DNA from: an uncultured Bacteroidales bacterium
Lineage (GTDB): Bacteria > Bacteroidota > Bacteroidia > Bacteroidales > P3
Reading direction: 5' to 3'
Assembly: GCA_946183915.1 (NCBI GenBank)
Contig: CAMHDJ010000020.1
Span: forward strand, 1 to 46,054
Length of the DNA: 46,054 nt
A program made the translations under genes and the position numbers. The notes beneath the pieces are model-generated. The model was not told where the DNA came from and did not search any database. It saw only the letters and a list, made by a program, of their open reading frames with translations. This document shows, in pieces, positions 1 through 46,054 of the stretch; position 1 is the first letter of the stretch; each line of letters starts with the position of its first letter.

Positions 1-194
1 TCGTAGTTCCCATTAAAGAAGGTGAAAACCTTGAGAGAGCTCTGAAGAAGCTGAAGCGTAAATTCGACAAGACGGGTGTTGTGAAGGAGATGCGTCGTCG
101 TCAGCAGTTCACCAAGCCCAGCGTCATCAATCGCGAGAAGCATCTGAAGGCCATCTACGTCCAGCATCTGCGCCAGCAGGAGCTCGACAAGTAA
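1..194 (+). CDS. rpsU: 30S ribosomal protein S21 (5' partial)
   Basis: The reading frame enters from the left edge and runs to TAA at 192-194. The visible 63 residues start VVPIKEGENLERALKKLKRK and carry the basic helices of S21 (KFDKTGVVKEMRRRQQF, then KPSVINREKH). S21 is a small-subunit protein near the mRNA exit/anti-Shine-Dalgarno region of the 30S ribosome. Only a few N-terminal residues should be missing, since the family is about 63-70 aa long. A strong terminator follows 50 bp downstream. Identification is firm from the residue pattern and length. Confidence 0.95.
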   Translation, partial: VVPIKEGENLERALKKLKRKFDKTGVVKEMRRRQQFTKPSVINREKHLKAIYVQHLRQQELDK

Positions 195-244
195 GAGCCA
201 GAGCAGAGAGCTCCCTCGGTAGGAGCAACGCCATTGGAAAGAGA

Positions 245-282
245 AATCGCCCGCAACCATCGGTTGCGGGCGATTCTGTTTT
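245..282 (+). terminator. Intrinsic terminator after rpsU
   Basis: A perfect 14-bp stem (245-258 with 262-275) closes on a 3-nt loop and is followed by CTGTTTT. It lies between rpsU and the convergent minus-strand operon. On the minus strand the stem is followed by TTTCTCTTT, so it may end both transcripts. Confidence 0.85.
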
Positions 283-300
283 GCGAGTGCCGGCGAAGGT

Positions 301-1275
301 CTATTTGTACTTCTGCGCCACTTCGTTGATGCTGAAGTTGCCGGAGATCTCCTGCACTTCGACGGTGCCGTTGAGAAGTCCGAAGAAGAACTCGCGCAGC
401 CGGTCGAAGGAGAGCACAGCGGTGTTGCCGTCCTTGTCGGGGCCGAGGTCGTAGGTCTTGAGCAACTGGGGCCCTAGGGCGGCGGCGGCCAGGAGGAAGT
501 GGTTTTGGAACTTGTCGGTGTCGATGAGGTCGGCGGCCAACACCTTGCCCACGATGGTGTAGCTGCGGAGGGTCTTCTGCATGTCCTCGCTGGTCAGGGT
601 GGTGCGCACCTCGTCGGCGTCGACGTTCAGGGGGACGCGTCCCGACTCGGGCGCCTGGGGCATTCCCTTGTAGAGTGCGCCGAGGTCGGCCAGGCTGAGG
701 TTGTAGAGCAGGGCTCCCGGTGCCACGACCATCTTCTCGATGGAGAAGGCCGAGGGGAGGAGCAGCTGGATGGTGCCGTTGATGCTGACGGTGGGGGTGT
801 TGAAGGTGCCCACGATGCAGTTGTTCATCTCCAGGCCTTGGGTGGCGAAGACACCGCCGATGACGACGCAGTTCTCGAGGATCACCTCGTCGGCATAGAT
901 GCTGCCGGCCACGAAGGCGTTGTAGAGGGTCACGCTCTTGGCGTTGATGTCGCTCTGGAAGGTCAGGTGGCATGCGGAGGCTCGCGAGGCGATGGTGTCG
1001 ACCGATCCGACGCTTTTGCGGAAGATGACGTTGCCTTTGGCGTCGGCGTTGACATAGAGTTCCAGCTGCGTGAAGACGGCTCCGCGGAGTTCGCAGTCGC
1101 CGTTCTGGATCTCGAGGCGGTGTGCGTAGACGGCGCCCTCGATGATGGTGTCGGACTGGATGGTGATGTCGCGGCTGAGGTCGCTGATCTGCTCGGGGAT
1201 GATGGATCCTTTGACGAGGTTGTCCTTCAGCAGGACGTTATTGTCGTTGAAACGTATTTCGTTAAGCTCTTTCAT
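301..1275 (-). CDS. Bactofilin-like beta-helix protein, last gene of SPFH operon
   Basis: The protein has 324 aa from ATG at 1273-1275 (MKELNEIRF). A further 19 codons in frame upstream would overlap the previous gene's end, so the inner ATG 13 bp after that stop is preferred. Residues about 35-190 show a repeating pattern of short beta strands with Gly turns (GAVYAHRLEI, GAVFTQLELY, GSIYADEVILENCVVIGGVF), as in bactofilins and other right-handed beta-helices that polymerise into cytoplasmic scaffolds. The C-terminal third is predicted helical and unrecognised. There is no signal peptide or TM segment, so a cytoplasmic scaffold is inferred. It is the last of six tightly spaced genes. It could instead be a generic polymer-forming or pectate-lyase-like fold; the exact family is unverified. 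Confidence 0.7.
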   Translation of the reverse strand: MKELNEIRFNDNNVLLKDNLVKGSIIPEQISDLSRDITIQSDTIIEGAVYAHRLEIQNGDCELRGAVFTQLELYVNADAKGNVIFRKSVGSVDTIASRASACHLTFQSDINAKSVTLYNAFVAGSIYADEVILENCVVIGGVFATQGLEMNNCIVGTFNTPTVSINGTIQLLLPSAFSIEKMVVAPGALLYNLSLADLGALYKGMPQAPESGRVPLNVDADEVRTTLTSEDMQKTLRSYTIVGKVLAADLIDTDKFQNHFLLAAAALGPQLLKTYDLGPDKDGNTAVLSFDRLREFFFGLLNGTVEVQEISGNFSINEVAQKYK

Positions 1276-1288
1276 AACGTGGTTGTTC

Positions 1289-2287
1289 TTATTTGTTAAA
1301 CAAACTGATGATTTGTTCGCGCACCCGTTCACCGTGCTGGTCGTTGGGGATGTCGGCGGAGACTTCCTCGTTGAAGTAGCGCCGGATGGCGTTCATGTCT
1401 TCGTCGGAGGGTGCGGCCCATTGGCGGTCGCGAAGGCTCTCGCCGAGTTGCTGTTTGCGGGTGTCCAGCTGGTGCGGGTTGTAGACGTTGCGGTCGAGGG
1501 TTCCGTCGCTAGTCGAGGTTTCGACGTAGCATACCGGCAGGAAGAGGGCGCCTTGGGCGTTGCTGCCAATGATGCTGGTGTTGATGGTGTCATTGGTCTG
1601 TTTCTGCACCTGGAGGAAACGGGTGGCTTTGCCCAGGGTTTCGTAGGCGCGTTGCTTGCTCAGTGTGGCGCTGAGTTGCGCTCCGAGGCGTGCGTTCTCG
1701 CCGCCGGCGATGGACACGGTGGGTACCATGTCGGAACCCACGAGGCGGCTGTTGAGCATGTCGGCCTGTTGTCGAAAGAGGAAGGTGGGCTGGTCCAGGT
1801 TCTGGATGCGGTTCCGAAGCTCGTTGTCGAGTTCGTTGAAGATGCGCAGATACTGGTCGCATTTGCGGTTGTAGTCCACTTCCATCTGCCGTTGCATGTC
1901 GTTGCAGCGTTGAGCATCGCTCTGAAGTTTCAGAAGTGTTGCTTCGACATTGTTCTTCAGTTCGTTGATCTGCTGGCTGATCTCGCTGCGGACAGTCTTG
2001 AAGAAGCCGTCGATGAGGGTTTTGCCAACGCGGCGTGAATTGCTCCGTATGGAGGCCACTTGGGCAGACTCGGTGGCGGCTACGGAGGCGGTCAGGCCGT
2101 CGACGGTCGTCCGGCAGTCGGCCGAGGAGGCGTCGAAGGGGGTGGTGTCGACTCTCACGTTGACAATCACATCCTCGGAGGCCGTTCCGCTGTAGGAAAC
2201 AGTGCCGCCGTTTTGCGACGCCGGGTAGGACACGGAACCGTGGTAGTGGACGTAAATGGTCTGTCTGACTGATCTTGTGTAACTCAT
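1289..2287 (-). CDS. Helical protein of SPFH operon, paralog of its upstream neighbour
   Basis: The protein has 332 aa and no known family that I recognise. The N-terminus (1-60) is beta/low-complexity with many Ser/Thr/Tyr. Residues about 85-190 are helical or coiled coil, with the block GFFKTVRSEISQ, then MEVDYNRK and LRNRIQNLDQPTFLF. The C-terminal half has LPVCYVETSTSDGT and an end helix REQIISLFNK. The same blocks occur in the gene just upstream (2296-3213): GFYTMIRSQISQ, MERDYN, LRQRVTELDRPTINF and VPVVMMETRIDKNGT. The two are therefore paralogs from a local duplication. The gap to the upstream gene is 8 bp and to the next gene 13 bp, so translation is probably coupled. No signal peptide or TM is seen. 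Confidence 0.75.
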   Translation of the reverse strand: MSYTRSVRQTIYVHYHGSVSYPASQNGGTVSYSGTASEDVIVNVRVDTTPFDASSADCRTTVDGLTASVAATESAQVASIRSNSRRVGKTLIDGFFKTVRSEISQQINELKNNVEATLLKLQSDAQRCNDMQRQMEVDYNRKCDQYLRIFNELDNELRNRIQNLDQPTFLFRQQADMLNSRLVGSDMVPTVSIAGGENARLGAQLSATLSKQRAYETLGKATRFLQVQKQTNDTINTSIIGSNAQGALFLPVCYVETSTSDGTLDRNVYNPHQLDTRKQQLGESLRDRQWAAPSDEDMNAIRRYFNEEVSADIPNDQHGERVREQIISLFNK

Positions 2288-2295
2288 AGCGCAAC

Positions 2296-3213
2296 CTAGT
2301 GTTTGAGGGTTTGATATGAGGTGGACAGGAAGAGTTTGGTCATCATCTCCTTTACGCGGTCGGGTAACTGGGCGGTGGCGACCATCTTACTGTATTCGAT
2401 AACGGTCTCAGTGTCTTTCTCGTTGGAGTTGACCCAGTGCAGGTTGTCGCTGTTGGAGTTGATGGTGTTCTGGATGTTGCGCTGCATGGTGGCGCTGAGT
2501 CCCGTGTCGTTCATGACGATATTGTCTACGGTGGTTCCGTTTTTGTCGATACGGGTTTCCATCATCACTACGGGGACAGCCAGGTGTGCCTCGCGGGCGG
2601 TGCCGTTCAGGAGGATAGTGGAGGTCAGTTCACGCTGCTCGTTAAAGTCGGATAGGAAGTTACGCATGGCGTTGATGACCTTCATGCCTTGGTATTTGGC
2701 ATTGGAGGCCAGTATCTTCTGGCTTTGCATGACCGACTCGAGTTGGCCTACGGGTACGGTGGCTGTGAGCATCTTGCTGCGGTTGGTGATGTGTTCCACC
2801 TCGCCGAGGGCAAAGTTTATCGTGGGACGGTCTAGTTCGGTCACCCGTTGTCTGAGGTTTTGATTCAGACCGTTGAAGAGCTTGCTGTAGCGCGCTAGCA
2901 ACATGTTGTAGTCGCGCTCCATGCGGGTACGGATGCTGAGCAGTTGCTTCTGCTGCTGAGAAAGTTGCATGAGAAGGGAGTCGACATCGCTCTGCAGTTT
3001 GGCCATCTTCTGGGAGATCTGGGAGCGTATCATGGTGTAGAATCCCTCGTTGACCTTCTCGCAGACGTGGTCTGATGCTTCTTTTTCGGCAGCGATAACG
3101 GCAGTCTGCATGGCGATAACAGCTGTCGTTGTAGCGTTTACGTGGTGTGACACCTTGTCGATCTCTTTCGCCATCGGGAGGGTGTCAACAATACAATCTA
3201 TAGTTGATGCCAT
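2296..3213 (-). CDS. Helical protein of SPFH operon (paralog pair)
   Basis: The protein has 305 aa, starts MASTIDCIVDTLPMAKEID, and has no signal peptide or TM segment. A long helical stretch (about residues 20-135) contains GFYTMIRSQISQKMAKLQSD and RTRMERDYNMLLARYSKLF. It ends at LRQRVTELDRPTINF, and a mixed region then carries VPVVMMETRIDKNGTTVDN. These blocks align with the 332-aa downstream product in the same order, so the two are paralogs that may form a heteromer. Unlike its paralog it lacks the Ser/Tyr-rich N-terminal extension. Function is unknown. The context (SPFH protein, membrane coiled-coil protein, beta-helix protein) suggests part of a membrane-associated cytoplasmic assembly. 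Confidence 0.75.
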   Translation of the reverse strand: MASTIDCIVDTLPMAKEIDKVSHHVNATTTAVIAMQTAVIAAEKEASDHVCEKVNEGFYTMIRSQISQKMAKLQSDVDSLLMQLSQQQKQLLSIRTRMERDYNMLLARYSKLFNGLNQNLRQRVTELDRPTINFALGEVEHITNRSKMLTATVPVGQLESVMQSQKILASNAKYQGMKVINAMRNFLSDFNEQRELTSTILLNGTAREAHLAVPVVMMETRIDKNGTTVDNIVMNDTGLSATMQRNIQNTINSNSDNLHWVNSNEKDTETVIEYSKMVATAQLPDRVKEMMTKLFLSTSYQTLKH

Positions 3214-3234
3214 TGTGCGATAGATTTAAGGGTG

Positions 3235-5217
3235 TTACTGATTGTCTTCCACGTTGTTCTCTTCGGCCGTCGGCTCCTCGACTGGTTCGTCAGTGGGCTG
3301 TTCGGGCATTTCTTCCTGGACGGGTTCCGGCTCTGGTTTGGGAGTGGGTTCTGCTGGCGGTATGGCGCTGGTGTCTTCCAGGTCGGAGAGTGCTTTTTCG
3401 GCAATGGACGGAAGATCGAGATTGAGGTACTCGAAGGTGATCTCCTCGACGTGAGGCGTTGGAGGAAGCTCGGCCTGTTTGGCCAGCAAGGGGTTGGCTG
3501 TAGCCAGGGGTTTGCGGCGGGAATCCAGTTGGTTCACCTCGCTGGCAGCCACCGCTTCTTCGTTCGAGTGGCCGTCGCGGAGCTTGGCGTCGTAGTATTC
3601 CACATGGCCAAACTTTTCGCCTTTCAGACGAATGTCATCTTGCAGACGATCCATGTAGTCCTCAAACTGGTTCTGCACCTGCTTGAACTGTTGCGACTGT
3701 GCCTCGAAGGCTGCTGCTGTCTCGGCTACATTGTCGGTGCTTTCCACGAGGGTGGCATCGAGTTGACCTTCGCTGTTGGCCATGTTGGCCTCCGTGCGTT
3801 GCAGCGAAACCAGGGTGTTGTAGGCAGCAGTGTATTCGCGCAGGCTCTCCTGCATGGCGGCAATGATCTTGTTGGATTCCGACCGGTTGTCACGGTAGAA
3901 TGCGTCGGTGTCTTGGTTCCACTTATTGAGGTAGCTGATCTTCTGGTCTTTGATGTGGTTGTATATCTTCAATCGCTCGATACGTGTTTCGCGCATGAGG
4001 TTCTGCACGACGGGGGCAACTACCTCCTCATATAGTTGATGGACACCAAACGGCACCGAGGTGGTGCTACCATCTTCGGCAGTCCACATGCCGGTCACAA
4101 GATTGAACCGCACACGAGAACTCTCTTTCAGTTGGAACGGAGTGTAGCCTTGTACATCCTCCGAAAAGTCGAACTTCTCGTTGCGGATACGCTCTATCTC
4201 GTCGTGTTCCAGTAAAGGAGAATAGTGATTGTATGGTGCTTTAAGAATTTGGTATAGCAGTTTGTTCGATTCGAATATCACTTTGTCAGCCGATGCCACT
4301 TTGAGGTTGGATATAGCCTGTACGGACTGTGCCATTGTGACCATCAACTTCTTGAGTACATCCTCAAACTGCTCTGTTTTGCTTGAGAGGGAATCTTTCA
4401 GTTTGTTCAGTTCCTGGAACTTGTTGATGCTGCCAGCGTAACGGCTCTTGTCGAACACCTCTACAACCGGTGCATCGGCGGGTACGTCACCCGTAGCATA
4501 TTCGTCGAGGAACTCGTGGTATTCGCTCTTGTCGGCCACCAGTGGCAAACTGACGCTGGAGACGTCCAGGTCTTCCATGCAGAAGCCGATGGTACGCAGA
4601 GAACGTTCCATCTTGCCAAAATAGTCGTGTTGGTTGACCTGTTGGATGGAAGTGGAATATTCATCGGTATCAAGAGCTTCGGTATCGTTCGAGCTTTCCA
4701 CAACGGGCGCATCCTGTGACAAATGCTCCAATTCTCCAATGGTGGAAACCAGCAAGTCGTTCTGACGCGACATTTGCAGGGCCACCTCCGACTCGTTTAC
4801 CGTACCGGTGTAGTCGACGATGAAACTCTTGTCTTCGTATTTGATCTGGTCGGCCACAGGCACATAGGCCACACCCATCTTGTTGACCTTGTAGTCGCGG
4901 AATATCTCCTTGTGCTGTTTCTGGAACTCGGCGATCCTGATATTCAGACCATCGATTTCCTTCTGGAGTTGATTCTTCTTGACAAAGAAGATGATAATAG
5001 GAATGATAAGGATGGCCAAAGGCAGGAGCCAAGGAATCCATAGTTTCGACTGTTGGATTGTCTTCTCTTCTTTCTCTTTTTCGAGCCTGGCAATTTCGCC
5101 TTCTATACGCTCTTCTTCGCCAACAATCTTTTCAGCGGCCTGGCGGTAGTAGTTGAACAGCACTTTCGCCTGGTCTTGGTAGATATTGGCCGATTCTGGA
5201 AATATTTTTCCTGTCAT
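3235..5217 (-). CDS. 660-aa membrane-anchored coiled-coil protein
   Basis: The N-terminus has a charged coiled coil (residues about 15-55, rich in Glu/Lys). One strongly hydrophobic segment follows at about 59-79 (LWIPWLLPLAILIIPIIIFF), and a second coiled coil at about 80-110. The remaining 550 residues are soluble, with further long helices near 270-320, 420-470 and 490-560. The last 60 residues are a Pro/Glu-rich tail typical of flexible linkers. There is no signal peptide. Topology is inferred as a cytoplasmic protein tethered by one TM helix, or by a re-entrant hairpin. I recognise no family. It lies third in the operon, 21 bp before the paralog pair, and is the largest product, so it may be the membrane scaffold. 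Confidence 0.75.
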   Translation of the reverse strand: MTGKIFPESANIYQDQAKVLFNYYRQAAEKIVGEEERIEGEIARLEKEKEEKTIQQSKLWIPWLLPLAILIIPIIIFFVKKNQLQKEIDGLNIRIAEFQKQHKEIFRDYKVNKMGVAYVPVADQIKYEDKSFIVDYTGTVNESEVALQMSRQNDLLVSTIGELEHLSQDAPVVESSNDTEALDTDEYSTSIQQVNQHDYFGKMERSLRTIGFCMEDLDVSSVSLPLVADKSEYHEFLDEYATGDVPADAPVVEVFDKSRYAGSINKFQELNKLKDSLSSKTEQFEDVLKKLMVTMAQSVQAISNLKVASADKVIFESNKLLYQILKAPYNHYSPLLEHDEIERIRNEKFDFSEDVQGYTPFQLKESSRVRFNLVTGMWTAEDGSTTSVPFGVHQLYEEVVAPVVQNLMRETRIERLKIYNHIKDQKISYLNKWNQDTDAFYRDNRSESNKIIAAMQESLREYTAAYNTLVSLQRTEANMANSEGQLDATLVESTDNVAETAAAFEAQSQQFKQVQNQFEDYMDRLQDDIRLKGEKFGHVEYYDAKLRDGHSNEEAVAASEVNQLDSRRKPLATANPLLAKQAELPPTPHVEEITFEYLNLDLPSIAEKALSDLEDTSAIPPAEPTPKPEPEPVQEEMPEQPTDEPVEEPTAEENNVEDNQ

Positions 5218-5264
5218 GTTGATTATGTTTTGGTTAATAATTTATGTAATAATGATAAAAACGC

Positions 5265-5954
5265 CTAGTTGGAGTATTGTGTACGTCGACGCTGCAGGAG
5301 TCGTTCGCATTGGGCTAGCTTCTGCTCGACTTGATCATTGTTCATGCGGTAGTCACCGATCATGCGGCCAATGGTTTCGGCTCCTTCTACCAGTTGGTGG
5401 TCGGTCGTCTGTGCATCAGTATTGTTGGAGGGAGAAAGGTAGCGTAATTCTTGAACCATACGGTCGACGCGGCCGCGCAACTCGCTGGGTATATTGCCGT
5501 TTTGGTCAACCTTTTCCAGCAGGTCGCGCCACGCACGTTTCACATCATCTCTGTTGTTGAGTTTGGATTTTTCTTCGTCGTAAACGTTGACTATCTGCTC
5601 TTTTGTGCGTAGTGCTGCTGCCATGCCGAGCAGTAATAGCGCCAGCAGGCCACCTTGTACAAGCAGTTGGATGGTGAAGCTCGAGTGTCTCATCAGTATC
5701 ATTGCCGCTATGGCGATGACAGCATAACTGATGGTGATAGACCATCGGATGCCCATAGCACCCATTCGAGCTGTGTGTTGGTCGCCCCAAGGCCGGAGCA
5801 AATCGAAGAAGAAAAGACCTAAGATAATGGTGCTAACCACCATGTCGAGCACCATCACTTCGGTACTCAGATCGCCGCGAAACAAGATGAAGGCGGTAAT
5901 CAAGATGGCCTCGCAGATGGCGAGGGCCAACCATGAGATAATTTTTCGTGCCAT
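5265..5954 (-). CDS. Four-TM membrane protein with cytoplasmic helical tail
   Basis: The protein has 229 aa. Four hydrophobic helices lie at about residues 5-25, 33-53, 68-88 and 94-114. A soluble, charged helical C-terminal half (about 115-229) contains EEKSKLNNRDDVKRAW and a final basic segment. No catalytic motif is visible. It is second in the SPFH operon, 21 bp after the SPFH gene and 47 bp before the 660-aa gene, so it is likely a membrane partner of both. In Bacillus subtilis the SPFH protein YdjI sits with the membrane proteins YdjG and YdjH, and a comparable role is an inference only. The family is not recognised. Confidence 0.75.
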   Translation of the reverse strand: MARKIISWLALAICEAILITAFILFRGDLSTEVMVLDMVVSTIILGLFFFDLLRPWGDQHTARMGAMGIRWSITISYAVIAIAAMILMRHSSFTIQLLVQGGLLALLLLGMAAALRTKEQIVNVYDEEKSKLNNRDDVKRAWRDLLEKVDQNGNIPSELRGRVDRMVQELRYLSPSNNTDAQTTDHQLVEGAETIGRMIGDYRMNNDQVEQKLAQCERLLQRRRTQYSN

Positions 5955-5975
5955 GATATGATACTTTTGGTTGTT

Positions 5976-7259
5976 CTAGCGTTTGTTGCCACAGCGGGGG
6001 CAGAACTTGACCGAAGGCGGTAGCGGAGCGCCGCATCGCGAACAGACGTCGCCCATCTGGGTCGGTTTGCCGCAACTGCTGCAGAAGGCTGCGCCCGATG
6101 GCAGGGGTGCGTTGCAGTGAGGGCAGCGGTTATCTTCGGCCTGTAGGTGAGCCCCGCAACCGGTGCACCGTTTGGCGTTCTCGTCGTTGTCTCGACCGCA
6201 GTTGGGACAGGGATTGTATTTATGGCCGCAGTGCGGGCAGAATTGCGATGTGGTGGGGAACTGTTTTCCACAGTTGCTGCAGAATACCGCCGCCGGACGT
6301 GGAGCACCGCCACCGGTAGCACCGCCTGTCGGTGCAGCCGGTGCTTGTCCACCACCGAAGGTCGGATGGTCGTTGTTGGGGGTCATCAGTGGTGTACCCA
6401 TGCTGCCGCCACCCATGCCGCCACCGAAGCCGCCCATCATGCCGATGGCCATCAGACCACCGAGGATCCCCCCCTGGCCGTTGCCCATGCCGTTGACAGC
6501 CCCTTGGGCCGTCTGGAACATCTGCTCCTGCTGCCAGGTGTGGCCGGTGATGTGCATCGAGCTTTGCTGTGCGATGGCTTCCTTCACCCGGCGACCCTCT
6601 TCGGTGTTGGTGTCGATGTCAATCTCCGTAATGTAGAAATGCGCCAGGTCGATGCCAAAGTTGGCCCAGAAACCGGCCAGGTTGCTCTTGAGGTAGGTGG
6701 AAAGCTGGTCCAGGTGCCCCGAAATCGATTTGTATCCAATCCGGTTCCCCGTCATGTATTGCACGATGGCCGACTTGGTCTTGGTGATGAACTCACCCAG
6801 ACATTGGTCGGTCACATCCTCGCGCGAGAAGCGGGTGTGCGGTACCACCAGGTTGATCAGGAACTTTTCGGCATCGACAATCTTGATGCCGTAACGCCCT
6901 TTAGCAACCAGCGGCAACTGGGTCTGGTAGTCTACGTCATGGATTGACATGCTGCTACTCTCCCACACAAGGTTGGCGGGTTGCAGAAGGTTGACATACC
7001 ATATCTCAGCCGTGAACGGGTTTTTGCCGCCAAAGGGTATGCCATAGAGAGAACGTAGTATCGGTAGGTTCTCGGTATTGAGGGTGTGTTTGCCGGGACC
7101 GAACTTGCCTAGCAGTTGTCCTTTGGAAAACAGAAGTGCCTCCTGCGACTCGTAGACGAGCAGTTGTGTGTGCGTGCTCAGGTTGGTTTCGGGATAGCGG
7201 TAGGCGTAAAGGGTTTCACCCTCTTCAGGGGTCCATTTGACTAGATCTATAATTGCCAT
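5976..7259 (-). CDS. SPFH-domain protein with C-terminal zinc ribbons (YdjI-like)
   Basis: The protein has 427 aa and is first in its operon. Residues 1 to about 220 read as the SPFH/Band-7 domain of the YdjI or 'virion core protein-like' group (MAIIDLVKWTPEEGETLYAY at the N-terminus, then LLVYESQEALLFSKGQLLG and FGPGKHTL). A Gly/Met-rich linker (about 250-320) follows. Residues 326-427 then hold eight CxxC knuckles (CSNC, CPHC, CPNC, CTGC, CPHC, CSSC, CSRC, CPRC), enough for four zinc ribbons. SPFH proteins oligomerise on membranes and organise microdomains; the ribbons probably bind partners. There is no TM segment, so recruitment by the membrane proteins of the operon is inferred. A perfect Bacteroidota promoter lies just upstream. 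Confidence 0.88.
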   Translation of the reverse strand: MAIIDLVKWTPEEGETLYAYRYPETNLSTHTQLLVYESQEALLFSKGQLLGKFGPGKHTLNTENLPILRSLYGIPFGGKNPFTAEIWYVNLLQPANLVWESSSMSIHDVDYQTQLPLVAKGRYGIKIVDAEKFLINLVVPHTRFSREDVTDQCLGEFITKTKSAIVQYMTGNRIGYKSISGHLDQLSTYLKSNLAGFWANFGIDLAHFYITEIDIDTNTEEGRRVKEAIAQQSSMHITGHTWQQEQMFQTAQGAVNGMGNGQGGILGGLMAIGMMGGFGGGMGGGSMGTPLMTPNNDHPTFGGGQAPAAPTGGATGGGAPRPAAVFCSNCGKQFPTTSQFCPHCGHKYNPCPNCGRDNDENAKRCTGCGAHLQAEDNRCPHCNAPLPSGAAFCSSCGKPTQMGDVCSRCGAPLPPSVKFCPRCGNKR

Positions 7260-7282
7260 AACATCAATTAATTTTGAGAGTG

Positions 7283-7314
7283 CAAAATTATTAATTTATT
7301 ATGAGAATTGCAAA
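7283..7314 (-). promoter_or_regulatory. Promoter of the SPFH operon
   Basis: On the minus strand the -33 element TTTG (7311-7314) is separated by 20 bp from the -7 element TAATTTTG (7283-7290), which matches the Bacteroidota housekeeping consensus TTTG-N19/20-TAnnTTTG. Transcription would start about 15-20 nt before the SPFH start codon, giving a very short leader. Confidence 0.8.
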
Positions 7315-7407
7315 TAAAATATTCGTCACATGTTGGATGATGACTCAAAACATATTGATTAATAGTGGTGTATATGTGGTAATTTAACATTTGATATGGC
7401 TAATAAT

Positions 7408-7445
7408 AAAAGGGTCCTGCAAGTGGCAACTTGCAGGACCCTTTT
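7408..7445 (-). terminator. Intrinsic terminator after the small lipoprotein gene
   Basis: A perfect 17-bp inverted repeat (7408-7424 with 7429-7445) encloses a GGCA loop, with an AAAA/TTTT base that supplies the U-tract. It lies 21 bp beyond the stop of the minus-strand lipoprotein gene and upstream of the SPFH promoter, so it insulates the two units. Apart from this and the promoter, the gap 7260-7465 holds nothing else I can recognise. Confidence 0.85.
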
Positions 7446-7465
7446 GCAGAAGGGTATTAGAATAA

Positions 7466-7903
7466 CTATTTGTTCTTCATCTTACCCAAGCGGGCCGTCA
7501 CCTTGTAGGTGGTGTGGCTGTAGAGGCCGCTGCCGAGGATGGGGGCCGAGCGGTGTTCTTCCACCTGCGGATAGAAGATCACATCGTAGCCCGGATGCTC
7601 CTGCATCAGCTTGTAAAGGGCGATGTTGGCGCCACCGTAGACCATGTTGCCGATAATGGGCAGCTCGCGGCCGTTGTTGGCAAAGCCGGCTTTCGACGTG
7701 CCGAAGGTGCGCTCCCAATCAATCCACAGGATATGGGTCACGCTGGCCTCGGCCGTGAAGGGCTCCGAGAGCTCGAAGTCACTGGCCACAAACTCGACGT
7801 GGCTGTTGGGCTCACGCATCGTGTGGCGATAGCTCTGGCAGCTGCTCATGAACAGGGCAACCACACTCAAAACCATAAGAATCTTGATCTTTTTCATTTC
7901 CAT
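7466..7903 (-). CDS. Small lipoprotein of unknown function
   Basis: The protein has 145 aa. The N-terminus MEMKKIKILMVLSVVALFMSSC is a lipoprotein signal with the acylated Cys at residue 22. The mature part (about 124 aa) contains HILWIDWERTF, a central VYGGANIALYKLMQEHPGYD and DVIFYPQVEEHR. This arrangement resembles small Bacteroidota lipoproteins in which a helix (ALYKLM) precedes a DVIFxPQ strand, but I do not know their function. It follows the promoter region of its own unit and lies 30 bp downstream of the peptide transporter stop, so it may be co-transcribed with the transporter. It is probably anchored to the inner or outer membrane. Confidence 0.8.
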   Translation of the reverse strand: MEMKKIKILMVLSVVALFMSSCQSYRHTMREPNSHVEFVASDFELSEPFTAEASVTHILWIDWERTFGTSKAGFANNGRELPIIGNMVYGGANIALYKLMQEHPGYDVIFYPQVEEHRSAPILGSGLYSHTTYKVTARLGKMKNK

Positions 7904-7933
7904 GTATTTTTTGTTAGTATGTTTTGATTTGTT

Positions 7934-9511
7934 TTACTGCTGTTGGGCGGTGATACGCTCGAGCCATTTCAGCATGCCGAACATCACAGCCATGGCAATG
8001 AGGCAGATGATGGCGAAGACGGCCCAGGTCATCCACAGGTTGGGCAGCTTGTTGAACAGGAACGGTCCCACCATGATGAGCAGGTTACCCACGGCAGTAG
8101 CCGTGAGCCACAGGCCCTGGCAGATACCCTGGATGTGTTTCGGCGCAATCTTCGACACGAAGCTCAGGCCCATCGGCGAAATGAAGAGCTCGGCCACGGT
8201 GAGGAAGAAGTAGGTCACGATGAGCACCCATGCGTCGGCTTTCATGCCGGCAATGGTAGCGGCATCCTGCTTCATGAAGGCCTCACCCGAGGGATAGCCC
8301 ATGTGCATGCTGAAGATGGTCAGGAAAATGTAAGCGCAGGCGGCAAAGAGCATGCCGATGACGATCTTGCGCGGTGCGGAGAACTTGCGGCCCCATGTGG
8401 TGCCGAAGAGCCACATGATGACCGGCGTCAGCAGGATCACAAGGGCGGGGTTGAGGAACTGCCACACCTCGGGCGCCACACTGTCGGAGTTGACGAAGTT
8501 GCGGGCGAACAGCGAGAGCGACTGGCCGTTCTGGTGGAACGACATCCAGAAGAAGACGCAGATACCCAGCACGGCATACAGACCGGCCATGCGCTGCTTG
8601 ATGTCCTTGGCCATGGCCTGACGCTCCTCGGGAGTGTACTCGACCACTTCGGCCTTGGTTTTCTTGGCAGGCGTGGGGAACATGTTTTTGAAGATCAGGA
8701 AGATCAACAGGGAGATGAGCATGGCAGCCACCGAGGCCAGGAAGGAGTAGTGGACACCGGTGTTGAACACCTGCAGGTAGCTCTCGCAGGCAGCCTGCAT
8801 GTTGGCCGGGTCGAAGTGGCTGTTGTTCTGGGACATCCATTGGGTAAGGTTGGCCATCTGGGTGGCATCCATACCGGTGGCGTCGTTGATGTACTGGTGG
8901 CAGAGGGCGGGCAGGTCGCTGTTGTAGGTCATGCCGTTGCGGCCCAGCCACCACTGACGCAGCGAGGGAGCCACGAAGGGAGCCAGCACACCGCCGATGT
9001 TGATGAACACATAGAAGATCTGGAAGCCCGGATCGCGCTTGCTCTGAGCCAGCGCCAGGGCCTCGGGTCCCTTCTTGGCGGCCTCGGCCTCCATGTTGTC
9101 GTACATCTGGCCCACAATGGCCTGCAGGTTGCCTTTGAACAAGCCGTTACCGCAGGCAATGACCAGCAGGGCGGCGCAGGTGATGACCAGCACGGTCGAC
9201 ATCGACATACCCGTCGCGCTGTAGCCGGCAGGAATCGACAGCACCACATAGCCCACGGCCATCGTGATCAGACCGGCGATGATGGTGCCCTTGTAGTTCT
9301 GCAGCTTGTCGGCGATGATACCGCCAGGCAGTGCCATCACGTAGATGCCGAAGTAGAAGACGGCATAGATGATAGCGGCCACATTGTCGCTGATGCCAAA
9401 CTTCGAGCAGAGGAAGAGCAGCAGCACGGCATTCATAATATAGTAGCCGAAACGCTCACCCATATTACTCAATGCCGCCGCGATTAATCCTTTAGGATGT
9501 CCTTTGAACAT
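7934..9511 (-). CDS. POT-family proton-dependent oligopeptide transporter
   Basis: The protein has 525 aa and is a major-facilitator protein of the peptide transporter (POT/PTR) family. TM1 carries the family signature ERFGYY (residues about 18-23), followed by GGIIADKL between TM2 and TM3. Many hydrophobic helices follow, and a large loop after TM6 is typical of bacterial POTs. POT carriers import di- and tripeptides with protons across the inner membrane. Peptide uptake fits an amino-acid-fermenting Bacteroidales lifestyle. The gene has its own -7 promoter element about 75 bp upstream, divergent from tsaC. The small lipoprotein gene follows after 30 bp. Confidence 0.93.
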   Translation of the reverse strand: MFKGHPKGLIAAALSNMGERFGYYIMNAVLLLFLCSKFGISDNVAAIIYAVFYFGIYVMALPGGIIADKLQNYKGTIIAGLITMAVGYVVLSIPAGYSATGMSMSTVLVITCAALLVIACGNGLFKGNLQAIVGQMYDNMEAEAAKKGPEALALAQSKRDPGFQIFYVFINIGGVLAPFVAPSLRQWWLGRNGMTYNSDLPALCHQYINDATGMDATQMANLTQWMSQNNSHFDPANMQAACESYLQVFNTGVHYSFLASVAAMLISLLIFLIFKNMFPTPAKKTKAEVVEYTPEERQAMAKDIKQRMAGLYAVLGICVFFWMSFHQNGQSLSLFARNFVNSDSVAPEVWQFLNPALVILLTPVIMWLFGTTWGRKFSAPRKIVIGMLFAACAYIFLTIFSMHMGYPSGEAFMKQDAATIAGMKADAWVLIVTYFFLTVAELFISPMGLSFVSKIAPKHIQGICQGLWLTATAVGNLLIMVGPFLFNKLPNLWMTWAVFAIICLIAMAVMFGMLKWLERITAQQQ

Positions 9512-9582
9512 AATGCGTAATTTTTTGGTTTATAATTAATTTAAGTTAATATTCGACAGAGTATTCCCCAAATTATATGGTG

Positions 9583-9613
9583 CAAAGATACAAAAAAAAC
9601 TGAATATGGCAAC
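9583..9613 (-). promoter_or_regulatory. Promoter of the peptide transporter
   Basis: On the minus strand TATCTTTG (9583-9590) is a perfect -7 element. GTTG (9610-9613), 19 bp upstream, matches three of four -33 bases. It is divergent from and partly shares DNA with the tsaC promoter region. Confidence 0.65.
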
Positions 9614-9633
9614 GCCGTCTCTGCTTTTTTTTG

Positions 9634-9641
9634 TATTTTTG
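9634..9641 (+). promoter_or_regulatory. -7 element of tsaC
   Basis: TATTTTTG matches TAnnTTTG exactly and lies only 10 bp before the ATG at 9652. Transcription would begin a few bases before the start codon, so the mRNA may be leaderless or nearly so. No good -33 element is visible. Confidence 0.5.
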
Positions 9642-9651
9642 CCGCTGTTTT

Positions 9652-10230
9652 ATGGAAAAGGAAATCTCCCGTACTATTGAGGTGCTGCGCTCCGGCGGCA
9701 CCATTCTCTACCCCACCGACACCATCTGGGGCCTGGGCTGCGACGCCCGTCGCGTCGACGCCGTCGAGCGCCTCTACGCCATCAAGCAGCGCGACCACTC
9801 GAAGAGCATGCTCATACTGGTTGGTCCTCAGGCTATTCCGGCCGGAATGGACGCTCCGTATGTGCAACAACTGATGGCTTCAACCGACCGCCCCACAACC
9901 TATATCCTGCCGCGCGAGGTGTGGCTTGACCAGATGCACCTCGAGGTGGCCCCCAATCTGCCGGCCGACGACGGCACGCTCGGCGTACGCTGGCCGCAAC
10001 ACACCTTCTGTCAGGAGCTTATACGCAGCCTTGGTGCTCCGCTGGTCAGCACCAGCGCCAACCTCAGCGGCCACCCTTCGCCGCAGACATACAATGATAT
10101 TGAAGAAGAGTTGCGGTACCGGGTCGACCACTGTGTTGCCCCCTTGCCCGAGTTCCTCAGCGCCGAAACCCGCGGCAGCCGCATCGTCAAGCTCCATCCC
10201 GACGGCACCCAGACCGTCCTCCGCCCGTAG
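9652..10230 (+). CDS. tsaC: L-threonylcarbamoyladenylate synthase (TsaC/Sua5/YrdC)
   Basis: The protein has 192 aa. The enzyme makes threonylcarbamoyl-AMP from Thr, bicarbonate and ATP, the first step of t6A37 formation in ANN-decoding tRNAs. Visible family features are GGTILYPTDTIWGLGCDA near the N-terminus, the KxR-like segment IKQRDHSKSM, and LGAPLVSTSANLSG (SxSAN motif) near residue 135. The TTG seven codons upstream was rejected because it would place the -7 promoter element inside the gene. It is the short form without the Sua5 C-terminal domain. The last 44 bp overlap the end of the convergent phosphopantetheinyl transferase gene. Confidence 0.93.
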   Translation: MEKEISRTIEVLRSGGTILYPTDTIWGLGCDARRVDAVERLYAIKQRDHSKSMLILVGPQAIPAGMDAPYVQQLMASTDRPTTYILPREVWLDQMHLEVAPNLPADDGTLGVRWPQHTFCQELIRSLGAPLVSTSANLSGHPSPQTYNDIEEELRYRVDHCVAPLPEFLSAETRGSRIVKLHPDGTQTVLRP

Positions 10231-10717
10231 TCCACGCCAGGGCAGCCACGGTGTTTTCGTCGCCGGTGGCGATATCTGTGACCTCTATGTCGCTGGCTTC
10301 GAGGGCAGTGACCATGCTGCCAAAGCCCCGAATGCCGGTGCCGCGGCACTTGAGCGCGGCCTCTTTGCGCGTCCACAACTGCAGGAAGGCCATCGTCGGG
10401 TCGGCGCTGCGGTCGACGGTCTGTCGCTCCTCCGGCGAGCACACACGCTCCGCGAGGCCCTCGCTGATGCGGCGGCGGCTCTCGACGTCGATGCCCACCG
10501 GCCCCTCGTAGCTGACGGCCGCCGCCACTGCCGTGCGGCAATGACTGAGGCTGACGTGTAGTTCCGGATGGTCGCGCAGGTAGGGTGCCCCTTGCTCGTT
10601 GTGCTCTACGATGGTCTCAAAGCCAAGTAGTTGGCAGAGCAGTCGCCGCGCAGCGTCACGTTGCTCGCCGAGGGTGCGCCACTCCCCGCGCTCTATTCTC
10701 CACGTTCCGTTTTCCAC
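10187..10717 (-). CDS. 4'-phosphopantetheinyl transferase superfamily protein
   Basis: The family signatures GIDVE (metal-binding acid pair) and WTRKEAALK are both present, preceded by LHVSLSHCRTAVAAAV. Such enzymes move the phosphopantetheine arm of CoA onto acyl- or peptidyl-carrier proteins. An in-frame ATG at 10799-10801 would overlap the DUF3467 gene by 71 bp and add a Pro/Ala/Thr-rich tail with no family character. I therefore chose GTG at 10715-10717, giving 176 aa, with GGAG about 8 nt ahead; this start is uncertain. The 3' end overlaps convergent tsaC by 44 bp. A possible substrate, acpP, is encoded at 20649. The gene could serve a secondary carrier protein instead. Confidence 0.75.
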   Translation of the reverse strand: MENGTWRIERGEWRTLGEQRDAARRLLCQLLGFETIVEHNEQGAPYLRDHPELHVSLSHCRTAVAAAVSYEGPVGIDVESRRRISEGLAERVCSPEERQTVDRSADPTMAFLQLWTRKEAALKCRGTGIRGFGSMVTALEASDIEVTDIATGDENTVAALAWTTGGGRSGCRRDGA

Positions 10718-10730
10718 CGTCCGCTCCAGG

Positions 10731-11045
10731 TCAGGCCTTGCCCAGGATGTCGTAGGGCACCGTGTCGCCGGCGGCCATGCGGGGTTCGCTGATGGTGCCA
10801 AACTGCTGCTCGTACTTCTTGATGTTGTCGCTCAGGGCTGCGAGGGTGCGTTTGGCGTGGATGGGGTTCATCACGATGCGCTGGCGCACCACGGCGCCGT
10901 CGCTGCCGGGCAGCATCTGGGCGAAGTCCATCACCACTTCGGCGGGTGTATGGCTGATAATCACCAGGTTGGAGTACGTGCCCTGAGCCACCTCGGGCGT
11001 GATGTTCAGTTTCAGGTTTTGCTGTTGTTCTTTGTTGTTGGCCAT
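10731..11045 (-). CDS. DUF3467 family protein
   Basis: The protein has 104 aa from MANNKEQQQNLKLNITPEVAQGTYSN. The in-frame ATG 15 codons upstream lacks family character. The pattern YSNLVIISHTPAEVVMDF, then PGSDGAVVRQRIVMNPIHAKRTLAALSDNIKKYE, is that of DUF3467, a small cytoplasmic family common in Bacteroidota and of unknown function. It precedes the phosphopantetheinyl transferase with no gap, so the two are probably co-transcribed. I see no clear -7 element directly upstream. There is no signal peptide. Confidence 0.85.
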   Translation of the reverse strand: MANNKEQQQNLKLNITPEVAQGTYSNLVIISHTPAEVVMDFAQMLPGSDGAVVRQRIVMNPIHAKRTLAALSDNIKKYEQQFGTISEPRMAAGDTVPYDILGKA

Positions 11046-11216
11046 AATTCGGTGTAATTTTTTTGCTGCTATAACGTCGTTCGGCGGCAATTATTGTGCC
11101 ATCCCCTTGGACCCCGATCGTGATGTCCCCATCTTGTACCCGGGATGCCCCTCTGGCAGCCCCATATTTTCGCCCTACCTAAATGTTAAAAAGCCTTTAA
11201 CAAATCCATTTTTTCG

Positions 11217-11290
11217 CCTACTTAACTCCTACTAAACTAAGCCTTTAGTAGGAGAAGAGTAGGAGTTGAGTAAGAGATGAGTAGGAGATG
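11217..11290 (-). repeat. 11-bp-period tandem repeat array with inverted units
   Basis: On the plus strand two units (CCTACTTAACT, CCTACTAAACT at 11217-11238) are followed by AAGCCTTT. Four inverted units then lie at 11247-11290: AGTAGGAGAAG, AGTAGGAGTTG, AGTAAGAGATG, AGTAGGAGATG. Every unit is exactly 11 bp. Units of the two halves pair; the best stem is 11226-11236 with 11244-11254 (11 bp). Read on the minus strand the order is four direct units, then a loop, then two inverted units. Confidence 0.85.
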
Positions 11291-11460
11291 GTGGCTAATC
11301 ATCTGGTTTTCAGGGGGCATTTTTGAGGTTATGTTAAATAGACTTTTTCCGGCGGCCCGGTGGGTGAGGGTCGGCGAGGGGGCTGGCCGAGGGGTGCGAA
11401 AGGGTGGTGGCCGAGAGGTGCAATCGGCTCGAGGGGAGGCCTCGCGACGGCCGGGCCGGT

Positions 11461-11480
11461 GGGCGTATGGGCGGGTAGGG
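11461..11480 (+). other. Canonical G-quadruplex motif
   Basis: Four runs of three G (11461-11463, 11469-11471, 11473-11475, 11478-11480) are separated by loops of 5, 1 and 2 nt. This is a textbook intramolecular G-quadruplex pattern on the coding-direction strand, about 100 bp upstream of the -7 element at 11581. A looser four-run pattern lies at 11362-11394. Confidence 0.55.
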
Positions 11481-11580
11481 TGGTGTTGGCGGTTGTGTGC
11501 AAGTTGTTGATTCCATGTGTTGTATGGTGTTCTGTTTATTGTACCGTGCATTTTATTTCTGTAGAATGAAAAAAAATATG

Positions 11581-11588
11581 TAATTTTG
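11581..11588 (+). promoter_or_regulatory. -7 element before the small membrane protein and efp
   Basis: TAATTTTG matches the Bacteroidota -7 consensus 23 bp before the ATG. The spacer is A-rich (GAATGAAAAAAAATATG), and TTTC about 21 bp upstream is a weak -33. It probably drives the small membrane protein gene and efp. Confidence 0.65.
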
Positions 11589-11611
11589 CACTTTCAAAAA
11601 CAACGCGAAAG

Positions 11612-11872
11612 ATGAGTCATAAGACAGCCATTACGATCTATGAGATAGCCTCCTATGTGCTGATTCTCGGTGCCACAGCCATCTATTTCTTCATGAAACA
11701 GCAGGGGCTGTCGCTGACGATGCTGGTGCTGGCGCTGGCTATCTTCTGCCGTTGGATGATGGACCGCCACCGCTACAAGGCGTGCGACGAGGAGAACGAC
11801 GGCCTGCGCAACGACCTCCGCCGCCTGACCCTCCTGCTGGCCGAAGAGAAGAAAAAGAATAACAATAAATAA
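11612..11872 (+). CDS. Small two-TM membrane protein
   Basis: The protein has 86 aa. Two hydrophobic helices lie at about residues 9-27 and 32-48, separated by KQQGLS. A charged, probably coiled-coil tail (CDEENDGLRNDLRRLTLLLAEE) ends in KKKNNNK. No family is recognised. It sits 12 bp before efp under its own promoter, so it is probably co-transcribed with it. The translated length, promoter and short spacing support a real gene. Function is unknown. Confidence 0.75.
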   Translation: MSHKTAITIYEIASYVLILGATAIYFFMKQQGLSLTMLVLALAIFCRWMMDRHRYKACDEENDGLRNDLRRLTLLLAEEKKKNNNK

Positions 11873-11884
11873 ATCAGTAATTTT

Positions 11885-12448
11885 ATGGCAACAACCACCG
11901 ACATCAAGAACGGACTTTGCATCAATTTCAACAACGATATCTACACCATCGTTGAGTTCCTCCACGTGAAACCCGGCAAGGGTGCCGCCTTCGTGCGTAC
12001 CAAGATGCGCAACGTCAAGACCGGCCGCATGCTGGAGAACACCTTCCCCAGCGGCGCCAAGATCGATATCGTCCGCGTCGAGCGTCGTCCCTACACCTAC
12101 CTCTACAAGGAGGGTGACATGCATGTCTTCATGCACACCGAGACCTACGAGCAGATCTACATCCCCGAGACTATCATCAACGCCCCGCAGTTCCTCAAAG
12201 ACGGCCAGTATGTGGAGATCACCGTCGAGGCCGACACCGAGACTCCGCTGATCTGCGAGCTGCCCCCGTTCATCGAGACCGTGGTCACCTACACCGAGCC
12301 CGGTTTTGCCGGCAACACCGCCACCAACGCCATGAAGGACGCCACCGTCGAGCCTGGCGTGCAGGTGCGCGTGCCCCTCTTCATCAAAGAAGGCGAGCGT
12401 ATCAAGGTCGATACCCGCACGGGTGAGTATGCTGAGCGCATCAAATAA
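11885..12448 (+). CDS. efp: Elongation factor P
   Basis: The protein has 187 aa, the usual length for the family. The N-terminal KOW-like domain starts [20 protein letters not shown]. The loop [14 protein letters not shown] carries the conserved Lys32 that enters the ribosomal peptidyl-transferase centre. Two OB-fold domains follow ([17 protein letters not shown] and [20 protein letters not shown], the C-terminal signature). EF-P relieves ribosome stalling at polyproline stretches. It is preceded by the small membrane protein gene and overlaps or nearly abuts the M28 lipoprotein gene that follows. Confidence 0.97.
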
Positions 12449-12470
12449 CTTTGTAAATCAGTTCTGTACA

Positions 12471-13460
12471 TTGAAACGATACGCCCTTGTTGCAGCCTGC
12501 TTGCTCGTGCTGGCAGGCTGCAAGCATAAACAGCAGGTGCCCGCCCCGGCGGCAGGCATCGACTACACGCAGGTGGCTGTGCCCGAATTCTGCGTCGACT
12601 CAGCCTATCGCTACACGGCCGAGCAGTTGGCCTTTGGCAACCGCATCCCCGGCAGCAAGGCATGGGAACAGTGTGCGGCCTACCTTGCGGCCGCCATGGG
12701 CCGCTGGTGCGACACGGTGATGGTGCAGGATTTCCGCACCACGCTGTGGGACAACTCGGTGGTGCCTGGCAAGAACATCATCGCCTCGCTCAACCCGCAG
12801 GCCCCCAAACGCATCCTGCTGGCTGCCCACTGGGACAGTCGTCAATGGGCCGACCACGACAACAACCCCGATATGCACCGCTCGCCGGTGCCCGGTGCCA
12901 ACGACGGCGCCTCCGGGGTAGCCGCCCTCATGGAGATGGCCCGCGTGATGAGCGCCATGCCTCCCTCGGTGGGGGTCGACTTCATCTTCTTCGATGTGGA
13001 GGATCAGGGCGTTCCGGAGTGGAGCGAGACTTACGATGACAAGTCCTGGTGCAAGGGGTCGCAGTTCTGGGCCGAGAACCGTCATGTGCCTTACTACACG
13101 GCCGTCTATGGGGTGCTGTTCGACATGATCGGCACGCCCGAGCCCCGATTCACACAGGAGTACATCAGTCGCCAGTATGCCCCCGGCCTCTGCGACAAGC
13201 TGTGGAACTGCGCTGCCGCGCTCGGCTATGGTCACATCTTCGTCAAGAAGCAGACCGATCCCATCCTCGACGACCATCTCTATGTCAATCAGATGACCGG
13301 CATCCCGATGGTTGATATCGTCCAGAACAGCGTCAACACCAGCTTCTTCAGCCATTGGCACACCACTACTGACGACCTGAATTCGGTCAATCCGGAGGCG
13401 TTGCGCACTGTGGCGCTGGTCACGATGAAGACGCTCTATGGTGACTACCCTGCCAAATGA
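12471..13460 (+). CDS. M28-family zinc peptidase / glutaminyl cyclase-like lipoprotein
   Basis: From TTG at 12471 the product (329 aa) begins with a compact lipoprotein signal, LKRYALVAACLLVLAGC, with Cys17 acylated. An ATG at 12423 is in frame but overlaps efp by 26 bp and adds a polar 16-residue tail, so it is the alternative start. Zinc-site motifs of M28 are AAHWDSR, GANDGASGVA, FDVEDQG, and a C-terminal HWHTTTDD. SWCKGSQFWA also occurs in bacterial glutaminyl-peptide cyclotransferases, which convert N-terminal Gln to pyroglutamate. The enzyme should face the periplasm. Aminopeptidase activity cannot be excluded. The stop overlaps the next gene's ATG (ATGA, 13457-13460). Confidence 0.85.
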   Translation: MKRYALVAACLLVLAGCKHKQQVPAPAAGIDYTQVAVPEFCVDSAYRYTAEQLAFGNRIPGSKAWEQCAAYLAAAMGRWCDTVMVQDFRTTLWDNSVVPGKNIIASLNPQAPKRILLAAHWDSRQWADHDNNPDMHRSPVPGANDGASGVAALMEMARVMSAMPPSVGVDFIFFDVEDQGVPEWSETYDDKSWCKGSQFWAENRHVPYYTAVYGVLFDMIGTPEPRFTQEYISRQYAPGLCDKLWNCAAALGYGHIFVKKQTDPILDDHLYVNQMTGIPMVDIVQNSVNTSFFSHWHTTTDDLNSVNPEALRTVALVTMKTLYGDYPAK

Positions 13461-13897
13461 GAACGAAAGGTTTACATAATGCGAAAAGGCTGAGGCACTG
13501 TTTGTGTCTCAGCCTTTTGCTGATGGTCTGCGGATGTCGTGGCGACCAGTGTCGCACTCCGTTCGGCGAGGGCGGCGACCTCGATCTACTTCAGCCCGAT
13601 TTCATGAATCTCTACAACAATCCAGGCGGCACACTGGTCATTAACCGGGGCTATCGAGGCATTCTGGTGCATTGCTCTGGACTGTCTGAGTATGTGGCGT
13701 TTGACTGTGTCTGCCCCTATTGCCGGGAGGTGGGCATGACGCCGGACAGTCCTACCCACGCGGTGATGCTGACATGTCCGGAGTGTGGCTCGCGGTTCGA
13801 GCTCTTCTTCGGCAACCCGCTGGAGGGGGCTGTCACGTCGTGTATGCTCTATCAGTACAACACGTTCTTCGACGGCCGTATTCTAAGTATATATTAA
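13457..13897 (+). CDS. Rieske-like lipoprotein with four-Cys site
   Basis: The protein has 146 aa. Its signal peptide has a basic n-region (KRLRH) and ends LLLMVCGC, with the likely lipid Cys at residue 27. The fold resembles the Rieske-like small lipoproteins of Bacteroidales: GYRGILVHCSGLSEYVAFDC, then CPYC, then TCPECGSRFELFFG and LYQYNTFFDGRILSIY. The two His ligands of a true 2Fe-2S Rieske centre are absent; CVCPYC and CPEC would suit zinc or another metal. It is translationally coupled to the M28 gene by a 4-bp overlap. A strong hairpin lies inside its 5' coding end. The function is unknown and the family call is tentative. Confidence 0.7.
   Translation: MRTKGLHNAKRLRHCLCLSLLLMVCGCRGDQCRTPFGEGGDLDLLQPDFMNLYNNPGGTLVINRGYRGILVHCSGLSEYVAFDCVCPYCREVGMTPDSPTHAVMLTCPECGSRFELFFGNPLEGAVTSCMLYQYNTFFDGRILSIY
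13484..13518 (+). promoter_or_regulatory. Strong hairpin at the start of the Rieske-like gene
   Basis: A perfect 11-bp stem (13484-13494 with 13508-13518) extends inward by about four more pairs, including one GU, to a 5-nt loop. The arms end in AAAA and TTTT, so it looks like an intrinsic terminator, yet it lies inside codons 10-21 of the gene. It may attenuate expression relative to the upstream M28 gene. Confidence 0.5.
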
Positions 13898-14401
13898 TCA
13901 GTTCTTCTTCCAGAGCACATACAGCAGGTAGAAGAGCAGTCCCAGCAACCCGAGCATGAGCAGTCGGGGCGAGAGGAGTGTCAGTAGGAGCATCGCCGCC
14001 ACGATCATGGTGACGTTGGCTGCCACTCGCTTGTCCGATGGGAGCGACTGGTAGCGTAGCTTGGTCTGCTGCCACCATTGTTGTATTCCGCTCACTTTCC
14101 GCCCTTGGTTGTCGACGGTCTCGGCGTGGGTTGTCGGAATGTCTGTCACGCGTACTTTGATGGTCTTGGAACCGTGCTTTCCGTCCTTCCAAGCGGTGAT
14201 TGTCAGGGAGGTGCGTCCTTTCGACCGATGCAGCCGGAATCGCTTGCTGCCGCTGATTTCGAGGGGCAGTACGGTGGCCTTGTAGCCGTTGTCGATCTTC
14301 AACTCTACGCGTTCGGCGCCGCTGCAGTCCCATCGCACCTCGACGATGTCACCTTCGGTGACGGTGGTGCGGTCTACGTTGAATGTCATACGTTTTTCCA
14401 T
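13898..14401 (-). CDS. Ig-like-domain protein with C-terminal membrane hairpin
   Basis: The protein has 167 aa. Residues 5 to about 90 form a beta sandwich pattern, TFNVDRTTVTEGDIVEVRWD ... TSLTITAWKDGKHGSKTIKVRV, as in Ig-like or PKD-type domains. A linker with IQQWWQQTKLRYQSL follows. Two hydrophobic helices (about 128-142 and 145-163) close the protein before WKKN. There is no signal peptide, so the beta domain probably stays in the cytoplasm unless it is exported by an unusual route. It is convergent with the Rieske-like gene: the two stop codons abut at 13897/13898 with no terminator between. It follows pgi on the same strand after 45 bp. The family is not recognised. Confidence 0.65.
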   Translation of the reverse strand: MEKRMTFNVDRTTVTEGDIVEVRWDCSGAERVELKIDNGYKATVLPLEISGSKRFRLHRSKGRTSLTITAWKDGKHGSKTIKVRVTDIPTTHAETVDNQGRKVSGIQQWWQQTKLRYQSLPSDKRVAANVTMIVAAMLLLTLLSPRLLMLGLLGLLFYLLYVLWKKN

Positions 14402-14431
14402 ATCCTCGTTGTCATCAAATTCTGTGCCACG

Positions 14432-14468
14432 CCTAGGTGGCCGGGCTTAGAAGCCCGGCTTGCCTAGG
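14432..14468 (-). other. Long imperfect hairpin spanning the pgi stop codon
   Basis: CCTAGG (14432-14437) and CCGGGCTT (14441-14448) pair with AAGCCCGG (14451-14458) and CCTAGG (14463-14468), leaving a 3-4 nt internal bulge and a 2-nt tip. The pgi stop codon (14447-14449) lies at the tip. No T-run follows on the minus strand, so it is not a classical terminator; it may stabilise the 3' end. Confidence 0.5.
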
Positions 14469-15754
14469 AGGTGGAACATGTTGCGCTTGTAGGCCTCTAC
14501 ACCCGGTTGGTCGAAGGGGTTGACACCGAGGGTATAGCCACTCACGCCGCAGGCGAACTCGAAAAAGTATATGAGCTGGCCAATGGTGTACTCATCTATC
14601 TTGTCTACAGATAGTTCCACTACTGGTACTCCTCCGTCGACGTGTGCTTGGATGGTTCCTTCGGCTGCGCAGTCGTTAATCTCGGTTAAGCTCTTGCAAG
14701 TAAGATAGTTGATACCGTCAAGATTCTTCTCGTCAGTGGGCACAGCCACGGTGGTGTTGGGGCGACGTACGCGGAGCATGGTCTCCATCATCAGTCTTTC
14801 TCCGTCCTGCACGTATTGTCCCATGGAGTGAAGGTCGGTCGTAATGCTCAGGCTATGAGGAAGAAGTCCTTTGTGACTCTTGCCCTCACTCTCGCCGTAA
14901 AGTTGTTTCCACCACTCGGCCAGGTAGCGAAGATTGGGTTGGCAGCTGACAAGCATTTCCACCTTGGTGCCCTTGCGGTAAAGTGCATTCCGAACGGCTG
15001 CGTACATCAAGGCAGGATTCTCTTCCAATGTGTTGTTTCCATGGCATATAGAGCGCATGTCGCGAGCTCCTTGAAGCAGACGGTCGATGTTGTATCCGGC
15101 CATGGCAATGGGGAAAAGTCCGACGGGTGTCAGCACCGAGAAGCGGCCACCTACGTTGTCAGGGATGACATATGCGGGGTAGCCCTCCTGCTGTGCGATG
15201 TCGTGCAGTGCTCCACGCCGGGCATCAGTGATGGCCACAATACGTTCAGATGCAGCTTTTTTCCCATACTTCTTCTCCAGATGTGCTTTGACGATACGGA
15301 AAGCTACTGCCGGTTCGGTGGTGGTACCGCTCTTGGAGATGACGCAGACGCTGTAATCCTCTCGGTCTAAGAGCTCGAGCAGCTGATTGTAATAGTCCTC
15401 TCCCAGCGTGTGACCAGCATAAACGATGTAGGGTTGATTATCGCGAACCATGGATGCAAACTCGGATTGGAGGGCCTCAATGACCATCCGGGCTCCAAGA
15501 TAGGAACCTCCGATTCCGATGACGACCAGCAGACGACTTTTCTCTGCGAGCCGTGCAACATCGGCTTTGAGTCGCGCCAGTTCTTGCTTGTCAATCTCCT
15601 CAGGCAGATTTACCCAACCGAGGAAGTCGTTTCCTGCCGCATCGCCTTCGAGAAGGTGCCGTTTGGCTTCCAAAACCTCTGGCAGTAATGCCTCTATGTC
15701 CCTTTCCGATACACGGTTAAAAGCGTGTTTGATGTTTACTTTTATGGTCTCCAT
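14447..15754 (-). CDS. pgi: Glucose-6-phosphate isomerase
   Basis: The protein has 435 aa from METIKVNIKHAFNRV; ten more codons are in frame upstream but have no family character. It interconverts glucose-6-phosphate and fructose-6-phosphate in the cytoplasm. Visible signatures are GIGGSYLGARMVIEAL, the phosphate loop ISKSGTTTEPA, VGGRFSVLTPVGLFPIAMAG, and the C-terminal helix with FDQPGVEAYKRNMF. The length fits the short Gram-positive/Bacteroidota type of the family. The gene stands alone on the minus strand, upstream of the Ig-like membrane gene. A strong -7 element is not evident; CAAAAATG (plus strand, near 15793) is a one-mismatch candidate. Confidence 0.96.
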   Translation of the reverse strand: METIKVNIKHAFNRVSERDIEALLPEVLEAKRHLLEGDAAGNDFLGWVNLPEEIDKQELARLKADVARLAEKSRLLVVIGIGGSYLGARMVIEALQSEFASMVRDNQPYIVYAGHTLGEDYYNQLLELLDREDYSVCVISKSGTTTEPAVAFRIVKAHLEKKYGKKAASERIVAITDARRGALHDIAQQEGYPAYVIPDNVGGRFSVLTPVGLFPIAMAGYNIDRLLQGARDMRSICHGNNTLEENPALMYAAVRNALYRKGTKVEMLVSCQPNLRYLAEWWKQLYGESEGKSHKGLLPHSLSITTDLHSMGQYVQDGERLMMETMLRVRRPNTTVAVPTDEKNLDGINYLTCKSLTEINDCAAEGTIQAHVDGGVPVVELSVDKIDEYTIGQLIYFFEFACGVSGYTLGVNPFDQPGVEAYKRNMFHLLGKPGF

Positions 15755-15875
15755 TTTGATATGTTTTGTTGATAAATTGTTCATTTTTATGGCTCAAAAA
15801 TGGGCGTTTCGGTATTTTTTTTAATCTGTAACTTCAACATTTTCGCTTGATTAACGAAAAAACAAAAAAAATATT

Positions 15876-15906
15876 TTTCGTATTCAAAAAAATATATGTA
15901 ATTTTG
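15876..15906 (+). promoter_or_regulatory. Promoter of the OmpA-family gene
   Basis: TAATTTTG (15899-15906) is a perfect -7 element with TTTC (15876-15879) about 19 bp upstream. The spacer contains GTATTCAAAAAAATATATG, almost the same as the spacer in front of the T9SS adhesin at 40291-40306. The start codon follows after 59 bp. Confidence 0.75.
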
Positions 15907-15965
15907 CACATCATAAAAGCGAGAAATAATATAGAAGTATTAATAATTTTAAAATCATTAATGAT

Positions 15966-17252
15966 ATGCTGAAAAAACTAATCAAGATGGGCGTTGTGAT
16001 GTCGCTTTTAGTGACTTCTGTTAGCGCCTTTGCACAGAATTCCGGCAAGATCGAGTATCCTCGATACAGCTTCGGAAGCAACTGGTCGCTGGGCGTTGCC
16101 CTCGACTTTGACTGGGAGGCCCAGCAACATGGTGCTAGCCACCCTGATGGCATGTGGAGAAGATCTACCAATGTCGGTTTCGACATTTTCGGTATGAAGA
16201 AGTTCCACCACGCCTTTGATCTCCGTATCCGCGCTCACGTCCCCACGCTGTGGAGAGGTCTGCAGGATCAGCCCGTTGATGGCCAGAGCTTTTACATGGC
16301 TCGCTACTCCACCCTTACTGGTGAGTTGATGTGGTCCATCAGCAACGCTATCCACGGTTACGATCCCGATCGTCGCTGGAGCGCCCCCTACCTCTTCGTG
16401 GGTGCGGGTGCCGCCTTTGTTAACTGCCTCATCGATGACGAGCAGTTTGAGGGTACGCACTATGCCGAGAATCTGGGTCACGTCATGCCCGTGCTGACTG
16501 CTGGTATTGGTGCTAGCTACAGCTTCACCGAGAAGAGCACCTGCTTTGTTGAGTTGGAGATCAATGGCAATGACATCCCCAACCTCTTCGAGCAGAGCTT
16601 AAGTGACCTTGCTATGGTCCATGCTGATGCACGCTTGGGTTACATGTACAACTTCGGTCTGACCGAGGCTGACAAGGCCGTTGCTTCGCAGAAGAGCATG
16701 CTCACGCAGGACAACTTCGGCGCTCTCAACAGCCAGGTGGCCGCCCTCGAGCAGCAGGTTGCTAACAACCGCAACGAGGAGAAGAAACTGCAGAATCGTA
16801 TCGCCGAGCTCGAGAAGCAGCTCGCCGACGCTCTTGCCAACAAGGGCAACAAGGTCAACAGCGCCGCTGCCGACAGCCTGCAGAACGTCATCAACCAGAT
16901 CAAGGCCGACCAGCTCAACTACTACGCTCTGCCCTTCTCGGTGCAGTACGGTGTTGACGAGTGGCAGGTCAGCGACGAGGAGATGGACAAAGTCAAAGCC
17001 GTCGCTCGCGTGATGAAAGACAACTCCAACGTGAAGATCAAAGTGGTTGGTTTTGCTGATCACACTGGCAGTGCTGCCTACAACATGAAGCTCTCCGAGC
17101 GTCGTGCCAACGAGGTCAAGCGCCTCCTCTCCAAGAAGTATGGTATTGCTGAGGACCGCATCGAAGTCGACTTCAAGGGTAAAGATGCTCCCTTCGGCGA
17201 TGCCCAGTACGCTCTCAACCGCCGCGTCAGCTTCTATCGCGTGATTGAATAG
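15966..17252 (+). CDS. OmpA-family outer-membrane protein with coiled coil
   Basis: The protein has 428 aa. The signal peptide MLKKLIKMGVVMSLLVTSVSAFAQ is followed by an eight-strand-type beta-barrel (about residues 30-235, with WSAPYLFVGAGAAF, GIGASYSFTEKST and LGYMYNFG). A coiled coil (about 250-300, QVAALEQQVANNRNEEKKLQ) leads to a C-terminal OmpA peptidoglycan-binding domain (about 320-428). This domain shows VVGFADHTGSAAYNMKLSERRA and the DxxxxxLNRRVSFYR end. It ties the outer membrane to peptidoglycan. Strong promoter and codon use suggest high expression. It is convergent with another OmpA-domain gene across a shared terminator. Confidence 0.93.
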   Translation: MLKKLIKMGVVMSLLVTSVSAFAQNSGKIEYPRYSFGSNWSLGVALDFDWEAQQHGASHPDGMWRRSTNVGFDIFGMKKFHHAFDLRIRAHVPTLWRGLQDQPVDGQSFYMARYSTLTGELMWSISNAIHGYDPDRRWSAPYLFVGAGAAFVNCLIDDEQFEGTHYAENLGHVMPVLTAGIGASYSFTEKSTCFVELEINGNDIPNLFEQSLSDLAMVHADARLGYMYNFGLTEADKAVASQKSMLTQDNFGALNSQVAALEQQVANNRNEEKKLQNRIAELEKQLADALANKGNKVNSAAADSLQNVINQIKADQLNYYALPFSVQYGVDEWQVSDEEMDKVKAVARVMKDNSNVKIKVVGFADHTGSAAYNMKLSERRANEVKRLLSKKYGIAEDRIEVDFKGKDAPFGDAQYALNRRVSFYRVIE

Positions 17253-17274
17253 TCATACGATACACACCAACAAC

Positions 17275-17310
17275 AAGAGGGCCTCTCGTATGAGAGGCCC
17301 TCTTCTTTTT
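17275..17310 (+). terminator. Bidirectional intrinsic terminator
   Basis: A perfect 13-bp stem (17275-17287 with 17292-17304) with a GTAT loop is followed by CTTTTT. It lies between two convergent OmpA-family genes and can serve both, though the T-run favours the plus-strand gene. Confidence 0.9.
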
Positions 17311-17328
17311 ATATATAATGTAAGATGA

Positions 17329-18471
17329 CTATTCGGAGAGGATACGGTATTCCACGCGACGGTTGTTCTGTCGTCCCTCGGGGGTGGCGTTTGTGTCGGT
17401 GGGGAGGGACTTGCCGAAGCCTTTCCACCGCAGACGCGAGCGGTCAATGCCATGTTCGATCAGGTAGTCGGCTACAGCCTTGGCGCGTGCATCCGACAGG
17501 ATGCGGTTGCGTTCGATGGTGCCTTGGTTGTCGGTGTGGCCACGCAGTTCGATCTTCATGTTGGGGTGAGAGTTGAGGAGGTCGATCAGTGTGTGCAGGT
17601 CGTTGTAGGATTGGGGCAGGAGCACGCTCTCGTCGGTGTTGAAGAGGACGTTGCGGAGGGTGATGATTTCGCCCTTTTGGGGGGCGGCAATGGTGTCAAC
17701 TTTCTGCGTGTCGGCCTCGCAATCCAGGCAAATGACAGAAACATCATCAATATAATAGTAGGCTCCGGAGAGAACCGAGTTCTCGGCGCGAGTGTCCATT
17801 ACATTCGAGTGGTTGAACGAGTTGAAGTTGCCTATAGTCAGGTACTTCTCGCCCCCGGCGGCCGTAAATTCACCTTTGATTTCGACCCATTGATCCATAT
17901 ATATGATAACTAAATTGGAGGGGAACGCCACTTGGGGTTTATAGTAGGTGGCGATAACCTGCTTTTGGCCGTTGCCGAGATCGGTTGACTCGCTGTTCAT
18001 CAGGATGTTCCAAGTGGTGTCGCCGATGCGGTCGGGAGTGAACAAGGCACCAAGCGTAGCAATGGCATTGGGCGAATTGTCGGCCAAGCTGGCCCAGAAG
18101 CTGACGCGGTAGCGGCGTCCGGCTTTCAGCGGTTCCTTGAGTTCGGTCTGTAGGTACTCGCGGTAGTTCTCCTTCGAGCAGTAGATGCCGCAGTAGGCCT
18201 GGCCGGTGTGAGGCTCTTGAACGCCCATCTTGTTGCGGGGCGTCAGGCATTCGCGGCCGCCGCAGGAGTGGAAATAGTCGCTGCTGCCCTTGGTGGGCTG
18301 CCACCAGGCGTCGACACCGCTCATGATTCCCAAGGCGTCGATGCGTTCAGGGCAGGCACTATGTTCCTCGAACGATGGGTTATAGACCATGTTCTCAGTG
18401 GTTTGTGCGGATGCCTGCTGCCATTGCAGCAGTGCGATCAGGCTGACGATAGGTAGCCAATATTTCCTCAT
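17329..18471 (-). CDS. OmpA-domain envelope protein with N-terminal beta-sandwich
   Basis: The protein has 380 aa from MRKYWLPIVSLIALLQWQQASAQ, a clear Sec signal peptide. Eleven upstream codons in frame overlap the previous gene and were dropped. Residues about 25-250 begin NMVYNPSFEEHSACP and look like a carbohydrate-binding-type jelly roll (YNPSFE, WASLADNSP, YYIDDVSVICL). Residues about 265-380 are an OmpA domain (VLFNTDESVLLPQSYNDL, RGHTDNQGTIERNRILSDAR, NRRVEYR). An envelope anchor that also binds glycans is inferred. It is the last gene of an operon with purN and a glycosyltransferase; its ATG overlaps the preceding TGA (ATGA at 18468-18471). Confidence 0.88.
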   Translation of the reverse strand: MRKYWLPIVSLIALLQWQQASAQTTENMVYNPSFEEHSACPERIDALGIMSGVDAWWQPTKGSSDYFHSCGGRECLTPRNKMGVQEPHTGQAYCGIYCSKENYREYLQTELKEPLKAGRRYRVSFWASLADNSPNAIATLGALFTPDRIGDTTWNILMNSESTDLGNGQKQVIATYYKPQVAFPSNLVIIYMDQWVEIKGEFTAAGGEKYLTIGNFNSFNHSNVMDTRAENSVLSGAYYYIDDVSVICLDCEADTQKVDTIAAPQKGEIITLRNVLFNTDESVLLPQSYNDLHTLIDLLNSHPNMKIELRGHTDNQGTIERNRILSDARAKAVADYLIEHGIDRSRLRWKGFGKSLPTDTNATPEGRQNNRRVEYRILSE

Positions 18472-19595
18472 AATGGATTGATTGTTTGAGTGATACTCTC
18501 CCAAAGGAGCTCAGTTGTACGATCCCAACTGAACTTTTGACGTTGAATGCGCCCCTTTTCGATCAGGGTGGAGCGTAGTTCGGGATTGCTTATCTCCCTG
18601 ATAGCATGTGCTATATCATCTACATCAGTAGGGTCGATGTAGCGGACGGCGTCGCCACCCACCTCGGGCATAGAGGTGGTGGAAGAGGCAATGACGGCCG
18701 TTTCGGCGTACATGGCCTCCAGGATGGGGATGCCAAAGCCCTCAAAGAACGATGGATAGACCAGTGCTTCGGAGGCTGAAAGCAGGGCTGCCAGTTCGGC
18801 AGGCTCCACGTGGCCGGGCATGACGACGTCGTGCTGATGCTTCATGCTGTCGTATGCCGCTGCGAGTTCGTCCTGCCACCAGACGCGATTGCCCACCACG
18901 ACAAGCTTCAGATTGCTTGATTCTATGGTCTTTACACGGTCGAAGGCCAGTAGCAGGTTGGCCAGATTCTTGCGTTTGAGAATGGTGCTGATGAAGATCA
19001 GGTAGGGCTGACCGCCGGTGAACCGTTCGCGAACGGCGCGTTTCTCTGCTTCGCTGTGGGGGCGATAGCGGTCGTTGGCGCCGTCGTAAACCACGTCAAT
19101 CTTCTTGGAATCAATATTGTAGGTACGGGCGATGTCCTGCCGGGAGTACTCCGAGACGGTGGCGAGGCGGGTGGCGTGACGGGCAAACTGCGGGAAGAAG
19201 CGGGTCATGTAGCGCTGATGCGAGGAGCGCAGGTTGTCGGCGGCATGTTCGAAGTTGATGTCGTGGATGACGGCCAGGGTGGGCACCTTGGAGTGCAGCG
19301 GCATGAAGCCATCGGGTGAGAGAAAGAGGTCGGCCTTGATGCGCCGAAGTGCCATGGACACAGATAGTTCGAAGAATGTCCACCAGAGGATGGGATGTCT
19401 CGCGGGAGGCATCAGCACGACGGGGATGGCGTTGTCGGCGAAGACAAATTCGGGTGCGGGTTTGCGGTCGAAGAGCAGGTAGAAGGTGTGTTCGGGGTGC
19501 GCTTCGACGAGACGGCGGGTGGTCTCGTAGGTGAACCATCCGATGCCGTCCATCTTGCCACGGACGAGCAGCCTCGTGTTGATTGCAATGCGCAT
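18468..19595 (-). CDS. Glycosyltransferase family 4 (GT-B)
   Basis: The protein has 375 aa. It starts MRIAINTRLLVRGKMDGIGWFTYE, the usual N-terminal Rossmann strand of GT4 enzymes. The C-terminal nucleotide-sugar domain carries ISTILKRKNLANLLLAF and the E-x7-E motif inside SFFEGFGIPILEAM (about residues 283-295). Such retaining enzymes extend surface polysaccharides or glycolipids at the inner membrane. Substrates cannot be told from the sequence. One base separates it from the purN stop upstream, and it overlaps the OmpA-domain gene downstream, so all three are translated from one message. Confidence 0.92.
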   Translation of the reverse strand: MRIAINTRLLVRGKMDGIGWFTYETTRRLVEAHPEHTFYLLFDRKPAPEFVFADNAIPVVLMPPARHPILWWTFFELSVSMALRRIKADLFLSPDGFMPLHSKVPTLAVIHDINFEHAADNLRSSHQRYMTRFFPQFARHATRLATVSEYSRQDIARTYNIDSKKIDVVYDGANDRYRPHSEAEKRAVRERFTGGQPYLIFISTILKRKNLANLLLAFDRVKTIESSNLKLVVVGNRVWWQDELAAAYDSMKHQHDVVMPGHVEPAELAALLSASEALVYPSFFEGFGIPILEAMYAETAVIASSTTSMPEVGGDAVRYIDPTDVDDIAHAIREISNPELRSTLIEKGRIQRQKFSWDRTTELLWESITQTINPL

Positions 19596-19596
19596 G

Positions 19597-20175
19597 TTAC
19601 GAGTGCCTTATGGTTTCGTCGATCACTCGGGGGAAATGCTCCTTCTCCAGCAGGTGGATCTTGGCGGCCAGGGTGTCGGGTGTGTCGTCGGGTGTGACGG
19701 TGCAACGCGCTTGGAACAAGATGGTTCCGCGGTCGTAGTGATGGTCCACGATGTGGATGGTGATGCCACTCTCGTGTTCGCCAGCGGCCACGACGGCCTC
19801 GTGGACGTGGTGTCCGTACATGCCACGGCCGCCATACTTGGGCAGCAGGGCGGGGTGGATGTTGATGATGCGATTGGGGTAGGCGTCGAGCATCGGTTCG
19901 GGGACGAGCCAGAGGAAGCCGGCCAGGATGACCCAGTCGATCTTCTTCTGCTGCAGGTAGCGGAGCACGTTGCCGTTGTCGTAGAAGTCGGCGCGGCCGA
20001 AGTAGCGGGCCTCGATGCCGAGATTTTTGGCGCGCTGGGCGATGTATGCGTCGCGTTTATTGTATATGATACACGCGACCTCGACGTCGGTTCGTCCGGC
20101 GAAGTATTCGCTGATTTGTTGCGCGTTAGTTCCGTTGCCGGAGCCGAGAATGGCCAGTCGGATAGGGGTGTTCAT
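19597..20175 (-). CDS. purN: Phosphoribosylglycinamide formyltransferase
   Basis: The protein has 192 aa, full length for the family. It transfers the formyl group of 10-formyl-tetrahydrofolate to GAR in purine synthesis. The start MNTPIRLAILGSGNGTNAQ holds the phosphate-binding GSGxGTN loop. The catalytic triad is visible as Asn105 and His107 in NIHPALLPKYGG and Asp144 in HIVDHHYDRGTI. It is first in an operon with a glycosyltransferase and an OmpA-domain protein, which have no evident metabolic link to purines. A -7 element lies 30 bp upstream. Confidence 0.95.
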   Translation of the reverse strand: MNTPIRLAILGSGNGTNAQQISEYFAGRTDVEVACIIYNKRDAYIAQRAKNLGIEARYFGRADFYDNGNVLRYLQQKKIDWVILAGFLWLVPEPMLDAYPNRIINIHPALLPKYGGRGMYGHHVHEAVVAAGEHESGITIHIVDHHYDRGTILFQARCTVTPDDTPDTLAAKIHLLEKEHFPRVIDETIRHS

Positions 20176-20204
20176 TGCGGGTGATTTTGTATTGATTCAG
20201 GCTG

Positions 20205-20212
20205 CAAAGGTA
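20205..20212 (-). promoter_or_regulatory. -7 element of the purN operon
   Basis: On the minus strand TACCTTTG matches TAnnTTTG, 29 bp before the purN start. A clear -33 TTTG at the right distance is not visible. Confidence 0.6.
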
Positions 20213-20278
20213 CGCAAAAAAATCGACATATTGGAAAAATATGCCCCGGCAGCCCTCCTTGGCGGTGACCGGCGGGGA

Positions 20279-20358
20279 GGGTATCCCCCAGGCATCAACC
20301 AGGCATCCCCCAGGCATCAACTAGGCATCATCTCTGCATGTGAGCAGGGGGGATGCAT
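20279..20358 (+). repeat. 11-bp-period array, AGGCATC family, copy 1
   Basis: Five units of exactly 11 bp run from 20279 to 20333: GGGTATCCCCC, AGGCATCAACC, AGGCATCCCCC, AGGCATCAACT, AGGCATCATCT. An inverted partner GGGGGATGC follows at 20348-20356, and further GATG words are spaced 11 bp apart after it. It lies in the 473-bp divergent gap between purN and acpP. The rest of that gap has a G-run cluster (20429-20457) and the acpP promoter, and no gene. Confidence 0.85.
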
Positions 20359-20584
20359 GTTTGATGTGATGTGCAAGGTGTTGATATACTTACTATTGTG
20401 GATGTTTTGGGGCGGTTGGCGCTGTGTTGGGATGGGGGGTGAGGGGCTCAAAACGGGAAAAACGGGGTTGCGATGGGGCCAAAAACGGGCCGAAAAGGAC
20501 ATGTTTCGTTAAAAAAATATAAAATTTATACCGTTTTATATCAGAAGGTTACCCTTTGGGGTGGTGGCCGGAAATGTTAAAAAG

Positions 20585-20615
20585 TGTTGTCGTATCAGAA
20601 ATTTTTCGTTTCTTT
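20585..20615 (+). promoter_or_regulatory. Promoter of acpP
   Basis: TTTCTTTG (20608-20615) differs from the -7 consensus only at the second base. GTTG (20585-20588) sits 19 bp upstream as a near-match -33. The start codon follows 33 bp later. Confidence 0.55.
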
Positions 20616-20648
20616 GCAGCCAGTTTTTAACATTAAAATTGAAGAAAA

Positions 20649-20885
20649 ATGTCAGAAATTGCTACTAAAGTTGTCAGCATCATCACCGACAAACTGGGTG
20701 TTGAAGAGAGTCAGGTTGTTCCCGAAGCCAGCTTCACCAACGACCTTGGCGCTGATTCGCTCGACACTGTTGAGCTGATTATGGAGCTTGAGAAGGAATT
20801 CGACCTCTCTATTCCCGACGAGGAAGCTGAGAAGATTGTCACCGTCGGCGACGCTATCGCTTTCATCGAGAACAACAAGAAGTAA
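20649..20885 (+). CDS. acpP: Acyl carrier protein
   Basis: The protein has 78 aa and is strongly acidic, the typical ACP size and composition. It carries growing fatty-acyl chains on a phosphopantetheine arm attached to Ser37 in the canonical [12 protein letters not shown] motif. The second conserved block [20 protein letters not shown] is intact. It is followed by fabF, the classical acpP-fabF order, with a strong terminator-like hairpin between them that should make acpP transcripts more abundant than fabF. The fabF-rnc pair completes the cluster. Confidence 0.97.
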
Positions 20886-20898
20886 GACTTCTATTGAG

Positions 20899-20948
20899 GA
20901 AACGTTGATGCGACAGCTTGTGCTGTGCCTCAACGTTTTCTTTTTTTT
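20899..20948 (+). terminator. Terminator/attenuator between acpP and fabF
   Basis: An extended hairpin pairs GAAACGTTGA (20899-20908) with TCAACGTTTT (20930-20939). An inner stem (GACAGC with GCTGT, 20912-20926) lies inside it. A run of eight T follows at 20941-20948. Since no other promoter is evident before fabF, partial read-through is the likely way fabF is expressed. Confidence 0.75.
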
Positions 20949-20974
20949 ATCAATCAGGACGTCTACAACCCGAT

Positions 20975-22219
20975 ATGGAGTTGAAAAGAGTTGTTGTTAC
21001 CGGACTAGGCGCACTGACCCCGATCGGCAACGATGTGCCCACGCTGTGGGAGTCGTTGGTGGCGGGTGTGAGTGGCGGTGGTCCGATAACTCATTTTGAT
21101 ACTACCAAATTCAGAACCAAGATAGCGGCCGAGCTCAAGGGCTTCGACCCGCTGGAGCATTTTGACCGGAAAGAGATGCGTCTGCTCGACGGCTACACCG
21201 TCTACGGCCTGGTGGCCGTGGAGGAGGCCCTGCGCGACGCCGGTCTGACCGACGAGACCATCGACAAGGCTCGCATGGGTGTCGTGTGGGGGTCGGGCAT
21301 GGGCGGAGTGACCAGTCTGCAGGACGAGATCATCGAGTACGCCACCCACGACCGCACGCCGCGTTTCAGCCCCTACTGGGTGCCGAAGGTGATCATCGAC
21401 ATCTGCGCCGGCCAGATCGCCATCCGCTACGGCCTGCGCGGCCCCAACTACTGCACGGCGGCAGCCTGCGCCTCCAGCGCGGCGGCCATCAGCGACGCCT
21501 TCAACCTGATCCGTCTGGGCAAGGCCGACGCCATGATCGCCGGCGGCAGCGAGTGCGCCGTCATGGAAGCCGGCATCGGCGGCTTCGGCAACATGCGCGC
21601 CCTCTCCACCCGCAACGACGACCCGCAGACCGCCTCGCGCCCCTTCGACCGCGACCGCGACGGCTTCCTGCTGGGCGAGGGTGCCGGTACGCTGGTGCTC
21701 GAGGAACTGGAGCATGCCCTGGCCCGTGGAGCCAAGATCTACGCCGAAGTGACGGGCGTGGGCCTTTCGGCCGACGCCTACCACATCACGGCATCGCACC
21801 CCGAAGGCCTCGGCGTCATCGACGCCATGCGTCAGGCCGTCGAGGAGTCGGGCATGAAGCTCGAGGACGTGGACCACATCAACACTCACGGAACCTCCAC
21901 GCCCATCGGCGACATCTCGGAGCCTAAGGCCATCGTGGGCCTCTTTGGCGAGCACGCCTACCGCATCGGCATCAACAGCACCAAGTCGATGACCGGCCAC
22001 CTGCTGGGTGCCGCCGGCGCCGTGGAGAGCATCGCCACGATCCTCGCCATCAAGAATGGTGTCATCCCCCCGACGATCAACCACTTCAACGACGACCCCG
22101 ACATACCGGCACTCGACTTCACCTTCAACCAGGCGCGCCGTCGCGAGGTGCGTTTCGCCCTGAGCAACGCCTTCGGTTTCGGTGGCCACAACGTTTGCCT
22201 GGCCTTCAGAAAGTACTAG
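20975..22219 (+). CDS. fabF: Beta-ketoacyl-ACP synthase II
   Basis: The protein has 414 aa from MELKRVVVTGLGALTPIGND, the canonical FabF start; a longer frame upstream runs into the terminator hairpin. The Cys-His-His triad is visible: Cys165 in TAAACASSA, a His in the NTHGTSTPIGD block (about 304), and a His in KSMTGHLLGAAGAVE (about 341). The enzyme condenses malonyl-ACP with acyl-ACP to elongate fatty acids in the cytoplasm. It lies between acpP and rnc, a layout conserved in many bacteria. The gap to rnc is only 6 bp. Confidence 0.97.
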   Translation: MELKRVVVTGLGALTPIGNDVPTLWESLVAGVSGGGPITHFDTTKFRTKIAAELKGFDPLEHFDRKEMRLLDGYTVYGLVAVEEALRDAGLTDETIDKARMGVVWGSGMGGVTSLQDEIIEYATHDRTPRFSPYWVPKVIIDICAGQIAIRYGLRGPNYCTAAACASSAAAISDAFNLIRLGKADAMIAGGSECAVMEAGIGGFGNMRALSTRNDDPQTASRPFDRDRDGFLLGEGAGTLVLEELEHALARGAKIYAEVTGVGLSADAYHITASHPEGLGVIDAMRQAVEESGMKLEDVDHINTHGTSTPIGDISEPKAIVGLFGEHAYRIGINSTKSMTGHLLGAAGAVESIATILAIKNGVIPPTINHFNDDPDIPALDFTFNQARRREVRFALSNAFGFGGHNVCLAFRKY

Positions 22220-22225
22220 ACGACC

Positions 22226-22960
22226 ATGCCCCTGTTTGCCCGAAGGAAAGAGTCACCCGAGTTCTACCGTTTCTTCAAGAACGTGCTCGGCTTCAGCCCC
22301 CGTCGCACCGAACTGTACCATATTGCCCTGACCCACAGCTCGTCGTCCACCATCGACCATGGACACCGGATCAACAACGAGCGCCTCGAGTATCTGGGCG
22401 ATGCCGTTCTGGGCGCCGTCGTGGCGGAGTACCTCTACCGCAAGTACCCCATGAAGGGCGAGGGCTTCCTCACCGAGATGCGGTCAAAGATCGTCAGCCG
22501 CAAAAGCCTGGGCAACCTGGCCCGCAAGATGGGGCTGCCCGAGCTTGTCGAGCACCAGCGCGGACAGGAGGGATCCTTCAAGAGCATGGGCGGCGACGCC
22601 TTCGAGGCCCTCATCGGCGCCATCTACCTGGAGAAGGGCTTCCGCTTCACCCGCCATTTCATTGTGGACAAACTCCTCTGCACCTACCTCGACATCGACC
22701 AGCTGGCCACCACCGACTGGAACTTCAAGGGCAAACTCATCGACTGGGGCCAGAAGAACAAGAAGAAGGTTACCTTCGAGATCGTCCGCACCTTGAACCG
22801 CGACCGCGAGGGCCGCCGCGAGTACGAGTGCCGCGTCAACATCTCGGGCAAGCCCCGGGAGTCCGCCATCGGCTACACCATCAAGAGTGCCGAACAGCTG
22901 GCCGCCGAGAAGACCTACAAGGCCCTCATGGCCGAGCTCGACAAGGCCGAGGAAAAATAA
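22226..22960 (+). CDS. rnc: Ribonuclease III
   Basis: The protein has 244 aa. The RNase III signature NERLEYLGDAVLGAV (residues 51-65) gives the catalytic Glu/Asp. A second acid cluster appears in SMGGDAFEALIGAIYLEKG. The C-terminal double-stranded RNA-binding domain (about 170-240) includes WGQKNKKKVTFEIV and the terminal helix KSAEQLAAEKTYKALM. It cleaves double-stranded RNA during rRNA and mRNA processing. It lies 6 bp after fabF and is probably co-transcribed with it. Any folded transcripts of the hairpin-rich intergenic repeats in this window would be potential substrates (inference). Confidence 0.97.
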   Translation: MPLFARRKESPEFYRFFKNVLGFSPRRTELYHIALTHSSSSTIDHGHRINNERLEYLGDAVLGAVVAEYLYRKYPMKGEGFLTEMRSKIVSRKSLGNLARKMGLPELVEHQRGQEGSFKSMGGDAFEALIGAIYLEKGFRFTRHFIVDKLLCTYLDIDQLATTDWNFKGKLIDWGQKNKKKVTFEIVRTLNRDREGRREYECRVNISGKPRESAIGYTIKSAEQLAAEKTYKALMAELDKAEEK

Positions 22961-23026
22961 ATTGCGCTGTCATACAATAAATTGCCAAGAGTGCAGTTAT
23001 TTACACATTAATAATAATTGCACACT

Positions 23027-24778
23027 ATGGATATAAATACCCTTAACATCGACGAGAGCGCCAAGCTGAATGCCCAGAGCTGGCTTGACGGAGAATACGA
23101 CGAGGCCTCGAAGCAGGCCATCCGCGACATGGCAGAGCACAACCCGCAGGAGCTCAACGAGAGCTTCTACCGCCATCTGGAGTTCGGCACCGGCGGCCTG
23201 CGCGGCATCATGGGCGTGGGCACCAACCGCATGAACCGCTACACGGTGGCTATGGCCACCCAGGGCCTGGCCAACTACGTGAAGAAAGTCAACGCCGGCG
23301 AGAGCGAGCTGCGGGCTGCCGTGAGCCACGACAGCCGCAACCACAGCCGCGAGTTTGCCGAGATCACCGCCTCGGTGCTGGCTGCCAACGGTTTCAAAGT
23401 CTATCTCTTCGACGGCATGCGCCCCACGCCGGAGCTCAGCTTCGCCGTGCGCCACTACCATTGCCACACCGGCGTCATGGTCACCGCCAGCCACAACCCC
23501 AAAGAGTACAACGGATACAAGGCCTACTGGAGCGACGGATGCCAGCTGACGGCACCGCACGACACCGCCGTCATTGACGAGGTGCTGAGGATCAAGGCCG
23601 TCTCCGACGTCAAGATGAAGGGCGGCGAGCAGAACATCATCACCATCGGCGAGGAGCTGGACAAGGTCTACCTGGCCCGTGTGGAGAAGAACGCCCTCCA
23701 CCCCGAGCTGATCAAGAAACACCACGACGTCAAGATCGTCTACACGCCGCTGCACGGCACCGGCATCGTCCTCATACCCCGGATGCTGAAGCAGCTGGGC
23801 TTCACCAACGTGAACGTGGTCGAAGCACAGGCGGTGCCCGACGGCAACTTCCCCACCACCCCCAGCCCCAACCCCGAGGAGAAACCCGCCATGCGGATGG
23901 CCGTCGACTTGGCCAAGCAGATCGACGCTGACATCGTCTTCGCGTCCGACCCCGACGCCGACCGCGTGGGCGTGGCCGTGAAGCGCCCCGACGGCGAGTG
24001 GATGCTCCTCAACGGCAACCAGACCATGAGCGTGCTGTTCTACTACATCGTCAAGCAATGGCAAGAAAAACAGTTGCTTACCGGCAACGAGTACATGGTG
24101 AAAACCATCGTCACCAGCGAGCTCCCGGCCGACATCGCCACACGGGCCGGCATCAAGATCTATGACGTGCTCACCGGCTTCAAGTTCATCGGTGGCAAGA
24201 TCCGCGACCTCGAGGGCATCGAGACCTTCATCGCCGGCGGCGAGGAGAGCTACGGCTACATGATCGGCGACTTCGTGCGCGACAAGGACGCCGTCAGCGC
24301 CTGCTCCATGATCGCCGAAATCGCCGCCTGGGCCGTCGAGCAGGGCAAGACCTTCTTCGACGTGCTGGTCGACATCTACCGCGAGTACGGCTTCTACAAG
24401 GAGGGCCTGGTCAGCGTGGTGCGCAAAGGCAAGAGCGGCGCCGAGGAGATACAGCAGATGATGGCCGACTATCGCAGCAACCCGCCGCAGGAGATCGACG
24501 GCGAGCGCGTGGTCTGCATCAAGGACTACCAGTGCCTCGAGAGCAAGGATCTGCTGACCGGCAAGGTGACCAAGATCGACCTGCCGAAGAGCAATGTGCT
24601 CCAGTTCTTCACCGACCGCGGCAACAAGATCACCGTGCGCCCCAGCGGCACCGAGCCCAAGATCAAGTACTACTTCTCGGTCAAGGGCGACCTCTGCTGC
24701 AAAGAGAGCTTCGACAAGACCAACGACGCCCTCGACGCCAAGATCGAGAGCATCAAACGCAGCATGAAGCTGGTCTGA
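23027..24778 (+). CDS. Phosphoglucomutase / phosphomannomutase (alpha-D-phosphohexomutase)
   Basis: The protein has 583 aa from MDINTLNIDESAKLN; a TTG three codons upstream is less likely. The phosphohexomutase domains are in order: GTGGLRGIMGVGTNRMN near the start, the phosphoserine loop VTASHNPKEYNG (Ser155), the magnesium loop DPDADRVG (about 308), the sugar-binding loop GGEESYGYM (about 405), and RPSGTEPKIKYY (about 538). It interconverts hexose-1-phosphate and hexose-6-phosphate, supplying sugar-1-phosphates for glycan synthesis. The length of over 570 aa is that of the PGM2-like group common in Bacteroidota. It stands alone, followed by a strong terminator. Confidence 0.95.
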   Translation: MDINTLNIDESAKLNAQSWLDGEYDEASKQAIRDMAEHNPQELNESFYRHLEFGTGGLRGIMGVGTNRMNRYTVAMATQGLANYVKKVNAGESELRAAVSHDSRNHSREFAEITASVLAANGFKVYLFDGMRPTPELSFAVRHYHCHTGVMVTASHNPKEYNGYKAYWSDGCQLTAPHDTAVIDEVLRIKAVSDVKMKGGEQNIITIGEELDKVYLARVEKNALHPELIKKHHDVKIVYTPLHGTGIVLIPRMLKQLGFTNVNVVEAQAVPDGNFPTTPSPNPEEKPAMRMAVDLAKQIDADIVFASDPDADRVGVAVKRPDGEWMLLNGNQTMSVLFYYIVKQWQEKQLLTGNEYMVKTIVTSELPADIATRAGIKIYDVLTGFKFIGGKIRDLEGIETFIAGGEESYGYMIGDFVRDKDAVSACSMIAEIAAWAVEQGKTFFDVLVDIYREYGFYKEGLVSVVRKGKSGAEEIQQMMADYRSNPPQEIDGERVVCIKDYQCLESKDLLTGKVTKIDLPKSNVLQFFTDRGNKITVRPSGTEPKIKYYFSVKGDLCCKESFDKTNDALDAKIESIKRSMKLV

Positions 24779-24801
24779 CCCGAGCGACGTTTCCACCCCC
24801 T

Positions 24802-24834
24802 GGCGGCACCCTTCGTCGAAGGGTGCCGCCTTTC
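24802..24834 (+). terminator. Intrinsic terminator after the phosphohexomutase
   Basis: A perfect 12-bp stem (24802-24813 with 24819-24830) with a 5-nt loop is followed by TTTC, and then a second T-rich element in the palindrome at 24838. It lies 23 bp after the stop codon. Confidence 0.85.
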
Positions 24835-24837
24835 ATT

Positions 24838-24862
24838 TAGATCGTGCACGATCTATTTTTTT
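24838..24862. repeat. 18-bp palindrome with T-run, copy 1
   Basis: TAGATCGTGCACGATCTA (24838-24855) is a perfect 18-bp palindrome followed by seven T. It can fold as a 7-bp stem with a TGCA loop plus U-run, like a small terminator, or serve as a dimeric protein-binding site. Identical copies lie at 25119 and 39970. Confidence 0.8.
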
Positions 24863-25010
24863 ACCCCTCCCGTGCATTGGCCTCCGACGCCCTCCGGAGC
24901 CCTCCGGCGGCGGCCGCCGAATGATGACGCGAAAGGCGGATGTTGTTGAAAATCAGCAGTATGGACTAAATGGAGTATAACTGACTATAAATCAGGGTCA
25001 GGGAGGTATC

Positions 25011-25074
25011 ATGTCCGGGGTAAGTCCGGGGTAAGTCCGAGGCAAGTCCGGGTCAAGTCCGACTGCGGTCGGAC
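25011..25074 (+). repeat. 11-bp-period array, AAGTCCG units
   Basis: Five 11-bp units run from 25011 to 25065: ATGTCCGGGGT, AAGTCCGGGGT, AAGTCCGAGGC, AAGTCCGGGTC, AAGTCCGACTG. The inverted partner GTCGGAC follows at once (25068-25074) and makes a perfect 7-bp hairpin with GTCCGAC (25057-25063), loop TGCG. The 477-bp gap 24779-25255 otherwise holds the pgm terminator, two copies of the 18-bp palindrome that flank this array, and GC-rich filler; I see no gene in it. Confidence 0.85.
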
Positions 25075-25118
25075 AAAGGGCGGAGGAAGGGCGTCGATGA
25101 AGCGTCGCGGATAGCAAT

Positions 25119-25142
25119 TAGATCGTGCACGATCTATTTTTT
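25119..25142. repeat. 18-bp palindrome with T-run, copy 2
   Basis: This is a perfect copy of TAGATCGTGCACGATCTA (25119-25136) followed by six T, 281 bp downstream of copy 1 and in the same orientation by its T-run. The match with copy 1 continues into a pyrimidine-rich flank (CCCCTCC after the T-run). Confidence 0.8.
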
Positions 25143-25255
25143 GCCCCCTCCGGCGGCGGCGTTTTTCGGCGGCGCGGGCGGGCGGAAAAGCAATTAATCC
25201 GCGCGGCGACACAATAAACGGGCGGGCGCTGCGTTTATGAGTCAAAAACTGGAAT

Positions 25256-25540
25256 ATGAAGAACCTAGGTTGGAATTTCTTTTTCTCGCTGCTGCTGGCC
25301 GATGTGGTGGCAGTGGTGATGCTCAAGTTGACGGTACCGCTCAAGATTGTGTTGACGGTCAGTGTGTTGGTATTCGCCATTCTGGCGGTGGTGATCTTCT
25401 TCACCAACAGCGGTAGTCGCCGCGCCAAGCGTCGCGAGGAGGAGGCCACGGCCCGCATCGCCGAGCTGGAGAACCAGGTGAAGGAAGGCCCGGCCGACCG
25501 GAAGGACTTTGAAGAGGTGAAGAATGACCCTGCCAAGTAG
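25256..25540 (+). CDS. Small membrane protein upstream of recR
   Basis: The protein has 94 aa. Two hydrophobic helices lie at about residues 8-24 and 27-49 ([16 protein letters not shown] and [18 protein letters not shown]). A strongly charged helix follows ([25 protein letters not shown]), probably a cytoplasmic coiled coil. The last 17 bp overlap the recR start, so translation is coupled. The architecture (two TM segments plus an acidic-basic coil) is much like the 86-aa protein at 11612. The family is not recognised. No -7 element with full match is visible just upstream. Confidence 0.72.
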
Positions 25541-26138
25541 GATCCTGGAGCAGGCGGTGGAGCAGCTGAGCACGCTGCCGGGCGTGGGCAAACGGTCGGC
25601 GCTGCGCTATGCGCTGCACCTGATGAAGCAGGACGAGCCGGCGGTGCGCGACCTGAGCGAGAGCCTCTTGCGCCTGAAGACCGACCTGCATCGCTGCCGC
25701 TACTGCCACAACGTGAGCGACACCGAGGTGTGCCCCATCTGCAGCAGCGAGAAGCGCCAGCGCGGCATCGTCTGCGTGGTGGAGAACGTGCAGGACGTGA
25801 TGGCGCTGGAGAACACGCAGCAGTACCGCGGCCTGTACCACGTGCTGGGCGGCGTCATCTCGCCCATCGACGGCGTGGGCCCCTCGGACCTTGCCATCGC
25901 GTCGCTCCTGCGCCGCGTGGAGAGCGGCGACCCCTACCCGGTCGAGGAGGTCATCCTGGCCCTGCCCACCACCATGGAGGGCGACACCACCAACTTCTAC
26001 CTCAGCCGCCAGCTGCGCCCGCTGGGGGTGAAGATCACCACCCTGGCGCGCGGCGTCGCCGTGGGCGACAGCCTCGAGTACGCCGACGAGATCACCCTGG
26101 GCCGCAGCATTGCCGGCCGCATACCGTTCGAAGGATGA
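25524..26138 (+). CDS. recR: Recombination mediator RecR
   Basis: The protein has 204 aa, full length. The N-terminal helix-hairpin-helix ([20 protein letters not shown]) is followed by the C4 zinc finger ([16 protein letters not shown]). A Toprim domain ([15 protein letters not shown] ... [16 protein letters not shown]) and the C-terminal RIPFEG complete it. RecR works with RecO (and RecF) to load RecA on single-stranded gaps. It is coupled to the small membrane protein upstream and shares an ATGA overlap with the GH3 lipoprotein downstream. Confidence 0.97.
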
Positions 26139-27298
26139 AACAGATAGCATTTATTCTGAGCATGATGGCCATGGTGGCGTGTGGCGGACACATGTCGCGG
26201 GCCAACGATACCATTGACACATTGGGCTTTCAGGAGCCGGAGCCGCAGCGGTACACCCTGGAGGAGGACATCGGTGCGATGCTCCTTGTGGGCTTCCGCG
26301 GCACCGAGGTAGACAGCACGGTGAACCCCGAGATCGTCCGCGCCCTGCGCGACTACCACGTGGGTAGCGTCATACTGTTCGACTACGACGCCCCCACGGG
26401 CAAGCGTGGCCGCAACATTCAGAGTGCCAGCCAGCTGAAACGCCTGTGTGTACAGCTGCGGATGTACAATCGCCACCTGCTGATCGGCATCGACCAGGAG
26501 GGGGGCTACGTGTCGCGCCTCAGCCCGCGCTACGGCTTTCCCAAGGTGCTTTCCGCCCAGCGGAGCGCCGCCCTCGGCACCGACAGCGTGCGCCGCCAGG
26601 CGCAGGTCACCGCCCGGATGCTGGCCGACCTGGGCATCAACCTCAACTTCGCCCCGGTGGCCGACGTCAACGTCAACCCGGCATGTCCCGTCATCGGCGG
26701 CATCGAACGCTCCTTCTCGGCCGACACCGCTGCGGTGGCTTCGTGCTGCGCCGTGTGGATCGAGGAGCAGCGCACGAAGGGGGTGGTGAGCTGCCTGAAA
26801 CACTTCCCCGGCCACGGCAGCGCCCGCGGCGACACCCACAAGGGCTTGGTCGACGTCACCGACACCTGGCAGCGCCGCGAGCTGGCCCCCTACCGCACAC
26901 TCGGCTCCTCCGAGGTGGGCGAGGATATGATGGTGATGACCGCCCACGTCGTCAACCGTCAGCTCGACCCCGCAGGGCTGCCTGCTTCGTTGTCGCCCAG
27001 GATCACCTCCCTGCTCCGTGACACCCTTGGTTTCCAGGGCGTCATCGTCACCGACGACTTGGCCATGGGGGCCATCGTGCAGCAGTACAGCTTCGAACAG
27101 GCGGTGCGGATGGCTGTGCTGGCGGGTGCCGACCTGCTGTGCCTGAGCAACAACGGCGGCACCTACGACCCGAACATGGTGCCGCGCGCCGTCAAGGTCA
27201 TCAAGCAGATGGTGGAGGACGGTACCGTCAGCGAAGAGCGTATTCGCCAGTCCGCCCTCCGCGTCCGCAGCCTGAAAAGAGACGGGACCGAAGGGTAA
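26135..27298 (+). CDS. GH3 beta-N-acetylhexosaminidase-like lipoprotein
   Basis: The protein has 387 aa from ATG 26135, which overlaps the recR TGA (26136-26138). The signal [16 protein letters not shown] makes Cys16 the lipid anchor. The NagZ-type glycoside hydrolase 3 barrel shows [26 protein letters not shown], the KHFPGHG motif with the catalytic His loop GDTHKGL (about 221-233), and the nucleophile region [12 protein letters not shown] (Asp near 307). Such enzymes remove terminal N-acetylglucosamine from muropeptides. A lipidated, periplasmic form suggests cell-wall turnover or glycan foraging outside the cytoplasm. No C-terminal second domain is present. Confidence 0.92.
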
Positions 27299-27325
27299 CC
27301 GAGACCAGACCGAAACTCAGATGGC

Positions 27326-27370
27326 GTTATCTACTGGTTGACATGAGGTTGACTACTGGTTGCGTAGTAG
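27326..27370 (+). repeat. 11-bp-period array, GTTGACTACTG units
   Basis: Four 11-bp units run from 27326 to 27369: GTTATCTACTG, GTTGACATGAG, GTTGACTACTG, GTTGCGTAGTA. The last unit carries AGTAG (27366-27370), inverted relative to CTACT (27353-27357), so the end can fold back. It lies 27 bp after the GH3 stop in the 276-bp gap before recA. Confidence 0.75.
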
Positions 27371-27472
27371 CTGTAGAAAACGTTGGTTTTAGGTGGCAAG
27401 TTCGGAAATCATGGCAGAGTATGAGTCTGTCTTGCGCAGGTGGAAATCCTTGGGATATAGACTTTTAATAGT

Positions 27473-27500
27473 GAAACGGCAAAAAACATTTTGCCGTTTC
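27473..27500. promoter_or_regulatory. Perfect 12-bp inverted repeat over the recA -33 element
   Basis: The arms 27473-27484 and 27489-27500 (GAAACGGCAAAA / TTTTGCCGTTTC) are perfectly complementary around a 4-nt loop. The right arm contains the TTTG -33 element (27490-27493). It may be an operator for a dimeric repressor of recA, or an RNA hairpin that ends upstream transcription; no T-run follows it. Confidence 0.6.
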
Positions 27501-27520
27501 GACATTTATGCGTATCTTTG
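27490..27520 (+). promoter_or_regulatory. Promoter of recA
   Basis: TTTG (27490-27493), a 19-bp spacer and TATCTTTG (27513-27520) match the Bacteroidota promoter consensus exactly. The leader to the ATG is about 48 nt. Confidence 0.85.
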
Positions 27521-27574
27521 CACCTATTGACAACAAGCAAACAAAAATAATAACACATTAAACGATTGAACATT

Positions 27575-28606
27575 ATGGCAAAAGAAGTGAACGAGGCCGA
27601 TGCAACGAAGCTGGAAAAGCTGAAGATACTACAGAGCACACTGGACAAGATAGAGAAGAGCTACGGCAAGGGCTCCATCATGAAACTGGGCGACCGTCCC
27701 AACGAAGAACTGGAGGTTATCTCGACGGGTTCCATCAGTCTCGACAATGCCTTGGGTGTGGGCGGCCTGCCGCGTGGCCGCGTCATCGAGATCTTTGGTC
27801 CGGAGAGTTCGGGTAAGACTACGCTGGCTATCCATGCCATCGCCGAGTGTCAGAAGAAGGGAGGTATCGCTGCCTTCATCGATGCCGAGCATGCCTTCGA
27901 CAGCTTCTATGCCAAGAAACTGGGTGTCGACATCGACAACCTGCTGGTGTCGCAGCCCGACAATGGCGAACAGGCCCTCGAGATCGCTGACAACCTGATC
28001 CGTTCCGGCGCCATCGACATCATCGTCATCGACTCGGTGGCAGCCCTGACTCCCAAGGCCGAGATTGACGGTGACATGGGCGACAGCAAGGTGGGCCTTC
28101 AGGCACGCCTGATGAGCCAGGCCATGCGCAAGCTGACGGCCACCATCAGCAAGACCAACTGCTGCTGCATCTTCATCAACCAGCTGCGCGAGAAGATCGG
28201 CGTCCTCTTCGGCAATCCCGAGACCACCACCGGCGGTAACGCCCTGAAGTTCTACGCCTCGGTGCGTATCGACATCCGTCGCACGCAGGCCATCAAGGAC
28301 GGCGATCAGAACATCGGCAACCGTGTCAAGGTGCGCATCGTGAAGAACAAGGTGGCACCCCCGTTCCGTGTGTGCGAGTTCGACCTGATGTTCGGCGAGG
28401 GTATCTCCAAGCTGGGCGAGATCATCGACATCGGAGTGGACCTGGACATCATCCATAAGAGCGGCTCATGGTTCAGCTATGGCGACGCCAAACTGGCCCA
28501 GGGACGCGAAGCGCTGAAGCAACTGCTGCGCGACAACCCCGAGCTTACCGAGGAGCTGGAGGGCAAGATCCGCGCTGCACTGAAGGAGAAATCACTTAAC
28601 GAATAA
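27575..28606 (+). CDS. recA: Recombinase RecA
   Basis: The protein has 343 aa from [20 protein letters not shown]; an earlier in-frame TTG is unlikely. The Walker A motif GPESSGKT spans residues 75-82, and the Walker B strand is [10 protein letters not shown]. The L2 segment carries [20 protein letters not shown]. The C-terminal acidic tail is short. RecA pairs homologous DNA and triggers SOS-type responses. Its promoter overlaps a perfect inverted repeat, which is a candidate damage-response operator. The stop codon overlaps the next gene (TAATG), beginning a four-gene unit with rsh and mazG. Confidence 0.98.
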
Positions 28607-29232
28607 TGAAACGGATACTATTCATGGCACTGCTCATGCTGAGTGGTGCCCTCTTTGCCCAGACGGCGGACAGTGTTGACACCGGACGAGCGCTGGGCGA
28701 CGAGCCGCGAGTGCGGCGGTCGCACGAGCGTAATGTGCTGGGTGCGCCGGTATACTACGACACTCTGGGCAACATCATCGGCCAGCCGAAACCGGCCGAC
28801 GGCCTCTACCGCCGGCCGAAGCATCACTTCAACAACCGGCTTGAAAACGACTTTTCTTCGATCTTTATGGAATGGCAGTTCAAGGTGGACTACGACTTTG
28901 CCTTTGGCTGCCAGGTGGCCTGGGTGCCCAACCGATGGGGCATCTACGGGTCTGCCTGCGTCAACTGGGATCGCTGCGACTTCTCTGTCGGCCCCGTGTG
29001 GCGCCTTTCCGACTGCGGCAACTGGATCGACTGGCAACTGTTCGGAGGGTTGGCGTGCAGCCGCTATGCCCTTGGCGCCGAGGTGGGCGTCCGCATGGCG
29101 GCACCCAGGCTCCGGAGCGACTTCTGTTGGACATCAGTCTCCATGACGATAGGTCGCATGCAAGAATCGAACTATGTGACTCTGGGTCTCAGTCTTCTGC
29201 TGAGTCCCGTCGTGGCCATCAGCATCTGGTAA
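28606..29232 (+). CDS. Exported protein of unknown function between recA and rsh
   Basis: The protein has 208 aa. The signal peptide [19 protein letters not shown] is followed by a short polar region with a basic patch (RVRRSHERN). The rest alternates aromatic and polar residues in short strands (FMEWQFKVDYDFAFGCQVAW, WGIYGSACVNW, VTLGLSLLLSPVVAISIW), as in small outer-membrane beta barrels. It ends in Trp, consistent with barrel insertion signals that prefer a C-terminal aromatic residue. No family is recognised. Its ATG overlaps the recA TAA, and rsh starts 4 bp after its stop, so it is translated within the recA-rsh message. Confidence 0.75.
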   Translation: MKRILFMALLMLSGALFAQTADSVDTGRALGDEPRVRRSHERNVLGAPVYYDTLGNIIGQPKPADGLYRRPKHHFNNRLENDFSSIFMEWQFKVDYDFAFGCQVAWVPNRWGIYGSACVNWDRCDFSVGPVWRLSDCGNWIDWQLFGGLACSRYALGAEVGVRMAAPRLRSDFCWTSVSMTIGRMQESNYVTLGLSLLLSPVVAISIW

Positions 29233-29236
29233 CGGA

Positions 29237-31423
29237 ATGACAGGGTATGTGATCGACGAAGCGCGCGAGGCGCGCGAGATGCAAGCCTGCTACGACGAAC
29301 TGGTGGCCGCCTGCCGTGCCCTCAAACCGCTGACACCCGACGAGGAGGCCTCCATCCTTCGGGCCTACACCATGGCCCGCGAAGCCCACGCCGGCACGCG
29401 GCGCAAGAGCGGTGAACCCTACATCTTCCATCCCCTGGCGGTGGCGCTGATCGCCGTCAAGGAGGTGGGCCTCGGCCCCACGGCCGTCGTTGCGGCCCTG
29501 CTCCACGACGTAGTGGAAGACACCGACATCACCCTCGACGAGCTACGCATGGTATTCGGCGACCGCGTGGCGGAGATAGTGGACGGCGTCACCAAGATCG
29601 ACGACGTCATGCTCATGCAGCAGACCGAGAGCAAGCAGGCCGAGAACTACCGTAAGATCCTGCTCTCGATGTGCAACGACGCCTACGTCATCTTCCTCAA
29701 GCTTTGCGACCGTCTGCACAACATGCGCACCCTGGGCTCGATGAAGGACACCAAGAAACTCATCATCGCCTCCGAGACCTCCTACCTCTACATCCCCTTG
29801 GCCCACCGTCTGGGCCTCTACAGCATCAAGACCGAGCTCGAGGAACTCGTCATGCGCTACACCAATCCGGAGAAGTATGCCGAGATCGAGGCCCGCATCG
29901 CCGCCACCGCCGGCACCGAGGAGCGCCTCGAGGAGTGCCTCTACCAGCCGGTGCGCCGGATGCTCGACGCCGCGGGCTACCACTACACCCTCAAGACCCG
30001 CATCAAGTCGGTCTACAGCTGCTACAAGAAGATGGAGAACAAGGGCATAGACTTCGACGAGATCTATGACCTCTATGCCATGCGCATCATCCTGACCGAC
30101 GTGCCGCGCGAGCGTGAGAAGGAGGAGTGTTTCAAGGTCTACAGCCTCATCACCGGCCAGTTCCCGCCCAATCCCAAGCGCTTCCGCGACTGGATCACGC
30201 AGCCCAAGAACAACGGCTACGAGAGCCTCCAGACCACCGTCATGTCGCCCATCGGCCGGTGGGTGGAGATACAGATCCGCACCGAACGCATGGACACCAT
30301 CGCCGAGAAGGGTATGGCGGCCCACTTCCTCTACAAGGAGGCCCACCCCGAGGAGCAGTTGGAGAACAACCCCGTCGAGGAGTGGCTGCAGCAGATACGC
30401 ACCTCGCTCGAACAGAGCGACAAGAGTGCCCTCGACCTCGTCGAGGAATTCAAGGAGAGTCTCTACACCAAGGAGATCTACCTCTTCACGCCTCACGGCA
30501 AGACCATCACCCTGCCGAGCCACAGCACGGTGCTCGACTTCGCCTATGCCATCCACACCGACCTGGGCCACCACTGCATTGGGGCCAAGGTCAACGCCCG
30601 GGTGGTGGGCCGCAGCGAGCGGCTCCACACCGGCGACCAGGTGCAGGTGCTCACCACCGAGAACACCCAGCCCACCGAAGAGTGGCTGGGCGAATGCCAG
30701 ACACCCCACGCCCGCGAGGCCATCAAGCTGGCCCTGCGCGCCCGCCGCAAGGAGTTCACCGCCGAGGGCAAGCACCGCCTGGCCGAGTACATGAAGAGCC
30801 TCAAGGTGCGCAACAACCCGCAGAACTTCGGCCAGCTCAAGCGTTTCTTCAACCAGAAGTCCGACGTCGACCTCTACTACGACATCGCCGTGGGCACCAT
30901 CAGCGAGCATCAGGTGGCCGAGTGTTTCGGCAAGGCCCATCCCGCCCCGCAGTTGTTCTTCCTCGACAAGTATAAAGACATCCACCCCTTCCTGCTCGAC
31001 CGCGAGTATGAGGGCTACCCCACCGAGACGGCCCCCTGCTGCAAGCCCGTCCAGGGCGACCAGGTGGTGGGCATCGTGCGCGACGGCAAGATCATGGTGC
31101 ACCGCACCAACTGCCGCGAGGCCATGAAGGAGATGGCCAACCACGAGAACCACACCGTCCGCGCCAAGTGGCGCCCCGGCGAGCAGCTGTCGCTCCTCAG
31201 CGGCATCGCGCTCACCGCCATCGACCGCAAGGGCCTCCTGCAGGAGATCACCCTCCACATCTCCGAGGAGCTCGACCTCAACATGCGCGCCATCACCCTC
31301 GAGGCCTCCGAAGGCGTGGCCCGCGGCATCATCATGCTCTATGTCAACAATATCGACAGCCTCAATGGCCTGATCGGCAAACTGAAATCGATCGATGGAG
31401 TCGAAGACGTACACCGCATTTGA
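29237..31423 (+). CDS. rsh: Bifunctional (p)ppGpp synthetase/hydrolase (RelA/SpoT homolog)
   Basis: The protein has 728 aa. The N-terminal HD hydrolase domain has the intact HDVVEDT motif (His90-Asp91). The synthetase domain (about 250-370) has RIKSVYSCYKKM, PKNNGYESLQTTV and the EIQIRT strand (about 344). The TGS domain starts at about 414 (IYLFTPHGKTITLPSHSTVLDFAY). The C-terminal ACT domain begins near 654. Both catalytic halves look active. SLQTTV replaces the common SLHTTV, a substitution worth noting. The enzyme makes and degrades the stringent-response alarmone. Its end overlaps mazG by 29 bp. Confidence 0.95.
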   Translation: MTGYVIDEAREAREMQACYDELVAACRALKPLTPDEEASILRAYTMAREAHAGTRRKSGEPYIFHPLAVALIAVKEVGLGPTAVVAALLHDVVEDTDITLDELRMVFGDRVAEIVDGVTKIDDVMLMQQTESKQAENYRKILLSMCNDAYVIFLKLCDRLHNMRTLGSMKDTKKLIIASETSYLYIPLAHRLGLYSIKTELEELVMRYTNPEKYAEIEARIAATAGTEERLEECLYQPVRRMLDAAGYHYTLKTRIKSVYSCYKKMENKGIDFDEIYDLYAMRIILTDVPREREKEECFKVYSLITGQFPPNPKRFRDWITQPKNNGYESLQTTVMSPIGRWVEIQIRTERMDTIAEKGMAAHFLYKEAHPEEQLENNPVEEWLQQIRTSLEQSDKSALDLVEEFKESLYTKEIYLFTPHGKTITLPSHSTVLDFAYAIHTDLGHHCIGAKVNARVVGRSERLHTGDQVQVLTTENTQPTEEWLGECQTPHAREAIKLALRARRKEFTAEGKHRLAEYMKSLKVRNNPQNFGQLKRFFNQKSDVDLYYDIAVGTISEHQVAECFGKAHPAPQLFFLDKYKDIHPFLLDREYEGYPTETAPCCKPVQGDQVVGIVRDGKIMVHRTNCREAMKEMANHENHTVRAKWRPGEQLSLLSGIALTAIDRKGLLQEITLHISEELDLNMRAITLEASEGVARGIIMLYVNNIDSLNGLIGKLKSIDGVEDVHRI

Positions 31424-32021
31424 GCGCCTGAGCGACATTCTGGACACCCTGCGCCGCGAGTGCCCGTGGGACCGCGTGCAGACCATGAAGAGCCTCCGCT
31501 ACCTCACCATCGAGGAGGTCCACGAGCTGAGCGAGGCCATCGTGGCCGCCGACGGCGACGAGATCAAGAAGGAGCTGGGCGACCTGGCCATGCACATCCT
31601 CTTCTACTGCAAGCTGGCCGAGGAGGCGGGCCTCTTCACGACGGCCGACGTCTACAACGCCGTCTGCGACAAGCTCGTCAGCCGCCACCCCTTCATCTAC
31701 CGCAAGGACGACTACCACGGCGAGAACTGGGAGCAGCTGAAGCAGCGCGAGGGCGACCACAAGGGGGTCCTCGACGGGGTGCCCAACTCGTTGCCCGCGC
31801 TCGTCAAGGCCATCCGCATGCAGGAGAAGGTGGCCGGCCGCACCACCGGCCGCCCCGACGGCGACATCGGCATCCGAACGCCCGAGGCGCTGCCCGACGA
31901 CCTGACCGAGGCCGACCTCGGCGACCGCCTCTTCGCCCTCGTCGACTGGGCCCGCCGCCACGGCATCAATGCCGACGACGCCCTCAGCGACGCCAACCGC
32001 CGCTTCCGCCAGCAGTGGTGA
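31395..32021 (+). CDS. mazG: Nucleoside triphosphate pyrophosphohydrolase MazG
   Basis: The protein has 208 aa. The first MazG motif ERLSDILDTLRRECPWDRVQT begins at residue 9. The metal-binding EExxE...ExxD pattern appears as TIEEVHELSEAI and IKKELGDLAMHILFY. The middle contains KLVSRHPFIY and the end holds the second, weaker repeat. MazG hydrolyses NTPs to NMPs and pyrophosphate, and in E. coli it lowers ppGpp-linked stress. Because the essential motif starts so early, the ATG at 31395 and its 29-bp overlap with rsh must be real. The stop is followed by a 258-bp gap with a repeat array. Confidence 0.93.
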   Translation: MESKTYTAFERLSDILDTLRRECPWDRVQTMKSLRYLTIEEVHELSEAIVAADGDEIKKELGDLAMHILFYCKLAEEAGLFTTADVYNAVCDKLVSRHPFIYRKDDYHGENWEQLKQREGDHKGVLDGVPNSLPALVKAIRMQEKVAGRTTGRPDGDIGIRTPEALPDDLTEADLGDRLFALVDWARRHGINADDALSDANRRFRQQW

Positions 32022-32059
32022 TCTTTTAACATTATTTATGAATTCCGCACACAATACGC

Positions 32060-32079
32060 CCTGAAAAGGCTGTTTCAGG
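32060..32079. other. Hairpin after mazG
   Basis: CCTGAAA (32060-32066) pairs perfectly with TTTCAGG (32073-32079) around AGGCTG. There is no T-run, so it is a weak terminator candidate only. A second perfect 7-bp hairpin (AAGATGC 32089-32095 with GCATCTT 32105-32111) follows and belongs to the adjacent repeat array. Confidence 0.45.
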
Positions 32080-32088
32080 CTATCATAC

Positions 32089-32171
32089 AAGATGCTCATT
32101 CTCTGCATCTTCCTTGCTTGTATGCATAGATGATGCCTGGGGGATGCTTGGAGGATGCCTGGGGGATGCTT
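32089..32171 (-). repeat. 11-bp-period array, AGGCATC family, copy 2 (reverse orientation)
   Basis: On the plus strand four 11-bp units run from 32128 to 32171: AGATGATGCCT, GGGGGATGCTT, GGAGGATGCCT, GGGGGATGCTT. These are reverse complements of the AGGCATCnnCC unit. Read on the minus strand they are followed by TGCATA and then an inverted GATGC, as in the copy at 20279. The element lies between mazG and ribBA and points away from ribBA. Confidence 0.85.
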
Positions 32172-32241
32172 TCAGGAGGCTGGTTTCTAGGCTCTTTGGC
32201 CGCTGCGGTGGCGGAGGGGTGCGCTATTCTGTTTTTTTTCG

Positions 32242-32249
32242 TATATTTG
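32242..32249 (+). promoter_or_regulatory. -7 element of ribBA
   Basis: TATATTTG matches the -7 consensus exactly, 30 bp before the ATG. The leader is too short to hold an FMN riboswitch. A -33 TTTG is not evident. Confidence 0.65.
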
Positions 32250-32279
32250 CACATCGCAAATGTAAGCCGAATAGATGTT

Positions 32280-33488
32280 ATGGAATTCAAACTCAATACG
32301 ATAGAAGAAGCCATCGAGGATTTCCGCGAGGGCAAGTTTGTCATTGTGGTCGACGATGAGGATCGCGAGAACGAAGGCGATTTCATCATGGCGGCCGAGA
32401 AGATCACGGCCGAGCATGTCAACTTCATGCTCAAGAACGGCCGCGGCGTGCTCTGCGCCCCGATCACCGAGGAGCGCTGCCACGAGCTGAACCTCGACAT
32501 GCAGGTGCACGACAACACGTCGCTCCTGGGCACGCCGTTCACGGTGACGGTGGACAACTTGGAGGACGGCTGCACGACGGGCGTCAGCATGCACGACCGC
32601 GCCTCGACCATCCGCGCCCTGGCCAATCCCGCCACGCGGGCCGACCAGCTGGGCCGTCCGGGCCACATCAACCCCCTGCGCGCCCGCAACGGCGGTGTGC
32701 TGGTCCGCGCCGGACACACCGAGGCGGCCGTCGACCTGGCCCGCCTCGCCGGCCTCTACCCCGCCGGCGCCCTGATCGAGATCATCAACGACGACGGCAC
32801 CATGGCCCGCATGCCCCAGCTGCAGGAGGTGGCCAAGCGCTTCGGACTGAAGATCATCACCATCAAGGACCTCATCGCCTACCGCGTGGCCCACGAGACC
32901 CTCATCCGCCGCGAGCAGGAGGTGTTCCTGCCCACCCGCTGGGGCAACTTCCAGCTGATCGCCTACACCCAGCTCGACAACGGGTCGACGCACATGGTGC
33001 TCAAGAAGGGCGAGTGGGAGGAAGGCGAGCCGGTGCTGGTGCGCGTGCACAGCAGTTGCGCCACGGGCGACATCTTCGGCTCGTGCAAGTGCGACTGCGG
33101 CGACCAGCTGCACCACGCCATGGAGATGATCGAGCGCGAGGGCAAGGGGCTGATAGCCTACATGAGCCAGGAGGGTCGCGGCATCGGATTGCTCAACAAG
33201 CTGAAGGCCTACCACCTGCAGGAGATGGGCCTCGACACGGTCGACGCCAACCTGCAGCTCGGCTTCAAGGCCGACGAGCGCGACTACGGCATCGGCGCCC
33301 AGATACTGCGCGACCAGAAGGTGACCAAGATGCGCCTGATCACCAACAACCCGGTGAAGCGCACGGGCCTCGAAGGCTACGGCCTCGAGGTGACGGAGAT
33401 CGTCCCCATCGTGATTGAGCCCAACAAGTACAACGAGCGCTACCTCAAGACCAAGCAGAACCGCATGGGCCACGACCTGCACCTGTAG
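32280..33488 (+). CDS. ribBA: Bifunctional DHBP synthase / GTP cyclohydrolase II
   Basis: The protein has 402 aa from [20 protein letters not shown]; the longer frame upstream runs through the promoter and repeat array. Residues 1 to about 200 are 3,4-dihydroxy-2-butanone-4-phosphate synthase ([11 protein letters not shown] acidic loop, then [16 protein letters not shown]). Residues about 205-402 are GTP cyclohydrolase II, with zinc Cys in [20 protein letters not shown] and the catalytic block [14 protein letters not shown]. The two halves start both branches of riboflavin synthesis. Transcription appears monocistronic, bounded by its own promoter and a strong terminator. Confidence 0.96.
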
Positions 33489-33510
33489 GCCGTGAGCGAG
33501 GGTAAAGAAG

Positions 33511-33550
33511 AAGGGCAGGCGCGTCTTTGACGCGCCTGCCCTTTGCTTTT
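33511..33550 (+). terminator. Bidirectional intrinsic terminator
   Basis: A perfect 15-bp stem (33511-33525 with 33529-33543) with a TTT loop is followed by TGCTTTT. It separates the convergent ribBA and ccsBA genes, only 13 bp before the ccsBA stop. Confidence 0.9.
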
Positions 33551-33562
33551 AGGGTGTCTGCA

Positions 33563-35617
33563 TTAGTTGTAGGCGTGCATGCCGCCCAGCAGCAGGTTGA
33601 CGCCGAAGTAGGTGATGATGACGCTGAAGAAGGCCAGCACGCAGTAGAGATGGAAGGCGCGCGGGCGCGCGAGGACGCCGCGGTGGAGGGGCAGGGCGTA
33701 GACGATCAGCGTGATGAGGGCCCAGACCTCCTTGGGATCCCAGCTCCAATAGCTGCCCCACGAGATGTTGGCCCACACGGCCCCGATGATGATGCCCAGG
33801 GCCAGCAGGGTGACGGCGGGGTAGAGGAGCAGGAGGTTCAGCCGGCGGTAGCCCTCGGCGTCGGTGGCCAGGCCCGCCAGGCCGCCCATCATCGCGAAGA
33901 AGAGGAGGGCGTAGGCGCACATGATGACGGCCACATGGAGCGTCAGCAGGGGCGAGTTGAGCACCGGCATGAGGTTGGTGATGGGCGGATTGCTGCCGCT
34001 CATCATGGCCACGAGCAGGCAGAAACCCGTGGTCAGCATGCCGGCCGGCAGGGCCATCGGGTGGCGACGGCCGAGCAGCAGGGCCACCAGGCCGATGACG
34101 ATGGCCATGAGGTTCATCGAGTCGAAGCCTCCGGCCATGGGGGCATGGCCGCCGGCCACCCAGCGCAGCACGAAGATCGCCAGCAGGAACGCGGTCAGCG
34201 CCGCCACCCACGCGGTGGTGGCGGTGCGCAACCAGGCGGGGAGGTGCTTGCTGCGGCGCTGGCGCACGAGGCTGTAGGCGAAGCAGAGCAGGCCCAGCGT
34301 GATGCAGGTCATGGGCAGCCAGCGGCCGGTGGTGAGCGCGTTGTAGAGGCGTTCGGCCCGGGTGCGGGTGGGCTGCTCGTCGAAGCGGGCGGTCTGGTAC
34401 TGGCGGGTCTTGTCGAAGACGCGCTCCAGCTCCGCGTAGTCGCCCTTGAGGACCAGCTCCTGGCAGTAGCTCTGCCACTGGCGGATGAACAAGTACTCGT
34501 CGTCGGCCACCGTGAGCGGCAGGTTGTCGTTCTGGCCGTACCAGTTGCCCTCCACGGGGAAGATCTTGAGCAGCTTGCCGCGTAGGAGCATCTGCACCAG
34601 GTTGTACTTCTCGTTGGCGGCGCGCAGGTTCTTGGCGCTCATGGGGCCGAAGGTGGTGTCGGCGAGGAAGGCCATCTGGCTCACGGAGGCGCGCTTCGGC
34701 AGGTTCAGCTCGGCGGCTCCTTTGAGTTTGACGGCGGGCTCGTCGGCCCAGTCGGCGTAGTAGAAGAGGTAGCCGCTGAGCACCTGCTCGGGCGTCAGGC
34801 CGTGGTAGGTGGCGTTGCCGGTGAGCTTGGTGGTGAAGTCCTTGGCGAAGGTCTGCAGCGGGCAGACGCGTCCCTTGTAGAGGATGTACATCTGGCCCAT
34901 GCGGTCGGCCGTGGAGCGCGGCAGGGTTTGCGGCGTGGCCGAGGCGGCGCCGGGCAGCAGGAGCATCAGGGCCACGGCGGCCCCTTTCAGCAGCTGGCGG
35001 AAGCGCCCCTTGGGGCTGACCATCAGGCCGACAAGGCCTATCAATAGTATGGCGTAGCCGCAGTAGGTGACGCCGATGCCCCAGGGGTCGTGGGCCACGC
35101 TGAGGGTCGACGACCCGTCGTCGCCGTAGTCTTCTTGGTAGAAGCGGTAGCCCCGATGGCGGAGGATGTTGTTCATCGAGATGTCCTGGCGTTGGCCTTC
35201 GACCACCACGTGGCTCACGAAGTCCATCGGGGTGCGGGTGCCGGGGTAGGGCACCACCTCGAAGCTCTCCAGCTCCATCTCGAAGGGCAGTGTGGCGCTG
35301 TGGCCGTTGCCGGTGTCGATGGTGGTGGAGCGCACGCCGGGCTGGAGGGTCATGCTGCCGTGCAGGCCGGTCCATGTGGTCAGGGCGCCACCCAGCAGGA
35401 TGACCACCACCGAGGCGTGGACCAGCAGCAGGCTGGGCCGACGCCACATCTTGCCCTGCACGATGGCCACCCCGGCAGCCATGGCTACCAGGGCCATCAG
35501 GACGATGAACCACCATTGGTCGTAGATTCGCACCTCGGGGTGCAGGCGTTCGATGATGGTGCCGGCGGCGAGCACTGCCACCACCACTGCCATCAGGGCT
35601 ACTCTAAACTTCTTCAT
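33563..35617 (-). CDS. ccsBA: Cytochrome c synthase, CcsB-CcsA fusion
   Basis: The protein has 684 aa. The N-terminal part (1 to about 360) has ResB/CcsB features: TM helices near residues 7-24, 36-53 and 65-83, a periplasmic beta-rich region, and a TM near 190-205. The C-terminal part has multiple TM helices and the CcsA tryptophan-rich haem-handling motif WGSYWSWDPKEVW (about residue 619). System II synthases export haem and attach it to CxxCH motifs. It is the last gene of a minus-strand operon, 9 bp after a gene for a di-heme cytochrome, its probable client. Fused CcsBA proteins are typical of Bacteroidota and epsilonproteobacteria. Confidence 0.92.
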   Translation of the reverse strand: MKKFRVALMAVVVAVLAAGTIIERLHPEVRIYDQWWFIVLMALVAMAAGVAIVQGKMWRRPSLLLVHASVVVILLGGALTTWTGLHGSMTLQPGVRSTTIDTGNGHSATLPFEMELESFEVVPYPGTRTPMDFVSHVVVEGQRQDISMNNILRHRGYRFYQEDYGDDGSSTLSVAHDPWGIGVTYCGYAILLIGLVGLMVSPKGRFRQLLKGAAVALMLLLPGAASATPQTLPRSTADRMGQMYILYKGRVCPLQTFAKDFTTKLTGNATYHGLTPEQVLSGYLFYYADWADEPAVKLKGAAELNLPKRASVSQMAFLADTTFGPMSAKNLRAANEKYNLVQMLLRGKLLKIFPVEGNWYGQNDNLPLTVADDEYLFIRQWQSYCQELVLKGDYAELERVFDKTRQYQTARFDEQPTRTRAERLYNALTTGRWLPMTCITLGLLCFAYSLVRQRRSKHLPAWLRTATTAWVAALTAFLLAIFVLRWVAGGHAPMAGGFDSMNLMAIVIGLVALLLGRRHPMALPAGMLTTGFCLLVAMMSGSNPPITNLMPVLNSPLLTLHVAVIMCAYALLFFAMMGGLAGLATDAEGYRRLNLLLLYPAVTLLALGIIIGAVWANISWGSYWSWDPKEVWALITLIVYALPLHRGVLARPRAFHLYCVLAFFSVIITYFGVNLLLGGMHAYN

Positions 35618-35626
35618 TATGGGATT

Positions 35627-37201
35627 TTAAATGGCGTTAATAAACTTGACAACGGCGTCGCGGTCGGCCTTGTTGAGCTCGCGGAACTTCTCGACCGTCC
35701 AGCGGGCGTCGCTCTGCGGGGCACCGTGCCACATGATGGCCTCGATGACGTTGCGGGCGCGACAGTCGTGCAGGCGGTCGGCATGGCCGGAGCAGATGGG
35801 CGCCAGGCCGCGGCCCCAGAGGGGAGTGGTGCGGCACCAGCCGGTGCGGATGTCGTTCTTCATGAAGAGACGGTGTTGCACCATGTCGCTGTAGGGCCAG
35901 ATCTTCTGGTGCGGATAGCGGGGCAGGCGGGCATCGCCGTCGGCGAAGAAGCCGTTGGGATCGGTGAAGCGGTCGTCGCCGGTCTCCCAGCTCGGGCGGT
36001 GGCAGGTGGCGCAGCCCATCTCGGTGAAGAGCTTTTTGCCGCGCTGCACGGTGGCGTCAGCCAGGTTGCGGGCGGCAGGCACGGCCAGTCCGCGGTGCCA
36101 CACCATGAAGTTCACGTAGTCCTGATCGCTCATCTCGATGGGCAGGGTGTCGCACATGAGGTAGTTGTAGATGTCGGTCTCGGGGTCGCCGGTCTTGTTC
36201 CACTCGGGGAAGTAGGTGTAGAAGTCGGCCTGCACCTCGGGATCCTGCGAGGCGGTGCGGGCGTAGATGCTCTTGTTGAGCGAGAGGTAGTGGCTGCGGC
36301 GGTCGCTGCGGGTCACGTTGGGAATGTTCCAGATGGCATTGGCGCCGGCGGCATCCTGCAGGGGTCCACGGCTGAGGGCGTAGGTGAAGCGCTTGGGATG
36401 GGTGGTGTTGCCGTAGAGCGAGGCCCAGTCGGCACCGCCCCAGATGGCGGGGTTGAGGGTGGCGCCGGCGTCATACTCGCGCTGGTACTGCGCCTTGAGC
36501 GAGTCGTCGTCGATGGCGTCGAGCAGGCCGGTACCGTAGATGCCGATGGTGCTCTCCAGGCGGAAGGCCAGGTCGCCGTAGGAGGTGCCCTCCGAGAAGG
36601 GGGCGTAGAAGGCGTCTTCGGGGATGTTCACCTCGGGGTAGATCAGGCTGTAGGTCTCGCCGTCGGCGAAGCGGTTGCCCCATTCGTCGGTGTATTCCAG
36701 CCAGTCGATGGTGATCTTCTCCTCGTCGATCGAGGGTTTGAAGGGGGCCACCGCCTTGGTCTGCGGCATGCCGGCCACCGAGGTCTCGTAGGCGTTGGTG
36801 TTCTTGTTGTAGACCACCAGCAGGTAGCCGTTGCCCCAGTCGTCGGCGCGGTAGCGGTCCATGCGGCGTCCGTGTCCGTAGCCGGGGTGGCAGCTCTCGC
36901 AGCTGGAGCGCACGTACATCGGGCCGAGGCCGTTGAAGGGCGGGTTGTTCTGGGTGATGGTGTGTTCGAAGAAGAACTCACCGTACTTGAAGGCGTTGAC
37001 CATGCCCGCCTGTTCGACGGCGGGGGTGGGGTCCTCGTAGGCCGAGGCGCTCTGGTTGAAGGTGGTGCCCAGCAGGCCGCCGGCGTAGGTCTCCTCCTCG
37101 ACGCCCTCGGCGGGGGTCGGGTCGGGCTCCGGATCGTGGTTGCAGGCGCTGAAACCAGCGGCCAGCAAGGCCACGCCAAGCAGATAGATTGATCGTTTCA
37201 T
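35627..37201 (-). CDS. Di-heme cytochrome lipoprotein (DUF1111 / thiol oxidoreductase-like)
   Basis: The protein has 524 aa. The lipoprotein signal MKRSIYLLGVALLAAGFSAC makes Cys20 the anchor, followed by a Pro/Glu-rich linker. Two haem c motifs are visible: CESCH (about residue 100) and CATCH (about 395). GPMYVRSSCESCHPGYG and FTEMGCATCHRP resemble the 'thiol oxidoreductase' DUF1111 family, which is often encoded beside imelysin genes in iron-related loci. The protein is probably on a periplasm-facing membrane surface. It lies between imelysin (27 bp upstream) and ccsBA. The substrate is unknown; a role in iron oxidation state or uptake is inferred from context. Confidence 0.88.
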   Translation of the reverse strand: MKRSIYLLGVALLAAGFSACNHDPEPDPTPAEGVEEETYAGGLLGTTFNQSASAYEDPTPAVEQAGMVNAFKYGEFFFEHTITQNNPPFNGLGPMYVRSSCESCHPGYGHGRRMDRYRADDWGNGYLLVVYNKNTNAYETSVAGMPQTKAVAPFKPSIDEEKITIDWLEYTDEWGNRFADGETYSLIYPEVNIPEDAFYAPFSEGTSYGDLAFRLESTIGIYGTGLLDAIDDDSLKAQYQREYDAGATLNPAIWGGADWASLYGNTTHPKRFTYALSRGPLQDAAGANAIWNIPNVTRSDRRSHYLSLNKSIYARTASQDPEVQADFYTYFPEWNKTGDPETDIYNYLMCDTLPIEMSDQDYVNFMVWHRGLAVPAARNLADATVQRGKKLFTEMGCATCHRPSWETGDDRFTDPNGFFADGDARLPRYPHQKIWPYSDMVQHRLFMKNDIRTGWCRTTPLWGRGLAPICSGHADRLHDCRARNVIEAIMWHGAPQSDARWTVEKFRELNKADRDAVVKFINAI

Positions 37202-37228
37202 CTCTTGTGTGTTTAGTTGTTGTTAGGA

Positions 37229-38383
37229 TTAGTTGTTGCCGATGGCGTCGATGACCTCGTCGAGCACGCCCTCGAGGGCGGCACAGGCCTCGACGGCCTC
37301 GCCGTTCTTCGGGTCGGAGTAGTGCTCCACGAAGGGGGCCGGCATGGCGTCGATCTTCTCCAGGGAGGTGGTGATGGCGTCCTGCACGCGGGCGTCGAGC
37401 GAGGCGTCGATGGCCTTCACGTAGTTGTGGAGCGACTTCTCGTTGTCGCGCTGGCCTTCGATACCACCCAGGTAGACGTTCTGGATGCTGACGATGTTGT
37501 TGTGGAAGTCGATGATGGACATGTGGCTGTAGGGCGATTCGATGTAGGTGATGTCCTCGCCGTCGTAGGCCGAGTTGATCTTCGAGCTGCCCACCTCGTC
37601 GGCGATGTCGGCGCAGCCTTGCACGATGGCGATCAAGGCTGCCTTGCGGCTGACGTAGGTGCTGCCAGCCTGACCGGCCTGCTTGATGTTCTGGCCGTAG
37701 CTCAAGTCGCCGCCGGCCACGGTGTACTGCATCTCCATGTCGTCCAGTTTGGCCACATGGCTGGCGGGGGCGGCGTCGCCGAGCCAGCCCACCTCGAGCT
37801 GGAAGCAGCGGTTGCGCAGGTCGCCCGCCACGGCCACGGCGTAGGTCCACTGGTCGGCCGTGATCTGGTCCACCGTCTTGGGCTGCCCGTTGGCAAAGAG
37901 GATGTACTCCAGGCCGTGGAAGCCCAGGAGCGCGTTGCCCAGCTGCTCGCCGGCCACCACGTCGCCGTCTTCGCCGGCCAGCAGGGCCAGCATGGCGCTG
38001 TTGCCCATCAGGGTGTTAAAGGCGTTCTCGTCGAGCGGCCACGAGTCGATGTGGGGGTCGATGCCGAAGTCGCCGGCGGCGCCGAAGAGGAAGGCCTCGC
38101 TCTTCTCCCACTGCTCGCGGGCCTGGAGGAAGATGGCGCAGGCGTCCTGCAGCCCGGCGTTGGTGGGGGTGGTCTTGAGGGTGGCCAGCATCGAGGCCAG
38201 CAGCTCGGTCTTCTCGGCCAGGGCCGTGTAGGTCGGCGCCACGGTGTGGTCCACAAACTGCGTGGTCACCTCGAGGGCCGTCTCGTCGTTGATCTCGTAG
38301 GGATCGTCCTTGCACCCGGCAAGGCCCAGCGTCATGGCCGACACGGCCACGACGGCAAACATGTTGCGAATGTTTTTCTTCAT
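37229..38383 (-). CDS. Imelysin-family lipoprotein (iron-associated, M75)
   Basis: The protein has 384 aa. The signal MKKNIRNMFAVVAVSAMTLGLAGC places the lipid anchor at Cys24. The helical body contains GDFGIDPHIDSWPLDENAF and the GxHxxE motif as GFHGLEYILF (about residue 153), the hallmark of imelysin/IrpA-type proteins. Members are iron-regulated surface or periplasmic proteins thought to bind iron; the old peptidase assignment is doubtful. It sits between a porin and a di-heme cytochrome, so the three probably form one envelope pathway. Confidence 0.9.
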   Translation of the reverse strand: MKKNIRNMFAVVAVSAMTLGLAGCKDDPYEINDETALEVTTQFVDHTVAPTYTALAEKTELLASMLATLKTTPTNAGLQDACAIFLQAREQWEKSEAFLFGAAGDFGIDPHIDSWPLDENAFNTLMGNSAMLALLAGEDGDVVAGEQLGNALLGFHGLEYILFANGQPKTVDQITADQWTYAVAVAGDLRNRCFQLEVGWLGDAAPASHVAKLDDMEMQYTVAGGDLSYGQNIKQAGQAGSTYVSRKAALIAIVQGCADIADEVGSSKINSAYDGEDITYIESPYSHMSIIDFHNNIVSIQNVYLGGIEGQRDNEKSLHNYVKAIDASLDARVQDAITTSLEKIDAMPAPFVEHYSDPKNGEAVEACAALEGVLDEVIDAIGNN

Positions 38384-38421
38384 AGTGATTGTTGTATTTT
38401 TAGTTGGTTCTTATTTGTTTA

Positions 38422-39714
38422 CTATCGGGTGAAGAAGCCCGTCCACGTGACGCCCAGGGCGCAGTAGGGCTCGTTGTTGTACTGCTCGGCCAGCAGGCGC
38501 ACGCCGGCTTCGGCCTTGACGGTCACCTCCGGCAGCGGGCAGTAGTTGAGGCCGGCGCTGACCACCTGCCGCTCGCACCAGCCCACGTCGGTCTGGTGCT
38601 CCGAGGGCACGAAGCTGTCGTAGTGGTCGTAGCGTCCGAAGAGGTAGAGCCTCTGCGAGGTGCGGCTCCAAGCCAGCAGGTTCAGGCCCGCCTCGACCGA
38701 GGCGTCCCAGGCCGCCTGCGCCACGGTGGTGTGGGGGTAGGGGTTGCCGCTCATGGTGGTCTGGTTCTTGTTGTGGGCCGAGATGGCGCTGGCGTCGCCC
38801 AGGAAGCCGTAGTCGGCGTTGCCGCGCACGGTCACCACGCGGTTGCGGTACTCGAAGTCGAAGGCCCCGATGAGCACCGTGCCCCGCACGTCGGCAAAAC
38901 GCGACGAGTCGCCGTAGATGCTGGTCGTGATGTCGTTGTTGAACGAGTTGCCGGCATATCCGCTCAGGCTCAGCCTGAGGCCCGGCAGCCCCGTCCAGTC
39001 CACGCGCAAGGCCGTGGCCAGGCGGTTGGCCGGCCGAAATTCGTAGGGCGAGGCGCTCCCGTTGTGGATCCAGCCCTGGTCGTTGAAGAGGTAGGCGTTG
39101 AGGCCGGGGATGACCTGCGCCTCGTAGCGCCAGTGGCCCACGCGGCCCCACAGCGCGAGGCCCGTCTCGTGCCACGTGCACGGCATGATCGTGTTCTCCC
39201 CCTCGGGCCGGTAGACGCCGAAGAAGCGGTTGGGCGTGTGGTTGTTGTTGATCATGCCGACGGGCACCACGATGTGGCCCGCGCGGATGTTGAAGGCGCG
39301 CGAAAAGCTCTTCTGCACCCAGAACTGCTCCAGCGCCACCTCGCCGCCGCGCTCCACCTCCTGCTCGAACTCGCCCGTCTCCTCCATCTCCTTCTCCACG
39401 GCGGCCTCGACGCCCCCGTGCTCGAACTCGATTTCGGTGCCCATCGTCCATCCGTGGCCGAAGTCGTAGCCCAGCATGATCACAGCGTGCGGCAGGTCCA
39501 CGCGGCCGTAGCTCGGCGCGTCGGCGTAGCGCGACGGGAAGGAGTAGCGGAACACATTGTCCGAATAGAAGTGGCGGCTGTAGACAGCCTCGCCGTAGCC
39601 GCCCACCGTCAGGCGGCTTTTCGTCGCCGCGCTGTCGCTCTGGGCCGAAACGGTACCCGCCGCCAGCGTGGCCAGCAGCAGGTAGAGTGTTGATAATTTT
39701 ACAGTTATTCGCAT
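38422..39714 (-). CDS. Outer-membrane porin-like beta-barrel
   Basis: The protein has 430 aa. The signal peptide MRITVKLSTLYLLLATLAAG ends near SAQ. The mature protein is rich in alternating aromatic/polar strands, starting RLTVGGYGEAVYSRHFYSDN and including LPHAVIMLGYDFGHGWTMGTEIEFEHGG, GHIVVPVGMINNNHTPNRFFG and the end CALGVTWTGFF. The pattern is that of porins of the phosphate/OprO-like group in Bacteroidota. An unusual acidic insert (EAAVEKEMEETGEFEQEVER, about 105-125) interrupts a strand and may be a metal-binding loop. It is first in an operon with imelysin, di-heme cytochrome and ccsBA. Confidence 0.85.
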   Translation of the reverse strand: MRITVKLSTLYLLLATLAAGTVSAQSDSAATKSRLTVGGYGEAVYSRHFYSDNVFRYSFPSRYADAPSYGRVDLPHAVIMLGYDFGHGWTMGTEIEFEHGGVEAAVEKEMEETGEFEQEVERGGEVALEQFWVQKSFSRAFNIRAGHIVVPVGMINNNHTPNRFFGVYRPEGENTIMPCTWHETGLALWGRVGHWRYEAQVIPGLNAYLFNDQGWIHNGSASPYEFRPANRLATALRVDWTGLPGLRLSLSGYAGNSFNNDITTSIYGDSSRFADVRGTVLIGAFDFEYRNRVVTVRGNADYGFLGDASAISAHNKNQTTMSGNPYPHTTVAQAAWDASVEAGLNLLAWSRTSQRLYLFGRYDHYDSFVPSEHQTDVGWCERQVVSAGLNYCPLPEVTVKAEAGVRLLAEQYNNEPYCALGVTWTGFFTR

Positions 39715-39737
39715 AGTTGATCAAGTTTTCGAGTCTG

Positions 39738-39769
39738 CAAAAATACAATCGCGCTCCCTACTGGACAAT
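39738..39769 (-). promoter_or_regulatory. Promoter of the porin-imelysin-cytochrome operon
   Basis: On the minus strand TATTTTTG (39738-39745) is a perfect -7 element. ATTG (39766-39769), 20 bp upstream, matches three of four -33 bases. The leader to the porin ATG is about 20 nt. Confidence 0.65.
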
Positions 39770-39808
39770 AACCAAAAGTGGTGATTTGATCATTCAAAAC
39801 CCTTGCTC

Positions 39809-39869
39809 CGCCCTGACTTCTCCCTGATGGCTCCCTGATGACTCCCTGATGACTCTCTTAAAACCAGGG
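39809..39869 (+). repeat. 11-bp-period array, CTCCCTGATGA units
   Basis: A degenerate unit CGCCCTGACTT (39809-39819) is followed by CTCCCTGATGG, CTCCCTGATGA and CTCCCTGATGA (39820-39852) and a decayed unit starting CTCTCTT. An inverted CCAGGG (39864-39869) follows. Each step is exactly 11 bp. Confidence 0.8.
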
Positions 39870-39969
39870 TGAAATCCTTGCCCTGTCAGCGTTTTGCGAG
39901 TTTTCCAGCATGGTTGACACACTTCCGGAAGGCTAGATGGCTCGTTTAGAATGGTTTAAATGTGCAAAA

Positions 39970-40013
39970 TAGATCGTGCACGATCTAATTTTTTAACCTA
40001 AATTAATTTAAAT
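39970..40013. repeat. 18-bp palindrome with T-run, copy 3
   Basis: TAGATCGTGCACGATCTA (39970-39987) is identical to the copies at 24838 and 25119. It is followed by ATTTTTT and an AT-rich tail (CTAAATTAATTTAAATT) that recurs with changes after the half copy at 40129. Confidence 0.8.
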
Positions 40014-40025
40014 TGGCTGTTTTGG

Positions 40026-40124
40026 GCTGCGTTTTCGGATCGCAGCATCGGCGCGTTGCGCCGACGGCACCGCGGAGGGTGCCGTTCTCCGCTTCGCTAT
40101 CGGAAGCCTCCGCTGGAGGCTTCC
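40026..40124. other. Four consecutive perfect hairpins
   Basis: The stems are 40026-40031/40041-40046 (6 bp, 9-nt loop), 40048-40054/40058-40064 (7 bp, 3-nt loop), 40065-40071/40078-40084 (7 bp, 6-nt loop) and 40102-40111/40115-40124 (10 bp, GCT loop). They lie between two copies of the palindrome element. This looks like a folded RNA or a small non-autonomous element rather than random GC-rich DNA. Confidence 0.55.
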
Positions 40125-40128
40125 TTCA

Positions 40129-40175
40129 CGTGCACGATCTAATTTTTTGACTTAAATTAACTTAAATCACGGGGT
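40129..40175. repeat. Half copy of the 18-bp palindrome with T-run
   Basis: CGTGCACGATCTA (40129-40141) matches the right 13 bp of the palindrome, then the same ATTTTTT. An AT-rich tail (CTTAAATTAACTTAAAT) follows that is a diverged duplicate of the flank of copy 3. The missing left arm suggests truncation or replacement by the hairpin cluster. Confidence 0.7.
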
Positions 40176-40284
40176 TTTGGTCAGAGAACAGTGGATCGGA
40201 AGGGGTGTCGGCAGCTCTCCCGATGTACCTCCGGTATAAATTTGAACCACCCGCGGGAATTTTTTTAACAAGTTGCATTATCTT

Positions 40285-40314
40285 TTTGTGTATTCAAAAA
40301 AATGTGTACTTTTG
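40285..40314 (+). promoter_or_regulatory. Promoter of the T9SS adhesin gene
   Basis: TTTG (40285-40288), an 18-bp spacer and TACTTTTG (40307-40314) fit the Bacteroidota consensus. The spacer TGTATTCAAAAAAATGTG is nearly the same as that of the OmpA promoter at 15876. The leader is about 78 nt, longer than at other genes here. Confidence 0.75.
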
Positions 40315-40398
40315 CAAATCCTATCGGCCCTGTCCGGTGGGGTGTATTTGTTTGATAACTAACAGAAAAGAACATAAATATTAACAAAAAAACAGTTT

Positions 40399-43300
40399 AT
40401 GAGACAAAAATTTTTACAAATTTTGGCCCTTTTGGCGCTCGTGGTGGTGCCATGGACGGGCCAGGCGCAGAGTGGTTGCACCATTCGGGTTGCCGGTGAG
40501 GATTCCTACGGCGACGGATGGAACGGCGGCTCGCTGGACATCATCCAGGGTACCGATACCCTGGCTAACTTCGCCCTTACGGGTAGTAGCGGCGAACTCA
40601 ATGTGGTGCTGCCCACCGACGATCCCGTCAGCTTTGTCTGGAACTCGGGTAGCTATGACTATGAGGCCACCGTCTATATCTACGACGGCGGCAACACGCT
40701 GGCCCACAGTGTGAACACCCCGACGGCGGGTACCATCTACACCATGAGCAGCCCCTGCCCCTCGTGTCTGCCTGCGACGCAACTGACCGCCAGCGATGTG
40801 GCCACCGACGGCTTCACCCTCTCGTGGACGGGTTCGACCACGGCCACGTCCTATGCCATCTACCTGGACGGCAGTCTGGTGACGGACGGTGTTACCTCTA
40901 CCTCCTACACCTTCAGTGGATTGAACGCCAATACGTTGTATAATGTTGGCGTGCAGGCCGTCTGCTCGGCCGACGACAGTGCCAACATCGTCTCGCGCGA
41001 AGTGCGCACCTCGTGCGGCCTCACCGTGCTGCCCTACAGTACCGGCTTCGAGGATGCCGCCTTCAATGGTGCCTGGTACCCCTGCTGGGACAGCACCATC
41101 CATGCCGGCACCGATCCCAGTGTGAACAACAACACCGTCCACACGGGTACCTACTCGATGTACCTGCAGGCCACCAGCAGCGAGAGCTACAACCTGGTGG
41201 TCGGCCCCGAGATGGACGCCACGGGCGACAACATCTATGTGCGCTTCTGGGCCAACCTGAGCGGCGGCTGGCTGAAAGCCGGTGTCATTACCAATGCCAA
41301 CGACACCAGCACCTTCATCCCTCTGGTCACCATCGAGAACGTCAGCGGTTGGAACGAGTATGAGTTCAACACCGCTGCCCTCGACCCGACGGCCGAGTAC
41401 CGCGTGGCCTGGCTGGGCTACCGCTCGGTGTACTACAGCCAGCGCATCGCCAGCATCGACGACATCTACATCAGCGAGATTCCCTCGTGCCTGCGCGTGA
41501 CCGAGGTGGTCTTCGACACGGCCACCTCCAGCGATATTACCATCCACTGGCCCAGCGTGGGCAGCTCGGCCTACACGGTCTACTACACGGCTGCCGGTTC
41601 GACCGACACGCTCACCTATACCATCAGCGACACGACGGCCACACTGACCGGCTTGGATGCCCTGACGCAGTACTATGTGTATGTGGTTGCCAACTGCGCC
41701 GATGGCGACGGCGAGCCTTCGCCGACCTACAGCTTCGCCACCGCATGCGATGCCTCCACGTGCTTCCTGACGGCATACGTCACTGATTCGTACGACGACA
41801 GTTGGAACGGCTGCGCCATCAATGTGGTGCAGGCCGGTGTCACGGTGGCCGTCATCGAGTGCCCCGACGATAGCAGCGGCTCGACCTTCAGCTACGAGGT
41901 CTGCTCGTCGGCCCCGGCCCAGCTCACCTTCACCCGTGGCAGCTACCCCGACGAGATGGGCGGCACGATCAAGGACGGCAGTGGCGCCACGGTGTTCACC
42001 ATCGAGAACATGGGTAGCCATTATACGGGCGATGTCCTGGCCACCCTGGCCATTCCCTGCCCCTCGTGCAGCGTGCCCACCAACGTCACCGTCGACTCGA
42101 TTGCCGACGCCACGCAGGTCACCATCCGTTGGGAGGCCGGCGACGCCAGTGCCTGGGTGGTCACAATGGGTGACAACACCTACAGCACCAGCGACACCTT
42201 CTACACCTTCTACGGCCTCGAGCCGCTGACCGCCTACACCGTCGGTGTGGCCACCGACTGCGGCGGCGACCTGTCGAACTCTGTCAATGTGAGCTTCGTC
42301 ACGCCTTGTGGCGGCACCACCTGCGAGTCGGTCGTGGAGATGACCGACAGCTACGGCGACGGTTGGAACGGCAACGCCATCGAGGCCTACCAGAGCGGCG
42401 TCCTCGTGGGCACCGCCACCATCGCGTCAGGCGCTTCTGCCAGCGCCTCCATCCCCGTCTGCTCCGGCGTTCCGGTGGAGTATCGCCTGCATGTGGGCAG
42501 CTATCCCAGCGAGATTGGCTTCACCATCTACGACGGCGGTGGCGCCGAGGTCTACACGGCCGCCCAGGGCTCCATGGGGAGCGCTACGGACGGTATGGTG
42601 CTTGACTCGGTGGCTGACCCCTGCCCCACCTGCATCACTCCGAGCGGTGTGACGGTCACCACGGTCGACTCGTCCATGATCACCTTCACCTGGCCCACCG
42701 AAGCGGGCTACACCTACCTCACTTCGTTCAACGGTGGCGCTTACAGCGTCAACAACACCGGCGCCCAGACCCAGTACAACCTGGAGGCCAACACGGTCTA
42801 CACCTTCAGCGTGAAGGTCGTCTGCTCGGAGGGTGACACCTCGAATGCCCGCACCATCAGCCAGCGTACCGCCTGTACCCAGATGATCATCCCCTACGTG
42901 CAGGACTTCGAGGCTGACAGCACCGACGAGATTCCCTCCTGCTGGAATGTGGTCAGCGGCAACGCTACCGTCAGCGGCAACACCTACTACGCCCACGGCG
43001 GCACCAGGTCGCTCCGCATGGCTGGCGGCGACATGATTGCCAGCAGCGCCATCCCCCTGCAGGGTGACTCCATCTATGTCAGCTTCTGGTCCTCGATCGA
43101 CTACTCCGGTACCATCGAGGCCGGCGTGATGACCAACCCGCTTTACGACAGCACCTTCGTCTCGATGGTCTCGGTTCCGGCCGGCAACGGCTACGAGTTC
43201 TTCGAGTTCAACACCTCGACCCTCAGCGCTGACAGCACCTACTACCTGGCCTTCCGTTTCAATGGCAGCTACAGCGGTGCTAGCATCGATGACATCACCA

Positions 43301-45555
43301 TCGACCGTTTCTCGGGTTGCATGACCCCCTCGTCGCTGACGGCCACGCCCGACAGCGCCACCTCCGAGGTGGTGCTCGACTGGGTCAACAACGGCACCAG
43401 CAGTGAGTTCGTCATCGAGTACCGCGAAGTGGGCGGCGACTGGAGCGCCCCGATCTACGCTCCCGGCGTCACCAGCTACTCGCTGACCAGCCTCAGCTAC
43501 GCCACCAACTACGAGATCCGCGTCGGTCTCGTGTGCGGCACCGACACCCTCTGGACCATGACCTCCGTCATGACCGCCTGCCAGGCCTACGCCTTGCCCT
43601 ACTTCGAGAACTTCTACAGCGCCGACGGCACGCTGCCTCCCTGCTGGGATGTCAGCAACGCCTCGGTCATCAAGTACGACAACTGGCCCAACGCCAACGG
43701 CAACGGCGCCCTGCAGGGCGGCCACTACTCGGCCGGCGAATACGCCCTGGTGCCTCGCCTGTCGATGCCTATCGCCAAGCTTGAGATGTCGTTCGACGCC
43801 AAGGTGGGCAACATCGAGGAGGGCGACGGCATGATGATCGGTGTCTATAGCTCCCTGACCGGCACGGTTGAGTGGACCGACACGCTGCAGGTCCCTGGAC
43901 AGTGCCGCGAGAACTACGTCCGCTTCACCTGCAACTTCCTCAGCTACACCGGCACCGGCGACCGCATCGCCATCAGCCACTCGCACAACAACCCCTCCGA
44001 CTGGGGCTTCTACGTCGACAGCCTGATCATCGTCGCCCTGCCCGAGTGCAACCCGCCAGAGAACCTGACGGCCCACAACACGATGTATCCCAGCACGGCC
44101 GACGACATCTACTTCACCTGGACCGTCAACAATGAGGGCACGATCCCGTCCAGCTACCAGCTCTACATCGACACCATCACCTCGACCGTTGCCGTCGACA
44201 GCGTGCCCGACAGCCTGCTGATCAGCGTCGACACCAACTACTACATGCCGCCGATCAACACCCTGGCCGAAGGCGCCCACTACCGCCTCTTCGTGCGCAG
44301 CTCGTGCGGTACCAGCCTGCACAGCAACTGGGTCGAGCTGCAGAACGGCTTTGCCACCGACGAGTACTGGATGAACAACACCGGCGTGGCCGACACCATC
44401 GTGGGTTGCGACTTCATCATCTACGACAACGGCGGTCCCGTGGCGGGCTACCTCCACAACAGCAACTCCGCCCTCGTCATCCAAGCCGGCGAGCCTGGCC
44501 GCGAGCTGCAGATCCAAGGCGCCTTCATCAACACTGGCGACGACCAGTCGACCTTCACCGTCTACGACGGCATCGGCGTCAACGACAGCGCGGTGCTCTA
44601 CACCCGCTCGCTCAGCATGGCCCACGACCAGTTCGACTACCTCGACAGCGTCCTGGCCACCTCCACCAACGGGGCCCTGACCATCACCTTCACCTCCGGC
44701 TACAGCGCCGCCCTCGGCTACGAGCTCTACGTCCACTGTGTGGGCGACGCCAGCTGCGAGAAGCCCTCCAACCTGCAGGTCGAGATGGTCGGCGAGGGCC
44801 AGGCCTACGCCACTTGGGACTCCACCGGCGCCAGCCTCTACCGCGTCTACCACCACGCCAATGGCGACAGCGTCTGGAACATGCAGCCCACCACGACCAA
44901 CAGCATCACCCTCAGCGGCCTGCCCGCCGACGTGACCTACGACTTCTACGTCGTGGCCTACTGCAGCGCCACCGACACCTCGGCGCCCAGCATCATCCGC
45001 CACTTCAGCACCCACTACGACGCCCCCGTCTGCGACACGGTCACCAACCTCACCGTCAGCAACATCGGCCAGACCAGCGCCACCCTCGAGTGGACCTCCG
45101 ACGGCACCCTCTGGGAGGTGGAGTTCAACGGCACCGTCATCAGCACGCCCGACAACCCCTGCACCCTCAGCGGTCTCACCGCCGGCACCGACTACAGCGT
45201 GCGCGTGCGTAACGTCTGCGACGCCTCCGCCGACTTCTACTCCGAGTGGAGCGCCGCCGTCAGCTTCCGCACCGACACCATCCCGGTCGAGCCGCAGGGC
45301 ATCGACGACGTGAACGGCACGGCCGCCGTGGCCCTCTACCCGAACCCCGCCAGCACCACCGTCACCATCGCCGTCCGCGGCATCAGTGGCACCGCCACCG
45401 TCACCCTCGTCGACCTCAACGGCCGCACCTGCGGCAGCTGGAAGGCCGAAGACGGACAGCTCGTGGTCGACCTCGGCGGCATGGCTCGCGGCGCCTACTT
45501 CGTCCGCGTCACCGGCGAGAACACCAGCGTCGTCCGCAAACTCGTCCTCCGCTAG
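40399..45555 (+). CDS. Giant T9SS-secreted adhesin with Fn3, jelly-roll and CUB-like modules
   Basis: The protein has 1718 aa. The signal peptide is MRQKFLQILALLALVVVPWTGQAQ. Modules with approximate residues are: three copies of a beta domain headed DSYGDGWNG or DSYDDSWNG (25-115, 455-550, 640-735); fibronectin type III domains (120-200, 360-450, 555-635, 740-825, 974-1060, 1217-1320, 1454-1535, 1544-1630); three cleaved-adhesin/MAM-like jelly rolls beginning LPYSTGFED, IPYVQDFEAD and LPYFENFYS (210-360, 828-970, 1065-1213); and a CUB-like domain (1334-1447). The C-terminal 75 residues (ALYPNPASTTVTI ... VTGENTSVVRKLVLR) are a type A sorting domain for type IX secretion. It is probably a surface adhesin or matrix-binding protein. 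It is monocistronic with its own promoter. Confidence 0.93.
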   Translation: MRQKFLQILALLALVVVPWTGQAQSGCTIRVAGEDSYGDGWNGGSLDIIQGTDTLANFALTGSSGELNVVLPTDDPVSFVWNSGSYDYEATVYIYDGGNTLAHSVNTPTAGTIYTMSSPCPSCLPATQLTASDVATDGFTLSWTGSTTATSYAIYLDGSLVTDGVTSTSYTFSGLNANTLYNVGVQAVCSADDSANIVSREVRTSCGLTVLPYSTGFEDAAFNGAWYPCWDSTIHAGTDPSVNNNTVHTGTYSMYLQATSSESYNLVVGPEMDATGDNIYVRFWANLSGGWLKAGVITNANDTSTFIPLVTIENVSGWNEYEFNTAALDPTAEYRVAWLGYRSVYYSQRIASIDDIYISEIPSCLRVTEVVFDTATSSDITIHWPSVGSSAYTVYYTAAGSTDTLTYTISDTTATLTGLDALTQYYVYVVANCADGDGEPSPTYSFATACDASTCFLTAYVTDSYDDSWNGCAINVVQAGVTVAVIECPDDSSGSTFSYEVCSSAPAQLTFTRGSYPDEMGGTIKDGSGATVFTIENMGSHYTGDVLATLAIPCPSCSVPTNVTVDSIADATQVTIRWEAGDASAWVVTMGDNTYSTSDTFYTFYGLEPLTAYTVGVATDCGGDLSNSVNVSFVTPCGGTTCESVVEMTDSYGDGWNGNAIEAYQSGVLVGTATIASGASASASIPVCSGVPVEYRLHVGSYPSEIGFTIYDGGGAEVYTAAQGSMGSATDGMVLDSVADPCPTCITPSGVTVTTVDSSMITFTWPTEAGYTYLTSFNGGAYSVNNTGAQTQYNLEANTVYTFSVKVVCSEGDTSNARTISQRTACTQMIIPYVQDFEADSTDEIPSCWNVVSGNATVSGNTYYAHGGTRSLRMAGGDMIASSAIPLQGDSIYVSFWSSIDYSGTIEAGVMTNPLYDSTFVSMVSVPAGNGYEFFEFNTSTLSADSTYYLAFRFNGSYSGASIDDITIDRFSGCMTPSSLTATPDSATSEVVLDWVNNGTSSEFVIEYREVGGDWSAPIYAPGVTSYSLTSLSYATNYEIRVGLVCGTDTLWTMTSVMTACQAYALPYFENFYSADGTLPPCWDVSNASVIKYDNWPNANGNGALQGGHYSAGEYALVPRLSMPIAKLEMSFDAKVGNIEEGDGMMIGVYSSLTGTVEWTDTLQVPGQCRENYVRFTCNFLSYTGTGDRIAISHSHNNPSDWGFYVDSLIIVALPECNPPENLTAHNTMYPSTADDIYFTWTVNNEGTIPSSYQLYIDTITSTVAVDSVPDSLLISVDTNYYMPPINTLAEGAHYRLFVRSSCGTSLHSNWVELQNGFATDEYWMNNTGVADTIVGCDFIIYDNGGPVAGYLHNSNSALVIQAGEPGRELQIQGAFINTGDDQSTFTVYDGIGVNDSAVLYTRSLSMAHDQFDYLDSVLATSTNGALTITFTSGYSAALGYELYVHCVGDASCEKPSNLQVEMVGEGQAYATWDSTGASLYRVYHHANGDSVWNMQPTTTNSITLSGLPADVTYDFYVVAYCSATDTSAPSIIRHFSTHYDAPVCDTVTNLTVSNIGQTSATLEWTSDGTLWEVEFNGTVISTPDNPCTLSGLTAGTDYSVRVRNVCDASADFYSEWSAAVSFRTDTIPVEPQGIDDVNGTAAVALYPNPASTTVTIAVRGISGTATVTLVDLNGRTCGSWKAEDGQLVVDLGGMARGAYFVRVTGENTSVVRKLVLR

Positions 45556-45654
45556 CGCGCGGCCCTCGGGCCCATCCGCCTACATCCAGGGCGTACACGC
45601 ACACCGTGTACGCCCTTTTCTTTGCCCCGCCCCTCCGGCCCCCCGCCCTCCGCC

Positions 45655-45721
45655 AGGCATCCCCCAGGCATCATCCAGGCATCCCCCAGGCATCAACTAG
45701 GCATATATCCATACGGGATGC
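45655..45721 (+). repeat. 11-bp-period array, AGGCATC family, copy 3
   Basis: Five 11-bp units run from 45655 to 45709: AGGCATCCCCC, AGGCATCATCC, AGGCATCCCCC, AGGCATCAACT, AGGCATATATC. The inverted GGGATGC follows at 45715-45721. Unit order matches copy 1 at 20279 closely, including the AACT unit near the end. The 448-bp gap 45556-46003 holds this array, some shared flank words with copy 1 (CGATGGGGC then A-run; TAAAAAAATAT) and the tRNA promoter, and no gene. Confidence 0.85.
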
Positions 45722-45924
45722 AGAGTGTAAACAGGCTAAGTGACAGATATATACATGTTTTCCGCATAGCCATCGGTCGCCGATGGGGCAAAAAGGAACA
45801 AAACGGCACCTCCAACCCCCGTTTTGCTGGCGGCAGACGGGTGTCAGGGTAAAAAAATATCAACAAAAATACTATTGTAAATCAGCGTGTTGAATGATAA
45901 ATGATCAAAATAATGAAAAAAAAC

Positions 45925-45955
45925 TTTGTCGGTTTCGGAAAAAGTAGTATTTTTG
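45925..45955 (+). promoter_or_regulatory. Promoter of the tRNA-Thr gene
   Basis: TTTG (45925-45928), a 19-bp spacer and TATTTTTG (45948-45955) match the Bacteroidota consensus exactly. The tRNA begins 49 bp downstream. Confidence 0.85.
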
Positions 45956-46003
45956 CAGCCTCAAAACGAGAAAAACAGAGAGGTGTTTGAAAGGTTGACA
46001 GAA

Positions 46004-46054
46004 GCCGATGTAACTCAGTTGGTAGAGTAGCTGATTTGTAATCAGCCTGTCGGG
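46004..46054 (+). tRNA. trnT: tRNA-Thr (anticodon TGT), 3' partial
   Basis: The acceptor 5' strand GCCGATG (46004-46010) is followed by TA, a D-arm with AGTTGGTAGAG, and an anticodon arm with stem GCTGA/TCAGC around the loop TTTGTAA, giving anticodon TGT. The variable region and the start of the T-arm run into the window edge at CTGTCGGG. The gene is cut by the end of the window. More tRNA genes may follow, since Bacteroidota often cluster them. Confidence 0.88.

Follow-up and report, generated by a model that had tools for sequence, protein, structure and literature searches.

The BOX elements of pneumococcus, for example, are modular and intergenic, with stem-loop potential and tandem middle units that vary in number, but those units are ~45-60 bp long and conserved in sequence, and cyanobacterial STRRs are grouped with the heptamer-type tandem repeats. 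BrickBuilt, a minisatellite-MITE of Porphyromonas gingivalis, resembles the arrays described here in belonging to the Bacteroidales, in its intergenic position and limitation to a species, and in carrying a tandem repeat within a small element with inverted ends and predicted long stem-loops, although the cited passages describe 19 copies of a 23-nt unit with a single sequence, and a leader and tail with IS-like TIRs (PMC4596501). Similarly, REPINs and REP palindromes, with their RAYT transposases, are small, intergenic, hairpin-forming and of high copy number in species-specific populations, but are characterised in the sections cited as tagged palindromes, 20-40 bp long and linked to RAYTs (PMC3116915; PMC3733652), the tag at the palindrome end being GTAG or CGTC (PMC3733652, in part). 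Heptamer tandem repeats and long SSRs of 5-11 nt are likewise intergenic, of fixed odd unit length and patchy among taxa, whereas the relevant portion of their description gives a unit of 7 and one or few sequences, and places mirrored arms outside the definition (PMC4679880). The operators of CarH comprise three or four 11-bp direct repeats in tandem, bound by CarH tetramers, with the consensus nnnnTnnACAn at promoters and, as far as the cited extract goes, without genome-wide diverse families (PMC9304148).

Compared with BrickBuilt and the REPs, the arrays reported here are multi-unit, have a unit of 11 bp in many unrelated sequences, and occur genus-wide. Given BrickBuilt, REPINs and heptamer repeats as near relatives in kind, the original prediction that no described class fits was too strong, and no earlier description of such arrays was recognised in the literature searched, most subscription papers lying outside it. 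The 11-bp step shared despite differing letters suggests a type of repeat element not yet described.

The window, a stretch of 46,054 nucleotides, comes from an uncultured Bacteroidales bacterium belonging to a little-known genus of the gut (the source genome, G000; other G-numbers are congeners). Genes were called with a home-made codon-score caller, and arrays were counted at a lag-11 score of at least 16, a single cut unless stated. Period counts in the source genome cover 446 kb of its 2.22 Mb, with 172 intergenic gaps of at least 60 bp, gaps touching the end of a stretch (including 45556-46054 of the window) being dropped; F1 and F2 counts refer to the whole genome, the scoring of F2 across it being capped. 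Congener stretches of 18-60 kb per species (260 kb in G012) lay on contigs known beforehand rather than random ones, and the gap-length tally over 36 congeners dropped gaps with at least five Ns. The assemblies are short-read MAGs, in which arrays may be mis-assembled.

TRF reports period 11 at all seven places in the window where intergenic arrays had been predicted, six of them strong (Table 1); the stretch 5' of recA is too weak to count because its lag-11 score of 9 falls under every cut used. Units do vary between places, as had been claimed, although those at 20283, 45649 and, on the reverse strand, 32132 share CCAGGCATCNN. Arrays were expected in all gaps from about 250 bp upwards and in none up to about 215 bp; five of six such long gaps in the window hold a strong array and the sixth only the weak stretch, and the second half of the rule fails at a 186-bp gap that carries one.

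Table 1. Period-11 features of the window and their neighbours.
Feature	Position	Strand	Unit or sequence	Remarks
Palindromic array	11217..11290		AGTAGGAGATG	TRF 11217-11238 and 11247-11290; two inverted units, loop, four direct units
CTG-N5-CAG instance	11303..11313	+	CTGGTTTTCAG	Motif enriched beside arrays
F1 array	20280..20339	+	CCAGGCATCNN	Between purN (-) and acpP (+); TRF 20283-20330
Partial inverted unit	20347..20359	+	GGGGGGATGCATG	3' of F1 array 20280..20339; from sequence
Array	25013..25061	+	AAGTCCGGGGT	3' of phosphoglucomutase gene; TRF
Inverted partner	25068..25074	+	GTCGGAC	From sequence
Weak period-11 stretch	27331..27362	+	GGTTGACTACT	5' of recA; TRF 61% matches; excluded from arrays
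F1 array	32122..32181	-	GATGCCTGGGG = CCCCAGGCATC	TRF 32132-32177; 186-bp gap 32022-32207; lag score 23
F2-family array	39800..39858	+	CTCCCTGATGA	5' portion of F2 element; TRF 39811-39855
F2 dispersed element	39811..40012	+		Array and conserved 3' part
F1 array	45649..45704	+	CCAGGCATCCC / CCAGGCATCAA	TRF; lag score 34

Across the source genome, direct tandem repeats of one unit length stand above chance. Period 11 was checked against other periods and against shuffled sequence, and it reaches the cut in 51 of 172 gaps, as against 11 for period 7, the next most frequent, 7 for period 14, 4 for period 21 and at most 3 for the remainder; its multiples recur in the same gaps (period 22 in 36, period 33 in 12), and no dinucleotide shuffle, at five per gap over all 172, attains it. 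A coding explanation is ruled out by ORFs of two species (596 kb), none of whose 549 shows period 11; the count is also zero among the 343 ORFs of at least 300 bp in the 446 kb of the source genome. Arrays occupy 48 of 78 gaps of at least 250 bp, 3 of 24 between 150 and 250 bp and 0 of 70 below 150 bp, and since 30 of the 78 long gaps have none, the predicted one array per long gap is not general.

Divergent gaps are richer in arrays than tandem ones in the source genome (27/35 vs 19/46), and in the congeners gap class hardly matters (tandem 33/154, divergent 30/125, convergent 11/48). The divergent excess is not something that a neutral element requires. It is, together with the position in longer gaps and the CarH precedent for tandem 11-bp direct repeats (PMC9304148, in the part cited), what would be expected of operator arrays, in which a protein reading such repeats, as CarH does, would control the adjoining genes. 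This explanation is nevertheless quite improbable, as promoter-bearing gaps are not favoured in congeners, a given gap is occupied by different units, or by none, from one species to another, and many unrelated units coexist in the source genome. Moreover, TnnACA does not recur in each 11-bp repeat: it is present in at least two adjacent units in 7 of 136 arrays (few, yet 7 vs 0 in one shuffle) and in at least three in 2 of 136. One shared regulator site is ruled out by the many unrelated units and the rarity of the CarH consensus. A helically phased protein-binding array, left open by the original prediction, is a poor fit for one protein because of the many unrelated units per genome and because long arrays would gradually fall out of phase with B-DNA.

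Period 11 also leads in 29 of the 36 congeners sampled, with other units, and over 37 species the best lag is 11 in 132 of the 208 gaps in which any lag from 5 to 17 scores at least 16. Elsewhere in the Bacteroidota it is rare (2/501 gaps; 66 loci, minus four of 9 kb or less). Of 1434 pairs of units from different species, 73 lie at a distance of at most 3, with ~36 expected, and most units are about as unlike as shuffled ones, so that common descent may not extend to all families. Comparison of orthologous gaps revealed unrelated 11-mers at the same gap in different species. For example, 5' of gene 11612 (the gene being placed by tblastn, N ignored, and G076 and G034, with less than 200 bp upstream, scored as misses), 13 of 30 species score at least 16 and fall by eye into about eight unit families, a family being common to each of the pairs G000/G012, G059/G096 and G113/G119. 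Similarly, the purN/acpP gap is empty or filled with other 11-mers in other species, the window array at 11217 has its ortholog at G012 L103:6921-6994, and that at 25013 has one with a different linker at G010 L109:3333-3427. In G012 modules swap within one outer frame, and between the close species G059 and G096 both of the two arrays compared have conserved flanks and a length difference of exactly 11 bp, the whole-unit change that characterises a simple tandem repeat. The earlier proposal that the period stays while the sequence changes, and that some process generates or preserves 11-mers, is thus supported genus-wide.

Such one-unit differences are also expected of pure replication slippage, in which a short sequence in a relaxed gap would be duplicated, 11 nt being preferred via a polymerase or primase footprint and mobility being unneeded. 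The absence of arrays from ORFs, which a unit of 11 would throw out of frame, and the unrelated units within one genome agree with it, and a footprint argument is already in print for heptamers, for which a 7-nt polymerase footprint is proposed in the portion cited (PMC4679880, citing Mrazek 2007). As a complete account, slippage is possible but rather unlikely, since it leaves unexplained the mirrored inverted arms and two dispersed families. The first of these, F1 (GGCATC unit), has 251 + 180 = 431 pattern matches in the whole source genome and at most 4 in each of 119 congeners; its copies have little flank likeness beyond a C-rich leader and, by eye, at most a partial inverted unit. F2 is an element of ~200 bp, shared by most of its 17 copies in 446 kb of the source genome; the five other full places scored there are 94-97% identical, and at E 1e-6 none was found in 118 congeners, so that the source genome stands alone among 119. 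Both families are small non-coding elements in many dispersed intergenic copies, as MITEs are.

A motif search next to arrays returned, in its top 25, only G/C-run and related gapped words. Visual inspection of copies in G012 and G041 revealed no target-site duplication, comparisons between species yielded no precise empty site, and no transposase came to light. CTG-N5-CAG occurs 19 times in 21.4 kb of array flanks, against 2.3 expected from shuffling, whereas array-free gaps totalling 148 kb contain 24; it accompanies a minority of arrays and, having been chosen on visual inspection of these very data, is a lead. RAYT-driven REPs as a general cause are ruled out by array-bearing species without Y1_Tnp (PF01797), a domain found in two matches in the source genome and in none in G009, G014, G041 and G069 (drafts 95-97% complete).

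The inverted partner unit, predicted to recur, is common without being universal: over 37 species an inverted-repeat score of at least 15 is found in 53 of 136 arrays (dinucleotide shuffles 0, column-permuted controls 4), and arms are absent or not strong in the other 83. Some arms are perfect over 54 bp, and mean arm identity is 0.84 in register vs 0.70 one unit off, the in-register value being higher in 38 of 42; taking the best centre for each array biases arm identity upward. Folded as ssDNA, the window array at 11217 forms a hairpin (z -4.5), the sole clear fold among the six strong arrays, the other five ranging from -2.3 (the F1 array at 20280) to +0.9, and hairpins of G012 and G066 reach -19 and -22.

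An exact unit of 11 suits A-form better than B-form helices, so transcribed RNA hairpins, serving as terminators, mRNA stabilisers or small RNAs with one A-form turn per unit, would suit the period; they are also consistent with the highly stable hairpins of G012, G041 and G066, in which unit variants are mirrored, and with the mirrored variants of G057. Hairpin-templated DNA copying would give mirrored change too, however, and the window arrays mostly fold weakly under the DNA parameters used. At Rfam gathering scores the window yields nothing but a tRNA cut by its end. Arrays are found alike in divergent and convergent gaps, as well as in tandem ones, and we regard the folded RNA first entertained as very unlikely.

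Long palindromes could also accumulate passively after loss of the palindrome nuclease SbcCD. SbcD is absent from the source genome and array-rich congeners, and gaps of at least 250 bp carry an array in 60/182 cases without SbcD (22 species, source genome excluded) vs 10/95 in the 14 species that possess it. Those same 22 species have either no SbcC match or one no stronger than E 8e-8, and no genome of the genus reaches the family cut-off. The fabF tree, which is without G003 and G068, both included in the array sampling, nevertheless groups the SbcD-less array-rich species into a single clade, where they make up 18 of the 19 rows, SbcD-less species outside it (G014, G043, G053, G070) have only 2/26, and G057, G065 and G066 possess SbcD despite near-perfect palindromes. 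This clade effect, the array-poor other losses and the palindromes in SbcD-positive species rule out the loss as the cause, leaving it an extremely unlikely explanation. G037 lies inside the SbcD-less clade yet is SbcD-positive; it was left out of the array sampling.

Of the options left open earlier, the best fit is an element that is mobile or generated by slippage, because dispersed species-specific families are combined with exact one-unit differences between close species. We lean, with a little better than even confidence, towards the window arrays being part of a genus-wide class of non-coding intergenic palindromic modular minisatellites with species-specific bursts and whole-unit turnover. 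Such an element would consist of direct units, a short loop and often inverted units, all of 11 bp, and may behave like non-autonomous hairpin repeats of MITE or REPIN type. An ancestral 11-bp palindromic element could have been present in the genus and its copies re-inserted into gaps long enough to hold them, where strand slippage would then alter the arrays. In addition, hairpin-templated copying, in which the nascent strand switches between units and between arms, may act with slippage to add, drop or overwrite whole units. Unit length would thereby be passed on unchanged even as substitutions travel across an array, with the result that sequence diverges and the period stays at 11. It is also conceivable, though unlikely, that an undescribed enzyme system of the clade, working in 11-nt steps of copying, priming or hairpin resolution, writes, mirrors and homogenises modules regardless of their sequence, in which case the machine rather than descent would set the period.

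Repeat families are usually defined by sequence, whereas the property common to many unrelated families across this whole genus is geometry: short arrays of 11-bp modules, often with a mirrored arm. Classes of this kind can escape repeat searches that rely on sequence. Should long reads confirm them, the modular minisatellites of this genus would offer a natural test of the birth and upkeep of bacterial tandem repeats and palindromes, and possibly a route to a new mobilising or copying enzyme.

Each of the seven arrays named in the original prediction is also detected by TRF with a period of 11, and the gene calls place all seven between genes. Six are strong, whereas the array at 27331-27362 is weak (lag score, our measure of period, 9 against a cut of 16) and was left uncounted. 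The suggestion that the arrays share no sequence was partly wrong because those at 20283, 45649 and 32132 (opposite strand) all carry CCAGGCATCNN. Across the whole genome (G000), the two-unit CCAGGCATCNN pattern gives 237 + 166 matches with up to two mismatches and its reversed control gives 0. By eye, arrays of this family (F1) end in GCAT in 22 of 25 rows and often have a short partial inversion on their 3' side.

Coordinates of arrays and neighbouring features (in the window unless a sampled locus, L, is named)
Feature	Location	Remarks
Array upstream of gene 11612	11217-11290	
F1 array, purN-acpP gap	20283	
Array	25013	Ortholog in G010, linker differing in every unit (by eye)
Array	27331-27362	
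F1 array	32132	Opposite strand
F2 element	39811..40012	
F1 array	45649	
Palindrome AGATCGTGCACGATCT	24839-24854, 25120-25135, 39971-39986, 40129-40148	Last partial; each followed by a T run
tRNA gene	46004-46054	Truncated by window end
G012 hairpin	L113:17353-17461	54-bp arms, 1-nt loop; -64 kcal/mol as ssDNA, z -18.9
G000 array	L217:1008-1101	
Y1_Tnp gene	L217:2012-2464	G000:C21
purN-acpP gap, G059/G096	L105:2054-2179 vs L216	~100-bp indel without period-11 array

To widen the sample to 446 kb, the window was joined with twenty 20-kb stretches taken on further contigs of this genome. Lag 11 scores at least 16 in 51 of the 172 gaps of at least 60 bp, compared with 11 gaps for lag 7, 7 for lag 14 and, leaving aside the multiples 22 and 33, at most 4 for any other lag. 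When every gap was dinucleotide-shuffled five times, no lag scored in any of them. Period 11 leads both the other periods and the shuffled gaps. It was found in none of 343 ORFs of at least 300 bp in G000 (374 kb) and none of 206 in the congener G012 (222 kb), whose ORFs do contain periods 6, 7, 9 and others. Period 7 is a second favoured period in G012 (15/206 sampled ORFs and 14/110 gaps) and, unlike 11, is tolerated in genes. Arrays occur in 0/70 gaps shorter than 150 bp, 3/24 of 150-250 bp and 48/78 of at least 250 bp, so an array in every long gap is not a rule of the genome. Among G000 gaps of at least 200 bp, 19/46 tandem, 27/35 divergent and 4/8 convergent gaps have an array; orientation hardly matters outside G000 (33/154, 30/125 and 11/48, respectively).

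The median array has six units by the lag measure. An inverted-repeat score of at least 15 is reached by 53 of 136 arrays taken with their flanks, compared with 0 dinucleotide-shuffled and 4 column-permuted controls. The best hairpins are perfect, as in G012, where varied 11-bp modules also lie inside one outer frame; among the window arrays folded as ssDNA, 11217-11290 alone is clear (z -4.5; others -2.3 to +0.9). Arms mirror unit variants, with a mean identity of 0.84 in register vs 0.70 one unit off (higher in register in 38/42), figures that are biased by choosing the hairpin centre as best.

Unit sequences are largely specific to species. With up to one mismatch, AGGCATCNNCYAGGCATC has 431 matches in G000 and 0-4 in each of 119 congeners; its reversed control has 62 matches in G035 and 63 in G090, put down to luck, and G035 does hold a CTACGGCCCCC array. 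F2, a dispersed element of ~200 bp with the array as its 5' part, has 17 copies in the 446 kb and at E 1e-6 is found in G000 alone among 119 genomes. The AGATCGTGCACGATCT palindrome also lies 3' of some other F2 copies and has the look of a terminator or of a dispersed repeat in its own right. In 7/20 contig-start stretches (L032, L034, L041, L043, L045, L046 and L048), arrays or F2 copies are found in the first 450 bp of the contig, as expected if such repeats break assembly. When consensus units are compared between species, most resemble each other no more than shuffled units do, although close pairs are modestly in surplus (distance at most 2 in 16/1434 between-species pairs, 3.8 expected), and units close to GGTAGGAGTTG reappear in several species by eye.

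The period itself is spread over the genus, an uncultured Bacteroidales group represented here by 120 species including G000; among the matches listed in a RecA search, 14 have at least 81% identity, mostly ruminant-gut MAGs by title. Of the 36 congeners sampled, 29 have period 11 (85 gaps), with period 7 in 40 gaps and the rest in at most 20 except the multiple 22 (47). With G000 included (37 species), 11 is the best lag among 5-17 in 132/208 scoring gaps. Near recA, it occurs in 8/93 gaps at 14 loci assigned to the genus and in 2/501 gaps of other Bacteroidota (62/66 loci long enough, 1.14 Mb). A single intergenic case turned up in short stretches from six genomes that belong to other families within the order.

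Between G059 and G096, which are 92% identical, both alignable arrays differ by exactly one 11-bp unit within conserved flanks. The gap upstream of gene 11612 scores at least 16 in 13/30 species (14 at ≥14), with about eight unit families by eye; the pairs G000/G012, G059/G096 and G113/G119 each have a different one in common. The purN-acpP gap reaches 16 in 8/30 species, of which G035, G010, G061, G069, G009, G041 and G002 have other 11-mers than G000 (the G010 array lies beside unread bases); that of G012 is below 16. An N run inside a GGATATGCTTA array of G010 (L075/L108) represents unread bases and calls for caution with assembled copy numbers. Taken together, these comparisons indicate that arrays are retained at short evolutionary distances, vary by entire units, perhaps concertedly, and give way to other arrays at greater distances.

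Loss of the palindrome nuclease SbcCD was considered as a cause. SbcD is absent from G000 and its array-rich kin, in which SbcC is at most a trace, and 60/182 long gaps have arrays without SbcD (G000 left out) vs 10/95 with it, although the expectation of palindrome-rich species without a palindrome nuclease was written down only after the first SbcD result. SbcD is above cut-off in 56/119 genomes of the genus. However, in a fabF tree of 41 species the SbcD-less array-rich species form mainly one clade (SbcD missing in 18/19 tree members of the G000 clade), SbcD-less species outside it (G014, G043, G053, G070) have arrays in 2/26 long gaps, and the SbcD-positive G057, G065 and G066 contain near-perfect palindromes. 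Loss as the cause was therefore rejected, and the association is best read as shared ancestry.

The nearest published kind found is BrickBuilt of P. gingivalis (PMC4596501), followed by REPINs (PMC3116915) and heptamer repeats (PMC4679880), and proteins can read tandem 11-bp repeats, as CarH does (PMC9304148); full membership is established in none of these classes. Literature searches brought up no recognised account of palindromic arrays with an 11-bp period in these bacteria, which is weak evidence of absence. One array lies ~0.9 kb from one of the genome's two genes for Y1_Tnp, a RAYT-like transposase domain, which may be chance because arrays are so common.

The arrays are dispersed and species-specific, part of them have mirrored arms, and whole-unit change is seen in two cases. 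We favour hairpin-like non-autonomous repeats, possibly of common ancestry, that would insert and spread in bursts and subsequently evolve by slippage and by copying from arm to arm, presumably through template switching. On B-form DNA, ten 11-bp units in a row would end up roughly half a turn out of phase, so B-form phasing leaves the fixed 11 unexplained; one A-form turn equals 11 and suits a hypothetical RNA or hybrid step. Unit length would be inherited because copying adds or removes whole units, while substitutions would propagate.
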